From Sphingorhabdus sp. EL138 (GTDB lineage: Bacteria; Pseudomonadota; Alphaproteobacteria; Sphingomonadales; Sphingomonadaceae): a stretch of DNA of 64,000 nt. Below are positions 1-64,000 of the stretch, one piece after another; position 1 is the first letter of the stretch; the number at the start of each line of letters is the position of its first letter. The position numbers were made by a program, and so were the translations under genes. The stretch is taken from the NCBI RefSeq assembly GCF_900258045.1, contig NZ_OGVD01000002.1, forward strand, positions 248,001 through 312,000. Reading direction: 5' to 3'. Below the pieces are notes generated by a model. It was given only the letters and a program-made list of their open reading frames with translations. It did no database searches and was not told the origin of the DNA.

Positions 1-1
1 G

Positions 2-148
2 GGTGGCAAGGCCCAGATTGCGGGATTCCATCGCCGCCGCTTGCAGGACATGGCGTCGCTTGATGCGATGATGCTCTATTTCTCATCCGATGTATCACGG
101 TCGGTAACAGGCTCGGATATGGTCGTGGATGACGGCCAATCTCTTTGA
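2..148 (+). CDS. SDR family oxidoreductase, C-terminal end only
   Basis: Only the last 48 codons lie in the window; the reading frame enters from the left edge at base 2 and stops with TGA at 146-148. The peptide ends in YFSSD, then SVTGSDMVVDDGQSL, which matches the usual C-terminus of classical short-chain dehydrogenases (a helix ending in SD, then V-T-G-x-x-x-V-D-x-G). Cofactor and catalytic motifs lie outside the window, so the substrate cannot be judged. It runs toward the leftward xdhC-like gene, with 8 bases between the two stop codons. Confidence 0.8.
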   Translation, partial: GGKAQIAGFHRRRLQDMASLDAMMLYFSSDVSRSVTGSDMVVDDGQSL

Positions 149-156
149 GGCAGTCG

Positions 157-1119
157 CTATAACGCGATATTCCCATGGGTACGGCTGAAGCGGCTGTGAT
201 AGGTTTCGATAATCTCCGTTAGCGTGGACAGCGCCAGCGTCGCTGGATCACGCGTGGACGGGATGATCCCGATGGGCGCTTTCATGCGTTTTATGTCTTC
301 GTCGCCGACGCCAATGGCGCTGAGCAAAGCCTTGCGGGTATCGTGAGTTTTGAAACTGCCCATCGCGCCGACGTAAAAGGCTGGAGAAGCCAGCGCCTGT
401 TTCATCAGCTCTGCCTCCCAGTCATGGTCGTGAAAATAAAAGACACAGGCGGTCCATGGATCGGCCTGATAGAGATCGGTCGTCGCCGGTGTCTTGAGCA
501 GACTGACGGTACCGCCCTGTTCGGTGACACGCACCATTATGTCTGCATCAGGCGTCAATATTTCGCAATCGAGTCCATAGGACGCAGTGAGATTGGCGAG
601 ATTCTCCACCACCGCGCCATGGCCGAGGATCACGATTTTTGCGGGAGGGACGTGATTGACATGAACCCATGATCCCGCGCTGATAACGGCTTGACCCTGT
701 TCGGCTGGCGTACAGCTTAGCGCCCCTGTTTCGCGGTCCATGCTGATGGTGAAGGGATGTCGTTCCACGACTGCATTATGTAGTTCTGTTGCGGCCTGCG
801 CATCTGGCAAGGGCGTAAAAAGCAGATCGATACCGCCACCACAGGGAAGGCGAATGTCGAGATAGGGCGAACCCGCGCCAAAGCGGACCTCGCGCGGTGC
901 ACCTGCGCTGATGCAGTCCACGGCTTCCGCGATCACCGCCGTTTCGATGCAACCGCCGGAAAAGGACCCCGCGGCACTTCCATCCGCTGCGACTGCCATA
1001 TGCGCGCCGGGATTGCGGGTGGAGGCGCCTGTGACCGCCGTCAGCGTCACAAGGGTGCAGTCCAGACCGGTCTCGGTCTTGTCTTTCAGAAACTGGAATA
1101 TCGGAAATATATTGTTCAA
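157..1119 (-). CDS. XdhC/CoxI family protein
   Basis: A 320-residue XdhC/CoxI family protein. Family members help load or sulfurate the molybdenum cofactor of xanthine-dehydrogenase-type hydroxylases. Residues 1-105 form the XdhC_CoxI part, with GCIE at 56-59 and PCGGG from 92. A Rossmann-like half follows, with GHGAV at 166-170, and the family-typical YVGAMGS segment lies further on. The start is TTG at 1119: a stop codon (TAG) lies five codons upstream and no ATG fits, and I see no clear ribosome-binding site. It is the last gene of a leftward run behind an SDR and hyuAB. No molybdenum hydroxylase subunit is in the window, so its client enzyme must be encoded elsewhere. Family assignment is firm, role inferred. 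Confidence 0.88.
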   Translation of the reverse strand: MNNIFPIFQFLKDKTETGLDCTLVTLTAVTGASTRNPGAHMAVAADGSAAGSFSGGCIETAVIAEAVDCISAGAPREVRFGAGSPYLDIRLPCGGGIDLLFTPLPDAQAATELHNAVVERHPFTISMDRETGALSCTPAEQGQAVISAGSWVHVNHVPPAKIVILGHGAVVENLANLTASYGLDCEILTPDADIMVRVTEQGGTVSLLKTPATTDLYQADPWTACVFYFHDHDWEAELMKQALASPAFYVGAMGSFKTHDTRKALLSAIGVGDEDIKRMKAPIGIIPSTRDPATLALSTLTEIIETYHSRFSRTHGNIAL

Positions 1120-1129
1120 GCGCGTCGCA

Positions 1130-1147
1130 ATCTATTGTTTGATAGAT
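1130..1147. repeat. Small inverted repeat upstream of the xdhC-like gene
   Basis: ATCTAT and ATAGAT are separated by six bases, 10 bases upstream of the TTG start at 1119. It could be an operator or chance; there is no second copy that I found. Confidence 0.25.
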
Positions 1148-1183
1148 GCTAGCCCAGTTTGGCAGATACCTGCAATCTTTCGT

Positions 1184-1957
1184 TTATCGCCCTCCGGTCA
1201 CGAACAGGCACTGGCCGGTCACCCAGCTAGCCGCCGGTGAAGCCATATAGATGACGGCTGCGGCGATATCGTCTTCCGTACCATAGCGTTGCAACGGGAT
1301 GCCGATATGCTTGAGCAGCTTTTCCCGGTCCTCTTCGGATTTTACTCCCATGGATTCGTCAAAATTCTCGGTCGGTATCGGACCGGGGGCTACAGCGTTG
1401 ACGCGGATTTTCGGGGCAAGTTCAAGGGACAAGGTGCTGGTAAGGCTGTTCACCGCCGCCTTGGAGGCGCCATAAGGACCGTTTTTGATCTGTCCGCCAA
1501 AGGATGCGCGGGATGAGGTGTTGATGATCACGCCGCCGTCATCCTGCATATGTTTGGCGGCGACAACAGCGCCCATCCAGACGCTTTTGAGGTTGAGGTC
1601 AATCTGTGCATCCCAGTTGGCCTCTGGTGTTTTGGTCAGATAGCGGGGCGTACCATCGGGCAGGCCGCCGGCATTGCTGACCCAGATTGTCAGTTTGCCC
1701 AGCTCTTCGACGGTCCGTTCGGCCAGATGTTCGAGCGCCACCATGTCGGTGACATCGGTGGCGACGGTTATCGCCCTGCGACCCAGCGCGCGGATCTCTT
1801 CCGCCACGGCTTCCAGATCACCCGCCGTTCGTGCGGCGAGCGCAACATCTGCGCCTGCCTCTGCCAGACCTAGCGCTATCGCGCGGCCAATGCCTTTGCC
1901 AGCGCCGGTGACAACCGCAACATCACCTTCCAGTTTGAAATTGTCCAAAATGCTCAT
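1184..1957 (-). CDS. Short-chain dehydrogenase/reductase (classical SDR)
   Basis: A 257-residue classical SDR, full length for the family. TGAGKGIG at 17-24 is the dinucleotide-binding turn, NAG is at 95-97, and the catalytic Ser (about 149), Tyr162 and Lys166 (YGASK) are all present. The acidic/basic pattern after beta-2 (AARTAGDL) suggests NADP(H) but is not decisive. The ATG at 1957 is preceded by GGGAGAG. Part of that ribosome-binding site is the 3' arm of an 11-bp perfect hairpin (1970-2000). The gene follows hyuB on the same strand with 71 bases between. It probably oxidises or reduces a hydroxy/keto intermediate of the hyuAB pathway; the substrate is unknown. Confidence 0.9.
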   Translation of the reverse strand: MSILDNFKLEGDVAVVTGAGKGIGRAIALGLAEAGADVALAARTAGDLEAVAEEIRALGRRAITVATDVTDMVALEHLAERTVEELGKLTIWVSNAGGLPDGTPRYLTKTPEANWDAQIDLNLKSVWMGAVVAAKHMQDDGGVIINTSSRASFGGQIKNGPYGASKAAVNSLTSTLSLELAPKIRVNAVAPGPIPTENFDESMGVKSEEDREKLLKHIGIPLQRYGTEDDIAAAVIYMASPAASWVTGQCLFVTGGR

Positions 1958-1969
1958 GTGTAAAGCTCT

Positions 1970-2000
1970 CCCTTGCCGCCGTGATGATCGGCGGCAAGGG
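1970..2000 (-). promoter_or_regulatory. 11-bp hairpin overlapping the SDR ribosome-binding site
   Basis: CCCTTGCCGCC (1970-1980) and GGCGGCAAGGG (1990-2000) are exact reverse complements with a 9-base loop. In the leftward transcript the downstream arm ends in GGCAAGGG, directly joined to AGAG. The AAGGGAG ribosome-binding site of the SDR (start 1957) is therefore mostly inside the stem. It could attenuate translation, or protect or end the upstream hyuB message. No T-tract follows, so a simple terminator is unlikely. Confidence 0.6.
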
Positions 2001-2028
2001 GGAAGTCCACTAGCAGAAGGATGGGTGG

Positions 2029-3894
2029 CTATGCGGCGGTTTGTCCCGGTTGCACGGGCGCGGGTAGGCCGGTTTCCTCCAGACAGTTGGTGCGCAGCGT
2101 TTCGATATCCGGTCCGAAGTTAAACGGGCTGTCGGTTTCGATGATCCGGTTTGCCATATCGGCGCGCAACCTTTCCGTTGCAGCTGTGTCAACTTTCCCG
2201 TCATCGGCGATGACCACGCCATATTCGCGCGCGCCATCAACCGTGACCAGTCCTTGGCGGATTTCCAGGGCTACCAGCTCGGGGTCGCGTTCCAGCGGGC
2301 TCCCCCATCCGCCGCCGCCCCAGGTGATGAAGTGCAACTGATCACCCTCTTCCACGGCAACTTCCTCCACTTTATTCCCGATGATGGTGCTGCTGCCATC
2401 CTCTTTCTCGAGGATTTTCCGCGCACGCTTGCCCGGCTCACCACCATTCACGCCCCATGGCGGAACGAACCAGCGGTCATCATGGATAGAGATCGTGCCG
2501 GATGCGAGGAAGCGATAGGTAAGGTAGATACCGTTACCACCGCGATGCAGCCCCGCTCCGCCGCTATCCGGTGCTGTCTCGTAGCGCTCAATCCGCAGCG
2601 GGAAATAGCGCTCCAGAAACTCGTTCGGCACATTGGTAAAGCCGGGCCATAGCGAATGCCCATCCGGTCCATCACCCAGCGGCCGTCCCGGAATGCCGCC
2701 AAAGCCGATTTGGAACAGCTGAAACCAGTCGCCTTTCTTGTCATTGCCGGAATAGAACAGATGTGGTGATGATGAGAAGCCCGCAGCATTGAGGAATTCC
2801 GGTGTCTTCTGGCCCAGCAATCCGCCGAGAATATCAAAAATCCGGCCCAGTGCATGGGTGCGGCCCGACAATGCTGCCGGGAATTTCGGTTTGAGCAGCG
2901 ATCCTTCCGGAATCCGTACATCAATCAGATCATAGAAACCGTCATTGAACAGGATTTGCGGGTCGAAAACCATGATCATGTAGATGCCAAAGAACATCTT
3001 GAACATATTCTCATTGAGGAAAAAGTTGATCGAAGCCCCACTTTGCGGATCGGTTCCCTCGAAGTCGAGAATAACTCTGTCACCCTCTCGCCGCATGGTG
3101 CATTTGATCTTGTAAGGACCGGCACCAATGCCATCGTCACAAATATAGTCTTCAAAACTGACCGGCTCTTCACCAATTGCCTGACCAATAAGGGTTTTCA
3201 TCGCCCTGTGATTGCGCGCCAGCAACTCTTGCGTTGCAGAAACGTAGACATCGTCACCAAATCGTTCTGCCATTTCGATGACGCGCCGGGCGGCTACGCG
3301 GCAGGATGCGATAATCGCGTTGAGATCCGCCTGACACCAATCCGGCTTGCGCGTCTGGTGCATGACAAGCTTCATCAGATCTTCGTTATATTCGCCCTTT
3401 TTCCAGATTTTCACCGGCGGAATACGCACGCCTTCTTCAAAGATGGACTTGGCGTCAATCGGCATGGAGCCGACAACCTTGCCGCCAATGTCAGATTGGT
3501 GTCCAAACATCGCGGTATATGCAATCAACCGACCATCCTTGAATATCGGCAGCAAAATCAGCCAGTCGTTATTGTGGCTAACCGCACCCTCGCAGCTATA
3601 GGGATCGGACAGGAATATCATGTCACCGTCTTCCAGCGTGCCGTCAAATTGCCGCAGGAAGCCATCGATAAAGCTGCCAAACTGACCAACAATCATTTTG
3701 CCGGTGTGATCGGCGATTAGCGGGAAAGCATCGCCCTGTTCCCTGATGCCGGGAGACATGGCCGTGCGAACCAGTGTCGCGTCCATTTCAATGCGCGCAT
3801 TACGCAGGGCGTTTTCGATAATGTCGAGTGTAACCGGATCAATATCGATTTTCTCAAACGGCGTGTCATTGGTTTCAATGATTGTTGCAGGCAT
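2029..3894 (-). CDS. hyuB: Hydantoinase B / acetone carboxylase alpha-like subunit
   Basis: A 621-residue HyuB family subunit, the partner of HyuA in ATP-dependent N-methylhydantoinase, 5-oxoprolinase and acetophenone/acetone carboxylase type enzymes. The N-terminus carries the family pattern DPVTLDIIENALRNARIEMD followed by RTAMSPGIREQGDAF. A glycine-rich stretch GGPGGxGLHRGGNG-like (EYET..DSGGAGLHRGGNGI) and a C-terminal WGGGGWG also fit. ATG at 3894 is chosen over longer forms because GGAGGGAC lies just upstream and because it leaves one base after the hyuA stop. It is translationally coupled to hyuA. Family members cleave or carboxylate cyclic amides and ketones; the substrate here is not readable from sequence. 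Confidence 0.93.
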   Translation of the reverse strand: MPATIIETNDTPFEKIDIDPVTLDIIENALRNARIEMDATLVRTAMSPGIREQGDAFPLIADHTGKMIVGQFGSFIDGFLRQFDGTLEDGDMIFLSDPYSCEGAVSHNNDWLILLPIFKDGRLIAYTAMFGHQSDIGGKVVGSMPIDAKSIFEEGVRIPPVKIWKKGEYNEDLMKLVMHQTRKPDWCQADLNAIIASCRVAARRVIEMAERFGDDVYVSATQELLARNHRAMKTLIGQAIGEEPVSFEDYICDDGIGAGPYKIKCTMRREGDRVILDFEGTDPQSGASINFFLNENMFKMFFGIYMIMVFDPQILFNDGFYDLIDVRIPEGSLLKPKFPAALSGRTHALGRIFDILGGLLGQKTPEFLNAAGFSSSPHLFYSGNDKKGDWFQLFQIGFGGIPGRPLGDGPDGHSLWPGFTNVPNEFLERYFPLRIERYETAPDSGGAGLHRGGNGIYLTYRFLASGTISIHDDRWFVPPWGVNGGEPGKRARKILEKEDGSSTIIGNKVEEVAVEEGDQLHFITWGGGGWGSPLERDPELVALEIRQGLVTVDGAREYGVVIADDGKVDTAATERLRADMANRIIETDSPFNFGPDIETLRTNCLEETGLPAPVQPGQTAA

Positions 3895-3895
3895 T

Positions 3896-5953
3896 TTATT
3901 GTCCCTCCGCCAGATTGATAAGGATATTGCCGACCGCATCGACTTCGCCGATACAGCCTGTTTCAATGAGGGTCGTCGAGTCCATCTCCACCACGATCGC
4001 CGGCCCAGTTATGACATCACCCTGTTTGAGTTTGGCGCGATCGTAAATTGCCCCGTCCTGTTCTGCGCCATCCATCCACAATTTATGATCGCGGATTTTG
4101 GCATCCGATGGGTCGCCATTGCCCTTTGGTAACTCGGCGGCTGGTAAATTGAGTGATTGCCCCAGAGCCACGGCGCGCAGGTTCACAATCTCATGCGGTG
4201 TATCCATGTTAAATGTGAAGAGGCGGTGATGCTCTTCGTCAAAGCGGGCCAAAATGCCGTTAATCCCATCGCGATCCAGCACTTCCGGTGTGATAGTCAA
4301 TGGCACCTCGAAAGCCTGCCCGGCATAGCGGACATCGACTTCGAACTCGCTGGTAATGTCTGCCTCCGCAACGCCATCAGATAGCAATTCCGCACGGGTT
4401 TGATCGGCCATTTCCTTCAGGATCGCGATCAGCTCGGATGCTTTCGTCGTGGTTGCAAGGCGAGAGAAAGAGCGCGCCGTTTCTGTACGCATCCGCGTGG
4501 TTGCGTCGCCGAGCGCACAGAGTACACCGGGAGATACCGGCGATACCGCTGGCCAGCTGCCCATCAGCTTGGCAACCGCGTTAACGTGCAGTGGTCCTGC
4601 TCCGCCAAAACCCATGAGGGCGAAGTGGCGAGGATCATAGCCTTGTTGGACCGAGATCATTCGAAGTGCGCCGAACATATTTTCGTTTACAATATCGATT
4701 ATGCCACGCGCAGCTGACATTAGGTCAATGCCCAGTGCATCGGCGATTTTTTGAACCGATTTCTTAGCACCTTCGCGGTCGAGTTGGAAAGAGCCGCCGA
4801 GCAAGTTTTCCGGCAAATATCCAAGAACAACATTGGCGTCTGTAACCGTCGGTTCTTCGCCGCCTTTGCCATAGGCGACCGGTCCCGGCACCGCGCCTGC
4901 GGATTGCGGACCAACGCGCAACGCTCCAGTCAGCTCTGGCACATAAGCAATCGAACCGCCGCCAGCGCCGACTGTTTTCACATCCAATGAAGAAGCGCGC
5001 ACCGACAAATGGCCGACTTCGGTTGTTCGCACCCGCCTCGGTTCCAGATTTTCGATGAGCGCCACATCGGTTGAGGTGCCCCCAACATCCAGCGTCAGGA
5101 TATTTTTAAGGCCCGCATTTTTTGCTACCCAGACAGCGCCGGTGACGCCGCCTGCCGGACCGGACATCAGAATGTTGACCGGATGCTCTTCTGCCTTTTG
5201 CGAAGACATCAGACCGCCGTCCGAGCGTAATAGCGAGAAGCGTCCTGCCATTCCGGCGTCAGCGAGCTTGGATCGGAGGTTTGAGACATAGTGGCCCACG
5301 ACTGGCCGCACCGCTGCATTGGCAACCGTGGTCAAGGTCCGCTCATATTCCTGCATCTCAGGAAGCACTTCATGGCTTAGCGAATAGGGGACATCCGGCA
5401 TTTCAGCCGCGACCATCTCGCCAATCCGGCTTTCGTGCGCGCCATTGGTATAGGCGTTCATTAGCGACACTGTGACGGCTTCCACACCCTGATTTTTCAG
5501 ATGTGTGATGGCTTCGGAAACGCTGCTTTCATCCAGCCGGCGGACTTCGTTACCATCGGCATCCATGCGTTCTTTCACGGTCACAGTATCTTCCAGCGCC
5601 GCTAGCGGCTGTGGCTTTGGCCAGATAATCCAGGCAGCAAGACCACCGGGCACAAAGCTCCGCGCAATCTGCATGATATCGCGATAGCCCTCGGTGGTTA
5701 TAAGGCCGACTTTTGCGCCTTTCCCTTCAAGAACTGCATTGGTGGCGACAGTTGTCCCGTGGAGAAAATATTCGATCTCGCTGGCTTGCACATCGGCATC
5801 GGTACAAATGGCGTTCACACCGTTCAAGATGCCTTCGGAGCTATCGTGGGGGGTGGACGGTGTTTTGGTGCGCCAGAATTGTCCGGTTTCATCATTGAAC
5901 AGCAATAGATCGGTAAAGGTTCCCCCGACATCAACGCCTAGTCGATACCCCAT
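3896..5953 (-). CDS. hyuA: Hydantoinase A / oxoprolinase A-like ATPase subunit
   Basis: A 685-residue HyuA family subunit with the ASKHA ATPase fold. VDVGGTFTD at 7-15 is the N-terminal phosphate-binding loop, HGTTVATNA follows near residue 64, and a second LDVGGTSTD loop lies near 290. GFGGAGPLH is also present. Together with HyuB it would use ATP to open or carboxylate a cyclic amide or similar substrate. The ATG at 5953 has AGAGAGA upstream. It lies 30 bases after an HMG-CoA-lyase-like gene and one base before hyuB, so the three are almost certainly one transcript. Family is certain; the reaction (hydantoin, oxoproline or ketone) cannot be told. Confidence 0.94.
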   Translation of the reverse strand: MGYRLGVDVGGTFTDLLLFNDETGQFWRTKTPSTPHDSSEGILNGVNAICTDADVQASEIEYFLHGTTVATNAVLEGKGAKVGLITTEGYRDIMQIARSFVPGGLAAWIIWPKPQPLAALEDTVTVKERMDADGNEVRRLDESSVSEAITHLKNQGVEAVTVSLMNAYTNGAHESRIGEMVAAEMPDVPYSLSHEVLPEMQEYERTLTTVANAAVRPVVGHYVSNLRSKLADAGMAGRFSLLRSDGGLMSSQKAEEHPVNILMSGPAGGVTGAVWVAKNAGLKNILTLDVGGTSTDVALIENLEPRRVRTTEVGHLSVRASSLDVKTVGAGGGSIAYVPELTGALRVGPQSAGAVPGPVAYGKGGEEPTVTDANVVLGYLPENLLGGSFQLDREGAKKSVQKIADALGIDLMSAARGIIDIVNENMFGALRMISVQQGYDPRHFALMGFGGAGPLHVNAVAKLMGSWPAVSPVSPGVLCALGDATTRMRTETARSFSRLATTTKASELIAILKEMADQTRAELLSDGVAEADITSEFEVDVRYAGQAFEVPLTITPEVLDRDGINGILARFDEEHHRLFTFNMDTPHEIVNLRAVALGQSLNLPAAELPKGNGDPSDAKIRDHKLWMDGAEQDGAIYDRAKLKQGDVITGPAIVVEMDSTTLIETGCIGEVDAVGNILINLAEGQ

Positions 5954-5983
5954 ATATCATTCTCTCTCTTGTAATTTATGCAT

Positions 5984-6904
5984 TCAGGCTTCGGCTCTTG
6001 CGACAAGCGATGGCAACGGCCGTTTCATTATTGTTTCAAACCACTGGTTGGTGGCGATGGCTTTCGTTAAATCGACGCCATGCCCGATCGCGGAACGGTC
6101 GAGCAGGTTGATCAAGTCCTCGGTCGCTATGTTGCCGGTGGCGTTAGGAGCGAACGGGCAGCCACCGAGACCGCCAAGACTGGCATCGAGCGTAGAAACA
6201 CCCGACCGGACCGCCGCCCAGGCATTTGCGATTCCAGTATTGCGCGTGTCATGAAAGTGCGCGCGCATCGCGATATGGTCGGGTAAAATTTCGCTGAGAC
6301 GCCCGAACAAATCCTCGACCTGTCCGGGCACACCGACCCCGATTGTGTCGGCCAGCGCAATTTCGAGCGGTTCTTCCTCGGCCATTTCACTTGCGATATT
6401 CAGTACGGTCTCAGGCGGGACATGGCCTTCAAAGGGGCACCCAAAGGCGGCAGAGATCGTAACCTGCGCCTTTAAGCCTTCCCCCTTGGCAAAGCGGATC
6501 ATTTCGCGATTCTCCCTTATGCCCTGTTCAATGGTCTGGCCCTGGTTCTTCTCACCGAAAGTATCGCTTGCGACGATCACGCAGCCGGCTTCATCAATTC
6601 CGCGCTTACCGCCTTCTTTCGTCGCAAGTCCGCGCAAGACGCCACGCTTGTTGAGGCACAGGCCGATATAGGACATGTCGTCACGATCAGGCAGGCCAGC
6701 GATAACGGCCTCGGCGTCGGCCATTTGCGGGACACGCTTGGGATGGACGAAGCTTGCGACCTCCATCCGGCGAATACCGGCGTCGATCATTTGGTTGATC
6801 AGGCCTAACTTGTCTGCGGTAGATATGATATCCGGCTCGTTCTGCAGTCCGTCACGCGGGCCGACTTCGACGATATCGACAGATATGGGGTTTTCATGTG
6901 CCAT
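5984..6904 (-). CDS. Hydroxymethylglutaryl-CoA lyase family enzyme
   Basis: A 306-residue DRE-TIM metallolyase of the HMG-CoA lyase group, which cleaves 3-hydroxy-3-methyl acyl-CoA esters to acetyl-CoA plus a ketoacid. VGPRDGLQ at 14-21, the metal-binding HFHDTR near 230 and GLGGCPFAPNATGN near 260 with the lyase cysteine are all intact. The start at 6904 (MAHEN) fits family length; a longer form from 6952 would add 16 untypical residues. No ribosome-binding site precedes 6904, and the palindrome ATTGTATACAAT lies only 4 bases upstream, so the message may be nearly leaderless. First gene of the hyuAB operon, divergent from a CoA-transferase that could supply its CoA-ester. Confidence 0.9.
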   Translation of the reverse strand: MAHENPISVDIVEVGPRDGLQNEPDIISTADKLGLINQMIDAGIRRMEVASFVHPKRVPQMADAEAVIAGLPDRDDMSYIGLCLNKRGVLRGLATKEGGKRGIDEAGCVIVASDTFGEKNQGQTIEQGIRENREMIRFAKGEGLKAQVTISAAFGCPFEGHVPPETVLNIASEMAEEEPLEIALADTIGVGVPGQVEDLFGRLSEILPDHIAMRAHFHDTRNTGIANAWAAVRSGVSTLDASLGGLGGCPFAPNATGNIATEDLINLLDRSAIGHGVDLTKAIATNQWFETIMKRPLPSLVARAEA

Positions 6905-6908
6905 AGAA

Positions 6909-6920
6909 ATTGTATACAAT
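6909..6920. promoter_or_regulatory. ATTGTATACAAT palindrome, probable GntR-FCD operator, copy 1
   Basis: A perfect 12-bp palindrome in the 63-base divergent region between the HMG-CoA-lyase-like gene (start 6904) and the CoA-transferase (start 6968). An identical copy is at 8889-8900 beside the GntR-FCD regulator gene. TTGTATACAA-type sites are of the kind bound by FadR/FCD-class GntR repressors. Assignment to this regulator is inferred from position. Confidence 0.75.
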
Positions 6921-6967
6921 CCATATTGTGCTTTGTATAGCAAAAGCATCATGCAGGAGGTTTTTTA

Positions 6968-8149
6968 ATGGCGCAAGGGGCACTGGCCGGGCTACGATTG
7001 ATTGAAATGGGGCAGCTTATTGCCGGACCATTTTGCGGTCAGCTAATGGGTGATCATGGCGCGGAAGTAATCAAGATCGAACCCCCAAAGGTCGGTGATG
7101 CAATGCGCAGCTGGGGGCAGGGGATACCGCTGTGGTTCTCGGTCGTCGGGCGAAATAAAAAGTCGATCACGCTCAACCTGCGCGAAAAAGAAGGTCAGGA
7201 GATTGTAAAAAAACTGGTCGGGAAAAGTGACTTTCTGCTGGAAAATTTCCGCCCAGGCACGATGGAAAAATGGGGCCTGGGCTATGATCAGTTAAGCGCG
7301 ATCAACGAAGCGCTGATCATGATCCGCGTCTCCGGCTATGGGCAGACAGGTCCTTATGCCTCGCGCGCAGGCTATGGTTCTATCGGAGAGGCAATGGGTG
7401 GTATGCGCTATATTGCCGGCGAACCCGACCGTCCGCCAAGTCGCGCCGGTTTGTCGATCGGTGATTCTCTGGCGGCAACCTATGCCTGTCTTGGCGCAAT
7501 GATGGCGCTGCACCATCGGCATGTGACTGGCAAAGGCCAAGTCGTTGATTCGGCGATTTACGAAGCAGTTTTGGCCAATATGGAATCGACCGTCGCGGAA
7601 TACACAGTTGCGGGTCATATTCGTGAAAGAACCGGTTCTATTCTGCCGAAAATAGCGCCATCCAACGTGTATGAGACCAAAGACGGAAGCGTCCTGATCG
7701 GCGGTAATCAGGATAGCGTCTGGAAACGCATGTCGGCGATGATGGGGCAGCCGGAACTGGGCGATGACCCTCGTTACGCCACCCATGTTGCGAGAGGTGA
7801 AAACCAGACTGAACTGGATGACCTGATCAACGTCTGGACACGGACTTTGACCAGTCAGGAAGTGCTGGACCTGTGCGAAGTGAATGGCGTTCCGGCGGGT
7901 AATATCTTCCGTGCGCCGGAAATGCTGGCGGACCCGCATTTTGAAGCGCGGGATGCATTGGTAAAAATGGATCACCCCCAGCATGAAAATTTCGTTATGC
8001 AGAATGTTGCGCCGAAATTGTCCGATACCCCTGGCGGCGTCGAAACGATCGGCCCTGACCTGGGGGGCCATAATGAAGCGATTTATGGAGAATTGCTGGG
8101 TATGGACAGCTCCAAGATCAGCGACCTTCGGGAACGTGGTATCATTTGA
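6968..8149 (+). CDS. CaiB/BaiF (family III) CoA-transferase
   Basis: A 393-residue family III CoA-transferase, which moves CoA from a donor acyl-CoA to a carboxylic acid through an aspartyl-CoA thioester. The N-terminus LAGLRLIEMGQLIAGPFCGQLMGDHGAEVIKIEPP is typical, as is ENFRPGTMEKWGLGY. The catalytic Asp is in SIGDSLAA near residue 169. AGGAGG at 6955-6960 precedes the ATG by seven bases. It is divergent from the HMG-CoA-lyase/hyuAB operon across a shared ATTGTATACAAT site and is probably co-regulated with it, activating the acid that the lyase later cleaves. Four CoA-transferases of this family occur in the window. Confidence 0.93.
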   Translation: MAQGALAGLRLIEMGQLIAGPFCGQLMGDHGAEVIKIEPPKVGDAMRSWGQGIPLWFSVVGRNKKSITLNLREKEGQEIVKKLVGKSDFLLENFRPGTMEKWGLGYDQLSAINEALIMIRVSGYGQTGPYASRAGYGSIGEAMGGMRYIAGEPDRPPSRAGLSIGDSLAATYACLGAMMALHHRHVTGKGQVVDSAIYEAVLANMESTVAEYTVAGHIRERTGSILPKIAPSNVYETKDGSVLIGGNQDSVWKRMSAMMGQPELGDDPRYATHVARGENQTELDDLINVWTRTLTSQEVLDLCEVNGVPAGNIFRAPEMLADPHFEARDALVKMDHPQHENFVMQNVAPKLSDTPGGVETIGPDLGGHNEAIYGELLGMDSSKISDLRERGII

Positions 8150-8153
8150 AGCA

Positions 8154-8801
8154 TCAAGATTTCGGTGTTGCGGTAACACTAAATGAATGAAACGCCCTGC
8201 GAATGTGACTCGTCATAACCGATTTTGCCCAGTCGGCATCCTTGGCCGCAAAAGCAGCGATAAGCTCGTCATGATCAATAGCTGACTGATGAAGCTGTGT
8301 TTTTGAATATTGTTGGGCGGTCCGCCGAACCACCGGCTGTTCGACCAACGCCGGCATCAGCTTGCTCAGGCGCGGCGATTGCGCGCATTCCAATATCAGA
8401 TCATGAAAGCGCCGATTCGCTTCAAGAAAGGCCGTTACGTCAGGTGGTGATTTTTTAATTGCCCGTTTGAGTTCATCGTTGATGCCGCGCAATGCGTTTA
8501 ATGCATCGCCGTCAATCCGCCGCGCCGCACGAGCCGCTGCATGCGCCTCCAGCATCGCCCGAAGGGTGAACATCTCGTCGACCTCGCCTTCGGACCAATC
8601 CGCTACCGAAAGGCGTTTGGATGCGCTGCGGATAACCAGCATCTCGTTTTCCAGCCTGCGGACGGCATCTCTTACCGGCGTTCGCGAGACGCCCGAGATT
8701 TCAGACAGCTTTTCCTCCGTCAGTTGCATACCAGGCACTGCCTCTCCCTGCAGGATGAAGGAGCGTATTTTTTGATAAGCAGTTTCAGATGCGCGGCTCA
8801 T
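8154..8801 (-). CDS. GntR family regulator, FCD (FadR-type) subfamily
   Basis: A 215-residue transcription regulator. An N-terminal winged helix (about residues 1-72) contains LSEISGVSRTPVRDAVRRLE. The C-terminal all-helical FCD domain has FTLRAMLEAHAA, then NRRFHDLI and DHDELIAA, providing the Asp/His residues that bind metal and acid ligands in this class. ATG at 8801 is chosen, with GAGGT 12 bases upstream; a GTG at 8810 is also possible. It sits between the CoA-transferase and the racemase operon. Identical palindromes ATTGTATACAAT lie near its own 5' end (8889-8900) and at 6909-6920, so it probably represses both units until an acid ligand binds. Confidence 0.92.
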   Translation of the reverse strand: MSRASETAYQKIRSFILQGEAVPGMQLTEEKLSEISGVSRTPVRDAVRRLENEMLVIRSASKRLSVADWSEGEVDEMFTLRAMLEAHAAARAARRIDGDALNALRGINDELKRAIKKSPPDVTAFLEANRRFHDLILECAQSPRLSKLMPALVEQPVVRRTAQQYSKTQLHQSAIDHDELIAAFAAKDADWAKSVMTSHIRRAFHSFSVTATPKS

Positions 8802-8875
8802 ATCTAACACATTACCTCAAATTTGTTTGCGGACAAGATGGCCAAACAAGATTGATAGTGGAAACCAATTTCTCC

Positions 8876-8904
8876 TTGACGGGTATGAATTGTATACAAT
8901 AGAG
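8876..8904 (+). promoter_or_regulatory. Possible promoter of the racemase operon, operator in the spacer
   Basis: TTGACG at 8876-8881 resembles a -35 box. The palindrome ATTGTATACAAT (8889-8900) fills most of the following 17 bases, and a weak -10-like ATAGAG begins at 8899. Such a layout would let a bound repressor exclude polymerase. The -10 match is poor. Confidence 0.4.
8889..8900. promoter_or_regulatory. ATTGTATACAAT palindrome, probable GntR-FCD operator, copy 2
   Basis: Perfect 12-bp palindrome identical to 6909-6920, placed between the divergent GntR-FCD gene (start 8801) and the racemase-fold gene (start 8932). This position fits autoregulation plus control of the rightward operon. 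Confidence 0.75.
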
Positions 8905-8931
8905 GTTGCTGGGAGGGAATTGTCAATCGCT

Positions 8932-9684
8932 ATGCCTGAAACATATCGTATAAAAGTCATCGTTCCGATCCCAATGGATGAAGCCGGTGTTGCTGCCCGC
9001 GCGGAACAATTGCCTGCTGATTTCGTCCGCGACGGATTTGCACCTGAATTTGTGGCGGTACCTTGGGGTGCAGCTTTGGGCGACAGCTATCATGATACCA
9101 TGTTGATGGACTGGACTGTGTTTCAGGCTGGCATCAAAGCCGAAGAAGAAGGTTATGCCGGTGTCCTGATTGATACAGTTAGTGACAGTGGCATGAGAGC
9201 CTTGCGCTCTCGTCTTTCCATACCCGTCGTCGGTCCCGGGGAGGCGGCTTTTGCGGCTGCAATGATGTTGGGCAAGAAATTTACCGTGCTGACCATGTGG
9301 CCGGAATGGTTCCCGCTCTACGAGAAGACCTTGAACGAATATGGCTGGTGGGATCGTGTGGCTTCACTGCGATCCATAGATACGCGGCCCGACGTGACCG
9401 AATTGCTTGCTGGCAAAGAAGAGGTGATCTTCGACAAACTGAAGGCCGAAGCGACGGCAGCAATGGAAGAGGATGGCGCGGATGTGATCGTACTCGGTTC
9501 AACAACCATGCACCAGTCGGCAAAATATCTTGATGACAACATGCCGATCCCCGTCCTGAACCCCGGACAGGTCGCCTATAAATTTCTCGAAACGCTGATC
9601 GAACTTGGGCTCACCCACAGCAAAAAAGCGTTTCCGGCACCCGAAGTGCCCAAAGACGATGATATCAGAAAAGGATGGTATTAA
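8932..9684 (+). CDS. Asp/Glu/hydantoin racemase superfamily protein without cysteine
   Basis: A 250-residue protein of the Asp/Glu/hydantoin racemase and maleate isomerase superfamily. The two half-sites are recognisable as GVLIDTVSDSGMRALR near 78-92 with IPVVGPGEAA at 97-106, and as IVLGSTTMHQSA near 186-197. In racemases each half-site carries a catalytic Cys; here the aligned residues are Thr82 and Ser190, and the protein contains no cysteine at all. It may therefore be a lyase-like or binding variant. The start at 8932 follows GGGAGGG and leaves the operator outside the gene; a longer in-frame form from 8827 would run through the operator. First gene of an operon with two SnoaL-like genes and a TonB receptor. 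Confidence 0.85.
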   Translation: MPETYRIKVIVPIPMDEAGVAARAEQLPADFVRDGFAPEFVAVPWGAALGDSYHDTMLMDWTVFQAGIKAEEEGYAGVLIDTVSDSGMRALRSRLSIPVVGPGEAAFAAAMMLGKKFTVLTMWPEWFPLYEKTLNEYGWWDRVASLRSIDTRPDVTELLAGKEEVIFDKLKAEATAAMEEDGADVIVLGSTTMHQSAKYLDDNMPIPVLNPGQVAYKFLETLIELGLTHSKKAFPAPEVPKDDDIRKGWY

Positions 9685-10115
9685 TGGCTGACTGGACCCC
9701 CGGTATGGCAGGACAAGTTCCGCTACCTTATCCCTTTTACGTCGATATCGTGACCAAGCGCTATTTCGACGGTGTCGATAACAAGAATATGACACAGGTT
9801 CTTAACTGTTTTGCACCAGACGCGATTTTGCATGAAGCGACATCCAATACGATTCATGAAGGTCGCGATGCCATCAGGGCTATGTTTGAAAAGCTGTTCA
9901 CGGATTTTGAGTCCATTTGGCATGGCAACTTTGTTCATACCGCTGACCCCGATACCAATACGATCTGTTCGCAATTCACGGTATTGATCACGCCCAATGG
10001 TGGTGAACAGCTGCGTTATGAGAACTGCAACCGCTTCTATTGCAAGGACCGGCTGTTCCAGCATGTTTTCGTTTATATGAGCGGCGACAATCTGCTCAAA
10101 GAGGGAGACGCCTGA
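9684..10115 (+). CDS. SnoaL-like / NTF2-fold protein, copy A
   Basis: A 143-residue NTF2-fold protein of the SnoaL-like type, with the pattern RYFDGVDNKNMTQVLNCFAPDA, then HEGRDAIRAMFEKLF and VFVYMSGDNLL at the end. Family members include isomerases, dehydratases and ligand binders; no catalytic set is clear here. ATG at 9684 overlaps the racemase stop (TAATG) with AAGGATGG upstream. The next gene is a diverged copy, and both end with the same YMSG(D/E)N segment, which suggests a heterodimer or duplicated function on the substrate imported by the TonB receptor downstream. Confidence 0.8.
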   Translation: MADWTPGMAGQVPLPYPFYVDIVTKRYFDGVDNKNMTQVLNCFAPDAILHEATSNTIHEGRDAIRAMFEKLFTDFESIWHGNFVHTADPDTNTICSQFTVLITPNGGEQLRYENCNRFYCKDRLFQHVFVYMSGDNLLKEGDA

Positions 10116-10513
10116 TGCAGTATGAACCTGGCCCTTCTCGTGCAGAACTAATCGAATTTGCGACGAAAACCTATTTTGGCAATGTCGATGCGAAAGATAT
10201 GGATGCTACGCTGGCGTGCTTCCACGATGAGGCCCTATTCTGCGTCCAGACCAGCTTTACGCGTCATGCAGGTAAGGCGGAAATCAAACGTATGTTTGAG
10301 GATTTTTTTGGTGCCTATGAAACCATTATTCACCGTGATTTTACCTGCACTGTTGACGAAGCCAATGGCCGGATCGCCGCCAGTTTTGTGGCCGAGCTGA
10401 CGGACGCGGACGGTAATGTCACGTTGTTAAACAACACAAATTTCTGGCGCATGCGCGACGGAAAATTTCAGGAAGTCTATGTCTATATGAGCGGGGAGAA
10501 TGTCCTCGTTTAA
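10115..10513 (+). CDS. SnoaL-like / NTF2-fold protein, copy B
   Basis: A 132-residue NTF2-fold protein. It shares with the preceding gene the frame (T)K-Y-F-x-x-V-D-x-K-D/N-M, then CFHDEALF, KAEIKRMFEDFFGAYE and the C-terminal VYVYMSGENVL. The ATG at 10115 overlaps the upstream stop as TGATG and follows GAGGGAGA; a longer in-frame form would read back through the neighbouring gene and is rejected. The two SnoaL-like genes look like a tandem duplication. Function is unknown; possible roles are hydration, isomerisation or ring chemistry on the substrate of this operon. Confidence 0.8.
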   Translation: MQYEPGPSRAELIEFATKTYFGNVDAKDMDATLACFHDEALFCVQTSFTRHAGKAEIKRMFEDFFGAYETIIHRDFTCTVDEANGRIAASFVAELTDADGNVTLLNNTNFWRMRDGKFQEVYVYMSGENVLV

Positions 10514-10571
10514 CGTCAAAATGACGGGTCAAAAGGCCTGCATCTCATTCCATTCAGGGAAGGAAAGTAAA

Positions 10572-13118
10572 ATGCGTCGCTTCAAAACAGCTCTTTCACT
10601 ATCGGCGGGTGTCGCTGCTCTCGTAAGTTTCAATCCGGCCATTGCTCAATCGACCGGCGATCAGGAAGCCGGTGAAGCAGATAGCGGCAATGTTATTATC
10701 GTTACTGCGCGGCGACAGGACGAATTGCTTGCCGAAGTACCCGCATCGATTACCGTTTTTACGGCCGAAACGCTTGAACGCACTGGCATAGAACAGGCGG
10801 ACGAGTTTGTGCAGCTGACCGCCGGTGTCACTATCGTTAGCGGTACGGCCGAAGCCGGCGATACACAGATCAACATTCGCGGCATAAACGGCGCGCGGGA
10901 TGCGGAAAGCTCTGTTGCTTTGGTGGTGGATGGCATCCTTAAAACCAACACCGCCCAATTGAATCAGGATCAGGGTACATTACGCCAGATTGAAATTTTG
11001 AAGGGCCCGCAAGGCGCGCTTTATGGCCGGAATGCTGCGGCTGGCGCAATTGTTATTCAAACACTGAAACCAGGCGATGAACTGGAAGGCGGCGTAAGGT
11101 TAAGTGCAGCCGAAGATAATACTTACAAAGCGTCTGCCTATATATCAGCTCCTGTTGGCGACACTGCCGGTTTCGTTTTGTCGGGTTCTTACAACACGAC
11201 GGATGGCTTCTACCGGAACAGCTTCCTGAACAACCGAAAGGTGGTTGATGACCAGGAGACATGGTCGATTGATGGACGGTTTGTGGCTGAGCTGGGCCCC
11301 GACACCGAAGTTGACGTAAAGGCTCGCTATGCGGATCTGTCCGGCGCATCCATCAACTTCAACGCTGCTTTCCACTTGCCGAATTTCGCGGCGACCAATC
11401 CGGCGTTTTTTGAAGATGTGAACGATCACCCGTTTAACTATTATTCGAACATTCGTCCGACCAATGAACAGCAAACATTTGAAGCATCGGTTAAGCTGAC
11501 CCATGAATTTGACTTTGCGACATTGACCGCATGGGCGCTTTATGCCGATGTGGATCAGGCGTTGACGGCCGATGGTACGTCTGCTGATTTTGCGCGTTAT
11601 ACTTTCCCGGGAGCCACTCCAGCTTCGGTTGATGCCTCTAACAATTGTTTTGGTTCTACTGCAGCGCTGACCGGATTTCCCGTTAACCAGCCGGGTTTTG
11701 TGGGCAACAACCCTATCCCGTTTATCTTTGATCCGGTTAATGGATCGACCTTCGGACCCTATAGTCCAACAACCTGTGACGGCACGCAGTTCCAGATCCG
11801 TGAACAGACCGATATTAGCGCAGAAGTCCGGTTAGCTTCCAATGGTGATGGCCCGCTCGGTTGGCAGGTCGGCGGCTATTTCCTGAATATCGATCGTGAT
11901 GTAGGCGTGAGCTTGGGAGCTGATTTGGGGCAGGGCGTTATCCGTCAATTGTTCAATGGACCGGACAGCGCCAATCCGACGTCACAGCTCTTCGCCGATA
12001 ATTTCAACACCAACGTCTATGCCGTATTCGGATCGCTGGACTATGAAGTGGCGGATAATTTTGATGTTGGTTTGGCTCTGCGTTATGACGTGGAGGATCG
12101 CGAAGTATCAAGCCAAGTACCCTTGGCAACTGACCCTATCACAGGAACGCCGATTAATCCGGGTCAGGCCTTTGGCGCGATTCCAGATCAGTCGGAAACG
12201 TTCAAGCAGCTGCAACCAAAATTGTCGCTGCGCTATGGGTTGTCGGACGACATTAACTTCTATGCCAACTGGGGCATCGGCTTCAAATCCGGTGGTTTCA
12301 ACAACCAGGGTTCTGCCGCGATTGTGGATCAGAATTTCAACCAGTTTATTGGCACAAATGTCTTGATCAACGATATTTTCCGCAAGGAAAAATCCAGCGC
12401 TTTTGAGGCGGGTTTCAAAGGCTCTCTTGCCAATGGCCGGATCACCTTCGATCTTGCCGGCTATTATACCGATGTCGATGACATGCAGTTTTTCGAGTTT
12501 TTCGTCGGCGGTTTCGGTCTTTTGCGGGTGGTTTCCAATATCGATGAAGTTGAACTTTACGGTTTGGAATTCAACGCAAATGCCGAAATCGTGGAAGGCT
12601 GGGACATTTTTGGCGCGGTCAACGTGACCGAGAGCGAAATCAAGGCCAATGCTTCGCGGCCCAACACGGTTGGGAATAAATCACCTTACACGGCTGACTA
12701 TACGATCAATATCGGTACGCAGGTTGTTGCGCCAATTGCTAACGATTTTGATCTAGTGATGCGGGCAGACTACCGGATTACCGGACCCACCTGGTTCCAC
12801 TCTGTTCAGGATGATACCAGTCCGACCTTGTTCAGCGGTTTGCTGCCGTTACCGGCAGATGCAAATTCACCAAACAAACTGGTTTTACCAGCCTTTGTTG
12901 GTGATGCGGACTATTCGATTACCGAGCGGGAAGCCTTTGGCGTACTCGACCTGCGCTTTGGTCTGGAAGGGGATAACTGGAATGTCACCGCTTTTGCTGA
13001 CAATCTGCTCAACCGCAAATATCTCAACGAGGTTATTCCGGCGATTGAATTTGGCGGATCATTTATCTCACCGGGTCAGCTCCGGCGCTTTGGTGTCGAG
13101 GTCGGGTATAAGTTCTGA
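10572..13118 (+). CDS. TonB-dependent outer-membrane receptor 1
   Basis: An 848-residue TonB-dependent receptor for active uptake across the outer membrane. A signal peptide covers residues 1-25 (cut after NPAIA). The TonB-box region IIVTARRQ lies near 40, followed by a plug domain with TVFTAETLER, GINGARDAES and LKGPQGALYGRNAAAGAI. A long beta-barrel follows, ending in the terminal Phe of GVEVGYKF. The ATG at 10572 follows GGGAAGGA; a start at 10500 would precede the signal peptide and is rejected. It is 58 bases after the second SnoaL-like gene and probably co-transcribed, linking import to the racemase-fold enzyme. The ligand cannot be told. Confidence 0.95.
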   Translation: MRRFKTALSLSAGVAALVSFNPAIAQSTGDQEAGEADSGNVIIVTARRQDELLAEVPASITVFTAETLERTGIEQADEFVQLTAGVTIVSGTAEAGDTQINIRGINGARDAESSVALVVDGILKTNTAQLNQDQGTLRQIEILKGPQGALYGRNAAAGAIVIQTLKPGDELEGGVRLSAAEDNTYKASAYISAPVGDTAGFVLSGSYNTTDGFYRNSFLNNRKVVDDQETWSIDGRFVAELGPDTEVDVKARYADLSGASINFNAAFHLPNFAATNPAFFEDVNDHPFNYYSNIRPTNEQQTFEASVKLTHEFDFATLTAWALYADVDQALTADGTSADFARYTFPGATPASVDASNNCFGSTAALTGFPVNQPGFVGNNPIPFIFDPVNGSTFGPYSPTTCDGTQFQIREQTDISAEVRLASNGDGPLGWQVGGYFLNIDRDVGVSLGADLGQGVIRQLFNGPDSANPTSQLFADNFNTNVYAVFGSLDYEVADNFDVGLALRYDVEDREVSSQVPLATDPITGTPINPGQAFGAIPDQSETFKQLQPKLSLRYGLSDDINFYANWGIGFKSGGFNNQGSAAIVDQNFNQFIGTNVLINDIFRKEKSSAFEAGFKGSLANGRITFDLAGYYTDVDDMQFFEFFVGGFGLLRVVSNIDEVELYGLEFNANAEIVEGWDIFGAVNVTESEIKANASRPNTVGNKSPYTADYTINIGTQVVAPIANDFDLVMRADYRITGPTWFHSVQDDTSPTLFSGLLPLPADANSPNKLVLPAFVGDADYSITEREAFGVLDLRFGLEGDNWNVTAFADNLLNRKYLNEVIPAIEFGGSFISPGQLRRFGVEVGYKF

Positions 13119-13135
13119 TCTCTGGCAATTACTGA

Positions 13136-14080
13136 TTATCGGGCACCTGCCATTCGGATCGCAAGAGCCGGATCGGTTGGATCGCTCCAGTCCTGTCGCG
13201 CCGCCCATTCGGCAAGTGGCGTCGGCCGAGTTTTAAAATATTTGGCCATTTCCACTATATCTGCGATGAGCGGTGATATCGGCTGTTCATTATAGAAGCT
13301 GTAGAAGCTTGCCATACCGCTATAGATCGATTGGGGTTCGACAGTCGCCGATCCGGTGACCAATAAGCTCATCGCGGATGCGAATTCATTTGGTGTCATG
13401 CTTTTGAATGTGATGGGTTTCCCGGCAGCCTCGCTGAGGATCGAAGCAACCTCATCCCCAACCAGAGCTTGCGGTCCGCCAACAGCATAACGTCCACTCG
13501 GCAGATCATCATTTTGCAGCGCCTCGACCATGAAGGCAGCGACATCATCAAGGCAGATCCATGATATTTTCAGATCCGGTTTGGCAGGATAGGCAAATAT
13601 CGAACTGTTGACGATGGAGGGTTTGTTCCAGCTGCGGATCATATTGTCCATGAAGACCTTGGTTTCAAAAATCGCATAGCTGACACCGCTATCGATAATC
13701 GCCTTTTCAATCGCCCGGCGGCCGTCATGCGCAGGATTGCCGTTATCTTCATCGGCCACATAACAGCTCGTGTTGAACACGATTTTTCGAACGCTGCTGG
13801 CTTTGGCTGCAGCTGCGATGTTACGACCGAGCTCGGTCGCTTTTTCAAGATCAAATACAAAGGGCAGGTGCATGGCAATGGCATCCATGCCCTGCGCCGC
13901 CGCGACCATGGATTGCTCGTCATATAGATCGGCTTCTACGGTCTCGACATTTGCAAAGGGCGTATTGGCCAGTGCGGCTGTATTGCGCAGCGCTGCCACC
14001 GGATGCAGGCCTGCCGCAAGCAAACGTTCTAGCAAAGGATGGCCTTGGTCGCCGGTTGCGCCGATGGTCAATATTCTGAT
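13136..14080 (-). CDS. NmrA-like NAD(P)-binding protein, unusual start
   Basis: An NmrA/atypical SDR protein of about 314 residues with the N-terminal Rossmann motif TIGATGDQG. A binding pocket part includes VFNTSCYVADED, and a GRYAVGGPQALVG segment lies later. The C-terminus includes YNEQPISPLIADIV. No ATG or GTG is available; the upstream stop is six codons before the codon at 14080. TTG at 14071 would cut the first strand. An ATC codon at 14078-14080 lies seven bases after GAGGA and would give the family-typical (M)RILTIGATG. I place the start there with doubt. It is the last gene of the leftward operon, 35 bases after the FAD dehydrogenase. Confidence 0.75.
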   Translation of the reverse strand: MRILTIGATGDQGHPLLERLLAAGLHPVAALRNTAALANTPFANVETVEADLYDEQSMVAAAQGMDAIAMHLPFVFDLEKATELGRNIAAAAKASSVRKIVFNTSCYVADEDNGNPAHDGRRAIEKAIIDSGVSYAIFETKVFMDNMIRSWNKPSIVNSSIFAYPAKPDLKISWICLDDVAAFMVEALQNDDLPSGRYAVGGPQALVGDEVASILSEAAGKPITFKSMTPNEFASAMSLLVTGSATVEPQSIYSGMASFYSFYNEQPISPLIADIVEMAKYFKTRPTPLAEWAARQDWSDPTDPALAIRMAGAR

Positions 14081-14115
14081 GGTTCTATCCTCTTCTCAAA
14101 TTTCGTTGATTTTCT

Positions 14116-15735
14116 TTAGCTATTGATGCGCCGTGCGACAGACCGGCCAGCGATATATCCGAAGGTCAGGGCAGGGCCGAGTGTTCCGCCTGCACCCGCA
14201 TAGACCCCGCCGGTTGGACAGCTGATAACATTGCCTGCCGCGAACAGGCCTGGAATCGGCTCTCCTTGATGGTCAAGCACCTGTGCTGAACCATCGGTTT
14301 TTGCGCCGCCATTGGTGCCGAGTGTTCCCATGTGGATTTCCACCGCATAGAATGGGCCATTGGTGATTGGTCCTAATGTCGCCGATGCGCCTTCACGTGA
14401 ACGGTCGCCGTAGAAGCGGTCATATGCGCTCTCGCCGCGGCCAAAATCTGGATCATGACCCTTGATTGCATGGGCGTTGAAATGGGCGACCGTTTCTTCC
14501 AGCCGCTCGCCATCAATATCTATTGCATCGCCAAGACTTCCCAGATCATCTGCACTGGTTATCCAGTCTGGCACTGCATCCCCAGGCATGACCGAAGCCA
14601 GCGGGTAACGGGACATATATTGCGAATCGAAAATCAGATAGGCGGGCAAATTTGGATAAGAATAGGTCGCCGGATCAAATTGGTGAAAAGCCCCGGCTAG
14701 TGCAGAATAATTATTGGCCTCGTTGCAAAAGCGCTTCCCCGCTCCGTTGACCAATATAGTGTGCGGAAGCGTTCTTTCGATCAGTACCGGCATGGAGCGC
14801 TGCTCGCCGCCCTCCCATTTTACTTCGGGGATTGAGAGGGTCGGTACCCACCAGGCACTGGTCATATTGCCAAGGCTTGCTCCGGCGGCCATGGCCATTT
14901 TCAGACCATCGCCCTGGTTGCCCGGCGGCGAGGCGGGGGCATCCAGCGGGCCGCGCAAAAAGGCCTGTTTCAGCTCTTCATTCCATTCAAAACCGCCGGT
15001 TGCCAGTATTACACCTTGTGATGCGTTGATGGTCAAATCGGCGTCGTCGCGGCGGACCTTGGCCCCGGCTACGCGGCCATTCTCGACAATCAAGCGGTGG
15101 CCATCAACATCCAGCAAGGGTTCAATCCCGCGATCAAGGCAGGCCTTTAACAGGCGCCCGATCAAAGCCTGTCCCCAGCCGCGTAGATCTTCGCTTTCGC
15201 GGCGGGCCATTTCGGCTGGATCAACTTGTCCGGTGCCGCCGCCCAAAGGCGTTTCCCGCAGCATCATGCGCGGCGCGGGACCATGTTCAAAGACCTTGTC
15301 GGCCCAATCGCCCAGTGCGGAGAAGTCGAACAGATCATTATCGAGAGCGCGGCCGCCATCCGGTTTAGCTCCCGGCCGGTCGAGATAATAATCAGGATAG
15401 CCTTCCAGCAGGCTGAGTCTCGCCGCATCCAGATTTTCGAGAAAGCCTAGCGCTTGTGGACCTTCCTCGACAAAGGCGGACAATATAGTGTCATCGATAT
15501 CGCCCTGATCGAGAGAGCGGAAATAGGCGAGGGCGTCTTCGCGGCTATCTTCGATACCATGCACCTGCATCTGCCGGTTACCGGGTATCCAGACAATGCC
15601 ACCCGATATTGCAGCGGTGCCGCCCAGTTTCGGCTGCTTTTCGATGACTGTGACGCTCGAACCGGCCTCATGCGCTGCCAGAGCAGCGCTCAGTCCAGCT
15701 GCGCCGGCTCCGATGATCAGGACATCTGTGTTCAT
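14116..15735 (-). CDS. FAD-dependent dehydrogenase (fumarate reductase / ketosteroid dehydrogenase type)
   Basis: A 539-residue FAD_binding_2 flavoprotein. VLIIGAGAAGLSAALAAHEAG at the N-terminus is the FAD-binding Rossmann fold, followed by LGGTAAISGGIVWIPGN. The C-terminus TGGVYAGAGGTLGPALTFGYIAGR is the second FAD contact seen in fumarate-reductase and 3-ketosteroid delta-1-dehydrogenase relatives. It would introduce or reduce a C=C bond next to a carbonyl. The ATG at 15735 uses the ribosome-binding site AAGGGAGA, whose exact complement lies 15 bases further upstream in a hairpin (15745-15775). It follows the CoA-transferase after 97 bases, the largest gap in this operon, which may mark its own control. 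Confidence 0.9.
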   Translation of the reverse strand: MNTDVLIIGAGAAGLSAALAAHEAGSSVTVIEKQPKLGGTAAISGGIVWIPGNRQMQVHGIEDSREDALAYFRSLDQGDIDDTILSAFVEEGPQALGFLENLDAARLSLLEGYPDYYLDRPGAKPDGGRALDNDLFDFSALGDWADKVFEHGPAPRMMLRETPLGGGTGQVDPAEMARRESEDLRGWGQALIGRLLKACLDRGIEPLLDVDGHRLIVENGRVAGAKVRRDDADLTINASQGVILATGGFEWNEELKQAFLRGPLDAPASPPGNQGDGLKMAMAAGASLGNMTSAWWVPTLSIPEVKWEGGEQRSMPVLIERTLPHTILVNGAGKRFCNEANNYSALAGAFHQFDPATYSYPNLPAYLIFDSQYMSRYPLASVMPGDAVPDWITSADDLGSLGDAIDIDGERLEETVAHFNAHAIKGHDPDFGRGESAYDRFYGDRSREGASATLGPITNGPFYAVEIHMGTLGTNGGAKTDGSAQVLDHQGEPIPGLFAAGNVISCPTGGVYAGAGGTLGPALTFGYIAGRSVARRINS

Positions 15736-15744
15736 GGCGATGAC

Positions 15745-15775
15745 TCTCCCTTGTTGATGAACAGGATAAGGGAGA
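15745..15775 (-). promoter_or_regulatory. Hairpin pairing the ribosome-binding site of the FAD dehydrogenase
   Basis: TCTCCCTT (15745-15752) and AAGGGAGA (15768-15775) are exact reverse complements with a 15-base loop. In the leftward transcript the downstream arm reads AAGGGAGA and ends nine bases before the ATG at 15735, so it is the ribosome-binding site itself. This would lower translation unless opened. The similar hairpin at 1970-2000 involves the same AAGGGAG element. Confidence 0.55.
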
Positions 15776-15832
15776 TTGTTCGGGCGGGACCACTGTTACT
15801 TTTGGGCCGGAATATATTGGCCCGGGAACATG

Positions 15833-17008
15833 CTAGTCCACAGTGCCGACGTCCCGCAGAGCTTTTATTTGTCCCGGGCTCAAGCCGAGTTCCTCCAAAA
15901 TCGCCTCGCTATGCTGACCTATGGTCGAAAGATTGGCGGATGCAGATGGCCGCGCCCCGTCCATTTCAATCGGCAGCGATGGCAGCTTGGTTTGCTGGCC
16001 ATTGGCTAGTGTGACGGGTTCGAGACCGCCACTGGCATTGAGATGCGGATCGTCGAACATGTCCTCAGGGCGTGCGATTGGGGCGAAGGGCAAACCGGTG
16101 CCTTCAAGCTTCGCGATCAACTCATCTCGGCCAAAGCCAGCGATCAATTCCCGAATTTGCGGCATGATCCGGTCGCGTGCGGCAACCCGGTTGTTATTCT
16201 CACGGATGCTTTCATCTGCCCACAGATCGTCAAGCGCAAACAGCTTGCAGAATTTCTCCCATAGAGCATCGGTGACCACACCAATGAAAATCGGTTCGTC
16301 CTTGGTCTGGAAAACATCATAAATAGCCCAGGCGGATATGCGGGCAGGCATGGGGTCAGCGGCTTTACCGGTCACGGCCATTTGCGCCATATGCTGGCCG
16401 ATCAGATATACGGTGGTTTCAAAGAGCGAGCTTTGTACCTTTTGCCCTTTGCCAGTGCGGTGCCGTTCCTCAACTGCTGCCAATATTGCAATCACGCCGA
16501 ACATGCCGCCTGTAACATCGATCACGCTGGAACCAGCACGCAATGGCTGTCCGGGCGGACCAGTCATATAGGCAAGTCCCCCCATCATTTGGGCCACTTC
16601 ATCGAGGGCGGTTCGGTTTTCATAGGGTCCGGGGAGGAATCCTTTTTCCGAGGCGTAGATCAACCGTTCATTGGACTGGGCGAGCTCTTCATAGCCAAGT
16701 CCCAAGCGATCCATTGCGCCGGGACGGTAGTTTTCAACCAATATATCTGCGCCTTTAACAAGCTGGCGCGCTATACCAAGCCCTTCAGGGTCTTTCAGGT
16801 TAAGTGAGATACTCTGTTTATGGCGGTTATACATAGGGAAGTAGCCAGAACCGGAGCCTACCAGATTGCGAGTTCTATCACCGCCAATCGGTTCGACGCG
16901 GATCACTTCCGCGCCCAACGAGGCAAGAATGGCGCCCACTGCAGGTCCCATGACCATATGGGTGAACTCGATAACTTTCAGGCCTGCTAGAGGTGTTGGT
17001 GCGTTCAT
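15833..17008 (-). CDS. CaiB/BaiF (family III) CoA-transferase
   Basis: A 391-residue family III CoA-transferase. The N-terminus LAGLKVIEFTHMVMGPAVGAILASLGAEVIRVEP and ENYRPGAMDRLGLGYEEL are standard. The catalytic Asp lies in SSVIDVTGGMFG near residue 167. The ATG at 17008 overlaps the stop of the upstream HMG-CoA-lyase-like gene (ATGA), so the two are translationally coupled. In the same operon are leuC/leuD-like dehydratase genes, which suggests that a branched hydroxy di- or tricarboxylate is isomerised, activated to its CoA-ester here and then cleaved by the lyase. Confidence 0.93.
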   Translation of the reverse strand: MNAPTPLAGLKVIEFTHMVMGPAVGAILASLGAEVIRVEPIGGDRTRNLVGSGSGYFPMYNRHKQSISLNLKDPEGLGIARQLVKGADILVENYRPGAMDRLGLGYEELAQSNERLIYASEKGFLPGPYENRTALDEVAQMMGGLAYMTGPPGQPLRAGSSVIDVTGGMFGVIAILAAVEERHRTGKGQKVQSSLFETTVYLIGQHMAQMAVTGKAADPMPARISAWAIYDVFQTKDEPIFIGVVTDALWEKFCKLFALDDLWADESIRENNNRVAARDRIMPQIRELIAGFGRDELIAKLEGTGLPFAPIARPEDMFDDPHLNASGGLEPVTLANGQQTKLPSLPIEMDGARPSASANLSTIGQHSEAILEELGLSPGQIKALRDVGTVD

Positions 17009-17937
17009 GCTGCGGCCCTTTCAAATCCCAGGGGAAGACCAGCATCGGGTGTAAACCCATAAAGCGGTTCTTCGGGCAGGGATGCTGCAACAATTTCCCT
17101 TACTTTCAGTAGTTTATCCAGATTAATGCCCGTATCAATACCCATAGCCTCCAGCATGAAAACCAGGTCTTCCGTAACGATGTTGCCCGAGGCGCCCGGT
17201 GCGAAGGGGCAGCCGCCCAAGCCTCCCAGCGAAGCATCAAAAGTGGTAATACCTTCCTCCAATCCTGCCATGACATTCGCCAAGCCAAGTCCGCGGGTAT
17301 TGTGGAGATGCAGCGTGTTGAGCTTGTCGCTGCCGATCACACCCTTGATCTGGCGCACCATTCGTGTGACCTGCGCCGGATTGGCATAGCCGGTTGTGTC
17401 CGACAGGCCGACCTCGGCCACACCGGCCTCCATCGCCGCTTCCGCGAGGTGCGCGACCTGGTCTTCGCTGACTGACCCCTCAATGGTGCAACCAAAGGCA
17501 GTAGAGAGACCTACTTCAAAATGGGGACGCTGTCCTTCGGACTGCGCAGCGACCAGATCGGCAATCGCTTTGATTTCGGCGAGCATTGCTGGATGATCTT
17601 TGCGCACGTTCTTGATGCTATGGGTTTCGGACATGGAAAAGGGGATCGACATTTTGTCGACGCCTGCTGCTATGGCTCTCTCCGCGCCTTTCAGATTGGG
17701 TATGAGCGTGACAACATCCAGATTGGGCAGGGTCTTCGCATAGGCCACAATTTCTGCGGTATCCGCCATTTGCGGTAGCAGGGATGGCGGTACGAAGCTT
17801 CCTACTTCAATCTCGCTGACACCCGCCTCGGCCTCCGCCTTGATCCAGGCCTTTTTGGCTTCGGTCGGCATCACGGCATCAATGCTTTGCAGGCCGTCGC
17901 GTGGTCCCACTTCGCTGATGGTTACAGACTTTGTCAT
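17005..17937 (-). CDS. Hydroxymethylglutaryl-CoA lyase family enzyme, second copy
   Basis: A 310-residue DRE-TIM metallolyase of the HMG-CoA-lyase group. SEVGPRDGLQS near the N-terminus, LHLHNTRG for metal binding and GLGGCPFAPGASGN with the lyase cysteine are all present, so the active site looks intact. ATG at 17937 is preceded by TAGGAGCC and overlaps the leuD-like stop by ATGA. It is clearly diverged from the lyase at 5984 (different length and surroundings), so the two probably act on different acyl-CoA substrates. It cleaves a 3-hydroxy-3-alkyl or 2-alkyl-malyl-type CoA-ester, most likely the product of the adjacent CoA-transferase. Confidence 0.92.
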   Translation of the reverse strand: MTKSVTISEVGPRDGLQSIDAVMPTEAKKAWIKAEAEAGVSEIEVGSFVPPSLLPQMADTAEIVAYAKTLPNLDVVTLIPNLKGAERAIAAGVDKMSIPFSMSETHSIKNVRKDHPAMLAEIKAIADLVAAQSEGQRPHFEVGLSTAFGCTIEGSVSEDQVAHLAEAAMEAGVAEVGLSDTTGYANPAQVTRMVRQIKGVIGSDKLNTLHLHNTRGLGLANVMAGLEEGITTFDASLGGLGGCPFAPGASGNIVTEDLVFMLEAMGIDTGINLDKLLKVREIVAASLPEEPLYGFTPDAGLPLGFERAAA

Positions 17938-18551
17938 TGGGTGGCTCCTAGGTAAATCCATGGCCGCGTTGCGCGGTCGGCCGTTTGCCATGCGGCAATG
18001 TCTTTGGCCATTTTCAAACTGAGGTCGATAGCATCCAATCCCTCCAGCAACATCGCTTTGGCTTCATCATCAATCGGGAAAGACCAGCTCTGGTCTTTGC
18101 CAATGGTGATTTTTTGTGCGGCCAAGTTGATGGTAATAGGACAATCCACTTCTTCGATTATGGCTATCGCATCAGCATCCAAAACGGCTGGCAAGATACC
18201 GTTACGAACGCAGTTACCGGCAAAAATCGGTGCGAAGCTCGGGGCAATAACAGCCCGAAAACCATATTCGGCCAATGCCCATACAGCATGCTCGCGGCTC
18301 GACCCGCAACCGAAATTCGCGCCGCCCAGGATGATCTGGCTGTCGGCATAACAAGGATCGTTGAGTATAAAACTTGGATCAGGATCGCGGCCACCGATCG
18401 CGGTATAACGCCATCCGGCGAATAGCCCGTCAGCAAATCCGGTCTTGCCGGTGCTTTTCATCTCGCGTGAGGGGATGATCTGGTCGGTGTCGACATTATC
18501 GCGGATCAGAGGCATGGGCCGGGAAGTCAGCATGGAAAATGGTTCAGCCAT
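17934..18551 (-). CDS. leuD: Isopropylmalate dehydratase small subunit-like (LeuD)
   Basis: A 205-residue LeuD family small subunit, the swivelling domain of aconitase-type hydro-lyases. RDNVDTDQIIPSREM and GGANFGCGSSREHAVWAL are the substrate-binding signatures. The ATG at 18551 overlaps the leuC-like stop (ATGA); a GTG one codon upstream is also possible. With the large subunit it would dehydrate and rehydrate a 2-hydroxy dicarboxylate. Because no leuA or leuB is near and the neighbours are CoA-transferase and HMG-CoA-lyase genes, a catabolic substrate such as a 2-alkylmalate or citraconate is more likely than leucine synthesis. Confidence 0.92.
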   Translation of the reverse strand: MAEPFSMLTSRPMPLIRDNVDTDQIIPSREMKSTGKTGFADGLFAGWRYTAIGGRDPDPSFILNDPCYADSQIILGGANFGCGSSREHAVWALAEYGFRAVIAPSFAPIFAGNCVRNGILPAVLDADAIAIIEEVDCPITINLAAQKITIGKDQSWSFPIDDEAKAMLLEGLDAIDLSLKMAKDIAAWQTADRATRPWIYLGATQ

Positions 18552-19951
18552 CACAGCAACTCCCGGACATCGGCAATGGCACCTGCCAGCGCACTGGCGA
18601 CAACCGTTTCGGGACTGGCAATATGGGTTTTGACGCCCGGTCCCTGACGGCTTTCAAAATTACGGTTGGTGGTAGAGATAACCCGTGCACCTGATTGAAA
18701 ACTCTCACCTCCTGCATAGAAGCACATCGAACAGCCACTTTCCCGCCATTCAAACCCGGCTTCGCGAAAAATTGCATCAATCCCTTCTGATTCAGCTTTG
18801 CGTTTGACGCGGGAGGAGCCGGGGACGCAAATGGCTTGGACATGGTCAGCAATTCTCTTGCCCTTTAGTAGGGCGCTGGCCCGGCGCAGGTCGGATAAAC
18901 GGCTATTGGTACAGCTGCCGATGAAGGCGGCATCTATCGGCGTTCCTTTAAGGCTCTGTCCTTTTTGTAACGCCATATATTCAAGCGAGCGCTCGTCGGC
19001 ATTTTCGGGTACGGTACCGCCAATACCAACACTATGTTCCGGACTGGTACCCCAACTGACCGTTGGTGTAATCGCGCTAGCGTCAATTTCAATTTCAGTA
19101 TCAAAAGTAGCGTCTGCATCGCTGATCAGTTTTCCCCAGCTTTCAACGGCTTGGTCCCACTGAGCTTCTTTGGGCGCGTAACGACGCCCCTCCAGATATG
19201 TGATAGTTTTCTCATCGGGAGCGATAAACCCAGACATGGCGGAAAATTCCGTCGCCATGTTGCAGAGGGTCATCCGCCCTTCCATGTCGAGCGCGCGAAC
19301 CGCGTCTCCGGCAAATTCCACAGCGTGTCCTTTGCCACCGGCCGCGCCATGGCTAGCGATCAATGTCATGATCATGTCCTTGGGCGTGACGCTTTTTGAT
19401 AACGACCCGGAAAAACAGACCCGCATGGATTTGGGCTTGTTCAGCCGCAATGTTCCCGTCGCCATCGCATGTTCCGCCTCCGATGATCCGATGCCCCAGG
19501 CTAGTGCGCCGAAAGCGCCCTGTGTGCAGGTATGACTGTCAGGTGCCACCAAGGTACATCCCGGTAGCACGATACCCAGTTCCGGCGATATTACATGGAC
19601 AATCCCCTGATCGGGATCGTTGACATCAAACAGGGTTATGCCAGCGGCTTTGGCAGCAGCTCTCGTTTCGGTGATGAAAGCCTGCCCGCCAGGCATCAGG
19701 GTCTGGTCTGTTCGGCCCGGCCGGGTGTCCACAATATGGTCTGTGACGGCAAAGACGCGTGCCGGATCGACCACGGCGCGTCCGGCCTCAGCCAATGAAT
19801 TGAGCGCGGACGCACCGGTGCGCTCGTGCAGAAAAACACGGTCAATAGCCATCAATGCGCCACCACCTGGCAAGGTGCCGACGACATGGCTATCCCATAA
19901 CTTATCAAAGAGTGTCGATGGTTCAGGCAGGAACAACCTCCATTTCGGCAT
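18551..19951 (-). CDS. leuC: Isopropylmalate dehydratase large subunit-like (LeuC)
   Basis: A 466-residue LeuC family large subunit carrying a 4Fe-4S cluster. The N-terminal STLFDKLWDSHVV, the ligand motif GSCTNSRLSDLR, and the C-terminal GCSMCFY pair with STTNRNFESRQGPG are all present, giving the three cluster cysteines. The best start is ATG at 19951, which overlaps the upstream small gene by 29 bases without a clear ribosome-binding site. The sequence departs from housekeeping LeuC in several loops (for example FYAGGESFQSGAR where biosynthetic enzymes usually have MNPD). Inferred to work with the following leuD-like subunit on a catabolic intermediate. Confidence 0.92.
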   Translation of the reverse strand: MPKWRLFLPEPSTLFDKLWDSHVVGTLPGGGALMAIDRVFLHERTGASALNSLAEAGRAVVDPARVFAVTDHIVDTRPGRTDQTLMPGGQAFITETRAAAKAAGITLFDVNDPDQGIVHVISPELGIVLPGCTLVAPDSHTCTQGAFGALAWGIGSSEAEHAMATGTLRLNKPKSMRVCFSGSLSKSVTPKDMIMTLIASHGAAGGKGHAVEFAGDAVRALDMEGRMTLCNMATEFSAMSGFIAPDEKTITYLEGRRYAPKEAQWDQAVESWGKLISDADATFDTEIEIDASAITPTVSWGTSPEHSVGIGGTVPENADERSLEYMALQKGQSLKGTPIDAAFIGSCTNSRLSDLRRASALLKGKRIADHVQAICVPGSSRVKRKAESEGIDAIFREAGFEWRESGCSMCFYAGGESFQSGARVISTTNRNFESRQGPGVKTHIASPETVVASALAGAIADVRELL

Positions 19952-20423
19952 CAATAGAACGCCAGTCCTTGGTCACGAAAGTCTCCTGTATCGCGGTCCG
20001 CGTTTCCAGCAATCCGTTTCTAATCCAGTGCCACGTCCGACAACGGTTCTGGCCATCGTCGGAAATCTGAATCTGTTCATAAAGATAAAGTGATGGATCA
20101 CCTTGCCGCTGCCAATACAACATCACGGTGCGGTTATATTCGTCCAGCGGCACTTCGGCGGCCCAACCTTTGATCAGCTCATTGTCCCACCAGACGCGTT
20201 TGTCGCCATATTCGGCCGGAAACTCGCGTATCTCGGTTTTACCATCAGCCCATGTATAGTGGTTGGTCTGATGATAAGGCACATCGCCTTCGTCCGGGAA
20301 TCGGCAAAGCAGACGGGATGCATGCTCATCAATTTTCTCGTTCTGCGCGTTGAAATAGGTGTAGGTGCCGTCCCAAACGCCTTCGTGTCGGGCCAAAAGC
20401 GGCATGTCTTCTCTGATTCCCAT
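19923..20423 (-). CDS. Unknown protein, paralogue of the gene at 39965
   Basis: A 166-residue soluble protein that I do not recognise with certainty. It starts ARHEGVWDGTYTYFNAQNEKIDEHASR and has VWWDNELIKGW in the middle and RTWHWIRNGLLETRT near the end. The protein at 39965 shares HEGVWxGxY, L/VWWDN, and RARTWHWFKDGQLFKRT, so the two are paralogues. The aromatic-rich, beta-pattern sequence suggests a small barrel that binds a lipid or CoA-like ligand, but this is a guess. The ATG at 20423 overlaps the hydrolase stop (TAATG). It lies between an alpha/beta-hydrolase and leuC in the same operon. Confidence 0.75.
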   Translation of the reverse strand: MGIREDMPLLARHEGVWDGTYTYFNAQNEKIDEHASRLLCRFPDEGDVPYHQTNHYTWADGKTEIREFPAEYGDKRVWWDNELIKGWAAEVPLDEYNRTVMLYWQRQGDPSLYLYEQIQISDDGQNRCRTWHWIRNGLLETRTAIQETFVTKDWRSIDAEMEVVPA

Positions 20424-21802
20424 TAATCTTCCTTTTGTCGTTGTTGGAGGGCGATATGATATTGCTTGGCGCTATGTCCGTTGATCAGGGCAAGATGCTC
20501 TACGGCAAGATTCGCGGGCCCGAGATTCTTTTCGTCGAAAGCAAGGGCGTGATCTGCATCGACTGTGTACCAGGGCGCAAACATATGACGGGCGCGAACA
20601 ATCTGCCAAGCCATATTGAGATAATTACCAAAACGGTCGGGCGACAAATCCGGATAGAGTCGATCCGGTTCACCATTGGGCAGGGAAGGATATAGGATTG
20701 TTTTAGTGTCGAGCGCATCAGCAATCGCATTTACAACGTCCTGCCACACAGCCCAGCTGACAGGGACTGCGGCATCCCAATTGTCCGATAGGCCATGGCC
20801 GGGTAGATCAATGGCGATCTGACCCGCGGGTTGATTGCCGGTCGCGGCATAGGAGGGGGCATGAAGAGCAAGTCTGTCCGCACGCCGATCGCCTCGCCAG
20901 TGGATTAGGCCGTGAAAATCATCTGTTCGAACTTCCACAAAACCTTCATCACCGGCATCAGGTAAGTTGTCGATCGTCACCGTATCTGCAGCCAGCAAAT
21001 GGGACAGGCTGACCGCCTGATGTTCCTCTGGCGTCGTCACTTTTTGTGCTGCCCAACTGGCGGGCATATCACCCAACCGGTCGATATGCTCTTGCAGCGG
21101 ATCGCCATCATAAGCGCTGATCAGGCAGGGTGGGACGTCTGCGTCAATGGCTGGAATATCACGAGGCGCGCGCAGCACCGCGCCATAGCCTGCCTGATAG
21201 GCATTACCGGCGTCGAGCATCTCACGAACAATCGCATCGACCCGCGCAGGATCATCATTTGCAACCGAAAGCCGGTGAGCATCATCGGTCGCAAACCATG
21301 GAAAAAACCAGCTTTGTTCGAGGATACGGTTCCACAACCAGGTCAGATGTTCGCCATAATCGGATGGATGGAATTCAGGCAGATAGCGATCACTGAACAA
21401 CGCCATTTCTTCGGGCGACCAGATCGCATAGCCCCCGACGGCTAGTGTTGTGATTCGAGTCGGATGGCGTTTGACCGCCGTGACCAAGATGATTCCACCG
21501 GAATGAAAGCCATAGGCGGCGCATCTTTCGATACCCAGTGCATCAAGAAATTCGATAGTCGCGTCTGCATATTCGGTGATTTCAGGATGGCCTGGCAGTG
21601 GATCAGACTGCCCAAAACCCGGCGTATCTGGCGCGATGCACGTGAAATGCTCCGACCATTTTTCCATCAATGCTTCATATTCTTTGGAGCTGCGCGGGCT
21701 TTGATGCACCATCAGCAACGGCGGACCTTTGCCCGCCTTGCGGTAATGGACGCGGCGTCTGTTGCTGCCGGTTGAAACATCGATAAAGTGTCGTGTGATC
21801 AT
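20423..21802 (-). CDS. Alpha/beta-hydrolase with an extra degenerate hydrolase half
   Basis: A 459-residue protein. The first 250 residues are an alpha/beta-hydrolase: LLMVHQSPRSSKEY is the oxyanion region, IAPDTPGFGQSD a typical strand-turn, and YGFHSGG (97-103) the nucleophile elbow, in which His100 occupies the usual Ser position. From about 290 a second hydrolase-like half appears, with IAIDLPGHGLSD at 330-340 but no elbow motif that I can see. Double length for the family suggests an internal duplication or fusion. ATG at 21802 is chosen because the longer form would run into the operator. First gene of the leuCD operon, divergent from the isochorismatase operon. Substrate unknown. Confidence 0.82.
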   Translation of the reverse strand: MITRHFIDVSTGSNRRRVHYRKAGKGPPLLMVHQSPRSSKEYEALMEKWSEHFTCIAPDTPGFGQSDPLPGHPEITEYADATIEFLDALGIERCAAYGFHSGGIILVTAVKRHPTRITTLAVGGYAIWSPEEMALFSDRYLPEFHPSDYGEHLTWLWNRILEQSWFFPWFATDDAHRLSVANDDPARVDAIVREMLDAGNAYQAGYGAVLRAPRDIPAIDADVPPCLISAYDGDPLQEHIDRLGDMPASWAAQKVTTPEEHQAVSLSHLLAADTVTIDNLPDAGDEGFVEVRTDDFHGLIHWRGDRRADRLALHAPSYAATGNQPAGQIAIDLPGHGLSDNWDAAVPVSWAVWQDVVNAIADALDTKTILYPSLPNGEPDRLYPDLSPDRFGNYLNMAWQIVRARHMFAPWYTVDADHALAFDEKNLGPANLAVEHLALINGHSAKQYHIALQQRQKED

Positions 21803-21812
21803 AAGAATCTTT

Positions 21813-21842
21813 ATTTGTCCGGACAAATTTGTCTCGACAAGT
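21813..21842. promoter_or_regulatory. Tandem GTCCGGAC-type operators at a divergent promoter
   Basis: ATTTGTCCGGACAAAT at 21813-21828 is a perfect 16-bp palindrome. An overlapping second element ATTTGTCTCGACAAGT at 21827-21842 keeps both TTGTC and GACAA half-sites. They fill the 89-base gap between the leftward hydrolase/leuCD operon (start 21802) and the rightward isochorismatase operon (start 21892), so one regulator could control about 15 genes from here. Confidence 0.8.
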
Positions 21843-21891
21843 CTTTTTTGCAGATTATTGTCTTTTTATCGAATCCGGAGAGAAAAACCCA

Positions 21892-22572
21892 ATGACATTA
21901 ATTGGCACGAAAATGGTCCAGGATGGCCGTACTGCGCGCGAGATTTTTGAAGAAGTGATCGGCAATCCCGCTCGAAAGAAATTTGGCTTTGGTGAAAAAC
22001 TCGCCATCGTCAATGTCGATGTGCAGCAGGCCTATACGCGGACAGACATGTTCAAGACAGCCTATGAAACCGATCCAAAGCAGATCGATTATATCAATCA
22101 GATTTCTGCTGTTGCACGAGCGAAAGACATGCCGGTCATCTGGAGCCGGGTAGCTTATAAGGACGACGCCGGAGATGCCGGAGTCTGGGGCACTCGAACC
22201 GATACCGAAGATTCGCTGCAGAATATCAAATATGACAGCGAGCGCCATTTGCTGGATCCGCGCTGTGATGTGGATGCCGACGATCTGCAATATACCAAAC
22301 GTATGCCGAGCGCCTTTTTCGAAACGCCGCTGGCGAGCTATCTGACATGGCACAAAGTCGATACGGTGGTGGTGACCGGCGGCTCTACATCTGGTTGCGT
22401 GCGTGCCACGGCGGTAGACGCCCTAAGTCATGGATATCGTACAATCGTGCCGATCGAAACCTGTGCCGATAAACATGAAAGCTATCATTTTGCCAACCTT
22501 ACTGACTTGCAGTTGAAATATGCAGATGTCGAACCGGTACAGGCCGTGATTGACTGGCTGGAGGCGCGCTAG
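21892..22572 (+). CDS. Isochorismatase-fold hydrolase (N-carbamoylsarcosine amidase type)
   Basis: A 226-residue cysteine hydrolase of the isochorismatase superfamily. The catalytic triad is Asp43 (VNVDVQQAY), Lys136 (YTKRMPSAFF) and Cys169 (GGSTSGCVRATAVDA). The TSGCVRATAVDA motif and the following ETCADKHESYHFANLTDLQLKYADV are closest to N-carbamoylsarcosine amidase, which removes a carbamoyl or amide group. Start at 21892 has CGGAGAGA eight bases upstream; the longer form from 21829 would overlap the operator. First gene of a seven-gene operon. It suggests release of ammonia from an amide or ureido intermediate; the real substrate is unknown. Confidence 0.9.
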   Translation: MTLIGTKMVQDGRTAREIFEEVIGNPARKKFGFGEKLAIVNVDVQQAYTRTDMFKTAYETDPKQIDYINQISAVARAKDMPVIWSRVAYKDDAGDAGVWGTRTDTEDSLQNIKYDSERHLLDPRCDVDADDLQYTKRMPSAFFETPLASYLTWHKVDTVVVTGGSTSGCVRATAVDALSHGYRTIVPIETCADKHESYHFANLTDLQLKYADVEPVQAVIDWLEAR

Positions 22573-23465
22573 TGTCTGAAGCACAAAAATCCGATCCGGG
22601 ATTATATGATTATCTGCCTTATCGCAGTCGTCCGAAAATCGAATGGCCAGAGGGCAAGACCTGCGCGGTCTGGATAGCGCCCAATCTGGAGTTTTATGAA
22701 CTGGACCCTGCGGTAAATCCCCATCGCAAAAGCTGGCCAAAGCCACATCCCGATGTGGTCGGGTACAGCCACCGTGATCATGCAAACCGAGTGTCGCACT
22801 GGCGCATGGCGGAGATGATGACGAAGCACGGCTTTCCGGGATCGGTGAGCTTGTCGGTAGCGCTGTGCGACCATATTCCCGAAGTGGTGGAGGATGCCGA
22901 CCAACGAGGCTGGGAGTTTTTCAGCCATGGCATTTACAACACGCGCTACTCCTATGGAATGGATGAGGCGCAGGAACGAGCGATTATTGAGGATTCCATT
23001 ATGACCGTGGAGAGCGCCACGGGTCAAAGGATCAGAGGTTGGCTAGCGCCGGCGCTAACCCATACATCGCGCACGCTCGACCTGCTCGCGGAATATGGCA
23101 TGGATTATACCTGCGATCTTTATCAGGATGATCAGCCGACGGATGTGAAGGTGAAGTCCGGGCAGCTAACAGCAATACCTTATAGCCTTGAGGTCAACGA
23201 TCACTACGGCTTCTTCATCTATAACATGTCACCGCGGGAATATGCCGATACATTGATCCGGCAATATGACAGGCTGGCGGAAGAAGGCGCGCAATCGGGG
23301 ACGGTGATGTGCATACCGTTGCACAGCTATCTGATTGGCCAGCCCCACCGGATTGGTCCGTTTGAGGCCGTGCTCGAACATATTGCCGCTGATGGCCGGG
23401 CATGGATCACCAAGGCTGGTGATATTGTTGATGCCTTCCGCAACCAGACGGGAGGCGCATCATGA
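22572..23465 (+). CDS. Polysaccharide-deacetylase-fold hydrolase (PuuE-like), copy 1
   Basis: A 297-residue NodB-fold protein of the group containing PuuE-type allantoinase, whose members act on C-N bonds of small molecules rather than on polysaccharides. Visible signatures are CAVWIAPNLEFYE, PGSVSLSVALCDHIPEVVEDADQRGWEFFSHG, IRGWLAPALTHTSRTLDLLAEYGMDYTCD and the C-terminal PLHSYLIGQPHRIGPFEAVLEHI. It starts with GTG at 22572 sharing a base with the isochorismatase stop. The next gene is a paralogue and a third is at 54640. Likely a metal-dependent amidohydrolase acting with the isochorismatase-fold enzyme, in the cytoplasm (no signal peptide). Confidence 0.87.
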   Translation: MSEAQKSDPGLYDYLPYRSRPKIEWPEGKTCAVWIAPNLEFYELDPAVNPHRKSWPKPHPDVVGYSHRDHANRVSHWRMAEMMTKHGFPGSVSLSVALCDHIPEVVEDADQRGWEFFSHGIYNTRYSYGMDEAQERAIIEDSIMTVESATGQRIRGWLAPALTHTSRTLDLLAEYGMDYTCDLYQDDQPTDVKVKSGQLTAIPYSLEVNDHYGFFIYNMSPREYADTLIRQYDRLAEEGAQSGTVMCIPLHSYLIGQPHRIGPFEAVLEHIAADGRAWITKAGDIVDAFRNQTGGAS

Positions 23466-24385
23466 GCCTCGATCCCGGCTATCTGGAATATCCGAAGCGT
23501 GGTCGCGGGATGGACCATGAACATTACCCCTATAGCAGCTTGTTTGATCGCAAACCGGTGCAATGGCCCGATGACAAAAAACTCCTTATCTGGCCGGTTA
23601 TCAGCCTCGAATATTTCCCGATGGTGCCGAAGGATGACCCTTTTCGTGCGCCAGGCCATATGCAGACCGCTTACCCCGATTATCGCCACTACACGGCGCG
23701 GGAATATGGCACCCGGATCGGGATTTACCGGTTGCTTGGCGCGTTTGAAAAGGTGGGAATAAAAGTCTCAGTAGCGACTAACGGCGTAGTAGCCGAACGC
23801 TATCCACAGCTGGTTGAGGATATTGTCTCCGGTGGTCACGAAATCATAGCGCATAGCACGGACATGAACGGCACTATTGCAAGTGGTATGGCCCAAGCGG
23901 AAGAAAAAGCGCTGATAGAAACGGCGCTGTCCGTGTTGGAAAAGGCAACCGGAAAGCGGCCACGCGGGTGGCTGTCGATAGCGCGCTCACAGAGCTTCAA
24001 TACCGCAAAGCTCCTTGCCGATGCGGGCGTTGAATATATGTGTGACTGGGTGAATGACGAAATGCCCTATGCGTTTCAAACTGACGCGGGGCCGATTACC
24101 AATATCCCGCTCAATCATGAACTTTCGGATCGCCAGATTATCAATGTCCAGCAGCACTCGGTCGACAGTTATGCTCAGCAGATGCGCGATGCTGCAGACT
24201 GGTTGCTGGCAGAAGCCAACCAATATGGCGGTCGGATGCTCCCGATGCATTTGACGCCCTATATCATGGGTTTACCCTATCGGATCGGCAGCTTTGAAGG
24301 GCTAATTGCGGATTTGGCCAAGCGCGAGGATGTCAGGTTTGCAAGAGGCGATGTGATACTCGACAGCTGGAAGGCACAGCTATGA
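23462..24385 (+). CDS. Polysaccharide-deacetylase-fold hydrolase (PuuE-like), copy 2
   Basis: A 307-residue NodB-fold protein paralogous to the preceding gene. Both have a long N-terminal lead ending in W-P-(E/D)-x-K, then a VSVATNGVVAERYPQLVEDIVSGGHEIIAHS-like core. RPRGWLSIARSQSFNTAKLLADAGVEYMCDW and the C-terminal MHLTPYIMGLPYRIGSFEGLI follow. ATG at 23462 overlaps the upstream stop (ATGA). Tandem copies that have diverged strongly but are translationally coupled may form a hetero-oligomer. The chemistry is probably hydrolysis of an amide; no sugar-related gene is nearby. Confidence 0.87.
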   Translation: MSLDPGYLEYPKRGRGMDHEHYPYSSLFDRKPVQWPDDKKLLIWPVISLEYFPMVPKDDPFRAPGHMQTAYPDYRHYTAREYGTRIGIYRLLGAFEKVGIKVSVATNGVVAERYPQLVEDIVSGGHEIIAHSTDMNGTIASGMAQAEEKALIETALSVLEKATGKRPRGWLSIARSQSFNTAKLLADAGVEYMCDWVNDEMPYAFQTDAGPITNIPLNHELSDRQIINVQQHSVDSYAQQMRDAADWLLAEANQYGGRMLPMHLTPYIMGLPYRIGSFEGLIADLAKREDVRFARGDVILDSWKAQL

Positions 24386-25803
24386 AGATACGCAATCCCC
24401 GCACGGGCGAAGCGGATTACGAAATCGCTCCTTTAAGCCGTAACGCGGTTGTGGATGAGACCAGGCGGCTGCGCGATGGGCAGGTTGCCTGGGCCACTAA
24501 AACACCGGACGAGCGCGGTGCAGTCTTGCTACAATGGGCCGATGCGATAGAAGCTGATCTCGGTGCCATCATCCCGGCGCTTACAGACGATACGGGACGT
24601 GGAGGTATCTCCAAGATCGAAGCAGCCGGCGTACCGGGCCAGATCAGGCGATGGGCCGAGATGGCGCCTCAGCTCATTGTCGAGGGGCAGTTGACCGATC
24701 AACCAACCTCAGTACCCACAATCACCACTTCGACACGCTTGGTACCTTATCAGCTTGTCGGCGTTATCAGCCCATGGAATTTCCCCATGACGCTCGCGTT
24801 GATCGACGCCATTCCGGCTTTGATGGCGGGGTCAGCGGTGCTGGTAAAACCGTCGGAAGTGACCCCGCGATTCATCAAGCCGCTGATGGAAACCGTTGGG
24901 GAAATCCCGGAGCTGGCTGGGGTGCTGTCTATCATCGAAGGCGATGGTGCGACCGGGGCGGCGATGGTTGATCAGGTTGATTACATCTGTTTCACCGGAT
25001 CGGTGGCGACGGGGCGGAAAGTTGGCGAAGGTGCCGCGCAGGCGTTTATTCCGGCTAGTCTGGAACTGGGCGGGAAGGACCCGATGATCGTGCTGGCGAG
25101 CGCAGACCCGGAGACCGCGGCGGCAACGGCGCTGAGGGCGAGTATCGTCAATACCGGGCAGGCCTGCCAGTCGATCGAGCGGGTCTATGTGGCCCGGGAC
25201 ATTGCCGAGCCGTTCCTCGCCAGTTTGACGACACAGGCAGAGGCGGTGGAGCTCAATTATCCCGATATCAACCACGGCCATATCGGGCCTTTTATCTTTG
25301 AAAAACAAGCAGAAATTGCCCAAAATCAGATTGACGATGCGGTTAGCAAAGGCGCCATACTGCTCACCGGCGGCACAGTCGAAAATCTCGGCGGCGGGCT
25401 CTATCTCAGACCCACGATACTCACCGATGTCCCGCCTGAATCAGACATTATCCGCGAAGAAAATTTCGGACCCGTCATCCCGGTTATGATCTATGATCAG
25501 ATTGAAGAGGCGATTGCACAGGCGAATGATAGTATCTTCGGGTTGTCCGCCGCGGTTGTTGGCGGATCGGTTACGGAAGCGGAGCAGATTGGTACCAGAT
25601 TGAAGGCGGGAGCGGTGTCTATCAATGACGGCTCGCTGACGTCGATGGTCTGGGAAGCGGAAAAGTCGAGCTTTGGCTATTCCGGGCTAGGCGCATCGCG
25701 GATGGGCACAAGCGGCCTGATGCGCTTTTTCCGCAAACAGGCGCTGATCCGGCAATCGGGTGACGCGGCGCGAATAGAGGCATTTGCAGAGGAGAATTTC
25801 TGA
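24382..25803 (+). CDS. NAD(P)-dependent aldehyde dehydrogenase
   Basis: A 473-residue aldehyde dehydrogenase. SPWNFPMTLALIDAIPALMAGSAVLVKPSE is the cofactor-binding part. The SLELGGKDPMIVL motif carries the general-base Glu, and NTGQACQSIERVYV the catalytic Cys. EENFGPVIPVMIYD near the C-terminus is typical. It oxidises an aldehyde to the acid; GKDP rather than GKSP is a variant also seen in other family members. ATG at 24382 overlaps the upstream stop. It probably handles an aldehyde released by one of the hydrolases in this operon or generated by the downstream oxidoreductase. Confidence 0.93.
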   Translation: MKIRNPRTGEADYEIAPLSRNAVVDETRRLRDGQVAWATKTPDERGAVLLQWADAIEADLGAIIPALTDDTGRGGISKIEAAGVPGQIRRWAEMAPQLIVEGQLTDQPTSVPTITTSTRLVPYQLVGVISPWNFPMTLALIDAIPALMAGSAVLVKPSEVTPRFIKPLMETVGEIPELAGVLSIIEGDGATGAAMVDQVDYICFTGSVATGRKVGEGAAQAFIPASLELGGKDPMIVLASADPETAAATALRASIVNTGQACQSIERVYVARDIAEPFLASLTTQAEAVELNYPDINHGHIGPFIFEKQAEIAQNQIDDAVSKGAILLTGGTVENLGGGLYLRPTILTDVPPESDIIREENFGPVIPVMIYDQIEEAIAQANDSIFGLSAAVVGGSVTEAEQIGTRLKAGAVSINDGSLTSMVWEAEKSSFGYSGLGASRMGTSGLMRFFRKQALIRQSGDAARIEAFAEENF

Positions 25804-26990
25804 TGGGCGTGGAATTACAGCATCCGATGAAACCCGAACTGACAGCGGAAGAGGCGGCGCGCGGGCGCTTTGTGTCCGGTATCCGGGCATTCATCCTCAA
25901 TGATCTCGCCGGTGATATGCGCACCGCCTATGACAAGCGAGCCGCTCCGGCCTTTGCTCGGGAGACAGGCCGGGCTCCGGAAACCAGCAACGAAGCGCAT
26001 CAGGCGCTGCGCGGTGATCCGGCGTTTAATATCTATTCGGCCATGCGGGTGCAGGCGCAAAAAATGGTCTGGCAGGCATCGGGCGCTGTCGTTGCGCGTG
26101 ATCTCGAACGGCTGGAAACGGAGGCGGCGAAAGTTGCCGACCAGCCCGGCTCGGTAAAATTGGATCCCGATCTTGATATCCCGCGCAATGTCGATGCGAT
26201 TGAAGTGCATCTGATGCCCGGCAGCTATACGCGCGGCGGAGAGTCGCTCGAAGCCGGAGCGGTCTATGATCAGGGGCTGGCGGTATTTTCCATGGGGCTA
26301 ATGGGGGCCAATCTCGACGATATCGGCCTGTCCATGGCCGCTTATGTAAAAGGCAAGTTTCCGGACTTTCAGCCTCAGAGCATTCTCGATACGGGTTGCA
26401 CCATCGGCCACAACACGCTGCCATGGAAACAGACCTATCCCAAAGCCAAGGTAGAAGCGATTGACGCAGCGGCTGGCGGCTTGCGCTATGCATCGGCTCG
26501 CGCCAAGATGCAGGGGCAGGAGGTCAGTTTCGCGCAAATGTCCGCCGATGCTCTGGATTATCCCGACGCCAGTTTCGACCTCGTCTTTTCCTCCATGTTC
26601 CTGCATGAGCTGTCAAAAAAAGCGCGCGCGGCGGCATTCAAAGAAGCCTATCGGGTTCTGAAACCCGGCGGTCTGCTGCTCCATATGGAATTACCGCCCA
26701 ATGACCAGATGAATGCCTTTGACGGCTTTTATCTCGACTGGGACAGCTGGTATAATTCAGAACCTTTCTACAAAGGCTATCGCGACGAAAGCCCGCCGGA
26801 ATTGTGCAAGGCCGGCGGCTTTGATGCAGGTGATTATTTCCAGTTTGTCGTGCCCAGTATTGGCATCTACGGCGAGGAAGCCGTGGCGCAGGCGATTGCG
26901 GACGAGAATGCCAATGCCGTCGATAGCGAAACCACCGGACGACTGGCCGAGGGTATCATGTGGTTCGGTTTCGGAGCCTGGAAGCGGTGA
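25803..26990 (+). CDS. SAM-dependent methyltransferase with a long N-terminal domain, copy 1
   Basis: A 395-residue protein. Residues 1-190 are a domain I do not recognise, with TAYDKRAAPAFARETGR near 41-57 and HLMPGSY at 136-142. Residues 190-320 are a class I methyltransferase fold: SILDTGCTIGHN (193-204) is motif I, VEAIDAAAGGLRYA motif II, FDLVFSSMFLHEL motif IV and RVLKPGGLLLHME motif VI. The protein at 30719 has the same architecture, including YDKR..PAF and CMPGSYH. ATG at 25803 overlaps the ALDH stop (TGATG). The stop overlaps the GTG of a small acidic partner gene, as it does in the second copy. Methyl acceptor unknown. Confidence 0.85.
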   Translation: MGVELQHPMKPELTAEEAARGRFVSGIRAFILNDLAGDMRTAYDKRAAPAFARETGRAPETSNEAHQALRGDPAFNIYSAMRVQAQKMVWQASGAVVARDLERLETEAAKVADQPGSVKLDPDLDIPRNVDAIEVHLMPGSYTRGGESLEAGAVYDQGLAVFSMGLMGANLDDIGLSMAAYVKGKFPDFQPQSILDTGCTIGHNTLPWKQTYPKAKVEAIDAAAGGLRYASARAKMQGQEVSFAQMSADALDYPDASFDLVFSSMFLHELSKKARAAAFKEAYRVLKPGGLLLHMELPPNDQMNAFDGFYLDWDSWYNSEPFYKGYRDESPPELCKAGGFDAGDYFQFVVPSIGIYGEEAVAQAIADENANAVDSETTGRLAEGIMWFGFGAWKR

Positions 26991-27268
26991 GCTCTGAAAC
27001 TGACAACCCGGGCCCGGTTTTCAAACCGGATGACACGCCGAAAGATATTTACGGACCCGACGGCAAGCCACAATTTTTCGACGATCCCGGCATGGACCGC
27101 TTTGTCGCTGTCGTCATGAACATGGCGCAGGAAATGTGGGTGCAGGAAGAGCGGCTGATGGCGCTTGAAGGGCTGGAAGCCTCTGACGCGGAGCGTGAAG
27201 CAAAGCTGAAAATATTTATCGACCGTATTTTTGCGCCGCTGCGCGAACAAGGGAGTGACGACATATGA
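26987..27268 (+). CDS. Small acidic helical partner of methyltransferase, copy 1
   Basis: A 93-residue acidic protein of unknown family. It begins with GTG at 26987 inside the methyltransferase stop (GTGA); an in-frame form from 26960 has no support. After a disordered, proline-rich lead comes KPQFFDDPGMDRFVAVVMNMAQEMW, then a predicted long helix with many Glu/Arg residues. The second small gene (30360) matches at RPEYFDDPEDERMLSILMAVVGEV, again directly after a methyltransferase. The fixed pairing suggests an obligate subunit or scaffold of the methyltransferase. No transmembrane or catalytic motif is visible. Confidence 0.75.
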   Translation: MSSETDNPGPVFKPDDTPKDIYGPDGKPQFFDDPGMDRFVAVVMNMAQEMWVQEERLMALEGLEASDAEREAKLKIFIDRIFAPLREQGSDDI

Positions 27269-28284
27269 AGGCATGGCAAATCGGATCGAGGACCGGCATT
27301 GGCGGATTGCAGCTGGCCGATCATCCCGAGCCAGAGCCGGGGGCAGACGAGATTCTGGTCAAGGTTTCGGCGGCAGGTCTCAACTATCGCGATCTGATGG
27401 TGTTGCGCGGAGACTATGGCACGGATTTGCCCGAAGATCGCGTGCCTCTGTCTGACGGCGTCGGCGTGATTGAAGCCGTTGGTGCTGATGTTACCGGACT
27501 GGACGTGGGGACACGCGTCATGGCCCCGCATTTTGCGACCTGGCTCGATGGCGCCTACAGCTTTGCCGTCTTTGCCAGAGACCTTGGTGTGACCGTTAAT
27601 GGCTGGCTCGCTGAAAAGATCATTCTTCCCGCAAATGCTGCCGTCACCGTACCTGAAAATGTGAGCGACAACAGCGCGGCCACTTTTTCGGTCGTTGGCA
27701 GCACGGTCTGGCATGCGATGATGGCCTTTGGCGAGGCCAAGCCGGGTGACCTTGTGTTGGCTCAGGGAACCGGGGGTGTGTCGATATTCGCGCTACAACT
27801 GGCCAAGGCCATGGGAATGGATTTCGCGATCACCTCGTCCAGCGATGAAAAACTCGCGCGCGCCAGGGAAATGGGCGCGGATTACGGCATCAATTATCGC
27901 GACCGGCCGGATTGGGGCGCTGCCTTGCTGGAAGCGACAGGCGGCCGGGGTGCCGATGTCGTTGTCGATACCTTGGGTTTTCCGGCCATGGGCGAGACTG
28001 TGGCGGCCTGCGCCGTCAATGCGCGCATCGGATCTCTGGGGGCGCTGTCCGGAACGCCGCAGGATCAATCCAGCGCCAGCCAGGGCGCTTTGATTGGCAA
28101 GAATATCGCAATCAAGGGCATCGCGTCCGGCAATCGAGAGATGCTGCAACAGGCGCTGGATGTGGTCGCGAAAAACGATATCGAACTGTTGGTCGAAAGC
28201 GTTTTCGACTTTAACGATGCACCTGCGGCTTACACGCATCTCGAAAGCGGCAGCCATATGGGCAAGATAATGATTACCGTTTAA
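27265..28284 (+). CDS. Zinc-independent NAD(P)H quinone oxidoreductase / alcohol dehydrogenase-like (MDR)
   Basis: A 339-residue medium-chain dehydrogenase/reductase. The N-terminal KVSAAGLNYRDLMVLRGDYG and the Rossmann segment DLVLAQGTGGVSIFALQLAKAMGMDFAITSSSDEKLARAREMGADYGINYR are typical of MDR proteins that lack the catalytic zinc. The zinc-ligand Cys and His positions are indeed replaced. It may reduce an activated C=C bond or oxidise an alcohol. ATG at 27265 overlaps the small partner gene by ATGA. It is the last gene of the isochorismatase operon, and its stop overlaps the stop of the convergent gene at 28274 by 11 bases. Confidence 0.9.
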   Translation: MKAWQIGSRTGIGGLQLADHPEPEPGADEILVKVSAAGLNYRDLMVLRGDYGTDLPEDRVPLSDGVGVIEAVGADVTGLDVGTRVMAPHFATWLDGAYSFAVFARDLGVTVNGWLAEKIILPANAAVTVPENVSDNSAATFSVVGSTVWHAMMAFGEAKPGDLVLAQGTGGVSIFALQLAKAMGMDFAITSSSDEKLARAREMGADYGINYRDRPDWGAALLEATGGRGADVVVDTLGFPAMGETVAACAVNARIGSLGALSGTPQDQSSASQGALIGKNIAIKGIASGNREMLQQALDVVAKNDIELLVESVFDFNDAPAAYTHLESGSHMGKIMITV

Positions 28285-29002
28285 GTTCGACCAGCTCGTA
28301 CCAGGTCATCATATAACCGCCGACGCCGCCCTGTACGAATATGCCGTCGTCATCATCGGTAATCCACACGTCATAGGCAGGATGCTCGCCCGCCATGCCG
28401 CCGGTTCCCGGTACAATGCTGGCATCGTCGACAAATTGCAGATGTTTGCACTGAAAGGTGCCGGCCGGCACGGTAACTTCTTCTGTGCCGATATAGATGG
28501 CGCCGATTTTAACCTGTGCAATTTGCGGCGGGGTTGCACCACGATGATCGGGGGAGGGCAGATAGCAATTGAGCAGGCGCTTTGTTTCCTTATCCCAATC
28601 CTTGGTCGACAGCATATAGCCGTCCGAGACAATCGGGTGCGTGCCGAAACCGTCGAGCGGCAATTCCGCTTCAACCCTTTGAGAGAGCCTCCCGATCGAG
28701 GGGCCATAGGATTCCATTTCAACATGGGTTCCGTCAAAACGCATCCAGCCTGAACCCATAAATTCATCACCGACAGTCAGCCGGACATGGCAGTCCATCG
28801 GCTGCTTATGCTCGTCCATCGCGTAGATGATATCGCGCATCACCGTGGGTTCGGGTTCGTAAATTTCGCAATGTGCGCGCATCGTCACTTTGCCATCGCT
28901 ATGATGGGTGAACATGAAAGTTTCGAACCCGCGGTTCTGACCCTCCATTTCCGGTTTGCGTGATGTATATTCCAGACGGCCTTCGATAATGCGGTGCTTC
29001 AT
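28274..29002 (-). CDS. Unknown 242-aa beta-rich protein
   Basis: I do not recognise this family with confidence. The 242-residue protein is soluble and beta-patterned. It starts MKHRIIEGRLEYTSRKPEMEG and contains MDCHVRLTVGDEFMGSGWMRFDG, then IGTEEVTVPAGTFQCKHLQFVDD, and ends VGGYMMTWYELVELKR. The segment EEVTVPAGTFQC resembles DUF3108-type lipoprotein-like barrels. ATG at 29002 is chosen because AAGGAG lies seven bases upstream. It is a single gene facing a divergent pair across a perfect 18-bp operator palindrome (29055-29072), so it belongs to the same regulon. Perhaps it binds a hydrophobic substrate. Confidence 0.7.
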   Translation of the reverse strand: MKHRIIEGRLEYTSRKPEMEGQNRGFETFMFTHHSDGKVTMRAHCEIYEPEPTVMRDIIYAMDEHKQPMDCHVRLTVGDEFMGSGWMRFDGTHVEMESYGPSIGRLSQRVEAELPLDGFGTHPIVSDGYMLSTKDWDKETKRLLNCYLPSPDHRGATPPQIAQVKIGAIYIGTEEVTVPAGTFQCKHLQFVDDASIVPGTGGMAGEHPAYDVWITDDDDGIFVQGGVGGYMMTWYELVELKR

Positions 29003-29054
29003 CCCATTCTCCTTGTCTTTCTTCATGCCAGTGCATTTTTCTCTTGCCAAGAGG

Positions 29055-29072
29055 AATTTGTCCGGACAAATT
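29055..29072. promoter_or_regulatory. AATTTGTCCGGACAAATT operator, perfect 18-bp palindrome
   Basis: The longest perfect copy of the GTCCGGAC-type operator. It sits in the 108-base divergent region between the unknown gene (start 29002) and the membrane protein (start 29111), 52 bases from one start and 38 from the other. TTGCCA at 29044-29049 may be a -35 element, placing the operator in a promoter spacer. Confidence 0.85.
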
Positions 29073-29110
29073 GCAGATAGCTATTTACACGGTCTGGGAG
29101 GACGTTGGTA

Positions 29111-29803
29111 ATGGAATTTCTCACAACGAATGAATTGAGCATATTGCGCTGGATCCACATCCTGGCGATGGTTTACTGGCTGGGCGGCGAATGGGGTGTT
29201 TTCCAGACCAGCTATAATGTCACGAACCGCAACCTGTCGCTGGAAGAACGGCGGCGGCATATGGAAACGGCCTACCGGATCGACATATTGGCGCGTACCG
29301 GCATTGTCCTGCTGCTGCCGCTGGGTCTGCACATGGGTAAGATTTATGGTTTTGTGCCCTTTCTTGACGGTGCCGGGATCTGGTGGATGTGGCTGTTTTT
29401 TGCGATCTGGCTGGCGATGACCTGGACTGCTTTTATCAAGCGGGAGACCGATATCGGCGTCAAGGTGACCAAAACCGAAGAGATGCTCCGCTATCCCCTT
29501 ATCGTGGTCTTGTTCATTGTCGCCTTCATGGCTCTGGACGGCTCCGGTCCGATTGTCTCGGGCGAGGGCAATCACTGGTATCCGGCCAAAATTGGGCTCT
29601 ATGCCTTTGCGTTATGTATCGGCCTGTTCCTGCGGGTCGTCATGCGCCGCTGGACGGTGCGGTTCCGTAAGCTGGCCGAAGGGCCGGATGCGGCCGAAGA
29701 AGCCGCGCTCGAACGGGAAATCGGGCAAGCGCGTATTGCAGCCTATATCTACTGGATCACCATCTCCGGCGTGTGTTTCCTGGGAGCGGTCAAACCGTTC
29801 TGA
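29111..29803 (+). CDS. Small integral membrane protein, copy 1 (CopD-like pattern)
   Basis: A 230-residue membrane protein with about five to six hydrophobic segments. The first carries LRWIHILAMVYWLGGEWGVF, and the last ends SGVCFLGAVKPF. The His and Trp-Leu-Gly-Gly/Ala pattern in helix 1 resembles CopD-type and related haem- or metal-binding membrane proteins. A second copy at 40526 has FVHILLFVLWLGADVGVF and ends ATAFLGNIKPF. ATG at 29111 follows GGGAGG. It lies directly behind the 18-bp operator and before an exported VOC protein. Possible roles are an electron-transfer or transport partner in the cytoplasmic membrane; the function is unknown. Confidence 0.8.
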   Translation: MEFLTTNELSILRWIHILAMVYWLGGEWGVFQTSYNVTNRNLSLEERRRHMETAYRIDILARTGIVLLLPLGLHMGKIYGFVPFLDGAGIWWMWLFFAIWLAMTWTAFIKRETDIGVKVTKTEEMLRYPLIVVLFIVAFMALDGSGPIVSGEGNHWYPAKIGLYAFALCIGLFLRVVMRRWTVRFRKLAEGPDAAEEAALEREIGQARIAAYIYWITISGVCFLGAVKPF

Positions 29804-29826
29804 TCATTGGTTTGGAGGGCACCTTC

Positions 29827-30363
29827 GTGCGCAAATACCATAAATTCTTTATATCGTTGATCGCGGCGTTTTTGGTTCTCGCTTCACCCGCTCAAGCGGA
29901 AAAGTCGGGTACTGCTCGATTTGATCGGGCTTCGCTGATCGTCAAGGATATAGAGCAATCACTCGGATTTTGGCGCGACGTCATGCAATTTGAACTGCTG
30001 TTCGAGCCGCGACGGTTGCCGCCGCTCGAGAATGAATATTTGGGTTGGACAAAAGACACCGTGCTGACATTTGCTCGCCTGCAATCGCCGGACGGCGCGG
30101 GTATCGGTCTAATGGAAATCAAGCAACCTGGTTTTCCCGATCTGGAACTGGAAAAATACCCCAATGCCCATGGCAGTGTGATTTTCGTGCATGTCGCGCA
30201 AGATATTGAAGCACTACACAGGCGCGCACTTGCTGCAGGGGCTGTACTGAAACCATTGGGTTTGTCCCGCTCGGGAAGATCCAGGCAAATGTACCTGCGA
30301 TCCCCAAGCGGTCATGTGCTGGAAATTTATGAACTGCTGCCGACGGAGCAAACGCAGAACTAG
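29827..30363 (+). CDS. Exported VOC (glyoxalase-fold) protein
   Basis: A 178-residue vicinal-oxygen-chelate protein with an N-terminal signal peptide: basic VRKYHK, the hydrophobic FFISLIAAFLVLA and a cut after SPAQA. The VOC domain has RASLIVKDIEQSLGFWRDVM at the start and MYLRSPSGHVLEIYEL at the end, supplying the usual metal-binding Glu. Periplasmic VOC proteins are uncommon. The start is GTG at 29827 with GGAGGG six bases before; longer forms reach into the membrane-protein gene. It is probably co-transcribed with that membrane protein, which hints at a periplasmic step in substrate processing. Its stop overlaps the convergent small gene by four bases. Confidence 0.85.
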   Translation: MRKYHKFFISLIAAFLVLASPAQAEKSGTARFDRASLIVKDIEQSLGFWRDVMQFELLFEPRRLPPLENEYLGWTKDTVLTFARLQSPDGAGIGLMEIKQPGFPDLELEKYPNAHGSVIFVHVAQDIEALHRRALAAGAVLKPLGLSRSGRSRQMYLRSPSGHVLEIYELLPTEQTQN

Positions 30364-30722
30364 ATTTCCTTCAGCTCCTTGCTGACCTCTTCCACCGGCG
30401 GTTCGGCCCGCTGCAATTCTTCGACCATCTGATGCGGCCCGCGCATCACCCGGTAGATATATTCGCGGATCATCGCGCCACGCTCATAGGCCGCCTCTTT
30501 GTCGGGCGTGTAGCTTTCGATATCGTCGCGGCTGATCGTCCCTTTGGCATCGAGCAGTCGTTCGACCGTATCCATACGTTCACGCAGCACCGACACCTCG
30601 CCGACCACTGCCATCAGAATGGACAGCATCCGTTCGTCCTCGGGATCGTCAAAATATTCCGGGCGCTTGCCTTTGGCCTTTTTATTGGCCGCGGCCATCC
30701 AGTCAAAAGGGGTATCGGTCAT
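30360..30722 (-). CDS. Small acidic helical partner of methyltransferase, copy 2
   Basis: A 120-residue acidic protein, mostly predicted helix. The segment RPEYFDDPEDERMLSILMAVVGEVSVLRERMDTVERLLDA corresponds to KPQFFDDPGMDRFVAVVMNMAQEMW in the 93-residue protein at 26987. A further C-terminal part (MIREYIYRVMRGPHQMVEELQ) aligns loosely with IFIDRIFAPLRE of the first copy. Its ATG at 30722 overlaps the stop of the methyltransferase at 30719 (ATGA), repeating the gene order of the first module. Family unknown; most likely a structural subunit of the methyltransferase. Confidence 0.75.
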   Translation of the reverse strand: MTDTPFDWMAAANKKAKGKRPEYFDDPEDERMLSILMAVVGEVSVLRERMDTVERLLDAKGTISRDDIESYTPDKEAAYERGAMIREYIYRVMRGPHQMVEELQRAEPPVEEVSKELKEI

Positions 30723-31975
30723 TCGGCTGCCTCCTGCATCTGATCAGCATTTTTCCAGGCACCATAAGCATGCCAGAAAGCGGCCCGGCCATGGTCCTCG
30801 TCCTCGCCAGTTGGTGCTTCGGGGAAAATCTCTCGATCAACAACGGCGCGGACCCCGGTTTCGAACAGCTCGTCACGGTCAAAGCCGGCTTTGACCATCT
30901 CGTCTTTCATATCCAGCGCATGCATGGAGGACCAGAAAGGCTCATTATTGTTGAACGCATCCCAGTCGCGCAGGAATTGCTCAAATAGCGGCATGGCGTC
31001 GGAATATTCCGGCTGTTCGAGATGCAGCATCAGGCCATTGTCAGCGAGGACGCGGTATCCTTCGGCGATGATTTTGGGCAGCGCCTTGCCGCTGGTTTCA
31101 TGCAGGAACATCGTGGTTTGGACCCAGTCAAACGTGCCGTCGTCCCAGCGGGAGAGATCTTCGGCATTGGCCTGAATAAACTTGATATTGGTCGCGCCGA
31201 GCGATTGCGCGCGGGCATGGGCATAGCGCAAAATTGGGGCCGCCGTGTCGATTGCGATAAATTCACAATCGGGAAAAGCCAGCGCCAGCGGGACGATATT
31301 GTGGCCAACGGTGGTGCCGATATCGAGTACCCGGCGGGGTTCCCAGCCAGGGCGCTCTTTCTTGATCCAATCGACAAGCGCCTGTCCACCGCCGTCGGTC
31401 AGGGCGCCCAGACCGCCTCCGGTCGTCGCAAAAATGCCGCAGTCATAATTGGCTCCAGCCGATACATCTCCGGGCAGTTCCTCGCCATGATAGCTGCCCG
31501 GCATGCAATGAATGTCCACGGCCGACTGATAGCGCGGTACTGCGATTGCGGGGTTCAGTTCCAGCGTGCTTTTAACACCTTGGGCTCCCTCATTATATTG
31601 CCGGGCCTTGGCGTTCAACTCATCAATCTGGCGTAGCACAATGGCACGACCATTTTGCTGGCGCATTTCCATCGAGTTGCGTTTTAGCGCGGACCAGAAT
31701 TTGTGGAACGGGTCCTTGTTCATTGCATGGCGAATCTCGAAACGATCCTGCGGTTCCCGGCCATGTTCTTTCAAAAAAGCCGGCAGGACGCGCTTGTCAT
31801 AAGCCAGCTTGTTGCCGGGGCTTAACGTGCTCGCCATGAACTTGTTGAAATTGGCGAGGAAATCAAATCGCGCGATTTCATCGTGGGACGGCTGCGGAGA
31901 TACGCCATGCCGGGCCACTGCGTTATAGGGCGGTGCGACGTCCAGTTTCTGGTCGTTCGGGACTGTTTTGCTCAT
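30719..31975 (-). CDS. SAM-dependent methyltransferase with a long N-terminal domain, copy 2
   Basis: A 418-residue paralogue of the methyltransferase at 25803. The N-terminal domain keeps LAYDKRVLPAFLKEHGREP near 58-75 and CMPGSYH at 157-163. The methyltransferase fold shows RVLDIGTTVGHN (215-226, motif I), EFIAIDTAAPILRYAHARA (motif II), FDWVQTTMFLHET (motif IV) and RVLADNGLMLHLE (motif VI). It differs from the first copy by a longer N-terminus and an acidic tail (TGEDEDHG). The ATG at 31975 overlaps the nitrilase-fold stop and its own stop overlaps the small partner. Methyl acceptor unknown; the conserved N-terminal domain probably binds it. Confidence 0.85.
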   Translation of the reverse strand: MSKTVPNDQKLDVAPPYNAVARHGVSPQPSHDEIARFDFLANFNKFMASTLSPGNKLAYDKRVLPAFLKEHGREPQDRFEIRHAMNKDPFHKFWSALKRNSMEMRQQNGRAIVLRQIDELNAKARQYNEGAQGVKSTLELNPAIAVPRYQSAVDIHCMPGSYHGEELPGDVSAGANYDCGIFATTGGGLGALTDGGGQALVDWIKKERPGWEPRRVLDIGTTVGHNIVPLALAFPDCEFIAIDTAAPILRYAHARAQSLGATNIKFIQANAEDLSRWDDGTFDWVQTTMFLHETSGKALPKIIAEGYRVLADNGLMLHLEQPEYSDAMPLFEQFLRDWDAFNNNEPFWSSMHALDMKDEMVKAGFDRDELFETGVRAVVDREIFPEAPTGEDEDHGRAAFWHAYGAWKNADQMQEAAE

Positions 31976-33126
31976 ATCAAGCCCTCCTTTATCATGCGCT
32001 CTATCGTTTCTTCCTGAGTGCGCAGGAAATAATCGCGATCCGGGGTCTTCACTTCATTGACCTCGATCAAACCATCGGCTTTTTGTACGGACAAATTACC
32101 ATAAGTGGCGGCAAAAAGCTCCAGTCGCTGGCGTGCCAGGAAATTTGTCATTGCCGGCTTGCGCCGTGCGGCGCGTAATGCGCCCAAATCGATATCGGCA
32201 AAGGCTGTGAAAGTCTCACCGCTGTTCGACTCGGCCATTACCCGGCCCTTGTAATCCACCACCATGCTGTTGCCGTCGGCGGAGGCCAGCGGCAGGGTCG
32301 TATTTTCTATGCCTGCCGTATTGGCCGAGACGACATAGGCCATATTTTCCTGCGCCCGCGCCCGCTTGCCAATATCTTTGAGCGTGTCGAGCGGGGAGCC
32401 GATTTCCGAAGAACTGTGCACGAAAACTTCCGCCCCGCGCAGCGCATGGGCGCGGGTTATTTCGGGATAGAGTATCTCTTCCGAGGCGATCGCGGCCAGA
32501 TTGCCGATCTCGGTTCTCGCCACCGGGAATACACCGTCGAGGCCATAGATATCAAGATATTTGGTCCAGACATCATGCGGCGTCGGTGCGAACATCGAAT
32601 TGAGCCGGCGATAGCGCAGCACAACCTCACCCGACGGCGCGACCACGAAGCTGGTCTGGAAATAGATACCGGGAAAATTAGCATCCACTTCATAGGCATT
32701 GCCGGCGATGAACATTTTTAGCCGCTGCGCCATTGCACCCAGCGCCTCATATTCCGGGCCATCGACTTCCAGCGCAGCTTTGTCGGCAAAATCGGGGATG
32801 GAAATGCGCCCCGGATAGCTGGTCAGCAGATATTCGGGCAGCACCGCCAGCTTGGCCGGACTGCCAGCATATTGCTGAATGAAAATCGTCGCGGAGCGGA
32901 TCTTGGTCTCTATCTCGCCGATCATCACCAGCATTTGCGCGCGGGCAGACGCCTTGTCCGGCGTTTTTTCAATCGAACGGGCAGCCAGTTGCATCGCGAC
33001 GGCGGCGTAATTTTTCGTTTCGGTCATAATGCTGTCTTTATCATATTTTCCGGTCGAGGCTAAAACAGGTGTTGTGACGGTGGCACAAAGTGCCGCGGCC
33101 ATCATCTGTCTGCGGTCAAAGTCCAT
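31972..33126 (-). CDS. Exported nitrilase-superfamily protein lacking catalytic Cys, copy 1
   Basis: A 384-residue carbon-nitrogen-hydrolase fold with an N-terminal export signal of Tat type (DRRQMMAAALCATVTTPVLA). The catalytic Glu is kept (Glu98, LPEYLL). The Lys position is Arg174 (LRYRRLN), and the nucleophile position, six residues before P-E, is Ser215 (AIASEEILYPE). The only Cys, residue 14, is in the signal peptide, so the mature protein would have none. It is thus probably not a classical nitrilase or amidase. A second exported nitrilase-fold gene with the same Cys-to-Ser change is at 62674. It lies between an FAD oxidase and the methyltransferase. Confidence 0.85.
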   Translation of the reverse strand: MDFDRRQMMAAALCATVTTPVLASTGKYDKDSIMTETKNYAAVAMQLAARSIEKTPDKASARAQMLVMIGEIETKIRSATIFIQQYAGSPAKLAVLPEYLLTSYPGRISIPDFADKAALEVDGPEYEALGAMAQRLKMFIAGNAYEVDANFPGIYFQTSFVVAPSGEVVLRYRRLNSMFAPTPHDVWTKYLDIYGLDGVFPVARTEIGNLAAIASEEILYPEITRAHALRGAEVFVHSSSEIGSPLDTLKDIGKRARAQENMAYVVSANTAGIENTTLPLASADGNSMVVDYKGRVMAESNSGETFTAFADIDLGALRAARRKPAMTNFLARQRLELFAATYGNLSVQKADGLIEVNEVKTPDRDYFLRTQEETIERMIKEGLI

Positions 33127-33132
33127 CTCGTT

Positions 33133-34683
33133 CTATAGGCCGAGCGATCCCGGATTCATAAGCCCCTTTGGATCAACGGTTTTTTTCAAATCTTGCAGCA
33201 GGCCATCGGCGGCCGAGTCAAGGCTGTCGCGGTAGCGATAGGTTCTCCCGATCTGCAAATGCGCCGCGCCCTGATCATGGAACAGGTCGACAAGCGCCTG
33301 TTTCAGTTTCTGGGTCAGCTCCCATGCTTCGCTGTTGCTTTCCAATGTCGGCAGCTTTGCGAAATGTGAAGATTCTATAGTCGCCTGATGGACAGGGTTT
33401 GAAGCATCTGGCCAGTAGAGGCAGGGCTCGATAATCGCGCCTGAACCGCTGACGGCCGATACCAGTATACCGGTGAAGATGCCGTGCCGGTCCATCTCTG
33501 CGCGATGATCTTCGAACAACCTCAGGATCGCATCGTAACAGGCAACTGCCCGGCTATGCGGCAGCAAACCGTGAACCGGTGCCCAGCGTTCGCCTTGCGG
33601 GCCGAGCATGCTGTTGAGCGGCCCGAACGGATTGGCGCGGATTATCTTGGGAATGGTGTTCTCGGTCTCGGTGGCCCCATTATCCAAAGCCATTTTTCGT
33701 GCCCGTTCCAGGTCATCATCCGCCGCCGCCTGAATACGCGCCTCGGTCAGTACATGGAGCGAGAATTTCGCCTCGTCCATAAAGTCGCGGCCCGCGGCAA
33801 CAACTTTTGCCCCTTCTTTGATCGCGCCCCAGACACTGCCCTGTTTTTTCATCATCTGACCTAATGCCTTGGCGTCGCTGCCAAGGCTGTCGCGTTGCAT
33901 GCGAATGGCGTTCAGACTGGGGTCAAAACCGAAACATTCGGTCGAAACACCGGAACGTTCGATGGCGCCCATTGCCGAGAGAATGTCCTCGTGCTTTTCG
34001 AAGGTGAAGCTGGCATAGCCATGAGCCTCAGCTTCAGGGATCAAGCGCAGCGTAATCGTTGCTTTCATACCAAGTGCACCGGTGTCGGCCAGGAAAAGCC
34101 CGGTCAGGTCGGGACCATAAGGCCGAGTGAAATCCGCACCGGTTTTCAGGATCGTGCCATCCGCGAGTACAACTTCCATGGCGATACAGCTTTGTGCCGC
34201 GGTGCCATAGCGACCGGAACCCCAGAACAGGCAGTTCTGGCTCATCCCGCCACCAATCGATGCCTTCAGCCCGGAAAGGGTTCCCCAGAACGGCGTGCGT
34301 AAACCGTTCGGCGCAAGCGTTTCATATAATTTCGCCCAGGTGCAGCCCGCCTCGACCGTGACCGTCATATCGGTCTCGTTAATCTCCAGTATCCGGTCCA
34401 TCGCAGCGAGGTCGAACAATACAGCGCCAGCCTTCTCCGTCGTATAGCCGCCTGTATAGCTCATCCCGCCACCGCGCGGGACGACCGGGATATTCTGAGT
34501 CGTGGTGGCAGCAATTGCTGCCGACAGTTCATTCTTGTCTTTGGGCCGGACCACCGCAAGCAGATCCGCACCGCGTTGATAGACATCATGGGCATAGAAG
34601 TTGAGCGTTTCTGAATCGGTCAGGACTTCCGCGCCCGTATCGGCGATAAATTCTATGGCTGTGGGATTGGCTTTCGTGGCCAT
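33133..34683 (-). CDS. FAD-linked oxidase (GlcD / vanillyl-alcohol oxidase type)
   Basis: A 516-residue flavoprotein with the PCMH-type FAD-binding domain. VVPRGGGMSYTGGYTTEKAGAVLFDL, then TVTVEAGCTWAKLYETLAP and GTLSGLKASIGGGMSQN, are the FAD pyrophosphate-binding segments. The C-terminal HLQIGRTYRYRDSLD and DPKGLMNPGSLGL are typical of D-2-hydroxyacid dehydrogenases and 4-cresol/vanillyl-alcohol-oxidase relatives. It would oxidise a hydroxy acid or a benzylic/allylic alcohol. ATG at 34683 overlaps the MFS stop (ATGA) and the stop is six bases before the nitrilase-fold gene. No signal peptide is visible, so it acts in the cytoplasm. Confidence 0.92.
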   Translation of the reverse strand: MATKANPTAIEFIADTGAEVLTDSETLNFYAHDVYQRGADLLAVVRPKDKNELSAAIAATTTQNIPVVPRGGGMSYTGGYTTEKAGAVLFDLAAMDRILEINETDMTVTVEAGCTWAKLYETLAPNGLRTPFWGTLSGLKASIGGGMSQNCLFWGSGRYGTAAQSCIAMEVVLADGTILKTGADFTRPYGPDLTGLFLADTGALGMKATITLRLIPEAEAHGYASFTFEKHEDILSAMGAIERSGVSTECFGFDPSLNAIRMQRDSLGSDAKALGQMMKKQGSVWGAIKEGAKVVAAGRDFMDEAKFSLHVLTEARIQAAADDDLERARKMALDNGATETENTIPKIIRANPFGPLNSMLGPQGERWAPVHGLLPHSRAVACYDAILRLFEDHRAEMDRHGIFTGILVSAVSGSGAIIEPCLYWPDASNPVHQATIESSHFAKLPTLESNSEAWELTQKLKQALVDLFHDQGAAHLQIGRTYRYRDSLDSAADGLLQDLKKTVDPKGLMNPGSLGL

Positions 34684-35990
34684 CAGCTTGGCTCCATGGC
34701 TAGTTTTTCTGTGGGGGAGGAATCAGTTTCAGGGAAGCTCTCCGGATAACGGCCGAGGAACAACAACAGCCCGCCGCCAATTACGAAGGCAAAAATGGCG
34801 ACACTCAATATGGGGTCATAGCTGCCCATATTGTCGCGTACGCTGGCGTAGATGATCGGCGACAGGGCCGAGAAAAAACCGAAAGGCATATAGAGCATGC
34901 CATAGATTTTACCATAATTGGCCATGCCGAAATAGCGCCCGGTCAGATAGGCGATCAGATCGCTTTCTGCCCCTGCTGCGAAGCCCAGGAGGAAACCCGC
35001 AATTGCAGCCATCGAAAAGCTAATGTTGTCGCCTAGCAGGACATAGCATGAGATGGCCGGCAAGCAGAGCAACGGAAAGGCAACAAAACCCTGCCAGAAC
35101 CGGTCGAGCAGCGCGCCGGTAATGATCCGCCCGGACAATATGCCGATGCCCAGAACTCCCATGACGGATGCTGCGGTTTGGGCGTCCAGTCCGCGGTCGC
35201 CAAGCATTGTCGGCAGATTGATAAATGCACCGCCGAAGGCTGTGGCGATGACCGCGATAGACAACCAGATCAACCAGAAACGATAGTCTTTCAGGGCCAC
35301 ACGCAATGTGACGCCGGTCAGGTTGCCGCTATCGCTTAAAATTGCCTTGGGACGTTCTTCCGGCCGCGGTTCGCGGAACAGGAAATAACCAAGTGGCAGA
35401 GCAACGAACAGCGGCAGAGCAGCGACGATGGCAAACATCGCCCGCCAGCCATAGTTTTCGATACCCCAAACCGCGAGCTTGGGAACGGTGATAGCGGCAA
35501 GACTGGTGCCAAGCAGCAATATACCGAGCGCCAGTCCGCGATTTTTGTAGAACCACAGATTGATTGCGCGGCTCCAGCTGACCGGCGTCGAACCAATGCC
35601 AATCAAGCCGACAAGTACCCACAAGGCATAGTAGATATAGAGGGTCGATGTGACCTGTGCCGTCGGGGTCAATGAAATAGCTGCGAAAGACAGGCCAAAG
35701 GCTAGCAGCGAATAGAGCGCGACTTTCCGCACACCATATTTGTCCGCCAGCGAACCAAAAAATGGGGCCAGCAGAGATGCGATAATGCCGAAGATCGTTA
35801 TCGGAAAGAGTATCTGGGTTCGGGTCCAGCCGAATTCTTCAATGAGCGGTTCGACGGTAAAACCGATGACATTAAAGGGTATTGGTGATGCGCCGCAGGC
35901 TACACCTAGGACGCCGGCGAGCAAGACCTTCCAGCCCATGGCAAATTCGCTTCGCTCGGGTTCGGTCACTGATGTTTCTGATATATTCAT
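34683..35990 (-). CDS. MFS transporter (oxalate/monocarboxylate-like)
   Basis: A 435-residue major facilitator with about 12 membrane segments. FGSLADKYGVRKVALYSLLAFG in loop 2-3 is the MFS signature (G-x-x-x-D-K/R-x-G-R/V-K). GIGSTPVSWSRAINLWFYKNRGLALGI resembles the oxalate:formate antiporter and monocarboxylate group. ATG at 35990 has GGAGAGG about 12 bases upstream. It is the first gene of the operon MFS / FAD oxidase / nitrilase-fold / methyltransferase / small partner. A degenerate GTCCGGAC operator (36032-36047) lies 42 bases upstream. It probably brings the organic-acid substrate across the inner membrane. Confidence 0.93.
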   Translation of the reverse strand: MNISETSVTEPERSEFAMGWKVLLAGVLGVACGASPIPFNVIGFTVEPLIEEFGWTRTQILFPITIFGIIASLLAPFFGSLADKYGVRKVALYSLLAFGLSFAAISLTPTAQVTSTLYIYYALWVLVGLIGIGSTPVSWSRAINLWFYKNRGLALGILLLGTSLAAITVPKLAVWGIENYGWRAMFAIVAALPLFVALPLGYFLFREPRPEERPKAILSDSGNLTGVTLRVALKDYRFWLIWLSIAVIATAFGGAFINLPTMLGDRGLDAQTAASVMGVLGIGILSGRIITGALLDRFWQGFVAFPLLCLPAISCYVLLGDNISFSMAAIAGFLLGFAAGAESDLIAYLTGRYFGMANYGKIYGMLYMPFGFFSALSPIIYASVRDNMGSYDPILSVAIFAFVIGGGLLLFLGRYPESFPETDSSPTEKLAMEPS

Positions 35991-36031
35991 TGTGCGCTTG
36001 TGCCTCTCCGATGGATGACAGGCAAGATATG

Positions 36032-36047
36032 ATTAGTCCGGACATCT
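36032..36047. promoter_or_regulatory. Degenerate GTCCGGAC-type operator upstream of the MFS operon
   Basis: ATTAGTCCGGACATCT matches 13 of 16 positions of ATTTGTCCGGACAAAT and keeps the full GTCCGGAC core. Its distance to the MFS start (42 bases) is like that of the stronger sites. Confidence 0.5.
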
Positions 36048-36100
36048 GCGTCGACACGATCGGTGTGTCTAGCGTCCGGCCTGTCGCCTGAAATCAAATG

Positions 36101-36138
36101 TTCCGCTGGCTCCGGGGATGAGCCTGGAGCCAACGGAA
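36101..36138 (-). terminator. Hairpin after TonB receptor 2
   Basis: TTCCG-C-TGGCTCC and GGAGCCA-A-CGGAA form a 12-bp stem with one mismatch and a 12-base loop, beginning about 30 bases past the receptor stop at 36170. In the leftward transcript it is followed only by CATTTGATTT, a weak T-tract, so termination may be partial. It also separates the receptor from the MFS promoter. Confidence 0.55.
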
Positions 36139-36169
36139 AGCGATATTTTCGGCCTTGCTTCCTTTGTCG

Positions 36170-38707
36170 TTAAAAATCAAAACGTCCCTTGATCAGGAAG
36201 GTCCGTGGTGGGTTCAGATAGCTGAAATTGGCCAATGTGGATTCCACTGATTCCTCATCGAAGCAGTTTTTGCATTCTGCTGTGATCGACCAGCCTGCAT
36301 CGCTCTTTAGCGCCAGTCCGGCATTGACGATCCACCGGTCTTCCGAAAAGCTCCCGGTTATGACATCGCCATTGCCGAGCGTGTTTGAAGGGAAAACCGT
36401 TCCGGACGGGCCCGTTATCGGCTGATCAAACAGCGTGACTTCGCTGGTACCGGTTTCGCTGTCGCTGCGCCAGTTGGCATTGATCGAAGGAACAAGCGAC
36501 AAACCATCGCCAAATTCCGCAGTATAGCTTGCGCCAATTGCAATGGTGAAATCAGGTGTTCTGACAGGTTCTGCTATACTGCCGTCCGGCGCAACAATGC
36601 CCACACCACAAGATGCTGCCGTATCTGCTCCGGCTACATTGGGGATCAATCCACCAGCGAGCTGGGCCTGACAGGCTGCTTGCTGGGCATTGACGGACTG
36701 CACGCCAAAGGCATCGAGCGGCGCTGCATTGCGATCAATGCGGTAATTATCGTCCTGATAGCCCAGAGATGCGAAGATATTTAGCCCATCATAAAGTGCC
36801 GTGTTCAGCTCAACTTCAAGCCCGCGGTTCCGGTAATCGGCAAAATTCCGGGTGATGAAAGCCAGGGATCCATCAGGACGGATAAAGGCGGAAGGGGTTT
36901 GCAAGCCATCAATATCAAGCTGGAAGGCGGTAACATTCAACCGGACACGGCGATCGAAAAATTCCGATTTGAAGCCGGCTTCATAGCTCCATGCCTTTTC
37001 AGGACCGAAGGGCAGAAGCTCCCCGGGCGATGTTCCACGCGCATTCCAGCCGCCCGATTTGAAGCCGCGGGTGGCGGAGGCGAACAGCAGAATGTCATCC
37101 GACACATCATAGTTTATCGCAAAGCGCGGGGTCCAGATTTTGACATTCTGTTCCTGCGGAATGGCCGCTCCGTTATTTGCAACCAGATTGGCGCTGTCGA
37201 TACAGGTGCTTGGAGCGAACTGAAACGGGCCGAAACAGGTATTTTGTCCCAGGGCATTGGTTCCGACAATTGGCCGATTGTCGCGCACCGCAAAGGTCTT
37301 TTCCTCATCCGTATAGCGGATACCGGCGGTCAGTTTCAGTGCGTCGGTGATATTGACATCGGCTTGCAAATAGCCGGCCCAAGCCGTGGTTTCATTGCGG
37401 ATCTCCCTGTCCGCGAGAACCAGCGGGAAGCCAGCCGGAAGCGGCGGAAAGGCGAGGGAGAATATGTCACCAAAGTCAGTCCGGTTATTTTCCTCGAAAT
37501 AATAAACGCCACCGACAAAATCGATCAGGCCATCGCCTAGCGAGCCGGTAATCTTGATTTCTTGTGTGAACTGGTCATGTTCGCCCTGATTGGCGATGGT
37601 AAAGCCGCCGCTGGTGAAACCGATGACCGGCGGTATTGGCGTTGAAGTGCTTGGCAAGCCGCGACCATCGGCAAAGTCGAGCCCGAAATCCTGGCTTAAA
37701 TCAATGAAGCCGGTAATCAGATTGACCGTGATATCACCCAAACCAATTTCGAGATTGGAAGAGACAAAATCCATCTCGACTTCGTTGCCCAGCCCGAAAT
37801 CGCTCTTAGGACCCGTTAAAATACCGTTGAAATTACTGTCCTTGGTCAGGCCCGTTGTGACAAATCGTCCAGAGCAGTTGGTCGGATCTGCCGGATCGCA
37901 ATCAAAGTTCAGGATGTTTCCGGCATCGGCATAGGTATGCATGTAAGAGCCGGTCCAGCGAACGGAGTCAGACAATTCTCCACGGAACCCCAAGCGGACA
38001 CCCCAGCCATCGGTTTCATTGGTGCGCTCTCCGGTAGTCGTGTTCTGGGCATAGCCCTCGTCGTCCTGAAAATAGCCGGAGACTTTGACGGCGAAGCTGT
38101 CTGCCAAAGGCACATCCACCGATGCGCGTACAAGATAGCGTTCATAGCTGCCATATCCCGCTTCCACATAGCCAGCAAATTCATCTCCGGGTTCTTTCAG
38201 GATCACATTGATCGCGCCGCCGGTTGTATTCCGGCCAAATAATGTACCCTGGGGACCGCGAAGTACCTCCAGGCGTTCGACATCGAAAAAGGACAGGTTA
38301 TTGGCATTTTGCCGCGACATGTAGATATCGTCGACATAGGTGCCAATGGGTGGGTCAAATGTGGCAATGGATTCCGTATTGCCGATCCCGCGCAGGAAAT
38401 AGGAGTTGGCGGTGCCGAGGCCGGTATTGTTTAGTCCAACGAGATTGGGGACAAATTGTGCTACCTCCAAAGCATTGGATACGCCGCGGGTTTCGAGTTC
38501 CTCGGCAGAAAAGGCGCTGATCGCGATGGGGATGTCCTGAACGCTCTCTTCTCTGCGCTGTGCAGTCACCACAATGACATTCAGTCCACCTTCTTCAGAC
38601 GCTTCCTGCTCTGTTGATGATTGTGCATGGGTCGGCGCACCCGCTAGCGCCGTTAGTGCCAATCCAAAAATGGCAGTATTTCGATAGATTGCTTTGCGCG
38701 TTGTCAT
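36170..38707 (-). CDS. TonB-dependent outer-membrane receptor 2
   Basis: An 845-residue TonB-dependent receptor. A signal peptide covers residues 1-28 (cut after PTHA). The TonB-box region VIVVTAQRREES lies near 45, and a plug with ISAFSAEELETRG, YFLRGIGN and EVLRGPQGTLFGRNTTGGAINV follows. The barrel ends in the terminal Phe of FLIKGRFDF. ATG at 38707 follows AGGGAG; the longer form would start inside the operator region. It differs substantially from the receptor at 10572, so the two may take up different ligands. An operator AGTTGTCCAGACAAAT lies 50 bases upstream, and LysR-like direct repeats are further upstream. Confidence 0.95.
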   Translation of the reverse strand: MTTRKAIYRNTAIFGLALTALAGAPTHAQSSTEQEASEEGGLNVIVVTAQRREESVQDIPIAISAFSAEELETRGVSNALEVAQFVPNLVGLNNTGLGTANSYFLRGIGNTESIATFDPPIGTYVDDIYMSRQNANNLSFFDVERLEVLRGPQGTLFGRNTTGGAINVILKEPGDEFAGYVEAGYGSYERYLVRASVDVPLADSFAVKVSGYFQDDEGYAQNTTTGERTNETDGWGVRLGFRGELSDSVRWTGSYMHTYADAGNILNFDCDPADPTNCSGRFVTTGLTKDSNFNGILTGPKSDFGLGNEVEMDFVSSNLEIGLGDITVNLITGFIDLSQDFGLDFADGRGLPSTSTPIPPVIGFTSGGFTIANQGEHDQFTQEIKITGSLGDGLIDFVGGVYYFEENNRTDFGDIFSLAFPPLPAGFPLVLADREIRNETTAWAGYLQADVNITDALKLTAGIRYTDEEKTFAVRDNRPIVGTNALGQNTCFGPFQFAPSTCIDSANLVANNGAAIPQEQNVKIWTPRFAINYDVSDDILLFASATRGFKSGGWNARGTSPGELLPFGPEKAWSYEAGFKSEFFDRRVRLNVTAFQLDIDGLQTPSAFIRPDGSLAFITRNFADYRNRGLEVELNTALYDGLNIFASLGYQDDNYRIDRNAAPLDAFGVQSVNAQQAACQAQLAGGLIPNVAGADTAASCGVGIVAPDGSIAEPVRTPDFTIAIGASYTAEFGDGLSLVPSINANWRSDSETGTSEVTLFDQPITGPSGTVFPSNTLGNGDVITGSFSEDRWIVNAGLALKSDAGWSITAECKNCFDEESVESTLANFSYLNPPRTFLIKGRFDF

Positions 38708-38756
38708 TTTCGTCTCCCTGGTTCCGGACATGAACAGAATGCTTGATGTGCATCCA

Positions 38757-38772
38757 AGTTGTCCAGACAAAT
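38757..38772. promoter_or_regulatory. GTCCGGAC-type operator upstream of TonB receptor 2
   Basis: AGTTGTCCAGACAAAT matches 14 of 16 positions of the consensus palindrome and keeps both TTGTC and GACAA half-sites. It lies 50 bases upstream of the receptor start at 38707. Confidence 0.65.
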
Positions 38773-38809
38773 TTTAGGAGTCTTCGCTAATCTTCTTGAT
38801 AGGGTCAGT

Positions 38810-38846
38810 GCTAACAACCAATTGGGCGTTATCTACAACCAACTGG
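38810..38846. promoter_or_regulatory. ACAACCAAYTGG direct repeats, possible LysR site
   Basis: ACAACCAATTGG (38814-38825) and ACAACCAACTGG (38835-38846) repeat with a 21-base period, two helical turns, so both face the same side of DNA. The first copy is part of GCTAACAACCA (38810-38820), which recurs exactly, inverted, at 39902-39912 upstream of the LysR gene. Placed between lysR and the TonB receptor, it is a likely LysR activator site. Confidence 0.5.
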
Positions 38847-38859
38847 ATTTTCGCGACTC

Positions 38860-39849
38860 TTATGGCCTTTCCGCCACAGTCATCCCGTGCAACTGATTGA
38901 TGCCGACAATAGATCGGCAGGCGGCGACCAGTTCGTTTTTCAGGCTCTGGGCTGCTGGCTGCAGCAAGGAATTGCGGCGAATCGCAAAATAGGCGGTACG
39001 TGCCACCGGAAACTCTGTCCCCTCAATGATGTGATATTGGGCGCGCTCCTCTTCCGTTGCGATCAGTTCCTTGGCAAGCAGCATGACTGCGTCGCTTTGC
39101 AACAGGGTTGATTTGGCAAGAATAACCGAATCCATATCGACATATTTGGCCGGCGGGGAAAGACCGGCGGCAAGAAACACGTTGCAGATACGCTGCCATT
39201 GCATCTGGAGCTGCATGGATACCAGCCATGTCTGGGAAGATAAGTCTTCCAGCGTAATGTCGGTTTTCGATGCGAGCGGATGATCGCGCCGCATCATGAT
39301 AACATCGCGGTCCTCAAACATCTCGGTCGTGTCGATGGCATTGTCGATTTCGAGATCGGAGGGCGGAGCACTGGCGACAAATTCAACCTCCCCGCGCAGC
39401 AGCTTCTCGTAAAGCGTTTTGGTGTCGCCTGAGGTGATGCTCAGTGTCACGCCCGGCTGCTTCTCGCTGAAACGATTGATCACCATGGGGGCTATGCGGG
39501 TGAGGAAGGACCAGCCGAGGCCGATGCGGACATAACCGCGATCTGCACCGCGCATGGCACTGATCTCTGCGGCTGCGAGTCGGCTTTCCGCGGTAATGAC
39601 TTTGGCGCGGCGGGCCAGGGCATGGCCGAACTGCGTGGGTTCAGCGCCAAATGCGCCTCGTTCGAACAGCCGCACACTGAGTGTCTCTTCCAGCTTTGCA
39701 ACACTTTTGGAAACGGCCTGCTGGCTGACATCATTATTGCTGGCGGCGCGGGAAAAACTGCCTGTGTCATAGACGGACAGAAAATGCTGCAATTTCTGCG
39801 GATCCATCGATGGCTTGATGAAGCGTTGGCGCAAGTCGGGTTCGGTCAT
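38860..39849 (-). CDS. LysR family transcriptional regulator
   Basis: A 329-residue LysR regulator. The N-terminal helix-turn-helix is near residues 15-75 (LQHFLSVYDTGSFSRAASNNDVSQQAVSKSVAKLEETLSVRLFER), followed by a periplasmic-binding-protein-like effector domain with GYVRIGLGWSF and EFVASAPPSDLEI. ATG at 39849 has GGAGAGG upstream; the longer form from 39876 is less likely. It is located between TonB receptor 2 and the small unknown gene at 39965. The motif GCTAACAACCA occurs on both sides of the gene, so it probably regulates itself, the divergent small gene and the receptor in response to a pathway acid. Confidence 0.92.
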   Translation of the reverse strand: MTEPDLRQRFIKPSMDPQKLQHFLSVYDTGSFSRAASNNDVSQQAVSKSVAKLEETLSVRLFERGAFGAEPTQFGHALARRAKVITAESRLAAAEISAMRGADRGYVRIGLGWSFLTRIAPMVINRFSEKQPGVTLSITSGDTKTLYEKLLRGEVEFVASAPPSDLEIDNAIDTTEMFEDRDVIMMRRDHPLASKTDITLEDLSSQTWLVSMQLQMQWQRICNVFLAAGLSPPAKYVDMDSVILAKSTLLQSDAVMLLAKELIATEEERAQYHIIEGTEFPVARTAYFAIRRNSLLQPAAQSLKNELVAACRSIVGINQLHGMTVAERP

Positions 39850-39901
39850 CAATATTCCTCTCCAGATATGATACAATCAATAGCTGTACAAAAGCCAATG
39901 A

Positions 39902-39935
39902 TGGTTGTTAGCAGGCGAGTATCACGTCGCCTAAC
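39902..39935. promoter_or_regulatory. LysR intergenic region: TGGTTGTTAGC and an inverted repeat
   Basis: TGGTTGTTAGC (39902-39912) is the exact reverse complement of GCTAACAACCA at 38810-38820. Overlapping it, GTTA-GCA-GGCGA (39907-39918) and TCGCCTAAC (39927-39935) form an interrupted inverted repeat. The region separates lysR from the divergent gene at 39965. Confidence 0.45.
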
Positions 39936-39964
39936 GAATGCAAAATGTTATGCAACAGGGGCGG

Positions 39965-40435
39965 ATGACCGTGACAGCGCAGACCAAAGCGATACTGACC
40001 GATCTCATGCCAGGTATGATGAAGCATGAAGGCGTTTGGACAGGTATTTACCGTCATGTCGACACGGAAAATCAACTGGTCGATCGGCACAAGGCGCGCG
40101 TTGAATGCATTTTTCCACATGACGGTCCCTACGCCTATATCCAGAAAAACCTGTTCCGGTGGGATGACGGCCGCGAATATCGATCGACCCTCAACGGTGT
40201 GTTGCGCGATGGCAAGCTGTGGTGGGACAATGATAATTTCGATGGTTGCGGATGGGAAACGGACTTTGGACTCGTCCTGCTCAACCTGAACCGCAAGGAT
40301 GATCCTGGTGCGAATTTCTATGAGATTATCTGCCTCGGCGACGATGGCAACCACCGGGCGCGGACGTGGCACTGGTTCAAGGACGGACAATTGTTCAAGC
40401 GAACGCTGTGCGACGAACACCGGATCATGGACTAA
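39965..40435 (+). CDS. Unknown protein, paralogue of the gene at 19923
   Basis: A 156-residue soluble protein of a family I cannot name. It shares with the protein at 19923 the HEGVWTGIYRHVD start, the central LWWDNDNFDGCGWE and the C-terminal RARTWHWFKDGQLFKRTLCDE. ATG at 39965 is preceded by AGGGG; in-frame ATGs at 39938 and 39950 have no ribosome-binding site. It is divergent from lysR across the GCTAACAACCA-type site and is followed by an operator and the second small membrane protein. The aromatic, beta-strand-rich pattern could suit a ligand-binding barrel, without evidence for catalysis. Confidence 0.75.
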   Translation: MTVTAQTKAILTDLMPGMMKHEGVWTGIYRHVDTENQLVDRHKARVECIFPHDGPYAYIQKNLFRWDDGREYRSTLNGVLRDGKLWWDNDNFDGCGWETDFGLVLLNLNRKDDPGANFYEIICLGDDGNHRARTWHWFKDGQLFKRTLCDEHRIMD

Positions 40436-40468
40436 CCAATCTGTTGGGATTTCCGGATGGGCATTGCA

Positions 40469-40484
40469 ATTTGTCCGGACATAT
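40469..40484. promoter_or_regulatory. GTCCGGAC-type operator upstream of membrane protein copy 2
   Basis: ATTTGTCCGGACATAT matches 15 of 16 positions of the consensus palindrome. It lies 41 bases upstream of the start at 40526, the same arrangement as for the paralogous membrane protein at 29111. Confidence 0.75.
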
Positions 40485-40525
40485 ATGATCATGAGATGAT
40501 CAGGTAACAGACGGGGGCCGGTGCG

Positions 40526-41212
40526 ATGATAGAACTTTTCAACTTTTCCTTTTATCAGCTGCTGGTCTTTGTCCACATCCTGCTGTTTGTCCTGTGGCTC
40601 GGTGCCGATGTCGGCGTCTTCATGCTCGGCCAGCATTTTCGCAAGCGGGAGAAATATGATCTGCCGCAACGTTTGATTCTGCTGCAACTGCTCGTCAATC
40701 TTGACATGACGCCACGCACCGCCTGGGCCTTGATGGTGCCACTTACGATAACGATGGTCGATGCCGGGGGCTGGTGGGACGTGCCGGTCTGGGGTGTGGC
40801 GCTCTCCTGGGTCGTCGGGGCTGTCTGGCTGTGGCTGGTCTGGGATGCGCATATCCATGACCAGACCGAGCGCGCTGCACGGGATCGGAAAATCGAGTTT
40901 GTACTGAAAATCGGCCTAACCGCTTTTTACCTTGGCCTCGGCACCCTTTCGTTGGTGCAAGGCGAGCCGCTTATGCCGGTATGGCTCGCGACCAAGGCGC
41001 TCATGTTTGGCCTGATTTTCGCTGCGGCCATCATGATCGATGTTGCGTTCAAGCCGGTTGGGCCACAGCTTGGCAAACTGATTGCGGAAGGATCATCGGA
41101 TGAAACCGAAATTCCGTTGCGTAAGACAATGGACACCACTCGCATCTGGGTCTGGATCGTCTATCTGTTGCTGCTTGCCACGGCGTTTCTCGGCAATATC
41201 AAGCCGTTTTAG
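40526..41212 (+). CDS. Small integral membrane protein, copy 2 (CopD-like pattern)
   Basis: A 228-residue membrane protein with about five to six hydrophobic segments. Helix 1 has VFVHILLFVLWLGADVGVFMLG and the C-terminus ends LLATAFLGNIKPF. It is paralogous to the protein at 29111, with matching length, His in helix 1, the WLG(A/G) turn and the FLGxxKPF end, although overall identity is low. ATG at 40526 follows a GGGGG-containing ribosome-binding site. An operator of the same family lies 41 bases upstream. It may be haem- or metal-binding or a transport component; I cannot assign a function. Confidence 0.8.
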   Translation: MIELFNFSFYQLLVFVHILLFVLWLGADVGVFMLGQHFRKREKYDLPQRLILLQLLVNLDMTPRTAWALMVPLTITMVDAGGWWDVPVWGVALSWVVGAVWLWLVWDAHIHDQTERAARDRKIEFVLKIGLTAFYLGLGTLSLVQGEPLMPVWLATKALMFGLIFAAAIMIDVAFKPVGPQLGKLIAEGSSDETEIPLRKTMDTTRIWVWIVYLLLLATAFLGNIKPF

Positions 41213-41215
41213 GGC

Positions 41216-41246
41216 AAAAAAAGAGGCCGACCATATTGGCCGACCC
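41216..41246 (-). terminator. Rho-independent terminator for the DUF1838 gene
   Basis: In the leftward transcript GGGTCGGCC and GGTCGGCCT pair as a 9-bp stem (three G-U pairs) around the loop AATAT, followed by C and seven T residues (A-run 41216-41222 on the plus strand). It begins about 26 bases past the DUF1838 stop at 41273 and nearly touches the stop of the convergent membrane-protein gene. Confidence 0.7.
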
Positions 41247-41272
41247 CCAGGGAGAAACTCTGACGCGAAGCC

Positions 41273-42181
41273 TTATTTCTTGTCCGCTTCGGCTGCCCGC
41301 TCCGCATCAATCATTTTCTTGAACACGGTCCAGGTCGTTTCATTCTTGCGCGGATCATCGCCAGGAGGCGGTGCGGTATACTCGGGATAATTGAGCGCAA
41401 TCTCATCCTTGATCACGTCCGGTAGCTCATCATAGCTCTTCAGCTTCGCGCCCATGGCGTTAAAGACCATCTGTCCTTGCCGTCCGCGCATCTTCATCCA
41501 CGGCATCCAGTCTGAAATCCGTACCCAGCTGATTGATGGATAAGCGGTTGGGTTTTTCGTATCCAGCATCTCGTCAGCCAGCATGGTGAAGTCGAAAATT
41601 TCCATTGCGTGATATTTGTTGCCGACATAATCCTGATAATCGCCCGCCAGCACATTGTGGTAAAAGAGCGGCACTTCGATCGGCATGAACATCCAGTTGC
41701 CCTGTGTGCGGATATTGGGCAGCGTGTAAGGCGTGCCATCGGCGCGATAAGGATAATTCGGCCGGCTGTTCACCGGATCATTGGCGATCTGCATGACCTT
41801 GACCGTCTCTCCCGTCCAGGGATTATCCCATGTGCGCAGTACCTCGTTGGTCTTGGGATCAAGGTAGAACATCACTTCGCGGCTGACTTGCCGGTAACCG
41901 ACACCGCGTTTGGGATCTTCGATCCGTACACATTGCCGGATATTCATGCCTTCACCATTATAAAGATGCCGATCAGGTTCACCCTGTACGCGGGAATAGA
42001 CTTTTCCCGACCAGTGATAAACAGCCGGTACGCCATCAGCGGTCCCGCATTGTGTTCGCTTCATGATCTCCAAGGCATCTTCCGGTTTTTCCGGGTCAAG
42101 CATCCGCGCTGCAGAAGGGCTGGCCAAAGCAAAAGATGCTACCATCGTCGCCAGAGCTGTTTGCCTAAAAAATCGATTCAT
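41273..42181 (-). CDS. DUF1838 family exported protein
   Basis: A 302-residue protein that matches the DUF1838 pattern, with a signal peptide (MNRFFRQTALATMVASFALA, cut near SPSAA). It contains YRQVSREVMFYLDPKTNEVLRTWDNPWTGETV, QGNWMFMPIEVPLFYHNVLAGDYQDYVGNKYHAMEIFDF and SWVRISDWMPWMKM. These aromatic-rich blocks are characteristic of this uncharacterised family, which is frequent in sphingomonad catabolic clusters. ATG at 42181 follows AGGGAG. It is divergent from the CitE/MaoC operon across a perfect operator (42250-42265), so it belongs to the regulon. Periplasmic location is inferred; function unknown. Confidence 0.82.
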   Translation of the reverse strand: MNRFFRQTALATMVASFALASPSAARMLDPEKPEDALEIMKRTQCGTADGVPAVYHWSGKVYSRVQGEPDRHLYNGEGMNIRQCVRIEDPKRGVGYRQVSREVMFYLDPKTNEVLRTWDNPWTGETVKVMQIANDPVNSRPNYPYRADGTPYTLPNIRTQGNWMFMPIEVPLFYHNVLAGDYQDYVGNKYHAMEIFDFTMLADEMLDTKNPTAYPSISWVRISDWMPWMKMRGRQGQMVFNAMGAKLKSYDELPDVIKDEIALNYPEYTAPPPGDDPRKNETTWTVFKKMIDAERAAEADKK

Positions 42182-42249
42182 TTCACGCTTCTCCCTAAAA
42201 ATCATGTCGAGTGATCATGCAATTAATTTCACTTTCTGGTTGACTTTAG

Positions 42250-42265
42250 ATTTGTCCGGACAAAT
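42250..42265. promoter_or_regulatory. ATTTGTCCGGACAAAT operator at the DUF1838 / CitE divergent promoter
   Basis: A perfect 16-bp palindrome, identical to 21813-21828 and 29056-29071. TTGACT at 42240-42245 directly before it looks like the -35 box of the rightward promoter, so the operator would lie in the spacer and repression is likely. The starts are at 42181 and 42291. Confidence 0.85.
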
Positions 42266-42290
42266 TGTGAAGAGGTAATATTGATCGAAC

Positions 42291-43118
42291 ATGATAATGG
42301 ACCCTATGACCGGTTTTACCAACTTCCTTTTTGTGCCTGCCAATCGGCCCGAACGCTTTGAAAAAGCAGCGAATAGCGGTGCAGATCTGATTTGTATCGA
42401 CCTTGAGGATTCGGTCCCTGCAGATCAAAAAGACAGCGCCCGCGAATCTGTCTTGGATGGCTTGAAAACGCTCGACCGGTCAAAAACCGCGGTGCGAATC
42501 AATGGTATAAAGACTGCTTCGGGTCTGGCCGATCTGCTTGCGTTATCGGCCGCTGATCATCTTCCCTCCCTGCTTTTCCTGCCGATGGTGGAAAGTGCTG
42601 CCGAGGTTGAAATTGCCCATTGTATCTTGGGCGACCGGGTTGATGGTCTGGTGCCGCTGATCGAAACGGTCAAAGGCTTGCGTGCTGGCGACGAGATTGC
42701 CGCCAGCGATGGCGTCACTGCTATGATGTTCGGTGGCGGTGATTTTTCTGCGGAGCTTGGTACGAAACTGGAATGGGAGCCGCTTCTGGCTGCACGCGGT
42801 GCGTTTATCCTCTGCTGCGCTTCGGCGGCGATCGCCGCGATTGATGTTCCCTATATCGATATGGGAAATGAGGCCGGGCTGGAAGAAGAATCCGCCAAGG
42901 CAAAAGCAATGGGCTTTCATGCAAAGGCTGCAATCCATCCAAAACAGATTGCTGCCATTGCCAAGGCGATGAAACCGACGGAGGCTGAAGTGGCTGAAGC
43001 GATAGACGCAATAAATGCATTTGATGCAGCTGGCGGCAAAGCGATTAGCCATAATGGGCGTATGCTGGAGGCTCCGGTTATGCAACGATACAGGCATATC
43101 GCGGCAGCAGCCGGATAA
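42291..43118 (+). CDS. CitE-like / HpcH-HpaI aldolase family acyl-CoA lyase
   Basis: A 275-residue member of the CitE/malyl-CoA lyase family (TIM barrel, magnesium-dependent). NFLFVPANRPERFEKAANSGADLICIDLEDSVP near residues 11-43 holds the CoA-binding Arg and acidic residues. VPLIETVKGL carries the metal-ligand Glu, GGGDFSAELG the next ligand, and FHAKAAIHPKQI follows. It would cleave a malyl- or citramalyl-type CoA-ester to acetyl-CoA and a ketoacid. Followed by MaoC, acyl-CoA dehydrogenase and two CoA-transferases, it parallels Ccl of the itaconate route in Pseudomonas. The start at 42291 is uncertain by a few codons. Confidence 0.9.
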   Translation: MIMDPMTGFTNFLFVPANRPERFEKAANSGADLICIDLEDSVPADQKDSARESVLDGLKTLDRSKTAVRINGIKTASGLADLLALSAADHLPSLLFLPMVESAAEVEIAHCILGDRVDGLVPLIETVKGLRAGDEIAASDGVTAMMFGGGDFSAELGTKLEWEPLLAARGAFILCCASAAIAAIDVPYIDMGNEAGLEEESAKAKAMGFHAKAAIHPKQIAAIAKAMKPTEAEVAEAIDAINAFDAAGGKAISHNGRMLEAPVMQRYRHIAAAAG

Positions 43119-43157
43119 AACAGAAGAACAGAATGTTTAATCAACAAGGACAAATAT

Positions 43158-43667
43158 ATGCGTGATGGAGTTATAGAAGTCAGCCCGGGCCGTTTCCGCG
43201 AAACATTTGGACGCTACTTTGAGGATTTTGAAGTCGGTCATATTTACGAGCATCGTCCCGGCCGGACAATCACCGATACCGACAATGTGCACTTCACCTT
43301 GCTGACGATGAACACGCATCCCGCGCATTTCGACTATGAATTCGCCAAGAAAACCGAATTTGAAAAACCGCTGGTCTGCTCTCCGCTGACCGTAGCGTTG
43401 ATGGTCGGGATGAGCGTTTCGGATACCAGCCAGAAAGCAGTAGCCAATCTTGGCTGGGACAAAATCCGCCTCACTCACCCGCTATTTCCCGGCGATACAC
43501 TTTATGCGGAAAGTGAAGTGCTGGAAAAGCGGGAATCATCGTCACGTCCGGAACAGGGCATTGTGACAATCAAGACGATTGGCAAGAACCAGGACGATAA
43601 AGTCGTGTGCACTTTCGAACGCACCATGCTGATCTGGAAACGCGGCTTTGGCGGTGCGGACGATTAA
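43158..43667 (+). CDS. MaoC-like hydratase (itaconyl/mesaconyl-CoA hydratase type)
   Basis: A 169-residue hotdog-fold enoyl-CoA hydratase. RTITDTDNVHFTLLTMNTHPAHFDYEFAKKTEF carries the Asp and His residues of the MaoC active site, in the arrangement seen in mesaconyl- and itaconyl-CoA hydratases. LVCSPLTVALMVGMSVSD and LTHPLFPGDTLYAESEV follow as in that group. It would hydrate an unsaturated branched dicarboxyl-CoA. It lies 39 bases after the CitE-like lyase and before the acyl-CoA dehydrogenase. The order lyase / hydratase / dehydrogenase / transferase suggests a compact route: activate, desaturate, hydrate, cleave. Confidence 0.9.
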   Translation: MRDGVIEVSPGRFRETFGRYFEDFEVGHIYEHRPGRTITDTDNVHFTLLTMNTHPAHFDYEFAKKTEFEKPLVCSPLTVALMVGMSVSDTSQKAVANLGWDKIRLTHPLFPGDTLYAESEVLEKRESSSRPEQGIVTIKTIGKNQDDKVVCTFERTMLIWKRGFGGADD

Positions 43668-43715
43668 ATAAGAGGGGGAGGGAACCCCGAATTTAAGACA
43701 TCAGGAGCGACAAAA

Positions 43716-44894
43716 ATGGCAACGGCAATTGATAATGCACAGCATATGATTGATCCGGAAGAAGAACAGGCTTTCATGGATGCAATCCAGAAATGGATCG
43801 ACCGTTCGGTGAAACCTGTCGTCATGGAACATGACCACGAAGATAAATGGCCGGAGCAGCTGGTTGGCGAAATGGCTGACATGGGGCTGTTTGGTGCAAC
43901 CATCGGCGAGGAATATGGCGGCCTCGGCCTCCCGGCTACCAGCTATGCGAAAATCGTTGCCGAAATAGCCTCGCACTGGATGGCGATAACCGGGATATTC
44001 AATTCACACTTGATCATGGCCTGTGCGGTTGAGCGTTTTGGTACGGCAGAGCAGAAAGCCAAATGGTTGCCCAAATTTGCGAGCGGTGAAATTCGTGGTG
44101 GGCTGGCGCTGACCGAGCCCAATGCCGGCACGGATTTGCAAGCGATCCGTACGACGGCTGTCCGTGATGGTGATGAATATGTGATCAACGGGACCAAGAC
44201 TTGGATTTCCAACGGAATTAACGGCAGTTGCTTTGCGCTGCTGGTGAAAACCGACCCCAAAGCGGACCCGCGCTACAAAGGTATGAGCCTGATGATCGCG
44301 CCCAAAGGTGAAGGCTTTACGGTTGGTAAGAAGTTCAAGAAATTGGGCTATAACAGCATCGACAGCGCGGAGCTGGTATTTGATAACTATCGCATTCCGG
44401 CAGAAAATCTGATTGGCGGTGTCGAGGGACAAGGATTCTTCCAAGCCACTGGCGGCTTGGAACTGGGGCGCATCAATGTCGCGGCGCGGGGTGTTGGTCT
44501 CGCCGAGGGTTCGCTCAGGCTAGCAACGGAATATGCGCAGCTGCGTGAGACAATGGGCAAGCCGATATCCGAGCATCAGGCGATCCAGTTGAAACTTGGC
44601 GAAATGGTGACCCGCGCCAGAGCGGCACGTTTGCTGACTCTTGATGCGGCTGAAGCCTATGATCGCGGCGAGCGCTGTGATCTGGAAGCGGGCATGGCGA
44701 AATATTTTGCTTCTGAAGCAGCGGTGCGGAATTCAGAAGAATCCATGCGTGTTCATGGCGGCTATGCCTATTCCAAGGAATATGAGATTGAACGCTATTA
44801 TCGCGATTCTTTGCTGATGTGTATTGGAGAGGGGACCAATGAAATGCAGCGGATGATTATTTCCAAACAATGGGTGAAAAGGAACCCTGCGTGA
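43716..44894 (+). CDS. Acyl-CoA dehydrogenase
   Basis: A 392-residue FAD-dependent acyl-CoA dehydrogenase, full length. ALTEPNAGTDLQAIRTTAV is the first family signature, KTWISNG the second flavin contact and SEHQAIQLKLGEM typical of the helical part. The catalytic Glu is present in CIGEGTNEMQRMI near residue 375. It would make the 2,3-enoyl-CoA substrate of the MaoC hydratase. ATG at 43716 has AGGAGC upstream. Its stop overlaps the GTG of the next CoA-transferase, so both are coupled. A branched short-chain dicarboxyl-CoA is a plausible substrate by context. Confidence 0.94.
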   Translation: MATAIDNAQHMIDPEEEQAFMDAIQKWIDRSVKPVVMEHDHEDKWPEQLVGEMADMGLFGATIGEEYGGLGLPATSYAKIVAEIASHWMAITGIFNSHLIMACAVERFGTAEQKAKWLPKFASGEIRGGLALTEPNAGTDLQAIRTTAVRDGDEYVINGTKTWISNGINGSCFALLVKTDPKADPRYKGMSLMIAPKGEGFTVGKKFKKLGYNSIDSAELVFDNYRIPAENLIGGVEGQGFFQATGGLELGRINVAARGVGLAEGSLRLATEYAQLRETMGKPISEHQAIQLKLGEMVTRARAARLLTLDAAEAYDRGERCDLEAGMAKYFASEAAVRNSEESMRVHGGYAYSKEYEIERYYRDSLLMCIGEGTNEMQRMIISKQWVKRNPA

Positions 44895-46087
44895 GCGAGG
44901 CCAGGCAACCGCTGAAAGGCTTTCGTGTCCTTTCTGCCGAGCAATATGGGGCCGGTCCTTACGGCACTATGTTTCTGGCGCAGATGGGTGCCGATGTAAT
45001 CAAGATCGAACCGCCAAAAGGCGGCGACACAGCGCGCCATGTCGGGCCGCATTGGCTACGCGAACAGGAAAGCCTCTATTTCCAGAGTTTCAACCTGAAC
45101 AAGCGCTCGCTGACCCTCGATCTGCGTACCGAAGAAGGACAGCAGGTGCTTCATACACTCGCCAAAGACGCGCATGTCGTGGCGAATAATCTGCGCGGAG
45201 ATGTGCCGGACAAGGTCGGCCTTAACTATGACGCTTTGAAAGCGGTCAATCCAGCGATCGTCTGTGCGCATATATCGGCTTATGGACGAAGCAATGAGCG
45301 GTCGAAATGGCCGGGCTATGATTATCTGATGCAGGCCGAGGCGGGTTTCTGCGCGCTGACCGGTGATCCTGACGGGCCGCCAGTGCGCTTTGGCCTGTCG
45401 ATGGTTGATTTCATGACCGGCACAATGGCAGCCGTTGGTTTGCTTGCGGCCTTACTGGATGCGCAGCGTTCCGGCGAAGGCTGTGATGTCGATGTCGACC
45501 TCTTGTCCGCCGCTGTTCACCAGACCAGCTATCCGGCGCTCTGGTATATGAATGAGGATGATGTCACAGGACGTGCGCCTTTTGGCGCGCACCCGTCCGC
45601 GACGCCGAGCCAGATGTTCAAGGCCGCCGATGGCTGGATGTTTGTCATGGCGCAGCTGCCAAAATTTTGGGCCATATTATGCGAGCGTATTGGTCACGAG
45701 GAACTAACTACAGATCCGCGCTTTGATACACCGGCCAATCGTCTGACCAATCGGGAAGCCTTGTCGGACGTTTTGAGCGAGATATTCGCTGCGCAACCGG
45801 TCGCGTACTGGCTCGACCTGCTTCAGGGTCTGATGCCGGTTGCGCCGGTCTATGACCTCGATCAGGCACTGGATAGCCCATGGCTGCAAACCATTGGCAT
45901 GCGGGACACGGTCAGCCATCCCGACCGTGCGGACATGAATGTCTTGTCCAGCCCGATCAAGCTGAATGGCGAGCGATTGCCAAACCGGGCAGGGCCCCTG
46001 CTTGGGGCGGACAGTGACGCTGTGCTGGCCGAGGCGGGCTATGATGCTGATGCGATTGCTGATCTGCGCGCAAAGGGGATAGTCTGA
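44891..46087 (+). CDS. CaiB/BaiF (family III) CoA-transferase
   Basis: A 398-residue family III CoA-transferase. LKGFRVLSAEQYGAGPYGTMFLAQMGADVIKIEPPKGGD and ANNLRGDVPDKVGLNY are the N-terminal signatures. The catalytic Asp lies in GLSMVDFMTGTMAAVGLLAAL near residue 173. It starts with GTG at 44891 inside the acyl-CoA dehydrogenase stop (GTGA). It probably makes the CoA-ester that enters the dehydrogenase/hydratase/lyase sequence, the role of Ict in itaconate breakdown. The next gene is a second, diverged transferase, so one may load and the other exchange CoA. Confidence 0.93.
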   Translation: MSEARQPLKGFRVLSAEQYGAGPYGTMFLAQMGADVIKIEPPKGGDTARHVGPHWLREQESLYFQSFNLNKRSLTLDLRTEEGQQVLHTLAKDAHVVANNLRGDVPDKVGLNYDALKAVNPAIVCAHISAYGRSNERSKWPGYDYLMQAEAGFCALTGDPDGPPVRFGLSMVDFMTGTMAAVGLLAALLDAQRSGEGCDVDVDLLSAAVHQTSYPALWYMNEDDVTGRAPFGAHPSATPSQMFKAADGWMFVMAQLPKFWAILCERIGHEELTTDPRFDTPANRLTNREALSDVLSEIFAAQPVAYWLDLLQGLMPVAPVYDLDQALDSPWLQTIGMRDTVSHPDRADMNVLSSPIKLNGERLPNRAGPLLGADSDAVLAEAGYDADAIADLRAKGIV

Positions 46088-46094
46088 TACGCTT

Positions 46095-47183
46095 ATGGCC
46101 AAACTAACCGGCATCAAGGTCGTTGACCTCTCGCTTTTTCTGCCGGGCCCGATGCTCAGTATGATGATGGCTGACCATGGCGCAGAGGTGATCAAGGTCG
46201 AACCACCGACCGGAGACCCGGCACGGGAAATGGAACCGATGGAGGCGGGCCAGTCGGTCTGGTTCCGCAATCTCAATCGCGGCAAACAGGCGCTGGCGCT
46301 CGACCTGAAATCAGACGAAGGGCGGGAGCAGCTTTGGGAACTGCTGGCCGATGCCGACGTGATGATCGAAGGCTTTCGGCCCGGCGTGATGAAACGGCTG
46401 GGTTTTGACTATGACACTGTGTCAGGGCGTTTCCCGCGCATCGTCTATTGTTCGATTTCCGCCTTTGGGCAGGAAGGCGAAATGGCGCATCATCCTGCGC
46501 ATGATTTGGCCGTGCAGGCCTTGTCAGGGTTTCTGTCCGTCAATGACGGTGCTGATGGCACACCCGTCGTGCCCGGTGTGCCGTCGGCGGATATGGCCGC
46601 GGGGCTCAACGGATTATCGGCGGTATTGATGGCGTTGATCGGGCGCGATAGTTCAGGCGAGGGCGATTATATCGACATCGCGATGTTTGACTCGATGCTG
46701 CCCTGGAGCGCCCATATTGCCGGATCGGCCATTGCCGGTGGTGCTTCTCCCCGATCCCAATCGCAACGGTCATTGGGCGGCGCGGCATTTTACAATGTCT
46801 ATAAGACCGCAGATGAGCGGCATGTCGTCTTGGGCGCGCGTGAAGTCAAATTTGCACGTAATCTTTTGACCGCGCTGGACCGGCTGGACCTGCTGCCACT
46901 TGCCGAAGCGGAGCCGGGTGACGGGCAAGCACCATTGGTTGCGTTCCTGAGGGAGGTTTTCGCGACCAAAACGCGTGATCAATGGGTTGAGTGGTTTGCT
47001 GACAAGGACGTCGCTTTCTCCCCCGTTCTCGATTTTCGCGAAGCGCTTGATCAGGATTTTCTGCGTGAACGCGGCCTGCTGATCGAGGCACATGGCAGCC
47101 ACCAGATCGGCCTCTCTTTCCGCTTTGCGTCGGAAACTGACTGGCAGCCGGAAGACGCACCGACCTTGGACAAGCAGCAATGA
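46095..47183 (+). CDS. CaiB/BaiF (family III) CoA-transferase, tandem second copy
   Basis: A 362-residue, slightly short, family III CoA-transferase. LTGIKVVDLSLFLPGPMLSMMMADHGAEVIKVEPPTGDPAREME and IEGFRPGVMKRLGFDYDTV are present. The catalytic Asp is in GVPSADMAAGLNGLSAVLMAL. It follows the first transferase after seven bases. Low similarity between the tandem copies points to separate substrates or a heteromeric enzyme. It is the last gene of this operon; the stop faces the stop of the GntR/UTRA regulator across eight bases, with no visible terminator. Confidence 0.92.
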   Translation: MAKLTGIKVVDLSLFLPGPMLSMMMADHGAEVIKVEPPTGDPAREMEPMEAGQSVWFRNLNRGKQALALDLKSDEGREQLWELLADADVMIEGFRPGVMKRLGFDYDTVSGRFPRIVYCSISAFGQEGEMAHHPAHDLAVQALSGFLSVNDGADGTPVVPGVPSADMAAGLNGLSAVLMALIGRDSSGEGDYIDIAMFDSMLPWSAHIAGSAIAGGASPRSQSQRSLGGAAFYNVYKTADERHVVLGAREVKFARNLLTALDRLDLLPLAEAEPGDGQAPLVAFLREVFATKTRDQWVEWFADKDVAFSPVLDFREALDQDFLRERGLLIEAHGSHQIGLSFRFASETDWQPEDAPTLDKQQ

Positions 47184-47191
47184 CGCCGGCT

Positions 47192-47971
47192 TTAGTCCAC
47201 CTCGATATGCATCGAATAGGCAAAGCGTTCGCCGGGATGATAGCTCGCCGAAATTTCGAACATCCGGTCGCTTTCGTCAAAATAGCAGCGCAGGATGCGC
47301 AGCACCGGATCACCCTTTTCCAGGCCAAGCTCCGAGAGAATGTCTTTGGTGCCCTTGATTGCCTGGATATCCTGCGTCACCCGGGCCACACTGACTTCGC
47401 CGAGCGTTTCAATCTGCCCAAACAAGGTTGTAGCGTTGACATCAATCTGCGCGACAGCATCGGCCAATTCGGGGTGAACCCAGGCTTCGGTCACCGCAAT
47501 GGGACGCTTGCGCCCAGGCTTCATCCGCTTGCCGCGAAAGGCGAACCAGTCGCCATCAGCCTTGGCGCCAATCTGTTCCACAACATCTTTGGGAATGGCG
47601 CCCGCTTTTTTCTTTTCAAAAGCAATGGTGGTATCGCGCGCATATTGCAAAATCTCGCCAACATTACTCAGCGGCTGGTGCAGCGCACCGGCGCGGGCCG
47701 TCGCCGGTTGAACAACCGTGCCGGAACCCCGCTTGCGCGTAATCAGGCCCTCGGCGGTGAGTTTCCGCAAAGCTTCTCGGACCGTAAAGCGGCTGACATC
47801 ATATTTTTTGCACAAGACGGATTCGGTCGGAAAATCACCGGGATCGGGATAGTCACCGCGCAGCACCGCTTCGCGCAGTTCGTCGGCCAGTTCCAGATAG
47901 CGCGGCTTTTTCTTGGACGAGCTTTTGGATTTAGCGGGTGCTTTCGCAGCCAATTTTTCTCTACCGGACAT
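47192..47971 (-). CDS. GntR family regulator, HutC/UTRA subfamily
   Basis: A 259-residue GntR/HutC-type repressor. A basic lead (KSSSKKK) precedes the winged helix (about 22-92): YLELADELREAVLRGDY, then FPTESVLCKKYDVSRFTVREALRKLTAEGLITRKRGSGTVV. The UTRA effector domain follows, with AITEAWVHPELADAV-like and RILRCYFDESDRMFEISASYHPGERFAYSMHIEVD segments. HutC-type repressors such as DasR bind GTC-TA-GAC palindromes. The window-wide TTGTC-CG-GACAA palindrome has the same architecture, so this is the best candidate for its regulator. Only 26 bases separate its start from the divergent MmgE/PrpD operon. That gap holds CCGTC-TTAG-GACGG, not the 16-bp operator. Confidence 0.9.
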   Translation of the reverse strand: MSGREKLAAKAPAKSKSSSKKKPRYLELADELREAVLRGDYPDPGDFPTESVLCKKYDVSRFTVREALRKLTAEGLITRKRGSGTVVQPATARAGALHQPLSNVGEILQYARDTTIAFEKKKAGAIPKDVVEQIGAKADGDWFAFRGKRMKPGRKRPIAVTEAWVHPELADAVAQIDVNATTLFGQIETLGEVSVARVTQDIQAIKGTKDILSELGLEKGDPVLRILRCYFDESDRMFEISASYHPGERFAYSMHIEVD

Positions 47972-47975
47972 GGGG

Positions 47976-47989
47976 CCGTCTTAGGACGG
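47976..47989. promoter_or_regulatory. CCGTC-TTAG-GACGG inverted repeat between GntR/UTRA and MmgE genes
   Basis: A 5-bp inverted repeat with a four-base spacer fills most of the 26-base divergent gap. It has GTC/GAC half-sites like the regulon operator but with spacer 4 instead of 2. It could be an autoregulatory variant or chance. Confidence 0.3.
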
Positions 47990-47997
47990 GCGCCGCA

Positions 47998-49245
47998 ATG
48001 ACGCAAGAGAGCCTGACCGAGAAATTGGCGACTCATTTGATGCGCCCTGTTGATGAGGCGACCCGGCAACAGGCGCGGCTGCATTTGCTCGACTGGTTGG
48101 GCTGTGTGGCCGGTGCGCTCACCAGCGACGTGGGCAGTTTACCAAGAAAGATTTCGGGAGTGCCGGGCTATCATGGATCTTGGTTAGGTAATGTTCTTGA
48201 GATGGATGACATTCACCGGTCATCCATTTTACATCCTGGCCCGGTGGTCTGGGGAAATATATTTGGTCAATTGGCTGCCGATTTTGACGAAATGTTGGAT
48301 GCTGCCATTCGAGGCTATGAAGCCGTGATCGCTATTGGTTCGACTTTTGACGACCGTCATTATTCGTACTGGCACAATACCTCAACGGCTGGAATATTTG
48401 GCGCTGCAGTATCGGCGTCTTTCTCCTTTGAACAAAAGCCATCCTTGGAAAATGTGGTCGATGCCATGGGGCTGGCTGGATCAGTGTCAGGCGGATTTTG
48501 GCAGATGCGTCATGAGGATACAATTGCGAAGCAGTGGCATATTTTCCATGCTGCAGAAACCGGTTGGCATGCTGCCGAGGCCTCCATGGAGGGCGCTACC
48601 GGCCCCCGCTTCATCCTCGAAGGCCCGCAAGGTCTCTATGCTGCCACTTGCAAAAACCCGAAACCGATGACCTTTCCGGATCAATGGCGTATCCATGAAG
48701 TCAGCTTCAAGCCATGGGGCGCTTGCCGCCATGCCCATCCGGCTATCGATGCGGCATTGGAACTCAAGGCCAAGCTGGGGGCGCTTGACGGTGATATCCA
48801 TGTAGAGACTTATGCCGACGCTATCAGTTTCTGTGATCGCCCGGATCCGAAAACCGTGATCGACGCGAAATTCTCGCTTCAGCATGCGGTTGCCGTGGTG
48901 GCTGAGCGCGACGTGCCGCAGCTTAGCGACTTTGAACCAGATGCGATTGTCGCGCTGTCGGAAAAGCGCGCCGGCGTGACGGCTGGCGAAGCCGGCGATA
49001 TAACCGCTCGCTATCCCGAACATTATGGTGCCCGGGTCACTTGCGGCGGAGAGAGTGTCGAGCTGGTTGATACGCTTGGCGATCCAGAACGGCCTTTGTC
49101 CAAAGAAGGCATTATAGGCAAAGCACGGGCGTTGATCGCATGGGGCGGGCTGCAATCAAAAGAAGCTGATCGTGCAGTTGATCTTGCCCTGAACGGGGAT
49201 GCTGCTGCATCGATCCATGAAATGCTATCAGAGTGGTTGTCATGA
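47998..49245 (+). CDS. MmgE/PrpD family protein, copy 1
   Basis: A 415-residue MmgE/PrpD fold protein, related to 2-methylcitrate dehydratase, cis-aconitate decarboxylase and iminodisuccinate epimerase. The family pattern ARLHLLDWLGCVAGAL at the N-terminus is present, with LEMDDIHRSSILHPGPVVWG (the D-x-x-H pair), GYEAVIAIGS, and the C-terminal-domain opener VSFKPWGACRHAHPAIDAAL. ATG at 47998 is preceded by GGACGGG. It is the first gene of a ten-gene operon and is followed by a paralogue through an ATGA overlap. An MmgE/PrpD gene also accompanies the itaconate genes of Pseudomonas aeruginosa. Exact reaction unknown. Confidence 0.9.
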   Translation: MTQESLTEKLATHLMRPVDEATRQQARLHLLDWLGCVAGALTSDVGSLPRKISGVPGYHGSWLGNVLEMDDIHRSSILHPGPVVWGNIFGQLAADFDEMLDAAIRGYEAVIAIGSTFDDRHYSYWHNTSTAGIFGAAVSASFSFEQKPSLENVVDAMGLAGSVSGGFWQMRHEDTIAKQWHIFHAAETGWHAAEASMEGATGPRFILEGPQGLYAATCKNPKPMTFPDQWRIHEVSFKPWGACRHAHPAIDAALELKAKLGALDGDIHVETYADAISFCDRPDPKTVIDAKFSLQHAVAVVAERDVPQLSDFEPDAIVALSEKRAGVTAGEAGDITARYPEHYGARVTCGGESVELVDTLGDPERPLSKEGIIGKARALIAWGGLQSKEADRAVDLALNGDAAASIHEMLSEWLS

Positions 49246-50549
49246 GTGCGACGCAGAAAATAGTTGATTTCGCGGCTGCCGACCATGACCTGCCGGATAG
49301 CACGAAGGCTGCAGCGCTTCGCCTGTTAGGCGACACATTGGCTGGCGGCGCGGCGGGAGCGGCATCTGAGGAAGCGCAATCCATGCTGGCCGCCGTGCGT
49401 AACTGGGGCGCCGGTGATGAGGCGCGGTTGCTTGGCTTGGCAGATAGCCTTCCCACACCGTCGGCGGCCTGGTTTAACGGCTTTGCGATCCATTGTCTCG
49501 AATGGGATGCGGTGCATGAACCCGCAGTGGTCCATGCCATGTCAGTCGTGACCGCAGCGTTGCTGGCCAGCGTGGATCGGATCGGTGGATGCGAAACGGA
49601 ACAGTTTCTCACGGCCTTGGCAGTCGGTGTGGATATCGCGAGCGGTATCGGTGTTGCGGCGACCGGCGCGATGCAGTTTTTCCGCCCGGCGGCAGCTGGC
49701 ATTATTGGTGCGGCTCTGGCCGTGGCACGGCTCGAAAGCATGCCAAACGAGAAATTTGCCGATGTCCTGGGCTTGGCCTATTCTCAAGCCGCAGGCACCA
49801 TGCAGGCCCATGTCGAGGCGTCTATTGCACTCCCTTTACAGATCGCCAACGCCTCCCGCGCGGCAATCACCGCCGTTGATCTGGCAAAGACCGGCATGGA
49901 TGGTCCGCATGATGCACTTGAGGGACCCTTTGGCTATTTCAAGCTTTTCGAACCGGGTGATCTGACACGCTATACCGATAGCATTGGTGGCGGATGGTTG
50001 ATTGAGCAGGTCAGCATAAAGCCCTTTCCATCCGGTCGGGCCAGTCACGGTATACTAGGCGCCATCGATGATATGATCCGTGACGGATCACTGGATCCGA
50101 AGATGGTAGAGTCAGTTGATGTAGCCGCACCGCCTTTGATCCACCGGCTGGTCGGGCGGCCCTATAAATCCGATATGACACCCAGCTATGCACGGCTCTG
50201 CTTGGCCTTTCTGGTGCCATTGATGCTGCGCGACCGGATCATTGATCCCCGCTGTTTCCATGCGCAGGAATTTGCCAATACCGATTTGGTGACGCTCGGC
50301 AAGCAAGTAACCGTCCGTATTGATGACAATCCCGATCACAATGCCTTGGCCCCGCAAATGCTTAGCATTACCCTTGCGGATGGTAGCACAGTTGAACGCA
50401 TGATCACCGACAATCTCGGCAGCCCGACGGCGCCAATGTCGGAAGCCCAGACACAATCCAAGCGCAATCTCGCCCGTTCGCTCGCGAGTGAAAATTGCGA
50501 CCCCAGAATATTTGATGAACCCCTAGCTTATGCCACGGAGCCCCAATGA
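49242..50549 (+). CDS. MmgE/PrpD family protein, copy 2
   Basis: A 435-residue MmgE/PrpD fold protein. It shows AALRLLGDTLAGGAAGAA, HCLEWDAVHEPAVVHAMSVVTAALLA (with the D-x-x-H region), FRPAAAGIIGAALAVARL, then VSIKPFPSGRASHGILGAIDDM where many members have KPYP.CRxxH. ATG at 49242 overlaps the first copy's stop (ATGA). The tandem, translationally coupled but strongly diverged pair suggests a heteromeric hydro-lyase or isomerase. The substrate is probably a branched di- or tricarboxylate, judged by the neighbouring CoA-transferases and ligase. Confidence 0.9.
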   Translation: MSATQKIVDFAAADHDLPDSTKAAALRLLGDTLAGGAAGAASEEAQSMLAAVRNWGAGDEARLLGLADSLPTPSAAWFNGFAIHCLEWDAVHEPAVVHAMSVVTAALLASVDRIGGCETEQFLTALAVGVDIASGIGVAATGAMQFFRPAAAGIIGAALAVARLESMPNEKFADVLGLAYSQAAGTMQAHVEASIALPLQIANASRAAITAVDLAKTGMDGPHDALEGPFGYFKLFEPGDLTRYTDSIGGGWLIEQVSIKPFPSGRASHGILGAIDDMIRDGSLDPKMVESVDVAAPPLIHRLVGRPYKSDMTPSYARLCLAFLVPLMLRDRIIDPRCFHAQEFANTDLVTLGKQVTVRIDDNPDHNALAPQMLSITLADGSTVERMITDNLGSPTAPMSEAQTQSKRNLARSLASENCDPRIFDEPLAYATEPQ

Positions 50550-51907
50550 CTTTTCCGACCTATTTCGAAGCCTTTGATGCCAAGCAGATGCTCGCCGACT
50601 ATCCCGTGGGTGATGCCTTCACTGCGCGCTACATTGGCATGTCCCGTGACCAGCTTTTTGCGATCCAGAACAAGCAATTCTTGAAGCTGATGCAGCGCGG
50701 ATGGGAGATACCCTTTTATCAGCGCTTATGGGGTAATCAGGGTATAGAAGTGGGAGATATCGGGGGCTTGGAAGATATCACCAAGCTGCCGGTTTATGAC
50801 AAGAGTGACCTGATGGCCTCGGTCAACGACTATCCGCCTTATGGTGATTTTGACGGGCGCGGAGAAACACCAGTGGTGTTCCACACGACATCGGGAACAA
50901 CGGGCCGTCCGCAGCCGTTGATGTTTGGTCCAAAGGGCCGAGAGATCACCAATTTGCTGGTCGGACGGATGTATCGCTGGATGGGGCTCGGGCGCGATGA
51001 TGTGGTGCAGTCCGTCTATGGTCATGGCATGATCAATGGCGGGCATTATATTCGCGAGGCGGTGACGCATTTCACCAATGCCCTGTTCCTTAGCGCTGGC
51101 ACCGGAATTGAAACCCGGTCGATCAATCAGGTCAATCTGATGGCGGATTTCAATGTCAGCTGCATGGTCGGCTTTGTCGATTATATCCGTAAGCTGGCTG
51201 ATGTCGCTGCCGCAGAGGAACTGTTTGACCGGATCAATCTGAAGATGATTATCGGTCATCTGGGGACCGAAGATCGCGCCTCGACCGAAGCGGCCTGGCA
51301 GGGGGCCAAGGCCTATGACTGGTATGGTGTCGGCGATACCGGCAGCATTGCGGGCGAAGGCCCCGAACGTGACGGCATGTATGTGTGGGAAGATGCACAA
51401 TATCTCGAACTGCTTGATGTTGATACCGGTGCGCCCGTGCCAGCTGGCGAAACCGGCGACATGGTCGTGACCTGCCTGTTCAAGGATGACATCGCGCCCT
51501 GTATCCGGTTCAACACTCATGATATTACCGAGGAGCGCACCGACAGCAATGCCACCGGCATGGTGTTCAAGCGGATTACCGGGTTCAAGGGGCGCAGCGA
51601 CAATATGGTCAAGCTGCGCGGTATCAACATATTCCCGCATGCCATTGGTGCCATCATCGAAGGACGCAATGACCTGACCGGTGAATATGTCTGTCGCGTC
51701 ACGCGCGATGATACAGGGCGAGACGAGATGCATGTGACGCTGGAGAGCAAAGGCAGTAGCAGCCAGACGGAACTTGCGGAACTGTTGCGCAAGGGCATTG
51801 GTATTGAAGTCGGCGTGGCATTGGTTGATGCCGGAGGGACGGCAAAGGATACGCAAATTGATACACGCCAGAAACCCATTCGCCTGATTGATGAGCGAGC
51901 TTTGTGA
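50546..51907 (+). CDS. PaaK-like AMP-forming acyl-CoA ligase
   Basis: A 453-residue adenylate-forming enzyme of the phenylacetate-CoA ligase group. FHTTSGTTGRPQPLMFGPK near residue 112 is the ATP-binding P-loop. WYGVGDTGSIAGEGPERDGMYVWED and ETGDMVVTCLF follow. FKRITGFKGRSDNMVKLRGINIFPHAIGAIIEG is the hinge before the small C-terminal domain. It would activate an aryl- or branched carboxylic acid to its CoA-ester with ATP, in addition to the CoA-transferases of the cluster. ATG at 50546 overlaps the upstream stop (ATGA). An aromatic substrate is possible, but PaaK relatives also act on other acids. Confidence 0.92.
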   Translation: MTFPTYFEAFDAKQMLADYPVGDAFTARYIGMSRDQLFAIQNKQFLKLMQRGWEIPFYQRLWGNQGIEVGDIGGLEDITKLPVYDKSDLMASVNDYPPYGDFDGRGETPVVFHTTSGTTGRPQPLMFGPKGREITNLLVGRMYRWMGLGRDDVVQSVYGHGMINGGHYIREAVTHFTNALFLSAGTGIETRSINQVNLMADFNVSCMVGFVDYIRKLADVAAAEELFDRINLKMIIGHLGTEDRASTEAAWQGAKAYDWYGVGDTGSIAGEGPERDGMYVWEDAQYLELLDVDTGAPVPAGETGDMVVTCLFKDDIAPCIRFNTHDITEERTDSNATGMVFKRITGFKGRSDNMVKLRGINIFPHAIGAIIEGRNDLTGEYVCRVTRDDTGRDEMHVTLESKGSSSQTELAELLRKGIGIEVGVALVDAGGTAKDTQIDTRQKPIRLIDERAL

Positions 51908-53097
51908 TTGATTGGGATGCCTTGGAAACGGCCAACAGGCCGTTAAATGCCTTTACCGATTTTGATCGGACCGCGACGGGCGGTGCCGGACCTCTGGCCG
52001 GGGTCACCATCGGCGTGAAGGGCAATATCGCGGTTAGAGGCATGCCCTGGACTGCCGGCTGCGAACTCTATCGTGATCGCGTTGCCAGCGAAGATGCTGC
52101 GGTGGTTGCAGCGCTTCGGGCGGCTGGTGGCGTTATGATAGGAATGCTGAATATGGAGGAGGCCGCGCTGGGCGCAAAGACCGACAATCCATGGTTCGGC
52201 AAAACATATAATCCGCACAAGAAAGATTATACGCCCGGCGGCTCATCTGGCGGAAGCGGGGCCGCGGTTGCGGCTGGTCTATGCGATGTCGCATTAGGCA
52301 CGGACACAATGGGGTCTGTGCGGATACCGGCCGCTTATTGCGGGGTATACGGATTTAAACCCGCACAATCGGCGATCGGCCAGGATGGTCTGGAACTGGC
52401 GGAACAATCGCTGGACTGCATCGGGCCGCTGGCCCGGAATTTGGCCCTGTTGGAAAAGGTCGCACGGGTCATTAGCGATTTTGGTGAGGACAAGGCCGCA
52501 ACTGGATCACTGGCGACATTGGTCGAAACGGGTGTTGATTGCGAACTGGAAGTCATCGAGAATTTCCGCGATATCATGCGCTGGGCGGGGGAAACCATCG
52601 CCGTGGCTCAGCTCAAACATAAATTGTCACGCATTCGGTTTGCCGGGTTTATCAAGACAACGAAAGCCATGGCGGCCCATTTTGCGGACGAGGATCAAAG
52701 CAAGCTTTCCGGCAATTTGAAAAAACTGATCGCATATGGCCCGAAACGCAGCGCTGCCGATTGGGATGAGGATCAGGCGATTCTCAAGCAGACCTCTGAA
52801 ACAATGCAGATGCTGGTTTTAAAACACGGTTTTTGTATCTTGCCAACCGCCCCGCAAGGTGCCTTTCCGCATAGCGAAGATGCACCGGCCAATCAGGCTG
52901 ATTATACCTGTCTTGCCAATATTGCAGACCTTCCCGCGATTACCATTCCGTCCGGTTTTAACGACAATGGCATGCCTTTGGGGCTTCAGATTTTAGCGCC
53001 AAAAGGATGCGAGGCGGATCTGTTTGCTCTGGCGCGAAAGCTGGACGAGAAGTTACGCGGTTACCGTCGCCCCGAAACCTATCTGGAAATCACATAA
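51904..53097 (+). CDS. Amidase (amidase signature family)
   Basis: A 397-residue amidase-signature enzyme, a little short for the family. The Ser-cisSer-Lys triad is visible: Lys in VTIGVKGNIAV, cis-Ser in YTPGGSSGGSGAAVAAGL, and the nucleophilic Ser in LGTDTMGSVRIPAAYCGVYGFKP. It hydrolyses a carboxamide to the acid and ammonia in the cytoplasm. It starts with GTG at 51904 overlapping the ligase stop (GTGA). Together with the isochorismatase-fold amidase and PuuE-like genes it points to an amide- or imide-containing compound as substrate. Unlike the nitrilase-fold genes of this window, its active site is intact. Confidence 0.93.
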   Translation: MIDWDALETANRPLNAFTDFDRTATGGAGPLAGVTIGVKGNIAVRGMPWTAGCELYRDRVASEDAAVVAALRAAGGVMIGMLNMEEAALGAKTDNPWFGKTYNPHKKDYTPGGSSGGSGAAVAAGLCDVALGTDTMGSVRIPAAYCGVYGFKPAQSAIGQDGLELAEQSLDCIGPLARNLALLEKVARVISDFGEDKAATGSLATLVETGVDCELEVIENFRDIMRWAGETIAVAQLKHKLSRIRFAGFIKTTKAMAAHFADEDQSKLSGNLKKLIAYGPKRSAADWDEDQAILKQTSETMQMLVLKHGFCILPTAPQGAFPHSEDAPANQADYTCLANIADLPAITIPSGFNDNGMPLGLQILAPKGCEADLFALARKLDEKLRGYRRPETYLEIT

Positions 53098-53110
53098 GAG
53101 GAGAGAAACC

Positions 53111-53416
53111 ATGCGCATCATTGTATTGTTCAATCTGAAAGAAGGCGTTGATATTGCTGAATATGAGGAATGGGCGAAAGCACGGGATATCCCGACGGCC
53201 AGCGCGCTGAGCTCGGTCACATCATTCACCGTCCACAAGGCCACCGGCCTGTTCGGTTCGGATGATTCGCCCCCTTACGAATATTTCGAGATTATCGACA
53301 TTACCGGCATGGATGAATTTGTCGCCGATGTATCTGATCCCGAATTTCAGGCCATGGCCGCACCGTTTCAGGATTATGCCGATGGTCCACAATTCATACT
53401 GACAGAAGACCTCTGA
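53111..53416 (+). CDS. REDY-like protein (HapK type)
   Basis: A 101-residue protein resembling REDY-like HapK proteins, dimeric ferredoxin-like barrels first named from prodigiosin-like clusters. MRIIVLFNLKEGVDIAEYEEWAK, then SVTSFTVHKATGLFGSDDSPPYEYFEIIDI, and DYADGPQFILTEDL at the end fit. ATG at 53111 has AGGAGAG upstream; an in-frame form from 53024 overlaps the amidase gene and lacks a ribosome-binding site. Small proteins of this fold can isomerise or decarboxylate, but a reaction is not known here. It is 13 bases after the amidase and shares TGATG with the SDR downstream. Confidence 0.8.
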   Translation: MRIIVLFNLKEGVDIAEYEEWAKARDIPTASALSSVTSFTVHKATGLFGSDDSPPYEYFEIIDITGMDEFVADVSDPEFQAMAAPFQDYADGPQFILTEDL

Positions 53417-54219
53417 TGTCTGGCCGGTTTGCAGGAAAAACCATTGTCGTCACCGGTTCCGGAAAGAAAAAAGGGCTGGGGCAGGGCATATTGCAGCGCT
53501 TCGCCGATGAAGGTGCCAATTGTGTGGTTTCGGACCTCACAATCGGTGATCAGGAAGAAGGCGTGGCCGAAGAGTTGCGCGGGCGCGGGGCCAAAGTGGC
53601 GACCATCGCCTGTGATGTCAGTGACGCGGCGCAATGCCAGGCTCTGGTCGATCAAAGTGTGGAAGCCTTTGGTGCAGTTGATATTTTCGTCAATAATGCC
53701 GGGATCGGGTTCATGATGAAGCCGCTTCTGGAGGTCGACACGGCGAAGGAATGGGATCAAGTGCTTGCGGTCAATCTGTCAGGTGCCTTTTACTGCACGC
53801 AGGCTGCTGCCAAAGCGATGGTTGCAGCTGGCAAAGGTGGACGTATCATCAACATCGCATCGCAGGCCGCGAAAACCGGCTTTCCGCATCTGCCCGCCTA
53901 TGTCAGCTCCAAACATGGCATGGTAGGCCTTACTCGAGCGAGCGCTGTTGAACTCGGCGCACATGGAATAACGGTGAACGCAGTTTGTCCCAATCATGTG
54001 ACGACCGGTCTGGGTGCCCAGCAGAATGAATATTTTTCCAAACTGCTGGGCTTTGACAGTGTCGAGGCCTATCTCGCCAATATGAGCAAGAGCAACCCGA
54101 TGGGGCGGCCCGGCCTGCCATCCGATACCGCCGCCGCCTGTGCGTGGCTGGCCAGCGATGACGCCTTTTATGTCACCGGAGAGGCGCTCAACGTCTCTGG
54201 CGGAGAGGAAATGCACTGA
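53416..54219 (+). CDS. Short-chain dehydrogenase/reductase (classical SDR)
   Basis: A 267-residue classical SDR. VTGSGKKKGLGQG near residues 12-24 is a dinucleotide-binding loop with a longer lysine-rich turn, NNAG is at about 94-97, Ser in INIASQAAK and the YVSSK Tyr/Lys pair are present. NAVCPNHVTTGLG and a C-terminal VTGEALNVSGGEEMH complete the fold. ATG at 53416 overlaps the REDY-like stop. The lysine-rich glycine loop is seen in NADP- and NAD-using SDRs alike. It would oxidise a hydroxyacyl intermediate or reduce a keto group in the amidase/ligase branch. Confidence 0.91.
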   Translation: MSGRFAGKTIVVTGSGKKKGLGQGILQRFADEGANCVVSDLTIGDQEEGVAEELRGRGAKVATIACDVSDAAQCQALVDQSVEAFGAVDIFVNNAGIGFMMKPLLEVDTAKEWDQVLAVNLSGAFYCTQAAAKAMVAAGKGGRIINIASQAAKTGFPHLPAYVSSKHGMVGLTRASAVELGAHGITVNAVCPNHVTTGLGAQQNEYFSKLLGFDSVEAYLANMSKSNPMGRPGLPSDTAAACAWLASDDAFYVTGEALNVSGGEEMH

Positions 54220-54638
54220 TGCACTATGCCGGGGCCTGTCATTGCGGTGCACTCACGCTGGATTTTCGCAGCGAAAAATCGCCGGCGGAACTTGGCGCAA
54301 GAACCTGCCAGTGTTCTTTTTGCCAGATGCATGGCGCTTCATGGACATCCGATCCTGAAGGCAATGTCGATATCACATTGGCGGGCCCGGTTTCCCGATA
54401 CCGCTTTGGAACCAAAACCGCTGACTTTCTGGTCTGCGCCAACTGTGGTGTTGTCCCGGTAGTCGTCAGTGAATTTGAAGGACAATTGCGCGGCGTGATC
54501 CGGGTCAACTGCCTAGAAGAAAGCGCGGCCTTTCTCGCGCAGGCAGCCCTGATGGACCTCGATGGAGAAATACTGGATTCACGCCTGGACCGACGGGCGA
54601 AGGGCTGGACACCGGCCATGATCAAGGACAAAAACTGA
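54219..54638 (+). CDS. GFA / CENP-V family zinc protein
   Basis: A 139-residue glutathione-dependent formaldehyde-activating enzyme (GFA) family protein. The zinc ligands are visible as CHCGAL, CQCSFCQMHG and CANCG, the complete set for this fold. Members bind S-hydroxymethylglutathione or related adducts, though many of unknown role exist. ATG at 54219 overlaps the SDR stop (TGATG). In this operon it might trap formaldehyde or another aldehyde released in catabolism, possibly connected with the methyltransferases, but this is speculation. No signal peptide. Confidence 0.9.
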   Translation: MHYAGACHCGALTLDFRSEKSPAELGARTCQCSFCQMHGASWTSDPEGNVDITLAGPVSRYRFGTKTADFLVCANCGVVPVVVSEFEGQLRGVIRVNCLEESAAFLAQAALMDLDGEILDSRLDRRAKGWTPAMIKDKN

Positions 54639-54639
54639 T

Positions 54640-55506
54640 ATGCAAGAAGAACATATGGACTGGCCCGATGGCGCGAAAATGGCGCTGAGCATTGTTGTCA
54701 ATGTTGAGGAAGGCAGTGAAATGACCGTGGCTCGCGGCGACCGTGGGATGGAGCCGGTTGATGAGCTCGGCATCCATATAAAATCGCCAATCCGTAATTA
54801 TGGCAATGAAAGCAATTATCTTTACGGCATCAAGGCAGGCGCGCCGCGCATCGTCAGGCTGCTCAAGGAATATGAGATCATGGCAAGCTGGACCGTGGCC
54901 GCCATGAGCCTTGAAAACCATCCCGAAATCGGCGCGGCGATAGCGGACATGGGTCATGAGCCGGTGAGCCATGGCTATCGCTGGGTGCATCAGTTCAAGA
55001 TGGACGAGGAAAAAGAGCGGGATTTCATCCGCAAGGCCGTCACATCGATTGAAAAGACCACCGGTACGCGCCCCTATGGCTGGCTGTCGCGCTATTTCCA
55101 TACCGATAATACCCGGCGTCTGCTGATCGAGGAAGGTTTTGCTTATCATATGGACGACTATTCCGGTGACATTCCGTTCTGGGACAAGGAAACGGTGCCG
55201 GAAAAACCGATTGCGATTGTGCCCTATCAGCTTGACAGCAACGATATGAAAATGTGGACCGACCCGGCGATGACACCGCAGCAATGGCTGGATTATGCAA
55301 AGTGCAATTTTGATCAGGTCTACCGTGAAGGCGAAGAGGGCAATCCGAAAATGATGTCGCTTGGCTTGCATTTGCGGATCATTGGCCGACCCGGACGCAT
55401 CTGGGCGTTTGAAGAATTTCTGAAACATGTGCGGTCGAAGAAAGATGTCTGGGTGACCACCCGCCATCAGATTGCCCAGCATCTGGCGAAAGTTGATCCT
55501 CTATGA
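54640..55506 (+). CDS. Polysaccharide-deacetylase-fold hydrolase (PuuE-like), copy 3
   Basis: A 288-residue NodB-fold protein paralogous to those at 22572 and 23462. MALSIVVNVEEGSEM holds the first acidic metal ligands, as in PuuE-type allantoinases. Further blocks are MASWTVAAMSLENHPEIGAAIADMGHEPVSHGYRWVH, RPYGWLSRYFHTDNTRRLLIEEGFAYHMDDYS and SLGLHLRIIGRPGRIWAFEEFL. It is closer to the canonical family than the other two. ATG at 54640 (or 54655) lies one base past the GFA stop. It probably hydrolyses a C-N bond in an amide intermediate, in step with the amidase upstream. Confidence 0.9.
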   Translation: MQEEHMDWPDGAKMALSIVVNVEEGSEMTVARGDRGMEPVDELGIHIKSPIRNYGNESNYLYGIKAGAPRIVRLLKEYEIMASWTVAAMSLENHPEIGAAIADMGHEPVSHGYRWVHQFKMDEEKERDFIRKAVTSIEKTTGTRPYGWLSRYFHTDNTRRLLIEEGFAYHMDDYSGDIPFWDKETVPEKPIAIVPYQLDSNDMKMWTDPAMTPQQWLDYAKCNFDQVYREGEEGNPKMMSLGLHLRIIGRPGRIWAFEEFLKHVRSKKDVWVTTRHQIAQHLAKVDPL

Positions 55507-56267
55507 CCCTGCGGCTTGAGAAAGAGGGCAAGGTCGCGCATCTGCTTGTTGACCGGCCAGACAAGCGCAATGCGTTTAATCAGGCGATGTGGGAACTGCT
55601 GCCCGAATTGCTGGCCGATGCGATGATGGACGATGCGATCCGTGTTTTGATGCTGCATGCCAGCCGCAAGGATAGCGCTTTTTGTGCCGGGGCCGATATT
55701 GGCGAATTTGCGACCGGTTCCACTGATCCGGAATGGCGCGCACGCAATCAGGCAGCGATAGGCCGGGTCCAGCATGAGCTGGCACAGGCACCAAAGCCAA
55801 CCATTGCGATTGTTGATGGCGATTGCGTGGGTGGCGGCTGCGGTATCGCGCTGGCCTGTGACATGCGGGTGGCCGGACCGAAGGCGCGTTTTGGGATTAC
55901 GCCTTCGAAACTGGGGTTGGTCTATCCGCTGCACGACACCAAATTGCTGGTTGACCTGGTTGGGCCTTCGCAAGCCAAGCGGATATTGTTTACCGGCCAA
56001 TTGCTGTCGGCGCAGCAAGCGCTCGATATCGGTTTGATCACTATCCTAGCTGACGATCCCTATGCCGAGGCGGACACGCTGGCGGCCACGATGGCATCGG
56101 TCTCTTTGCACAGCCAGACGATGAGCAAGTCGATCATAAAGCGCATACTGGACGGGCAGGCCGATGATGATGCGGAGACATCTGCTTTGTTCGACGCTGC
56201 CTTTGAAAGCGATGATTTCAAGGAAGGTGTCAGCGCGTTCATGGAAAAGAGAAAGCCGGAATTTTGA
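55503..56267 (+). CDS. Enoyl-CoA hydratase/isomerase fold protein, atypical active site
   Basis: A 254-residue crotonase-fold protein. LLVDRPDKRNAFN, then SAFCAGADIGEF (oxyanion hole), IVDGDCVGGGCGIALACDMRVA and ARFGITPSKLGLVYP are present. In true hydratases two Glu residues act; here the first position is Gly114 (GGGCGIA instead of GGGCELA) and the second is Ser135 (TPS instead of PE). Hydration by the usual mechanism is therefore unlikely. Isomerase, decarboxylase, hydrolase or retro-Claisen chemistry, all known in this superfamily, is possible. ATG at 55503 overlaps the deacetylase stop (ATGA). Confidence 0.88.
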   Translation: MTLRLEKEGKVAHLLVDRPDKRNAFNQAMWELLPELLADAMMDDAIRVLMLHASRKDSAFCAGADIGEFATGSTDPEWRARNQAAIGRVQHELAQAPKPTIAIVDGDCVGGGCGIALACDMRVAGPKARFGITPSKLGLVYPLHDTKLLVDLVGPSQAKRILFTGQLLSAQQALDIGLITILADDPYAEADTLAATMASVSLHSQTMSKSIIKRILDGQADDDAETSALFDAAFESDDFKEGVSAFMEKRKPEF

Positions 56268-56268
56268 T

Positions 56269-57171
56269 ATGACACATGCCTTGCAACATGGCTCGATACT
56301 GGGCGGCGTAGCGACGGTGCCCGATTTGGAAGCGGCGCTGAAAGACTATCGCGATATGCTGGGCATGCAGGTCGTGGAAAACGGTCCGCTGGCCGATGAT
56401 TTGGCGCAAGGTTGGAATTGTCCGGGTAGCGTCGGCGCACCCATGGCTGTGCTGCAACCGGCTAGCGGGGCCGATTGTTTCATCCGTCTGGTTGAACAGC
56501 CGGACCATCCGGATTTCAAGCCGACGACCACCTATGGCTGGGCGGCCTATGAGCTGACTGTACAGGATGTATTCGGCTGGCCGGACCGGCTGCAAGGTAG
56601 CGGTTTTGATATTATCGGACCGCCGAAAGAGCTGGAAGGTCTGCCATTTTTCGTGCCGATGCAGGTGCTCGGCACCGGCCGCGAAATGGTCTATCTCAAT
56701 GAAGTGCGCGAAGATACGCCTTCGACTGATTTGCCGAAGGCGCAGTCGCTGACCGATCATATTTTCATTGTGATATTGGCGACACCGGATCGTGCAGGGA
56801 CAGTGGACTGGTATCGTGACCAGCTGCATCTGACGGTGGGCGATACCTATACGCTGGAATATAGCATGATCAACGAGGCGTTCGGGAAGCCTGCGGGGAC
56901 GGTATCTGATCTCACCATGGTCCAGAATGACCGATTGCCGATTGTCGAGGTGGATGATTATCCGGAAGAGGCGACGCAGCGGCCACGGCATGACGGCATG
57001 TTGCCACCGGGCAATGCACTTGTGACGCTGGCGGTTGATTATCTGGACGCGATCGCAATTGACTGGATCGCATCGCCACAGGTACGGGAAGGCGCGCTCT
57101 ATCGGGATCGCCGAACTGCGACGGCACTTGGCCCGGCTGGGGAATTGCTGGAATTGATCGAGATCGGTTAA
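56269..57171 (+). CDS. Two-domain VOC (glyoxalase-fold) protein
   Basis: A 300-residue protein with two VOC modules: the first begins LGGVATVPDLEAALKDYRDMLGMQVV, and the second begins near 160 with DHIFIVILATPDRAGTVDWYRDQL. It ends LGPAGELLELIEIG, giving a metal-ligand Glu. Two fused VOC modules are the size of extradiol dioxygenases and related enzymes. However, the His-His-Glu set of dioxygenases is not obvious, so a lyase, isomerase or binding role is equally possible. ATG at 56269 is one base past the enoyl-CoA-hydratase-fold stop. It is the last gene of the ten-gene operon. Confidence 0.82.
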   Translation: MTHALQHGSILGGVATVPDLEAALKDYRDMLGMQVVENGPLADDLAQGWNCPGSVGAPMAVLQPASGADCFIRLVEQPDHPDFKPTTTYGWAAYELTVQDVFGWPDRLQGSGFDIIGPPKELEGLPFFVPMQVLGTGREMVYLNEVREDTPSTDLPKAQSLTDHIFIVILATPDRAGTVDWYRDQLHLTVGDTYTLEYSMINEAFGKPAGTVSDLTMVQNDRLPIVEVDDYPEEATQRPRHDGMLPPGNALVTLAVDYLDAIAIDWIASPQVREGALYRDRRTATALGPAGELLELIEIG

Positions 57172-57183
57172 CTGCTGACCGAT
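57163..57183. terminator. Weak hairpin in the convergent gap
   Basis: ATCGGT (57163-57168) and ACCGAT (57178-57183) pair with a nine-base loop across the 15-base gap between the convergent operons. No T-tract follows in either direction, so termination by this element is doubtful. Confidence 0.3.
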
Positions 57184-57186
57184 GGT

Positions 57187-57780
57187 TTAGCGGCGATGCT
57201 GTCCCGCCTGCCATTGATCAGGCGAATAGAGCGTGCTCGCAGAATCAAACGGCTTGCCCTCAAGTTTCGTTGCAAGGCTGTCATTCCACCGGTTGAGAAA
57301 ACCGAACATGCTAATCACGGCCATAATCTCGGTTTTCTGGCGTTCGTCATAATAGGTGTCAAGCGCGGCGAAATGCGCGTCGGTTGCCGCATTGGGCACC
57401 TGTCCGGCGGCAAAGGCTAGGTCCAGCGCCGCCCGTTCGGCTGCGCTGAACAGGTCACTGGACTGATAGTCCCAGACCGCTTTCACCTTCTCCTCATCCA
57501 CGCCGACATCCCGGGCGCCCAATGTCGTATGCGCCTTGCAATATTGGCATCCAGCCGCCGCGCTGACCACCGCTCCGATCAGGCGTTTCAAGCCATTATC
57601 GATTGCGCTGTCGCCATAGATCACGCTTACCAGTCCGCGAAATGCGCCTAGCAGTTCCGGCCAATGCGCCATTGTCATCACCGAATTGGGAACATAACCC
57701 ATCAGGTTTTCAGAAAATTTGAGAGCCGCCTGCGTCTCGTCGGGCAGTTCATCCATGGTCAAGGGCGTGATGCGGGTCAT
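57187..57780 (-). CDS. AhpD / carboxymuconolactone decarboxylase-like protein
   Basis: A 197-residue AhpD-like peroxidase-related protein. The redox/proton-relay motif AAGCQYCKAHTTLGARDVG is the C-x-x-C-x-x-H pattern of this family, preceded by RLIGAVVSAA. FAAGQVPNAATDAHFAAL and a C-terminal FLNRWNDSLATKLEG follow, as in the peroxidase-related group. It could reduce peroxides through a disulphide, or act on a lactone; the C-x-x-C suggests the former. It is the last gene of the leftward operon that starts at 62602, 29 bases after the YciI-like gene. Confidence 0.9.
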   Translation of the reverse strand: MTRITPLTMDELPDETQAALKFSENLMGYVPNSVMTMAHWPELLGAFRGLVSVIYGDSAIDNGLKRLIGAVVSAAAGCQYCKAHTTLGARDVGVDEEKVKAVWDYQSSDLFSAAERAALDLAFAAGQVPNAATDAHFAALDTYYDERQKTEIMAVISMFGFLNRWNDSLATKLEGKPFDSASTLYSPDQWQAGQHRR

Positions 57781-57809
57781 TTTCTGATCTCCTCAAGAAA
57801 TATGGAAGC

Positions 57810-58112
57810 CTACCATATCTTGCCGCCAATCCAGTCGCCAGCGGCGGCGGTAAATTCCGTTATCCGGATATCAGCCCAGATATCTGCGTGAAAATAAGGA
57901 TCGGCTTCCAGCTGCGCACGGGCATATTCTGCTGTTTCGGCCTTGACAATCAACAGCGATCCTACGGTATCGCCCTGCGCGTTTTTAAGAGGTCCTGCGA
58001 CAAACAGATTATCAATGGTCTTTTCAATATGGGCAAAATGCCCAGCGCGCGCTTCGAGACGCTTTTGTTCGGTGCCCGGTTTGTCGGTGCAATAAATGGC
58101 AAAGGCCTTCAT
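57810..58112 (-). CDS. YciI-like protein
   Basis: A 100-residue YciI-like dimeric ferredoxin-fold protein: MKAFAIYCTDKPGTEQKRLEARAGHFAHIEKTID, then FVAGPLKN, and GSLLIVKAETAEYARAQLEADPYFHADIWADIRI. The His in ARAGHFAHI and the Asp in EADPYF are the conserved pair of this family, whose members include muconolactone-isomerase-like and dechlorinase-associated proteins. ATG at 58112 overlaps the hydrolase stop (ATGA). It may isomerise a small ring or lactone intermediate; the role is unproven. Confidence 0.88.
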   Translation of the reverse strand: MKAFAIYCTDKPGTEQKRLEARAGHFAHIEKTIDNLFVAGPLKNAQGDTVGSLLIVKAETAEYARAQLEADPYFHADIWADIRITEFTAAAGDWIGGKIW

Positions 58113-58915
58113 GATCCTGTCCTGTCCAGAAATTTCAAAATCTCATCTGCTGTCTTTTCCGCTGCTTCGTCAAGGACGGCGCGCTTGATGTCCAGCCGTT
58201 CGACCAAAATGGCGCTGGGCATGATGCTAGCCGCATGACGGGTCGCGTCCAGCAGGCCCGATTGCGAGGCCAATATCATAGTCTCGTGCATGATCATCGG
58301 TAATTTTGCATCGACATCATAGCTGAACGCAGCATGGAAAGCCTTGTTCATCAACCGACCCGGGCGCAACTGTTCGGTAAACATCTCAAAGCTGCGCTCC
58401 GGTGTCTGGCTTTCGATACGTTTGGTCATCCCGCGCTCCCATGGTCCTTCAAGGCAGGAGAGTTCGGGTGTGATTGCGAACGTTTTGGCGCTGGCGTTGA
58501 GAAATTTGGCGCTCGTTTCGGCATCAAAGGCCGGCACATCTACCATCGCCAGAAGTCGGATTTTTTCGGGCGCGGTCAGCGCCATTTCAGCCGCAACAAG
58601 ATTGCCGGTGTGAAAGCCCATCAGGTCGACCCGTCCGCTACCCGACTGTTCCTCGACCACCGCCATCATCGCCGCGGCATATTCCTCTATGACCGGTTCT
58701 TCCTTGAAAGCGTCGGAGCCACCATGGCCGGGAAAATCCGGCGCAAAGACACGGCGTTCCTGCGCGAGATGCGGCATGATGGTCGTAAAGGCGAGGCCGC
58801 TGAACGGGGCGGGGTGCAGGCAATAAAGGTCTGGCTTCGTAGGAGGTCCTTCTGGTGCCAGCAACCGCCAGTGCACCTGACCGAAGGGGCCGTGACTGTA
58901 GCCCTTGCGGATCAT
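58109..58915 (-). CDS. Alpha/beta-hydrolase with His at the nucleophile elbow
   Basis: A 268-residue alpha/beta-hydrolase fold. YCLHPAPFSGLAF is the oxyanion-loop region, RVFAPDFPGHGGSD the typical strand and turn. The nucleophile elbow reads VDLMGFHTGNLVA (residues 96-108), with His102 where Ser or Asp normally stands. No conserved C-terminal His is obvious. It therefore either uses other residues or is a binding or lyase variant. The same elbow type (GFHSGG) occurs in the 459-residue protein at 20423. ATG at 58915 overlaps the MFS stop (ATGA). Confidence 0.87.
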   Translation of the reverse strand: MIRKGYSHGPFGQVHWRLLAPEGPPTKPDLYCLHPAPFSGLAFTTIMPHLAQERRVFAPDFPGHGGSDAFKEEPVIEEYAAAMMAVVEEQSGSGRVDLMGFHTGNLVAAEMALTAPEKIRLLAMVDVPAFDAETSAKFLNASAKTFAITPELSCLEGPWERGMTKRIESQTPERSFEMFTEQLRPGRLMNKAFHAAFSYDVDAKLPMIMHETMILASQSGLLDATRHAASIMPSAILVERLDIKRAVLDEAAEKTADEILKFLDRTGS

Positions 58916-60270
58916 TCGCTGGCCGCGCCCAAACGCACCATCTGCTCGCGGTATAGCCGCCGCGTCAAAGGCATCATCAAAAACGGCACCAGGCCAAAGA
59001 TGAGCGGCACGGCTGCCACGGCATAGCGGAGATTATCTTCGCCAAATACACTGCTCGACAGTTCGCCAACTGCAATCGGGCCCAGCGAACCGAACCAGCT
59101 GATCGCCAGATAATAGAGCGCGACCACCTGTCCACGGATTTGCGCAGGCGTGATGACGAGCAAGGATGTCACGCCGATGGCAGACACAATCCCAATACCG
59201 ACCGTATTGATACACAATATTGCAAAGGCCAGTTCTGCGCTAGGCATGAACAAAGGAATGGCGGCGGTCGGCACCATGATGAAAAAGCCGATATAAAGGA
59301 TGCGCAAGGATGCATCCTGCACGCCCTTCTTCGTCCACCAGTCGGAGATGGTGCCCATGATCATCATGTTGGCCGGGCCGATGATGAGTAGTGCAACACC
59401 GTTGACGAAAGCATATTTCTGCGCCGACCACCCCCAGGTCCGTTCAAACGTCGGGGCCAGAAAGCCCTGACTATAGGCGATGGTCGTCATAGTGCAGATG
59501 ATCAGCACGAAGCCGATATAGAGCGTCTTGTTGCGCCAGATATATTTGAGTGCATCGAAAAAGCCGCTGCCGCTGATCACCTCTTCCGACGCCGCTACCG
59601 GACGCCGTGCCGGTTCTTTCATAAACAGGAAGAAGAGCGCAAAGATCATCCCGGGAAGGCCCACAATAATCAGCGTGAAACGCCAAGGTGACAGTTCACC
59701 GAAAAACGGCAAGGACTGGCTGCCGCTCGCCGCGGTCCAGGCGATGATCGCGCCGCTCAACAGGGAGGCCAGGCCTGCGCCAATGGGAAGAGCGGAGGAG
59801 TAAAAGGCGATCGGTTTGCCGCGTTTCTCGGTCGGGAAACTGTCGCCAATCATGGAAAAAGTCGCCGGACTAAGCGTCGCTTCGCCGACGCCAACACCCA
59901 TGCGGGCGGCGAAAAGTTGGAAGAAATTTTTCGCCATGCCGGTGGCGACGGTTGCCGCAGACCATAAGGCAACCCCGATCGACACAATCCAGATGCGCTT
60001 GCCGCGGTCAATCAGCCAGCCCATGAAGATGCCGACAAAGCCATAGACCAATGTGAATGCGCTGAGCAGCCAGCCAATTTGCCGGTCGGACAGATCGAAC
60101 TCCGCCTTGATCGGTTCGATCAACAGACCGAGGATGTAGCGATCCACAAAACTGAAAATATAGGCGATCGTCAGCATGACCACCAGAAACCAACCCGCCG
60201 CGGCGCTGGGATACGGCTTGGCCGGAGCAGCGGCTGCGTCTGTCTGGGATTGATCGGTTTGACTGGCCAT
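58912..60270 (-). CDS. MFS transporter (Spinster-like)
   Basis: A 452-residue major facilitator with 12 predicted membrane segments. A soluble N-terminus rich in Ala/Gln precedes WFLVVMLTIAYIFSFVDRYILGLLIEPIKAEFDLSD, the typical first helix of Spinster-like and related transporters. GIFMGWLIDRGKRIWIVSIGVALWS is the loop 2-3 signature and ARMGVGVGEATLSPATFSMIGDSFP helix 5. ATG at 60270 overlaps the VOC stop. It probably moves a pathway acid or product across the inner membrane; it is the second MFS gene of the window and not closely related to the first. Confidence 0.93.
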   Translation of the reverse strand: MASQTDQSQTDAAAAPAKPYPSAAAGWFLVVMLTIAYIFSFVDRYILGLLIEPIKAEFDLSDRQIGWLLSAFTLVYGFVGIFMGWLIDRGKRIWIVSIGVALWSAATVATGMAKNFFQLFAARMGVGVGEATLSPATFSMIGDSFPTEKRGKPIAFYSSALPIGAGLASLLSGAIIAWTAASGSQSLPFFGELSPWRFTLIIVGLPGMIFALFFLFMKEPARRPVAASEEVISGSGFFDALKYIWRNKTLYIGFVLIICTMTTIAYSQGFLAPTFERTWGWSAQKYAFVNGVALLIIGPANMMIMGTISDWWTKKGVQDASLRILYIGFFIMVPTAAIPLFMPSAELAFAILCINTVGIGIVSAIGVTSLLVITPAQIRGQVVALYYLAISWFGSLGPIAVGELSSSVFGEDNLRYAVAAVPLIFGLVPFLMMPLTRRLYREQMVRLGAASE

Positions 60271-60722
60271 TATTGCGCATCCGGGATGAGATAGATGACC
60301 ACCAGATTATCATCAAAATCGACAATGCCTATTTCACGACCGATCCGCCCGTCATGGGTTTCAAGCCGTCCTTCTTCATAGACCTGCAAGCCCAGTTTTC
60401 GCGCGCCTTCCATCACTGCGTCGGGATCGGCGACATCCAGTACAATCGCACCGCGCCGCGGATGGGGGACAGGTTCCAGAGGAACGTTCTTGACCTCGGA
60501 CAGAGCCATGACCCGCGGCTGGCCGGGGAGCGAAAGGATCGAAAAACCAATTTCCGCCTCTTTAGGGATTTCAAACACCGGGAAGGAATAGCTGTCGGGA
60601 TTATGTCCTTTGCGAAAGGTTTCCTCGAACCCCAGCACATCGCGATAGAAAGTCAGCGCCCGGTCGATATCGGCCACGACAAAGTTGCCGCGCTGAAACC
60701 GTGTCTGTTGTTTCTCACCCAC
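60270..60722 (-). CDS. VOC (glyoxalase-fold) protein
   Basis: A 150-residue single-domain VOC protein: RFQRGNFVVADIDRALTFYRDVLGFEETF at the start, then EVKNVPLEPVPHPRRGAIVLDVADPDAVMEGARKLGL and the C-terminal GREIGIVDFDDNLVVIYLIPD. The last segment has Asp/Asn rather than the usual metal-ligand Glu, so metal binding may be altered. ATG at 60722 lies 12 bases after the MDR reductase stop and its stop shares bases with the MFS start. Function in the pathway unknown. Confidence 0.85.
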   Translation of the reverse strand: MGEKQQTRFQRGNFVVADIDRALTFYRDVLGFEETFRKGHNPDSYSFPVFEIPKEAEIGFSILSLPGQPRVMALSEVKNVPLEPVPHPRRGAIVLDVADPDAVMEGARKLGLQVYEEGRLETHDGRIGREIGIVDFDDNLVVIYLIPDAQ

Positions 60723-60734
60723 TAATATTCTCCC

Positions 60735-61829
60735 TCAAATCCATGTCTCTGGTTCGCCGCGAACCGAACAGCATTGTATCCCGACATTCTGGCCATAATA
60801 GAGGTTCGCCAGCGCCCTGGGCATGTGCTGAAAGCCCTGTTCGACATCCTGCACGGGCTTCAGTTTGCCGTCATGAATCCATCCTGCCAGATCATCCATG
60901 ACTGCATCCCATCGGTCCAGATGATTATAAACAAAAAAGCCCTGCATCCGCGTTTCCGTGGCGCGTAGCCGGGTGTAGTTGGACAGCTTGAACGGCTCGT
61001 CCCGCGTATATTCACTGATCGATCCGCAGAGCACCACCCGGCTGTGCAGGCGCAGCCGTTCCAGACAGGCCTCCAGCGTTTCCCCGCCGACATTGTCAAA
61101 ATACAGGTCGATGCCATTGGGGCGCAGCTCGTCCAGCCGCGCTTCGATATTCTCGGATTTATAGTCAATCGCATGGGAGCATCCATGATCGAGAATGAAC
61201 GCACATTTTTCCGCTCCGCCCGCCATGCCGACAACATCACAGCCGACCACATTGGCCGCCATTTGACTCACCATTGATCCGACCCCGCCGGCGGCTCCGG
61301 AGAGAACCATGCGGTCGCCTTCTCTCGGATCGCCACAGGCCAAAAGCCCGGCATGGGCGGAAAGGCCGGTCATACCCAGCACGCCGGACCCCAGCGCGGC
61401 GGGCAAGCCGTTGGCAGGCATCCGGAAAAACTTCTCCTGCGCCGTCATTTTGGATGTCTTGTAGGTCTGCCAGCCCATCTGACCCTGTACCATTTCGCCT
61501 TCACGCCAGTCGGGGTGGCGGGACTTGACGACTTGCGCGACGCCGCGGCCATGGATGACATCACCGGGCTCCAGAACTCGTTCTCCGGCAGCGCCCGTGC
61601 CCTGCATATAGAAGCGCATGACAGGAGCGAGGCCGAGATAGTGGGTCTTGAGCAGTACTTCGCCTTCGCCGGGTTCTGGTATGTCGGTGACCGCCCATTC
61701 AAAATCTGACGGGACAACATTACCAACGGGCCGAGCCGCAACGCGCCATTGATAATTGGCGTCATCGTCAATCTGCTTGCCCGCAGACAGCATATCAAAG
61801 TCGGAAAGAGAGGAACCGGCGCCGGTCAC
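60735..61829 (-). CDS. NADP-dependent MDR reductase (prostaglandin-reductase / CurA-like)
   Basis: A 364-residue medium-chain reductase of the leukotriene B4 12-hydroxydehydrogenase group: YQWRVAARPVGNVVPSDFEWAVTDIPEPGEGEVLLKTHYLGLAPVMRFYM at the N-terminus, DRMVLSGAAGGVGSMVSQMAANVVGCDVVGMAGG for cofactor binding, and DLYFDNVGGETLEACLERL. These enzymes reduce the C=C bond of unsaturated carbonyls with NADPH. The ORF begins with GTG at 61829 directly after the VOC stop; ATG at 61793 is an alternative start, both without a strong ribosome-binding site. Probably in the operon starting at 62602. Confidence 0.91.
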   Translation of the reverse strand: MTGAGSSLSDFDMLSAGKQIDDDANYQWRVAARPVGNVVPSDFEWAVTDIPEPGEGEVLLKTHYLGLAPVMRFYMQGTGAAGERVLEPGDVIHGRGVAQVVKSRHPDWREGEMVQGQMGWQTYKTSKMTAQEKFFRMPANGLPAALGSGVLGMTGLSAHAGLLACGDPREGDRMVLSGAAGGVGSMVSQMAANVVGCDVVGMAGGAEKCAFILDHGCSHAIDYKSENIEARLDELRPNGIDLYFDNVGGETLEACLERLRLHSRVVLCGSISEYTRDEPFKLSNYTRLRATETRMQGFFVYNHLDRWDAVMDDLAGWIHDGKLKPVQDVEQGFQHMPRALANLYYGQNVGIQCCSVRGEPETWI

Positions 61830-62303
61830 TCAGTCATGAACCTTCACGACCTGGTTCACTTCAAAGAAATAGCCATCCAGATCCCAGAAGGAGCAGCCGA
61901 TCATATCCTTTTGCTTGCCATCAGCACCGGTCACGCTCCATTCGCGTGGTTCGCTATGGATGGTGGAGCTCAGAGCGCGGGCCCGTTCCACCGCGCCTTT
62001 TGCATCTTCCGATGCGACGACAAAAACCGGTGCGCCAAACTTGATTTCGGTGGGCAGCTCTTCCGGTGCATCCTGTTTGGGGTCGAGCCATTCGAGCAGG
62101 CCGATCATGCCGATCATGTCATGCTCGCATTTCAGGATGATCAGGCGGGTCTTGTCACCCTTTTTACCAGCAGCCAGTTGCGTGCCTGACAGGGTAAAAG
62201 GGGTGTCCATCCATTTGGTCATGCCAAAGACGGTTTCATACCAGTTCGACGCGGCATCCCCGTCACGAACCATAAGGGTCGTACGTTTGATAATATCAGT
62301 CAT
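61830..62303 (-). CDS. VOC (glyoxalase-fold) protein
   Basis: A 157-residue VOC protein: RTTLMVRDGDAASNWYETVFGMTKWMD, then TRLIILKCEHDMIGMIGLLEWL, and the C-terminal GCSFWDLDGYFFEVNQVV, which supplies a Glu in the metal-ligand position. ATG at 62303 overlaps the DUF1330 stop by ATGA; the longer form from 62339 reads into that gene. Second gene of the leftward operon behind the operator at 62621-62636. Possibly an isomerase or lyase; not assigned. Confidence 0.85.
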   Translation of the reverse strand: MTDIIKRTTLMVRDGDAASNWYETVFGMTKWMDTPFTLSGTQLAAGKKGDKTRLIILKCEHDMIGMIGLLEWLDPKQDAPEELPTEIKFGAPVFVVASEDAKGAVERARALSSTIHSEPREWSVTGADGKQKDMIGCSFWDLDGYFFEVNQVVKVHD

Positions 62304-62602
62304 GCGATTTTGGGACTTTCTATAACAAGGACCTGGCAATCGGCGATATCAGCGCGCAACTTCTTGGCTTCCTGATATTCCGGACTGTTCCAGAATTTAT
62401 GAACGGCGGCTTTGTCGGGCCATTCTGAAATCACCATCGACGCGCCGTCGCCAAAATCGCCTTCCAGAAGCTCTGCTCCCGGGCCGCGCAAGACATAGCG
62501 TCCGCCGAACTTCTCAACCAGAGCACCGGCAGCAGCGCCATAGCCCTTGATGAATTTGTCGCGATCTGAAATTTTCGCAGTAACGATCATATAGGCAGGC
62601 AT
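62300..62602 (-). CDS. DUF1330 family protein
   Basis: A 100-residue DUF1330 protein with the ferredoxin-like fold: PAYMIVTAKISDRDKFIKGYGAAAGALVEKFGGRYVLRGPGAELLEG, then MVISEWPDKAAVHKFWNSPEYQEAKKLR. This family is small, dimeric and mostly uncharacterised, common in catabolic operons. ATG at 62602 is 18 bases from an operator (62621-62636), closer than for other regulon members, so the promoter start probably overlaps the operator. It is the first gene of an eight-gene leftward operon that ends at 57187. Confidence 0.9.
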   Translation of the reverse strand: MPAYMIVTAKISDRDKFIKGYGAAAGALVEKFGGRYVLRGPGAELLEGDFGDGASMVISEWPDKAAVHKFWNSPEYQEAKKLRADIADCQVLVIESPKIA

Positions 62603-62620
62603 GGGTGAGTCCCCTTCAAA

Positions 62621-62636
62621 AGTTGTCCGGACAAAT
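62621..62636. promoter_or_regulatory. GTCCGGAC-type operator upstream of the DUF1330 operon
   Basis: AGTTGTCCGGACAAAT matches 15 of 16 positions of ATTTGTCCGGACAAAT. It lies in the 71-base gap between the upstream nitrilase-fold stop (62674) and the DUF1330 start (62602). Confidence 0.78.
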
Positions 62637-62673
62637 TACGCAAGAGGCGGCTGATTGCAACCGCTATTTTACA

Positions 62674-63825
62674 CTATTTCGGCCACCTTGCCTTGTCGCG
62701 TAAATAGCGCCCGGAATCCCGTGTGTCCTTGGGTTGATATTCGGCAAAAAGATTGGGACCATAGCGGGATCGATACTGCTCGAACACCGGCATGAACAGC
62801 TCGCTATGAACAATCGGCTGGCGGTTACGCGCCCTGAAATTGGCGATCGGGATGCGCGCAGAAACCAGTGTTTCAAAAGCGGTCTCGGCGATATTCATGA
62901 CATCGCCATCGGGCGCGTAAATGGCCGATCCACCACCGCCGGCATCAGCAAAATAGTAGGGGTTTTCCGGCGATGCGGCATTGTTCGCCACCGCTGTATA
63001 GACGCCATTGTAGAGGCTGGTTGCTTGCATATCGATGGGGTTGAAACCGCCCGTCGCGGTGCGCAGGATAATCTCTGCGCCTTTCATCGCAAAGGCCCGG
63101 AAGAGTTCCGGTTCGCGCTGTACCGAGCTAGTCGCAATATTACCGATCGGCGTACGTGTGACAGGGAGAACCGCGTCGGCTCCGTACATTTCGACATAGC
63201 GGTCCAGCACATCATAAATGGTGGTGGTAAACAGTTCGAAATCGCCCCCGAAAAAGCCCTTTATGTTGCGGGCCTTCCAGTGCTTGTCGACAATCTCACC
63301 TTTGCCATTCATGATTGTGGTGATGGACAGCAGGCTTTCCGGCCAGTCCCGATCGCGCACATAGGAGCCGAAAACGAGCCAGCAACCATATTCGCGGGCC
63401 TTGCTGGCGAGCATTTCCGTCTCTTCACCAGGTATCTCGATGGCCGCCTTTCGCGCGTCCTGGATATTCCACTTATGATAATAGCCGGTAATCGGAAATT
63501 CGTGAAAGAAGATCAGATCTTTCGGACCGGAAAAACCATTTGCAGCGTCGATCAGGTCCATCATATGCTGCACATTGGCGCGGCGGGTCTGCTTCAGGTT
63601 GCTGAGCTCGACCGGTACGACCCGCGCCTGGGCGACACCTAGCGAAATGATATCCTTGGCCAATGGCGCCGTTTCATAACGGCCATCTGGCGTGATGCTG
63701 ATCTTGTCCGGTCCGCCTTTCTTGGCGGCATGGGCGAAATCAGTCCAGCTTAATGCAGCTCCAGCCGCCAGACCCGCGCCCGCTGAAAAGAGGCTGCGCC
63801 GTGAAACACCATCCTTTTGGTCCAT
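62674..63825 (-). CDS. Exported nitrilase-superfamily protein lacking catalytic Cys, copy 2
   Basis: A 383-residue nitrilase-fold protein with a Tat signal: VSRRSLFSAGAGLAAGAALSW, matching the SRRxFLK-like consensus. The catalytic Glu109 (FFHEFPITGY) and Lys184 (KHWKARN) are kept. The nucleophile position, six residues before P-E, is Ser233 (NIATSSVQREPE), and only one Cys occurs in the whole protein (YGCWL, away from the site). It resembles the protein at 31972 in architecture and in the lost Cys. ATG at 63825 follows GAGAGGAA. It is 13 bases after the partly visible upstream gene. A periplasmic C-N-bond role or a binding role is possible. Confidence 0.85.
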   Translation of the reverse strand: MDQKDGVSRRSLFSAGAGLAAGAALSWTDFAHAAKKGGPDKISITPDGRYETAPLAKDIISLGVAQARVVPVELSNLKQTRRANVQHMMDLIDAANGFSGPKDLIFFHEFPITGYYHKWNIQDARKAAIEIPGEETEMLASKAREYGCWLVFGSYVRDRDWPESLLSITTIMNGKGEIVDKHWKARNIKGFFGGDFELFTTTIYDVLDRYVEMYGADAVLPVTRTPIGNIATSSVQREPELFRAFAMKGAEIILRTATGGFNPIDMQATSLYNGVYTAVANNAASPENPYYFADAGGGGSAIYAPDGDVMNIAETAFETLVSARIPIANFRARNRQPIVHSELFMPVFEQYRSRYGPNLFAEYQPKDTRDSGRYLRDKARWPK

Positions 63826-63838
63826 GATAAAATTCCTC

Positions 63839-64000
63839 TCATTTCTCGCTCATATTGGGGGGATCATTGTCCAGGAACGGACGGATGACCGTGACATATT
63901 TTTGCGATGCGAGATCAAAGCCGCCCAAGGTGACGCCGTTGATATGTATTAGCGTGGCTTGCGGGAACAAGGGCAAGGCTGCCTCTGTCTCTTGTTTGAG
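63839..64000 (-). CDS. Unknown protein, C-terminal end only
   Basis: The last 53 codons of a leftward gene that enters from the right edge, with its stop (TGA) at 63839-63841. The visible part reads ALPLFPQATLIHINGVTLGG, then a YVTVIRPFLDNDPPN tail. I do not recognise a family. It lies 13 bases before the nitrilase-fold gene on the same strand and is probably co-transcribed with it. Confidence 0.6.
   Translation of the reverse strand, partial: LKQETEAALPLFPQATLIHINGVTLGGFDLASQKYVTVIRPFLDNDPPNMSEK

Follow-up and report, generated by a model that had tools for sequence, protein, structure and literature searches.

The 16-mer palindrome ATTTGTCCGGACAAAT is very probably the operator of a GntR/HutC-type regulator (hutC, Table 1), which would repress the operons of a catabolic island until an inducer releases it. 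An earlier note on the window, the 64,000-nucleotide stretch of Sphingorhabdus sp. EL138 analyzed here, had proposed that one repressor coordinates these operons, and computation supports this well through co-occurrence of palindrome and regulator, recurrence and placement of the sites, and the regulator's contact residues. A regulon with regulator, operator and targets can thereby be assigned to an island found in many Sphingomonadales genera. Since palindrome and regulator co-occur in many relatives, the island's substrate can be sought directly: the known 16-mer and the candidate regulator provide a handle, namely to look for what releases the regulator.

Clustering of the palindrome in one genomic island

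The window contains nine matches to the palindrome at up to three mismatches, against 0.37 expected; the largest count in 100 dinucleotide-preserving shuffles of the window was 3. All seven copies of the earlier note were recovered at the same positions and with the same mismatch numbers, and the scan added those at 32081 and 21827. No palindrome precedes 21813 in the window, in agreement with the empty first 21 kb described before, and the 20 kb upstream of the window contain none at up to two mismatches. The previous observation that all sites lie between genes is not quite right, because the site at 32081 falls within the CN-hydrolase frame 31972-33126. Distances to the nearest in-frame ATG, which may differ from the start in use, are 10-105 bp.

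Across the 3.66 Mb genome, all 12 palindromes with up to two mismatches share one 52 kb stretch (C3:269813-322164, 1.4% of the genome), so that the regulon is clustered rather than dispersed, as it had been called. This whole-genome scan had been named as a test capable of refuting the idea, and at up to two mismatches it found the palindrome confined to one island instead of spread over the genome. The regulon extends past the window's border: five of the 12 lie beyond it, at window-equivalent positions 64843, 64962, 65010, 72530 and 74149. Of the 23 places with exactly three mismatches, 21 lie outside the island and 2 within it, a level near background because the reversed palindrome, used as a control, gives 14 places at up to three mismatches. 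A position weight matrix (PWM) was trained on 150 distinct sites that came from other loci and had been picked at up to two mismatches, with L085-L092 left out of the training set. Over 124 kb of this genome, 14 sites scored 13.6-31.1, the next best place 9.5, and the best score in three base shuffles was 10.8. In a relative, G072, the sites are scattered rather than clustered.

Table 1. Predicted operators, regulator gene and operons in the window
Feature	Position	Strand	Context or content
Operon	15833-21826	-	CoA transferase, HMG-CoA-lyase-like, LeuD-like, LeuC-like, DUF3598-like calycin, alpha/beta hydrolase
Operator, perfect (predicted)	21813-21828	.	Between 20423-21826 (-) and 21829-22572 (+)
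Weak copy, 3 mismatches	21827-21842	.	Overlaps 21813 operator; window scan
Operon	21829-28284	+	Isochorismatase-like, two PuuE-like, aldehyde dehydrogenase, methyltransferase, Zn-alcohol-dehydrogenase-like
Operator, perfect (predicted)	29056-29071	.	Between 28274-29050 (-) and membrane-protein gene 29105-29803 (+)
Operon	30360-35990	-	120 aa protein, methyltransferase, CN hydrolase, FAD oxidoreductase, MFS transporter
Probable operator, 2 mismatches	32081-32096	.	In CN-hydrolase frame; 105 bp before methyltransferase 30719-31975 (-)
Probable weak operator, 3 mismatches	36032-36047	.	41 bp before MFS gene 34683-35990 (-); PWM score 17.1
Operator, 2 mismatches (predicted)	38757-38772	.	Before TonB-receptor gene 36170-38770 (-)
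Second DUF3598-like calycin	39938-40435	+	Adjoins an operator
Operator, 1 mismatch (predicted)	40469-40484	.	41 bp before membrane-protein gene 40526-41212 (+)
Operator, perfect (predicted)	42250-42265	.	Between DUF1838 gene 41273-42205 (-) and ripC-like gene 42291-43118 (+)
Core operon, first part	42291-47183	+	RipC-like lyase, RipB-like hydratase, acyl-CoA dehydrogenase, two family III CoA transferases
hutC, GntR/HutC-type regulator, proposed palindrome reader	47192-47971	-	Inside island
Core operon, second part	47998-57171	+	Two MmgE/PrpD, PaaK-like ligase, amidase, HapK-like, SDR, GFA, PuuE-like, enoyl-CoA hydratase, VOC protein; no own operator
Operator, 1 mismatch (predicted)	62621-62636	.	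Before 62300-62602 (-)

Co-occurrence with the regulator and recurrence before the same genes

Among 298 genomes of the family, 38 contain both the palindrome and the regulator; 7 have just the palindrome, 1 has just the regulator and 252 have neither (Fisher p about 1e-39, which overstates independence because the genomes are related). Six of the regulator-less genomes have one site and G170 has two; in the genome with the regulator alone, only part of the island remains. Among the matches listed, covering 27 genomes, palindrome and regulator lie at most 30 kb apart in 24 and on different contigs in 3.

Loci were also gathered through the regulator alone, and the best 80 of 92 were kept. A site was found within 10 kb on either side in 69 of these 80, with 164 sites altogether, and the reversed control gave none in 1.48 Mb; one locus (L094) lacks a site on a contig that would seem to be of sufficient length. 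Conserved gene bodies, defined at a minimum of 35% identity, span 83% of the bases, and 158 of the 164 sites fall outside them.

In other genera, too, sites precede the same genes. When relatives below 45% identity or 60% coverage were dropped, a site was present upstream of the ripC-like gene in 62/62 loci (median distance 25 bp), at the DUF1838 gene in 37/38, at the membrane-protein gene memb228 in 43/45 and near the TonB-receptor gene TonB1 in 21/24. An operator precedes prpD1 in 1 of 72 loci, so the part from prpD1 onward nearly always lacks its own. A strict site within 250 bp upstream of hutC occurs in 4 of the 80 loci; this genome has none there. Comparison between islands revealed the 21813-type site in all six others having that gene pair, the 29056-type site at the same place in two, a site adjoining the start of the 30719-31975-type methyltransferase in 4/6, and one before the 62300-62602-type gene in one other island (G108). 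No site before the MFS gene was seen in the other islands compared.

Contact residues of the regulator and the proposed mechanism

The hutC gene was recognized through its relative in island G285. Its product aligns to NagR/YvoA of Bacillus subtilis over residues 22-254 of 259 (E 1e-15), sharing the fold over nearly the whole protein, and also to DasR of Streptomyces, both GntR/HutC repressors with dre operators; together with its best NCBIfam matches, which are HutC-type regulators, this places it in the HutC subfamily of the GntR superfamily. The best model is that of the HutC histidine utilization repressor, yet the score is far below the equivalog cut-off (91.4 vs 220 bits). No hut genes were recognized among the island genes, and the available part of a regulon survey gives HutC for histidine only (PMC5343134). 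Island targets also differ from those of NagR and DasR in not being aminosugar genes. A search of PLSDB plasmids at E 1e-30 returned nothing related to the regulator.

According to the available portion of the NagR paper, Arg38 contacts G-5 and Arg48 contacts G-4, and the half-site guanines are six nucleotides apart, as against five in FadR; the DasR paper, likewise in part, expects a single guanine where Arg38 is absent. NagR Arg38, Arg48 and Gly69 align with Ser51, Arg61 and Gly82 of the island regulator. The recognition-helix Arg61 is conserved in 79/79 readable sequences and the wing Gly82 in 80/80, position 51 is S, T, N or A and never Arg, and the guanine at -5 (NagR numbering) is T in the palindrome, whose half-sites keep the NagR-like spacing of six. 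The DNA-contact residues thus fit the operator, with Arg48 and Gly69 kept, Arg38 lost and one guanine replaced, and the regulon puts to the test an expectation from published structural work, namely that an operator has one guanine fewer where Arg38 is lost. Of the phosphate-binding residues Arg133 and Arg135 of NagR, only Arg133 aligns with an invariant arginine (Arg149, 80/80).

We infer binding to the palindrome and, by family analogy, repression and an inducer. In the proposed mechanism, a regulator dimer would read ATTTGTCCGGACAAAT, each DNA-binding domain contacting the G of one TTGT half-site via Arg61 and the wing around Gly82 entering the minor groove; the two guanines contacted would have the NagR spacing of six nucleotides. 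As long as inducer is absent, the dimer would cover promoter or start regions across the island and jointly keep off the uptake genes (TonB receptors, MFS), those for activation (CoA transferases, ligase) and those for cleavage, until a pathway metabolite occupies the C-terminal domain and frees it from DNA. The distances of the sites from ATGs are those of repressors. Overlap with promoters is not supported, because sigma-70 consensus scans at three operators gave 0, 1 and 2 promoter-like sites vs 0.5, 0.5 and 0.2 expected.

Alternative readings of the palindrome

Three other regulators in or beside the island could read the palindrome instead, a LysR (38860-39876), a GntR-FCD (8154-8810) and a LuxR-type protein (window-equivalent 83200), but we consider this very unlikely. 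Relatives of LysR occur in island G285 (49% identity), where a site precedes the gene by 48 bp, and in island G236 (55%), and LysR is present in 9 of 57 full-length loci, being absent from most loci having sites; the GntR-FCD and LuxR-type proteins have no counterpart in any of eight other islands, and the half-site spacing described for FadR, an FCD-type regulator, differs. All three were rejected as readers on these grounds. Of three regulators found in the window, two, GntR-FCD and LysR, are therefore poor candidates.

That the HutC-type protein binds the sites yet acts as an activator, or in both ways depending on the operon, seems improbable. The direction of regulation is not readable from sequence, and dual action is claimed in the title of a paper on the HutC-family NagR of B. 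thuringiensis (PMC6141813); the sites, however, lie near start codons, as the ripC median illustrates, where sigma-70 activators rarely bind, and the characterized relatives NagR and DasR act as repressors according to the excerpts available. Chance or structural repeats devoid of regulatory meaning are a negligible prospect: palindromic 16-mers do arise by chance, as the single sites in six regulator-less genomes and the reversed-control matches in 4 of 298 genomes illustrate, but the excess in the window, the confinement to one island and the recurrence before the same genes, while the flanking bases carry little information, argue against it. Repression by the HutC-type regulator thus remains the preferred reading.

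Gene content and relation to known clusters

First-part core genes are each present in 52-55 of the 57 full-length loci, as are those of the second part except GFA (8/57), matches under 55% coverage being dropped; the 15833-21826 operon has counterparts in other islands. The core enzymes resemble those of the itaconate/methylsuccinate degradation cluster of Pseudomonas and Cupriavidus (ich, mcd, mmgE, ict, ccl; PMC12290011, as far as its available text goes). All five enzyme kinds are present by family only, as RipB/Ich-like, RipC/Ccl-like, acyl-CoA dehydrogenase, MmgE/PrpD and CoA transferase. The island is not filed as a member because the RipB and RipC models stay below their equivalog cut-offs (RipB 239.7 bits against 340, RipC 227.8 against 375). 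Unlike the cluster as described in that text, it adds a second MmgE/PrpD, PaaK-like, amidase, HapK-like, SDR and PuuE-like proteins, and its core encloses the HutC-type regulator. Literature searches on sphingomonad HutC, itaconate in sphingomonads, cyclic imides, maleimides, tetrapyrroles, bilins, DUF1838 and MmgE with TonB found no description of the island among the papers listed; in literature text the 12-mer appears only in an unrelated Drosophila paper and the 16-mer is absent.

As to the substrate, a tetrapyrrole or bilin breakdown product is a doubtful guess, made because the PuuE-like proteins could be maleimide imidases and the two DUF3598-like calycins resemble the phycobilin-lyase fold. 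The calycins score 19.9 bits against the DUF3598_N model (cut-off 22, E 0.001, 9/12 members), and their profile found no convincing relative among PDB sequences. The membrane protein 40526-41212 gave a confident predicted model (pLDDT 93.5) with no PDB match at E <= 0.001.

Sister clusters in G085, G150, G242, G056 and G118 carry ripB/ripC relatives beside a regulator 25-27% identical. ATTTGTCCGGACAAAT is absent from these stretches at up to two mismatches; upstream of the regulator, four of the five have AAAGTTCGAACTTT and the fifth (L171) AATGTCCGGACCAT. Both keep GT-N4-AC, which is suggestive, the cases being too few for a claim.

Antisense position of hutC within the core row

The ripC-CoAT3 row, starting from the 42250 operator, meets hutC head-on with a stop-to-stop gap of 8 bp, and past hutC the start of prpD1 follows that of hutC after 26 bp. 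This is a possible noncontiguous operon with feedback. We tentatively suggest, as a less likely than likely scheme, that read-through into prpD1-VOC335 silences the repressor gene lying antisense in its own operon, a double-negative feedback that would give the whole island switch-like behavior, with silencing on induction by antisense RNA or polymerase collision. If it works, the layout would offer a conserved example from nature in which an operon silences the repressor that controls it. The S. aureus operon menE-menC-MW1733-ytkD-MW1731 (PMC7154746, available part) likewise has an opposite-strand gene inside a co-oriented row, closely flanked on both sides; here, by contrast, the gene so placed would encode the repressor of the operon itself, and read-through is putative. 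A weak scan found no terminator-like sites on the + strand at 46900-48300. Two ORFs that gave no match when scanned, 47180-48001 (+), antisense to hutC, and 39908-40858 (-), opposite 39938-40435 (+), are probably spurious. The embedded antisense layout is kept in many Sphingomonadales, the stop-to-stop gap being at most 20 bp in 66 of 68 loci, those of the 80 in which each of the three genes reached 40% identity and 60% coverage.

Distribution of the palindrome

All seven palindromes reported in the earlier note were recovered at the same positions and with the same mismatch counts. Two weaker matches were added, one within a reading frame at 32081 and one at 21827 that overlaps a perfect copy. 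The window thus holds 9 matches against 0.37 expected and a maximum of 3 over 100 shuffles, so the copies are not due to chance. The genome-wide scan suggested in the same note (3.66 Mb; window, C3:248001-312000) placed all 12 palindromes with at most two mismatches in a single stretch, C3:269813-322164 (window-equivalent 21813-74164); five of them fall outside the window.

Genes beside operators, and the five palindromes beyond the window (positions are window or window-equivalent)
Feature	Position (strand)	Context
DUF3598-like calycin	19923-20423 (-)	beside operator
DUF3598-like calycin	39938-40435 (+)	beside operator
Membrane protein	29105-29803 (+)	directly downstream of operator
Membrane protein, memb228	40526-41212 (+)	directly downstream of operator
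Palindromes	64843, 64962, 65010	between gene 63839-64792 (-) and TonB-receptor gene (+)
Palindrome	72530	between amine-oxidase-like gene and neighbouring gene
Palindrome	74149	before protein without Pfam match

At one mismatch or fewer, the palindrome occurred in 45 of 298 family genomes, with at least two copies in 36 of these; its reversed control matched four of the 298, once each. Among genomes with listed places, the sites were clustered in most, and a few others carried one stray site. In genome G072 the palindrome was matched 11 times with no more than one mismatch, the nine listed places being spread over ~1.3 Mb rather than one island. In the stretches covered of eight other islands, many of the genes located between 15.8 and ~62 kb in the window are clearly represented, mostly at 50-90% identity for the core genes.

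Co-occurrence with the HutC-type regulator

A GntR protein of HutC type was found in the island of genome G285, and a family search with this protein returned a copy at C3:295195-295938 (-), within the window reading frame 47192-47971, here termed hutC. With regulator presence set at E <= 1e-40, palindrome and regulator occurred together in 38 genomes, the palindrome alone in seven (six single-site) and the regulator alone in one, G132, where the island remains only in part. The nearest listed site lay within 30 kb of the regulator in 24 of 27 genomes with listed places, often at ~4.9 kb because the gene order ripC-ripB-acd-CoAT2-CoAT3-hutC is preserved. Named genomes, scanned with an alignment of the regulator, yielded 92 relatives, labelled Sphingomonadales or unplaced proteobacterial bins. 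Among the best 80 of these 92, a site was present at 69 loci; ten of the 11 site-less loci are contig pieces ending short of the usual site position, L094 being the exception.

The earlier proposal that one repressor coordinates these operons is supported, and comparative sequence evidence points to hutC as that regulator. The system is very probably a HutC-type regulon, a known kind; none of the papers listed by a literature search described the island, whose potentially surprising aspects are the embedded hutC layout and the substrate.

Placement of sites

In the other islands, a site precedes ripC and DUF1838 in 7/7 cases and the hydrolase/isochorismatase pair in all six islands holding it. 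At the named loci, the counts were 62/62 for ripC, 37/38 for DUF1838, 43/45 for memb228 and 21/24 for TonB1. Conserved gene bodies make up 83% of bases, and 158 of 164 sites lie outside them; five of the six inside are in prpD1, adjoining the hutC start. Only 4 of 80 loci have a site in the 250 bp upstream of hutC, and for prpD1 the count is 1 of 72. Scans for consensus promoters, made at three operators, gave matches near chance level. The scarcity of sites at hutC and prpD1, together with these scans, speaks against a simple regulatory picture.

The two membrane proteins downstream of operators are related (26% identical), both with a C-terminal KPF; memb228 had no match in Pfam or among PDB folds.

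Probable DNA-contact residues

The alignment of NagR and hutC is gap-free across the DNA-binding domain and pairs NagR Arg38, Arg48 and Gly69 with hutC Ser51, Arg61 and Gly82. In the available excerpt of the NagR study (PMC4333415), Arg38 and Arg48 recognise G-5 and G-4, respectively, and Gly69 of the wing inserts into the minor groove; half-site spacing is six nucleotides for NagR against five for FadR. The island operator likewise has six nucleotides between half-sites and keeps G-4, whereas T replaces G-5. Among the regulators of the 80 loci, all 79 sequences readable at position 61 have Arg there and 80/80 have Gly at position 82, while position 51 varies (49 Ser, 24 Thr, 3 Asn, 3 Ala). 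Arg149, aligned with NagR Arg133, is likewise invariant (80/80), which makes an anionic effector plausible.

Arrangement of hutC in the gene row

CoAT3 and prpD1 flank an antisense hutC almost without spacing: the end of CoAT3 is at 47183 and that of hutC at 47192, and the prpD1 ATG at 47998 is 26 bp from the hutC start. In 66 of 68 loci no more than 20 bp separates the stops of CoAT3 and hutC, and in four of these the two genes overlap. Either prpD1 is driven by its own promoter within hutC, or the row is transcribed through hutC in antisense. A weak scan of the + strand of 46900-48300 found no terminator-like or sigma-70-like sites. Antisense read-through is a feature of noncontiguous operons, as far as the accessible portion of PMC7154746 describes them; if it applied here, induction would be coupled to repressor loss.

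Island enzymes and possible substrate

Around the core are three PuuE-like proteins (best 250.6 bits, cut-off 424.6), isochorismatase-like, amidase and carbon-nitrogen hydrolase proteins, LeuCD-like and HMG-CoA-lyase-like enzymes scoring above model cut-offs, two methyltransferases and uptake proteins. Cyclic imide hydrolases occur among the relatives of PuuE. A putative route from imide through half-amide, substituted dicarboxylate and CoA ester to cleavage would fit. The RipB- and RipC-like core proteins score below the cut-offs of their models; the core has the same kinds of enzymes as the itaconate/methylsuccinate cluster in the part of PMC12290011 available.

The structure model of the minus-strand calycin (pLDDT 90) matches BFA1, a DUF3598 protein, and the phycobilin lyases CpcS (Ycf58) and CpeS, with nitrobindin a weaker match. 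Calycins have a wide ligand range, so degradation of a bilin or tetrapyrrole by the island is a guess.

Neighbouring and sister loci

A separate cluster at 2029-8810 lacks the palindrome; it includes a hydantoinase B/oxoprolinase-like gene and has a regulator of GntR-FCD type. Shortly past the last palindrome lie a ring-hydroxylase alpha-subunit gene (L001:17039-18682) and a LuxR/GerE-type regulator (L001:19200-19952). Adjoining the island of genome G108, three open frames (L041:3581-5346) resemble, by eye, insertion-sequence transposase pieces. A distant sister regulator accompanies related ripB/ripC clusters at five loci (L167, L168, L169, L170 and L171); upstream of this regulator, AAAGTTCGAACTTT occurs in four and AATGTCCGGACCAT in the fifth.
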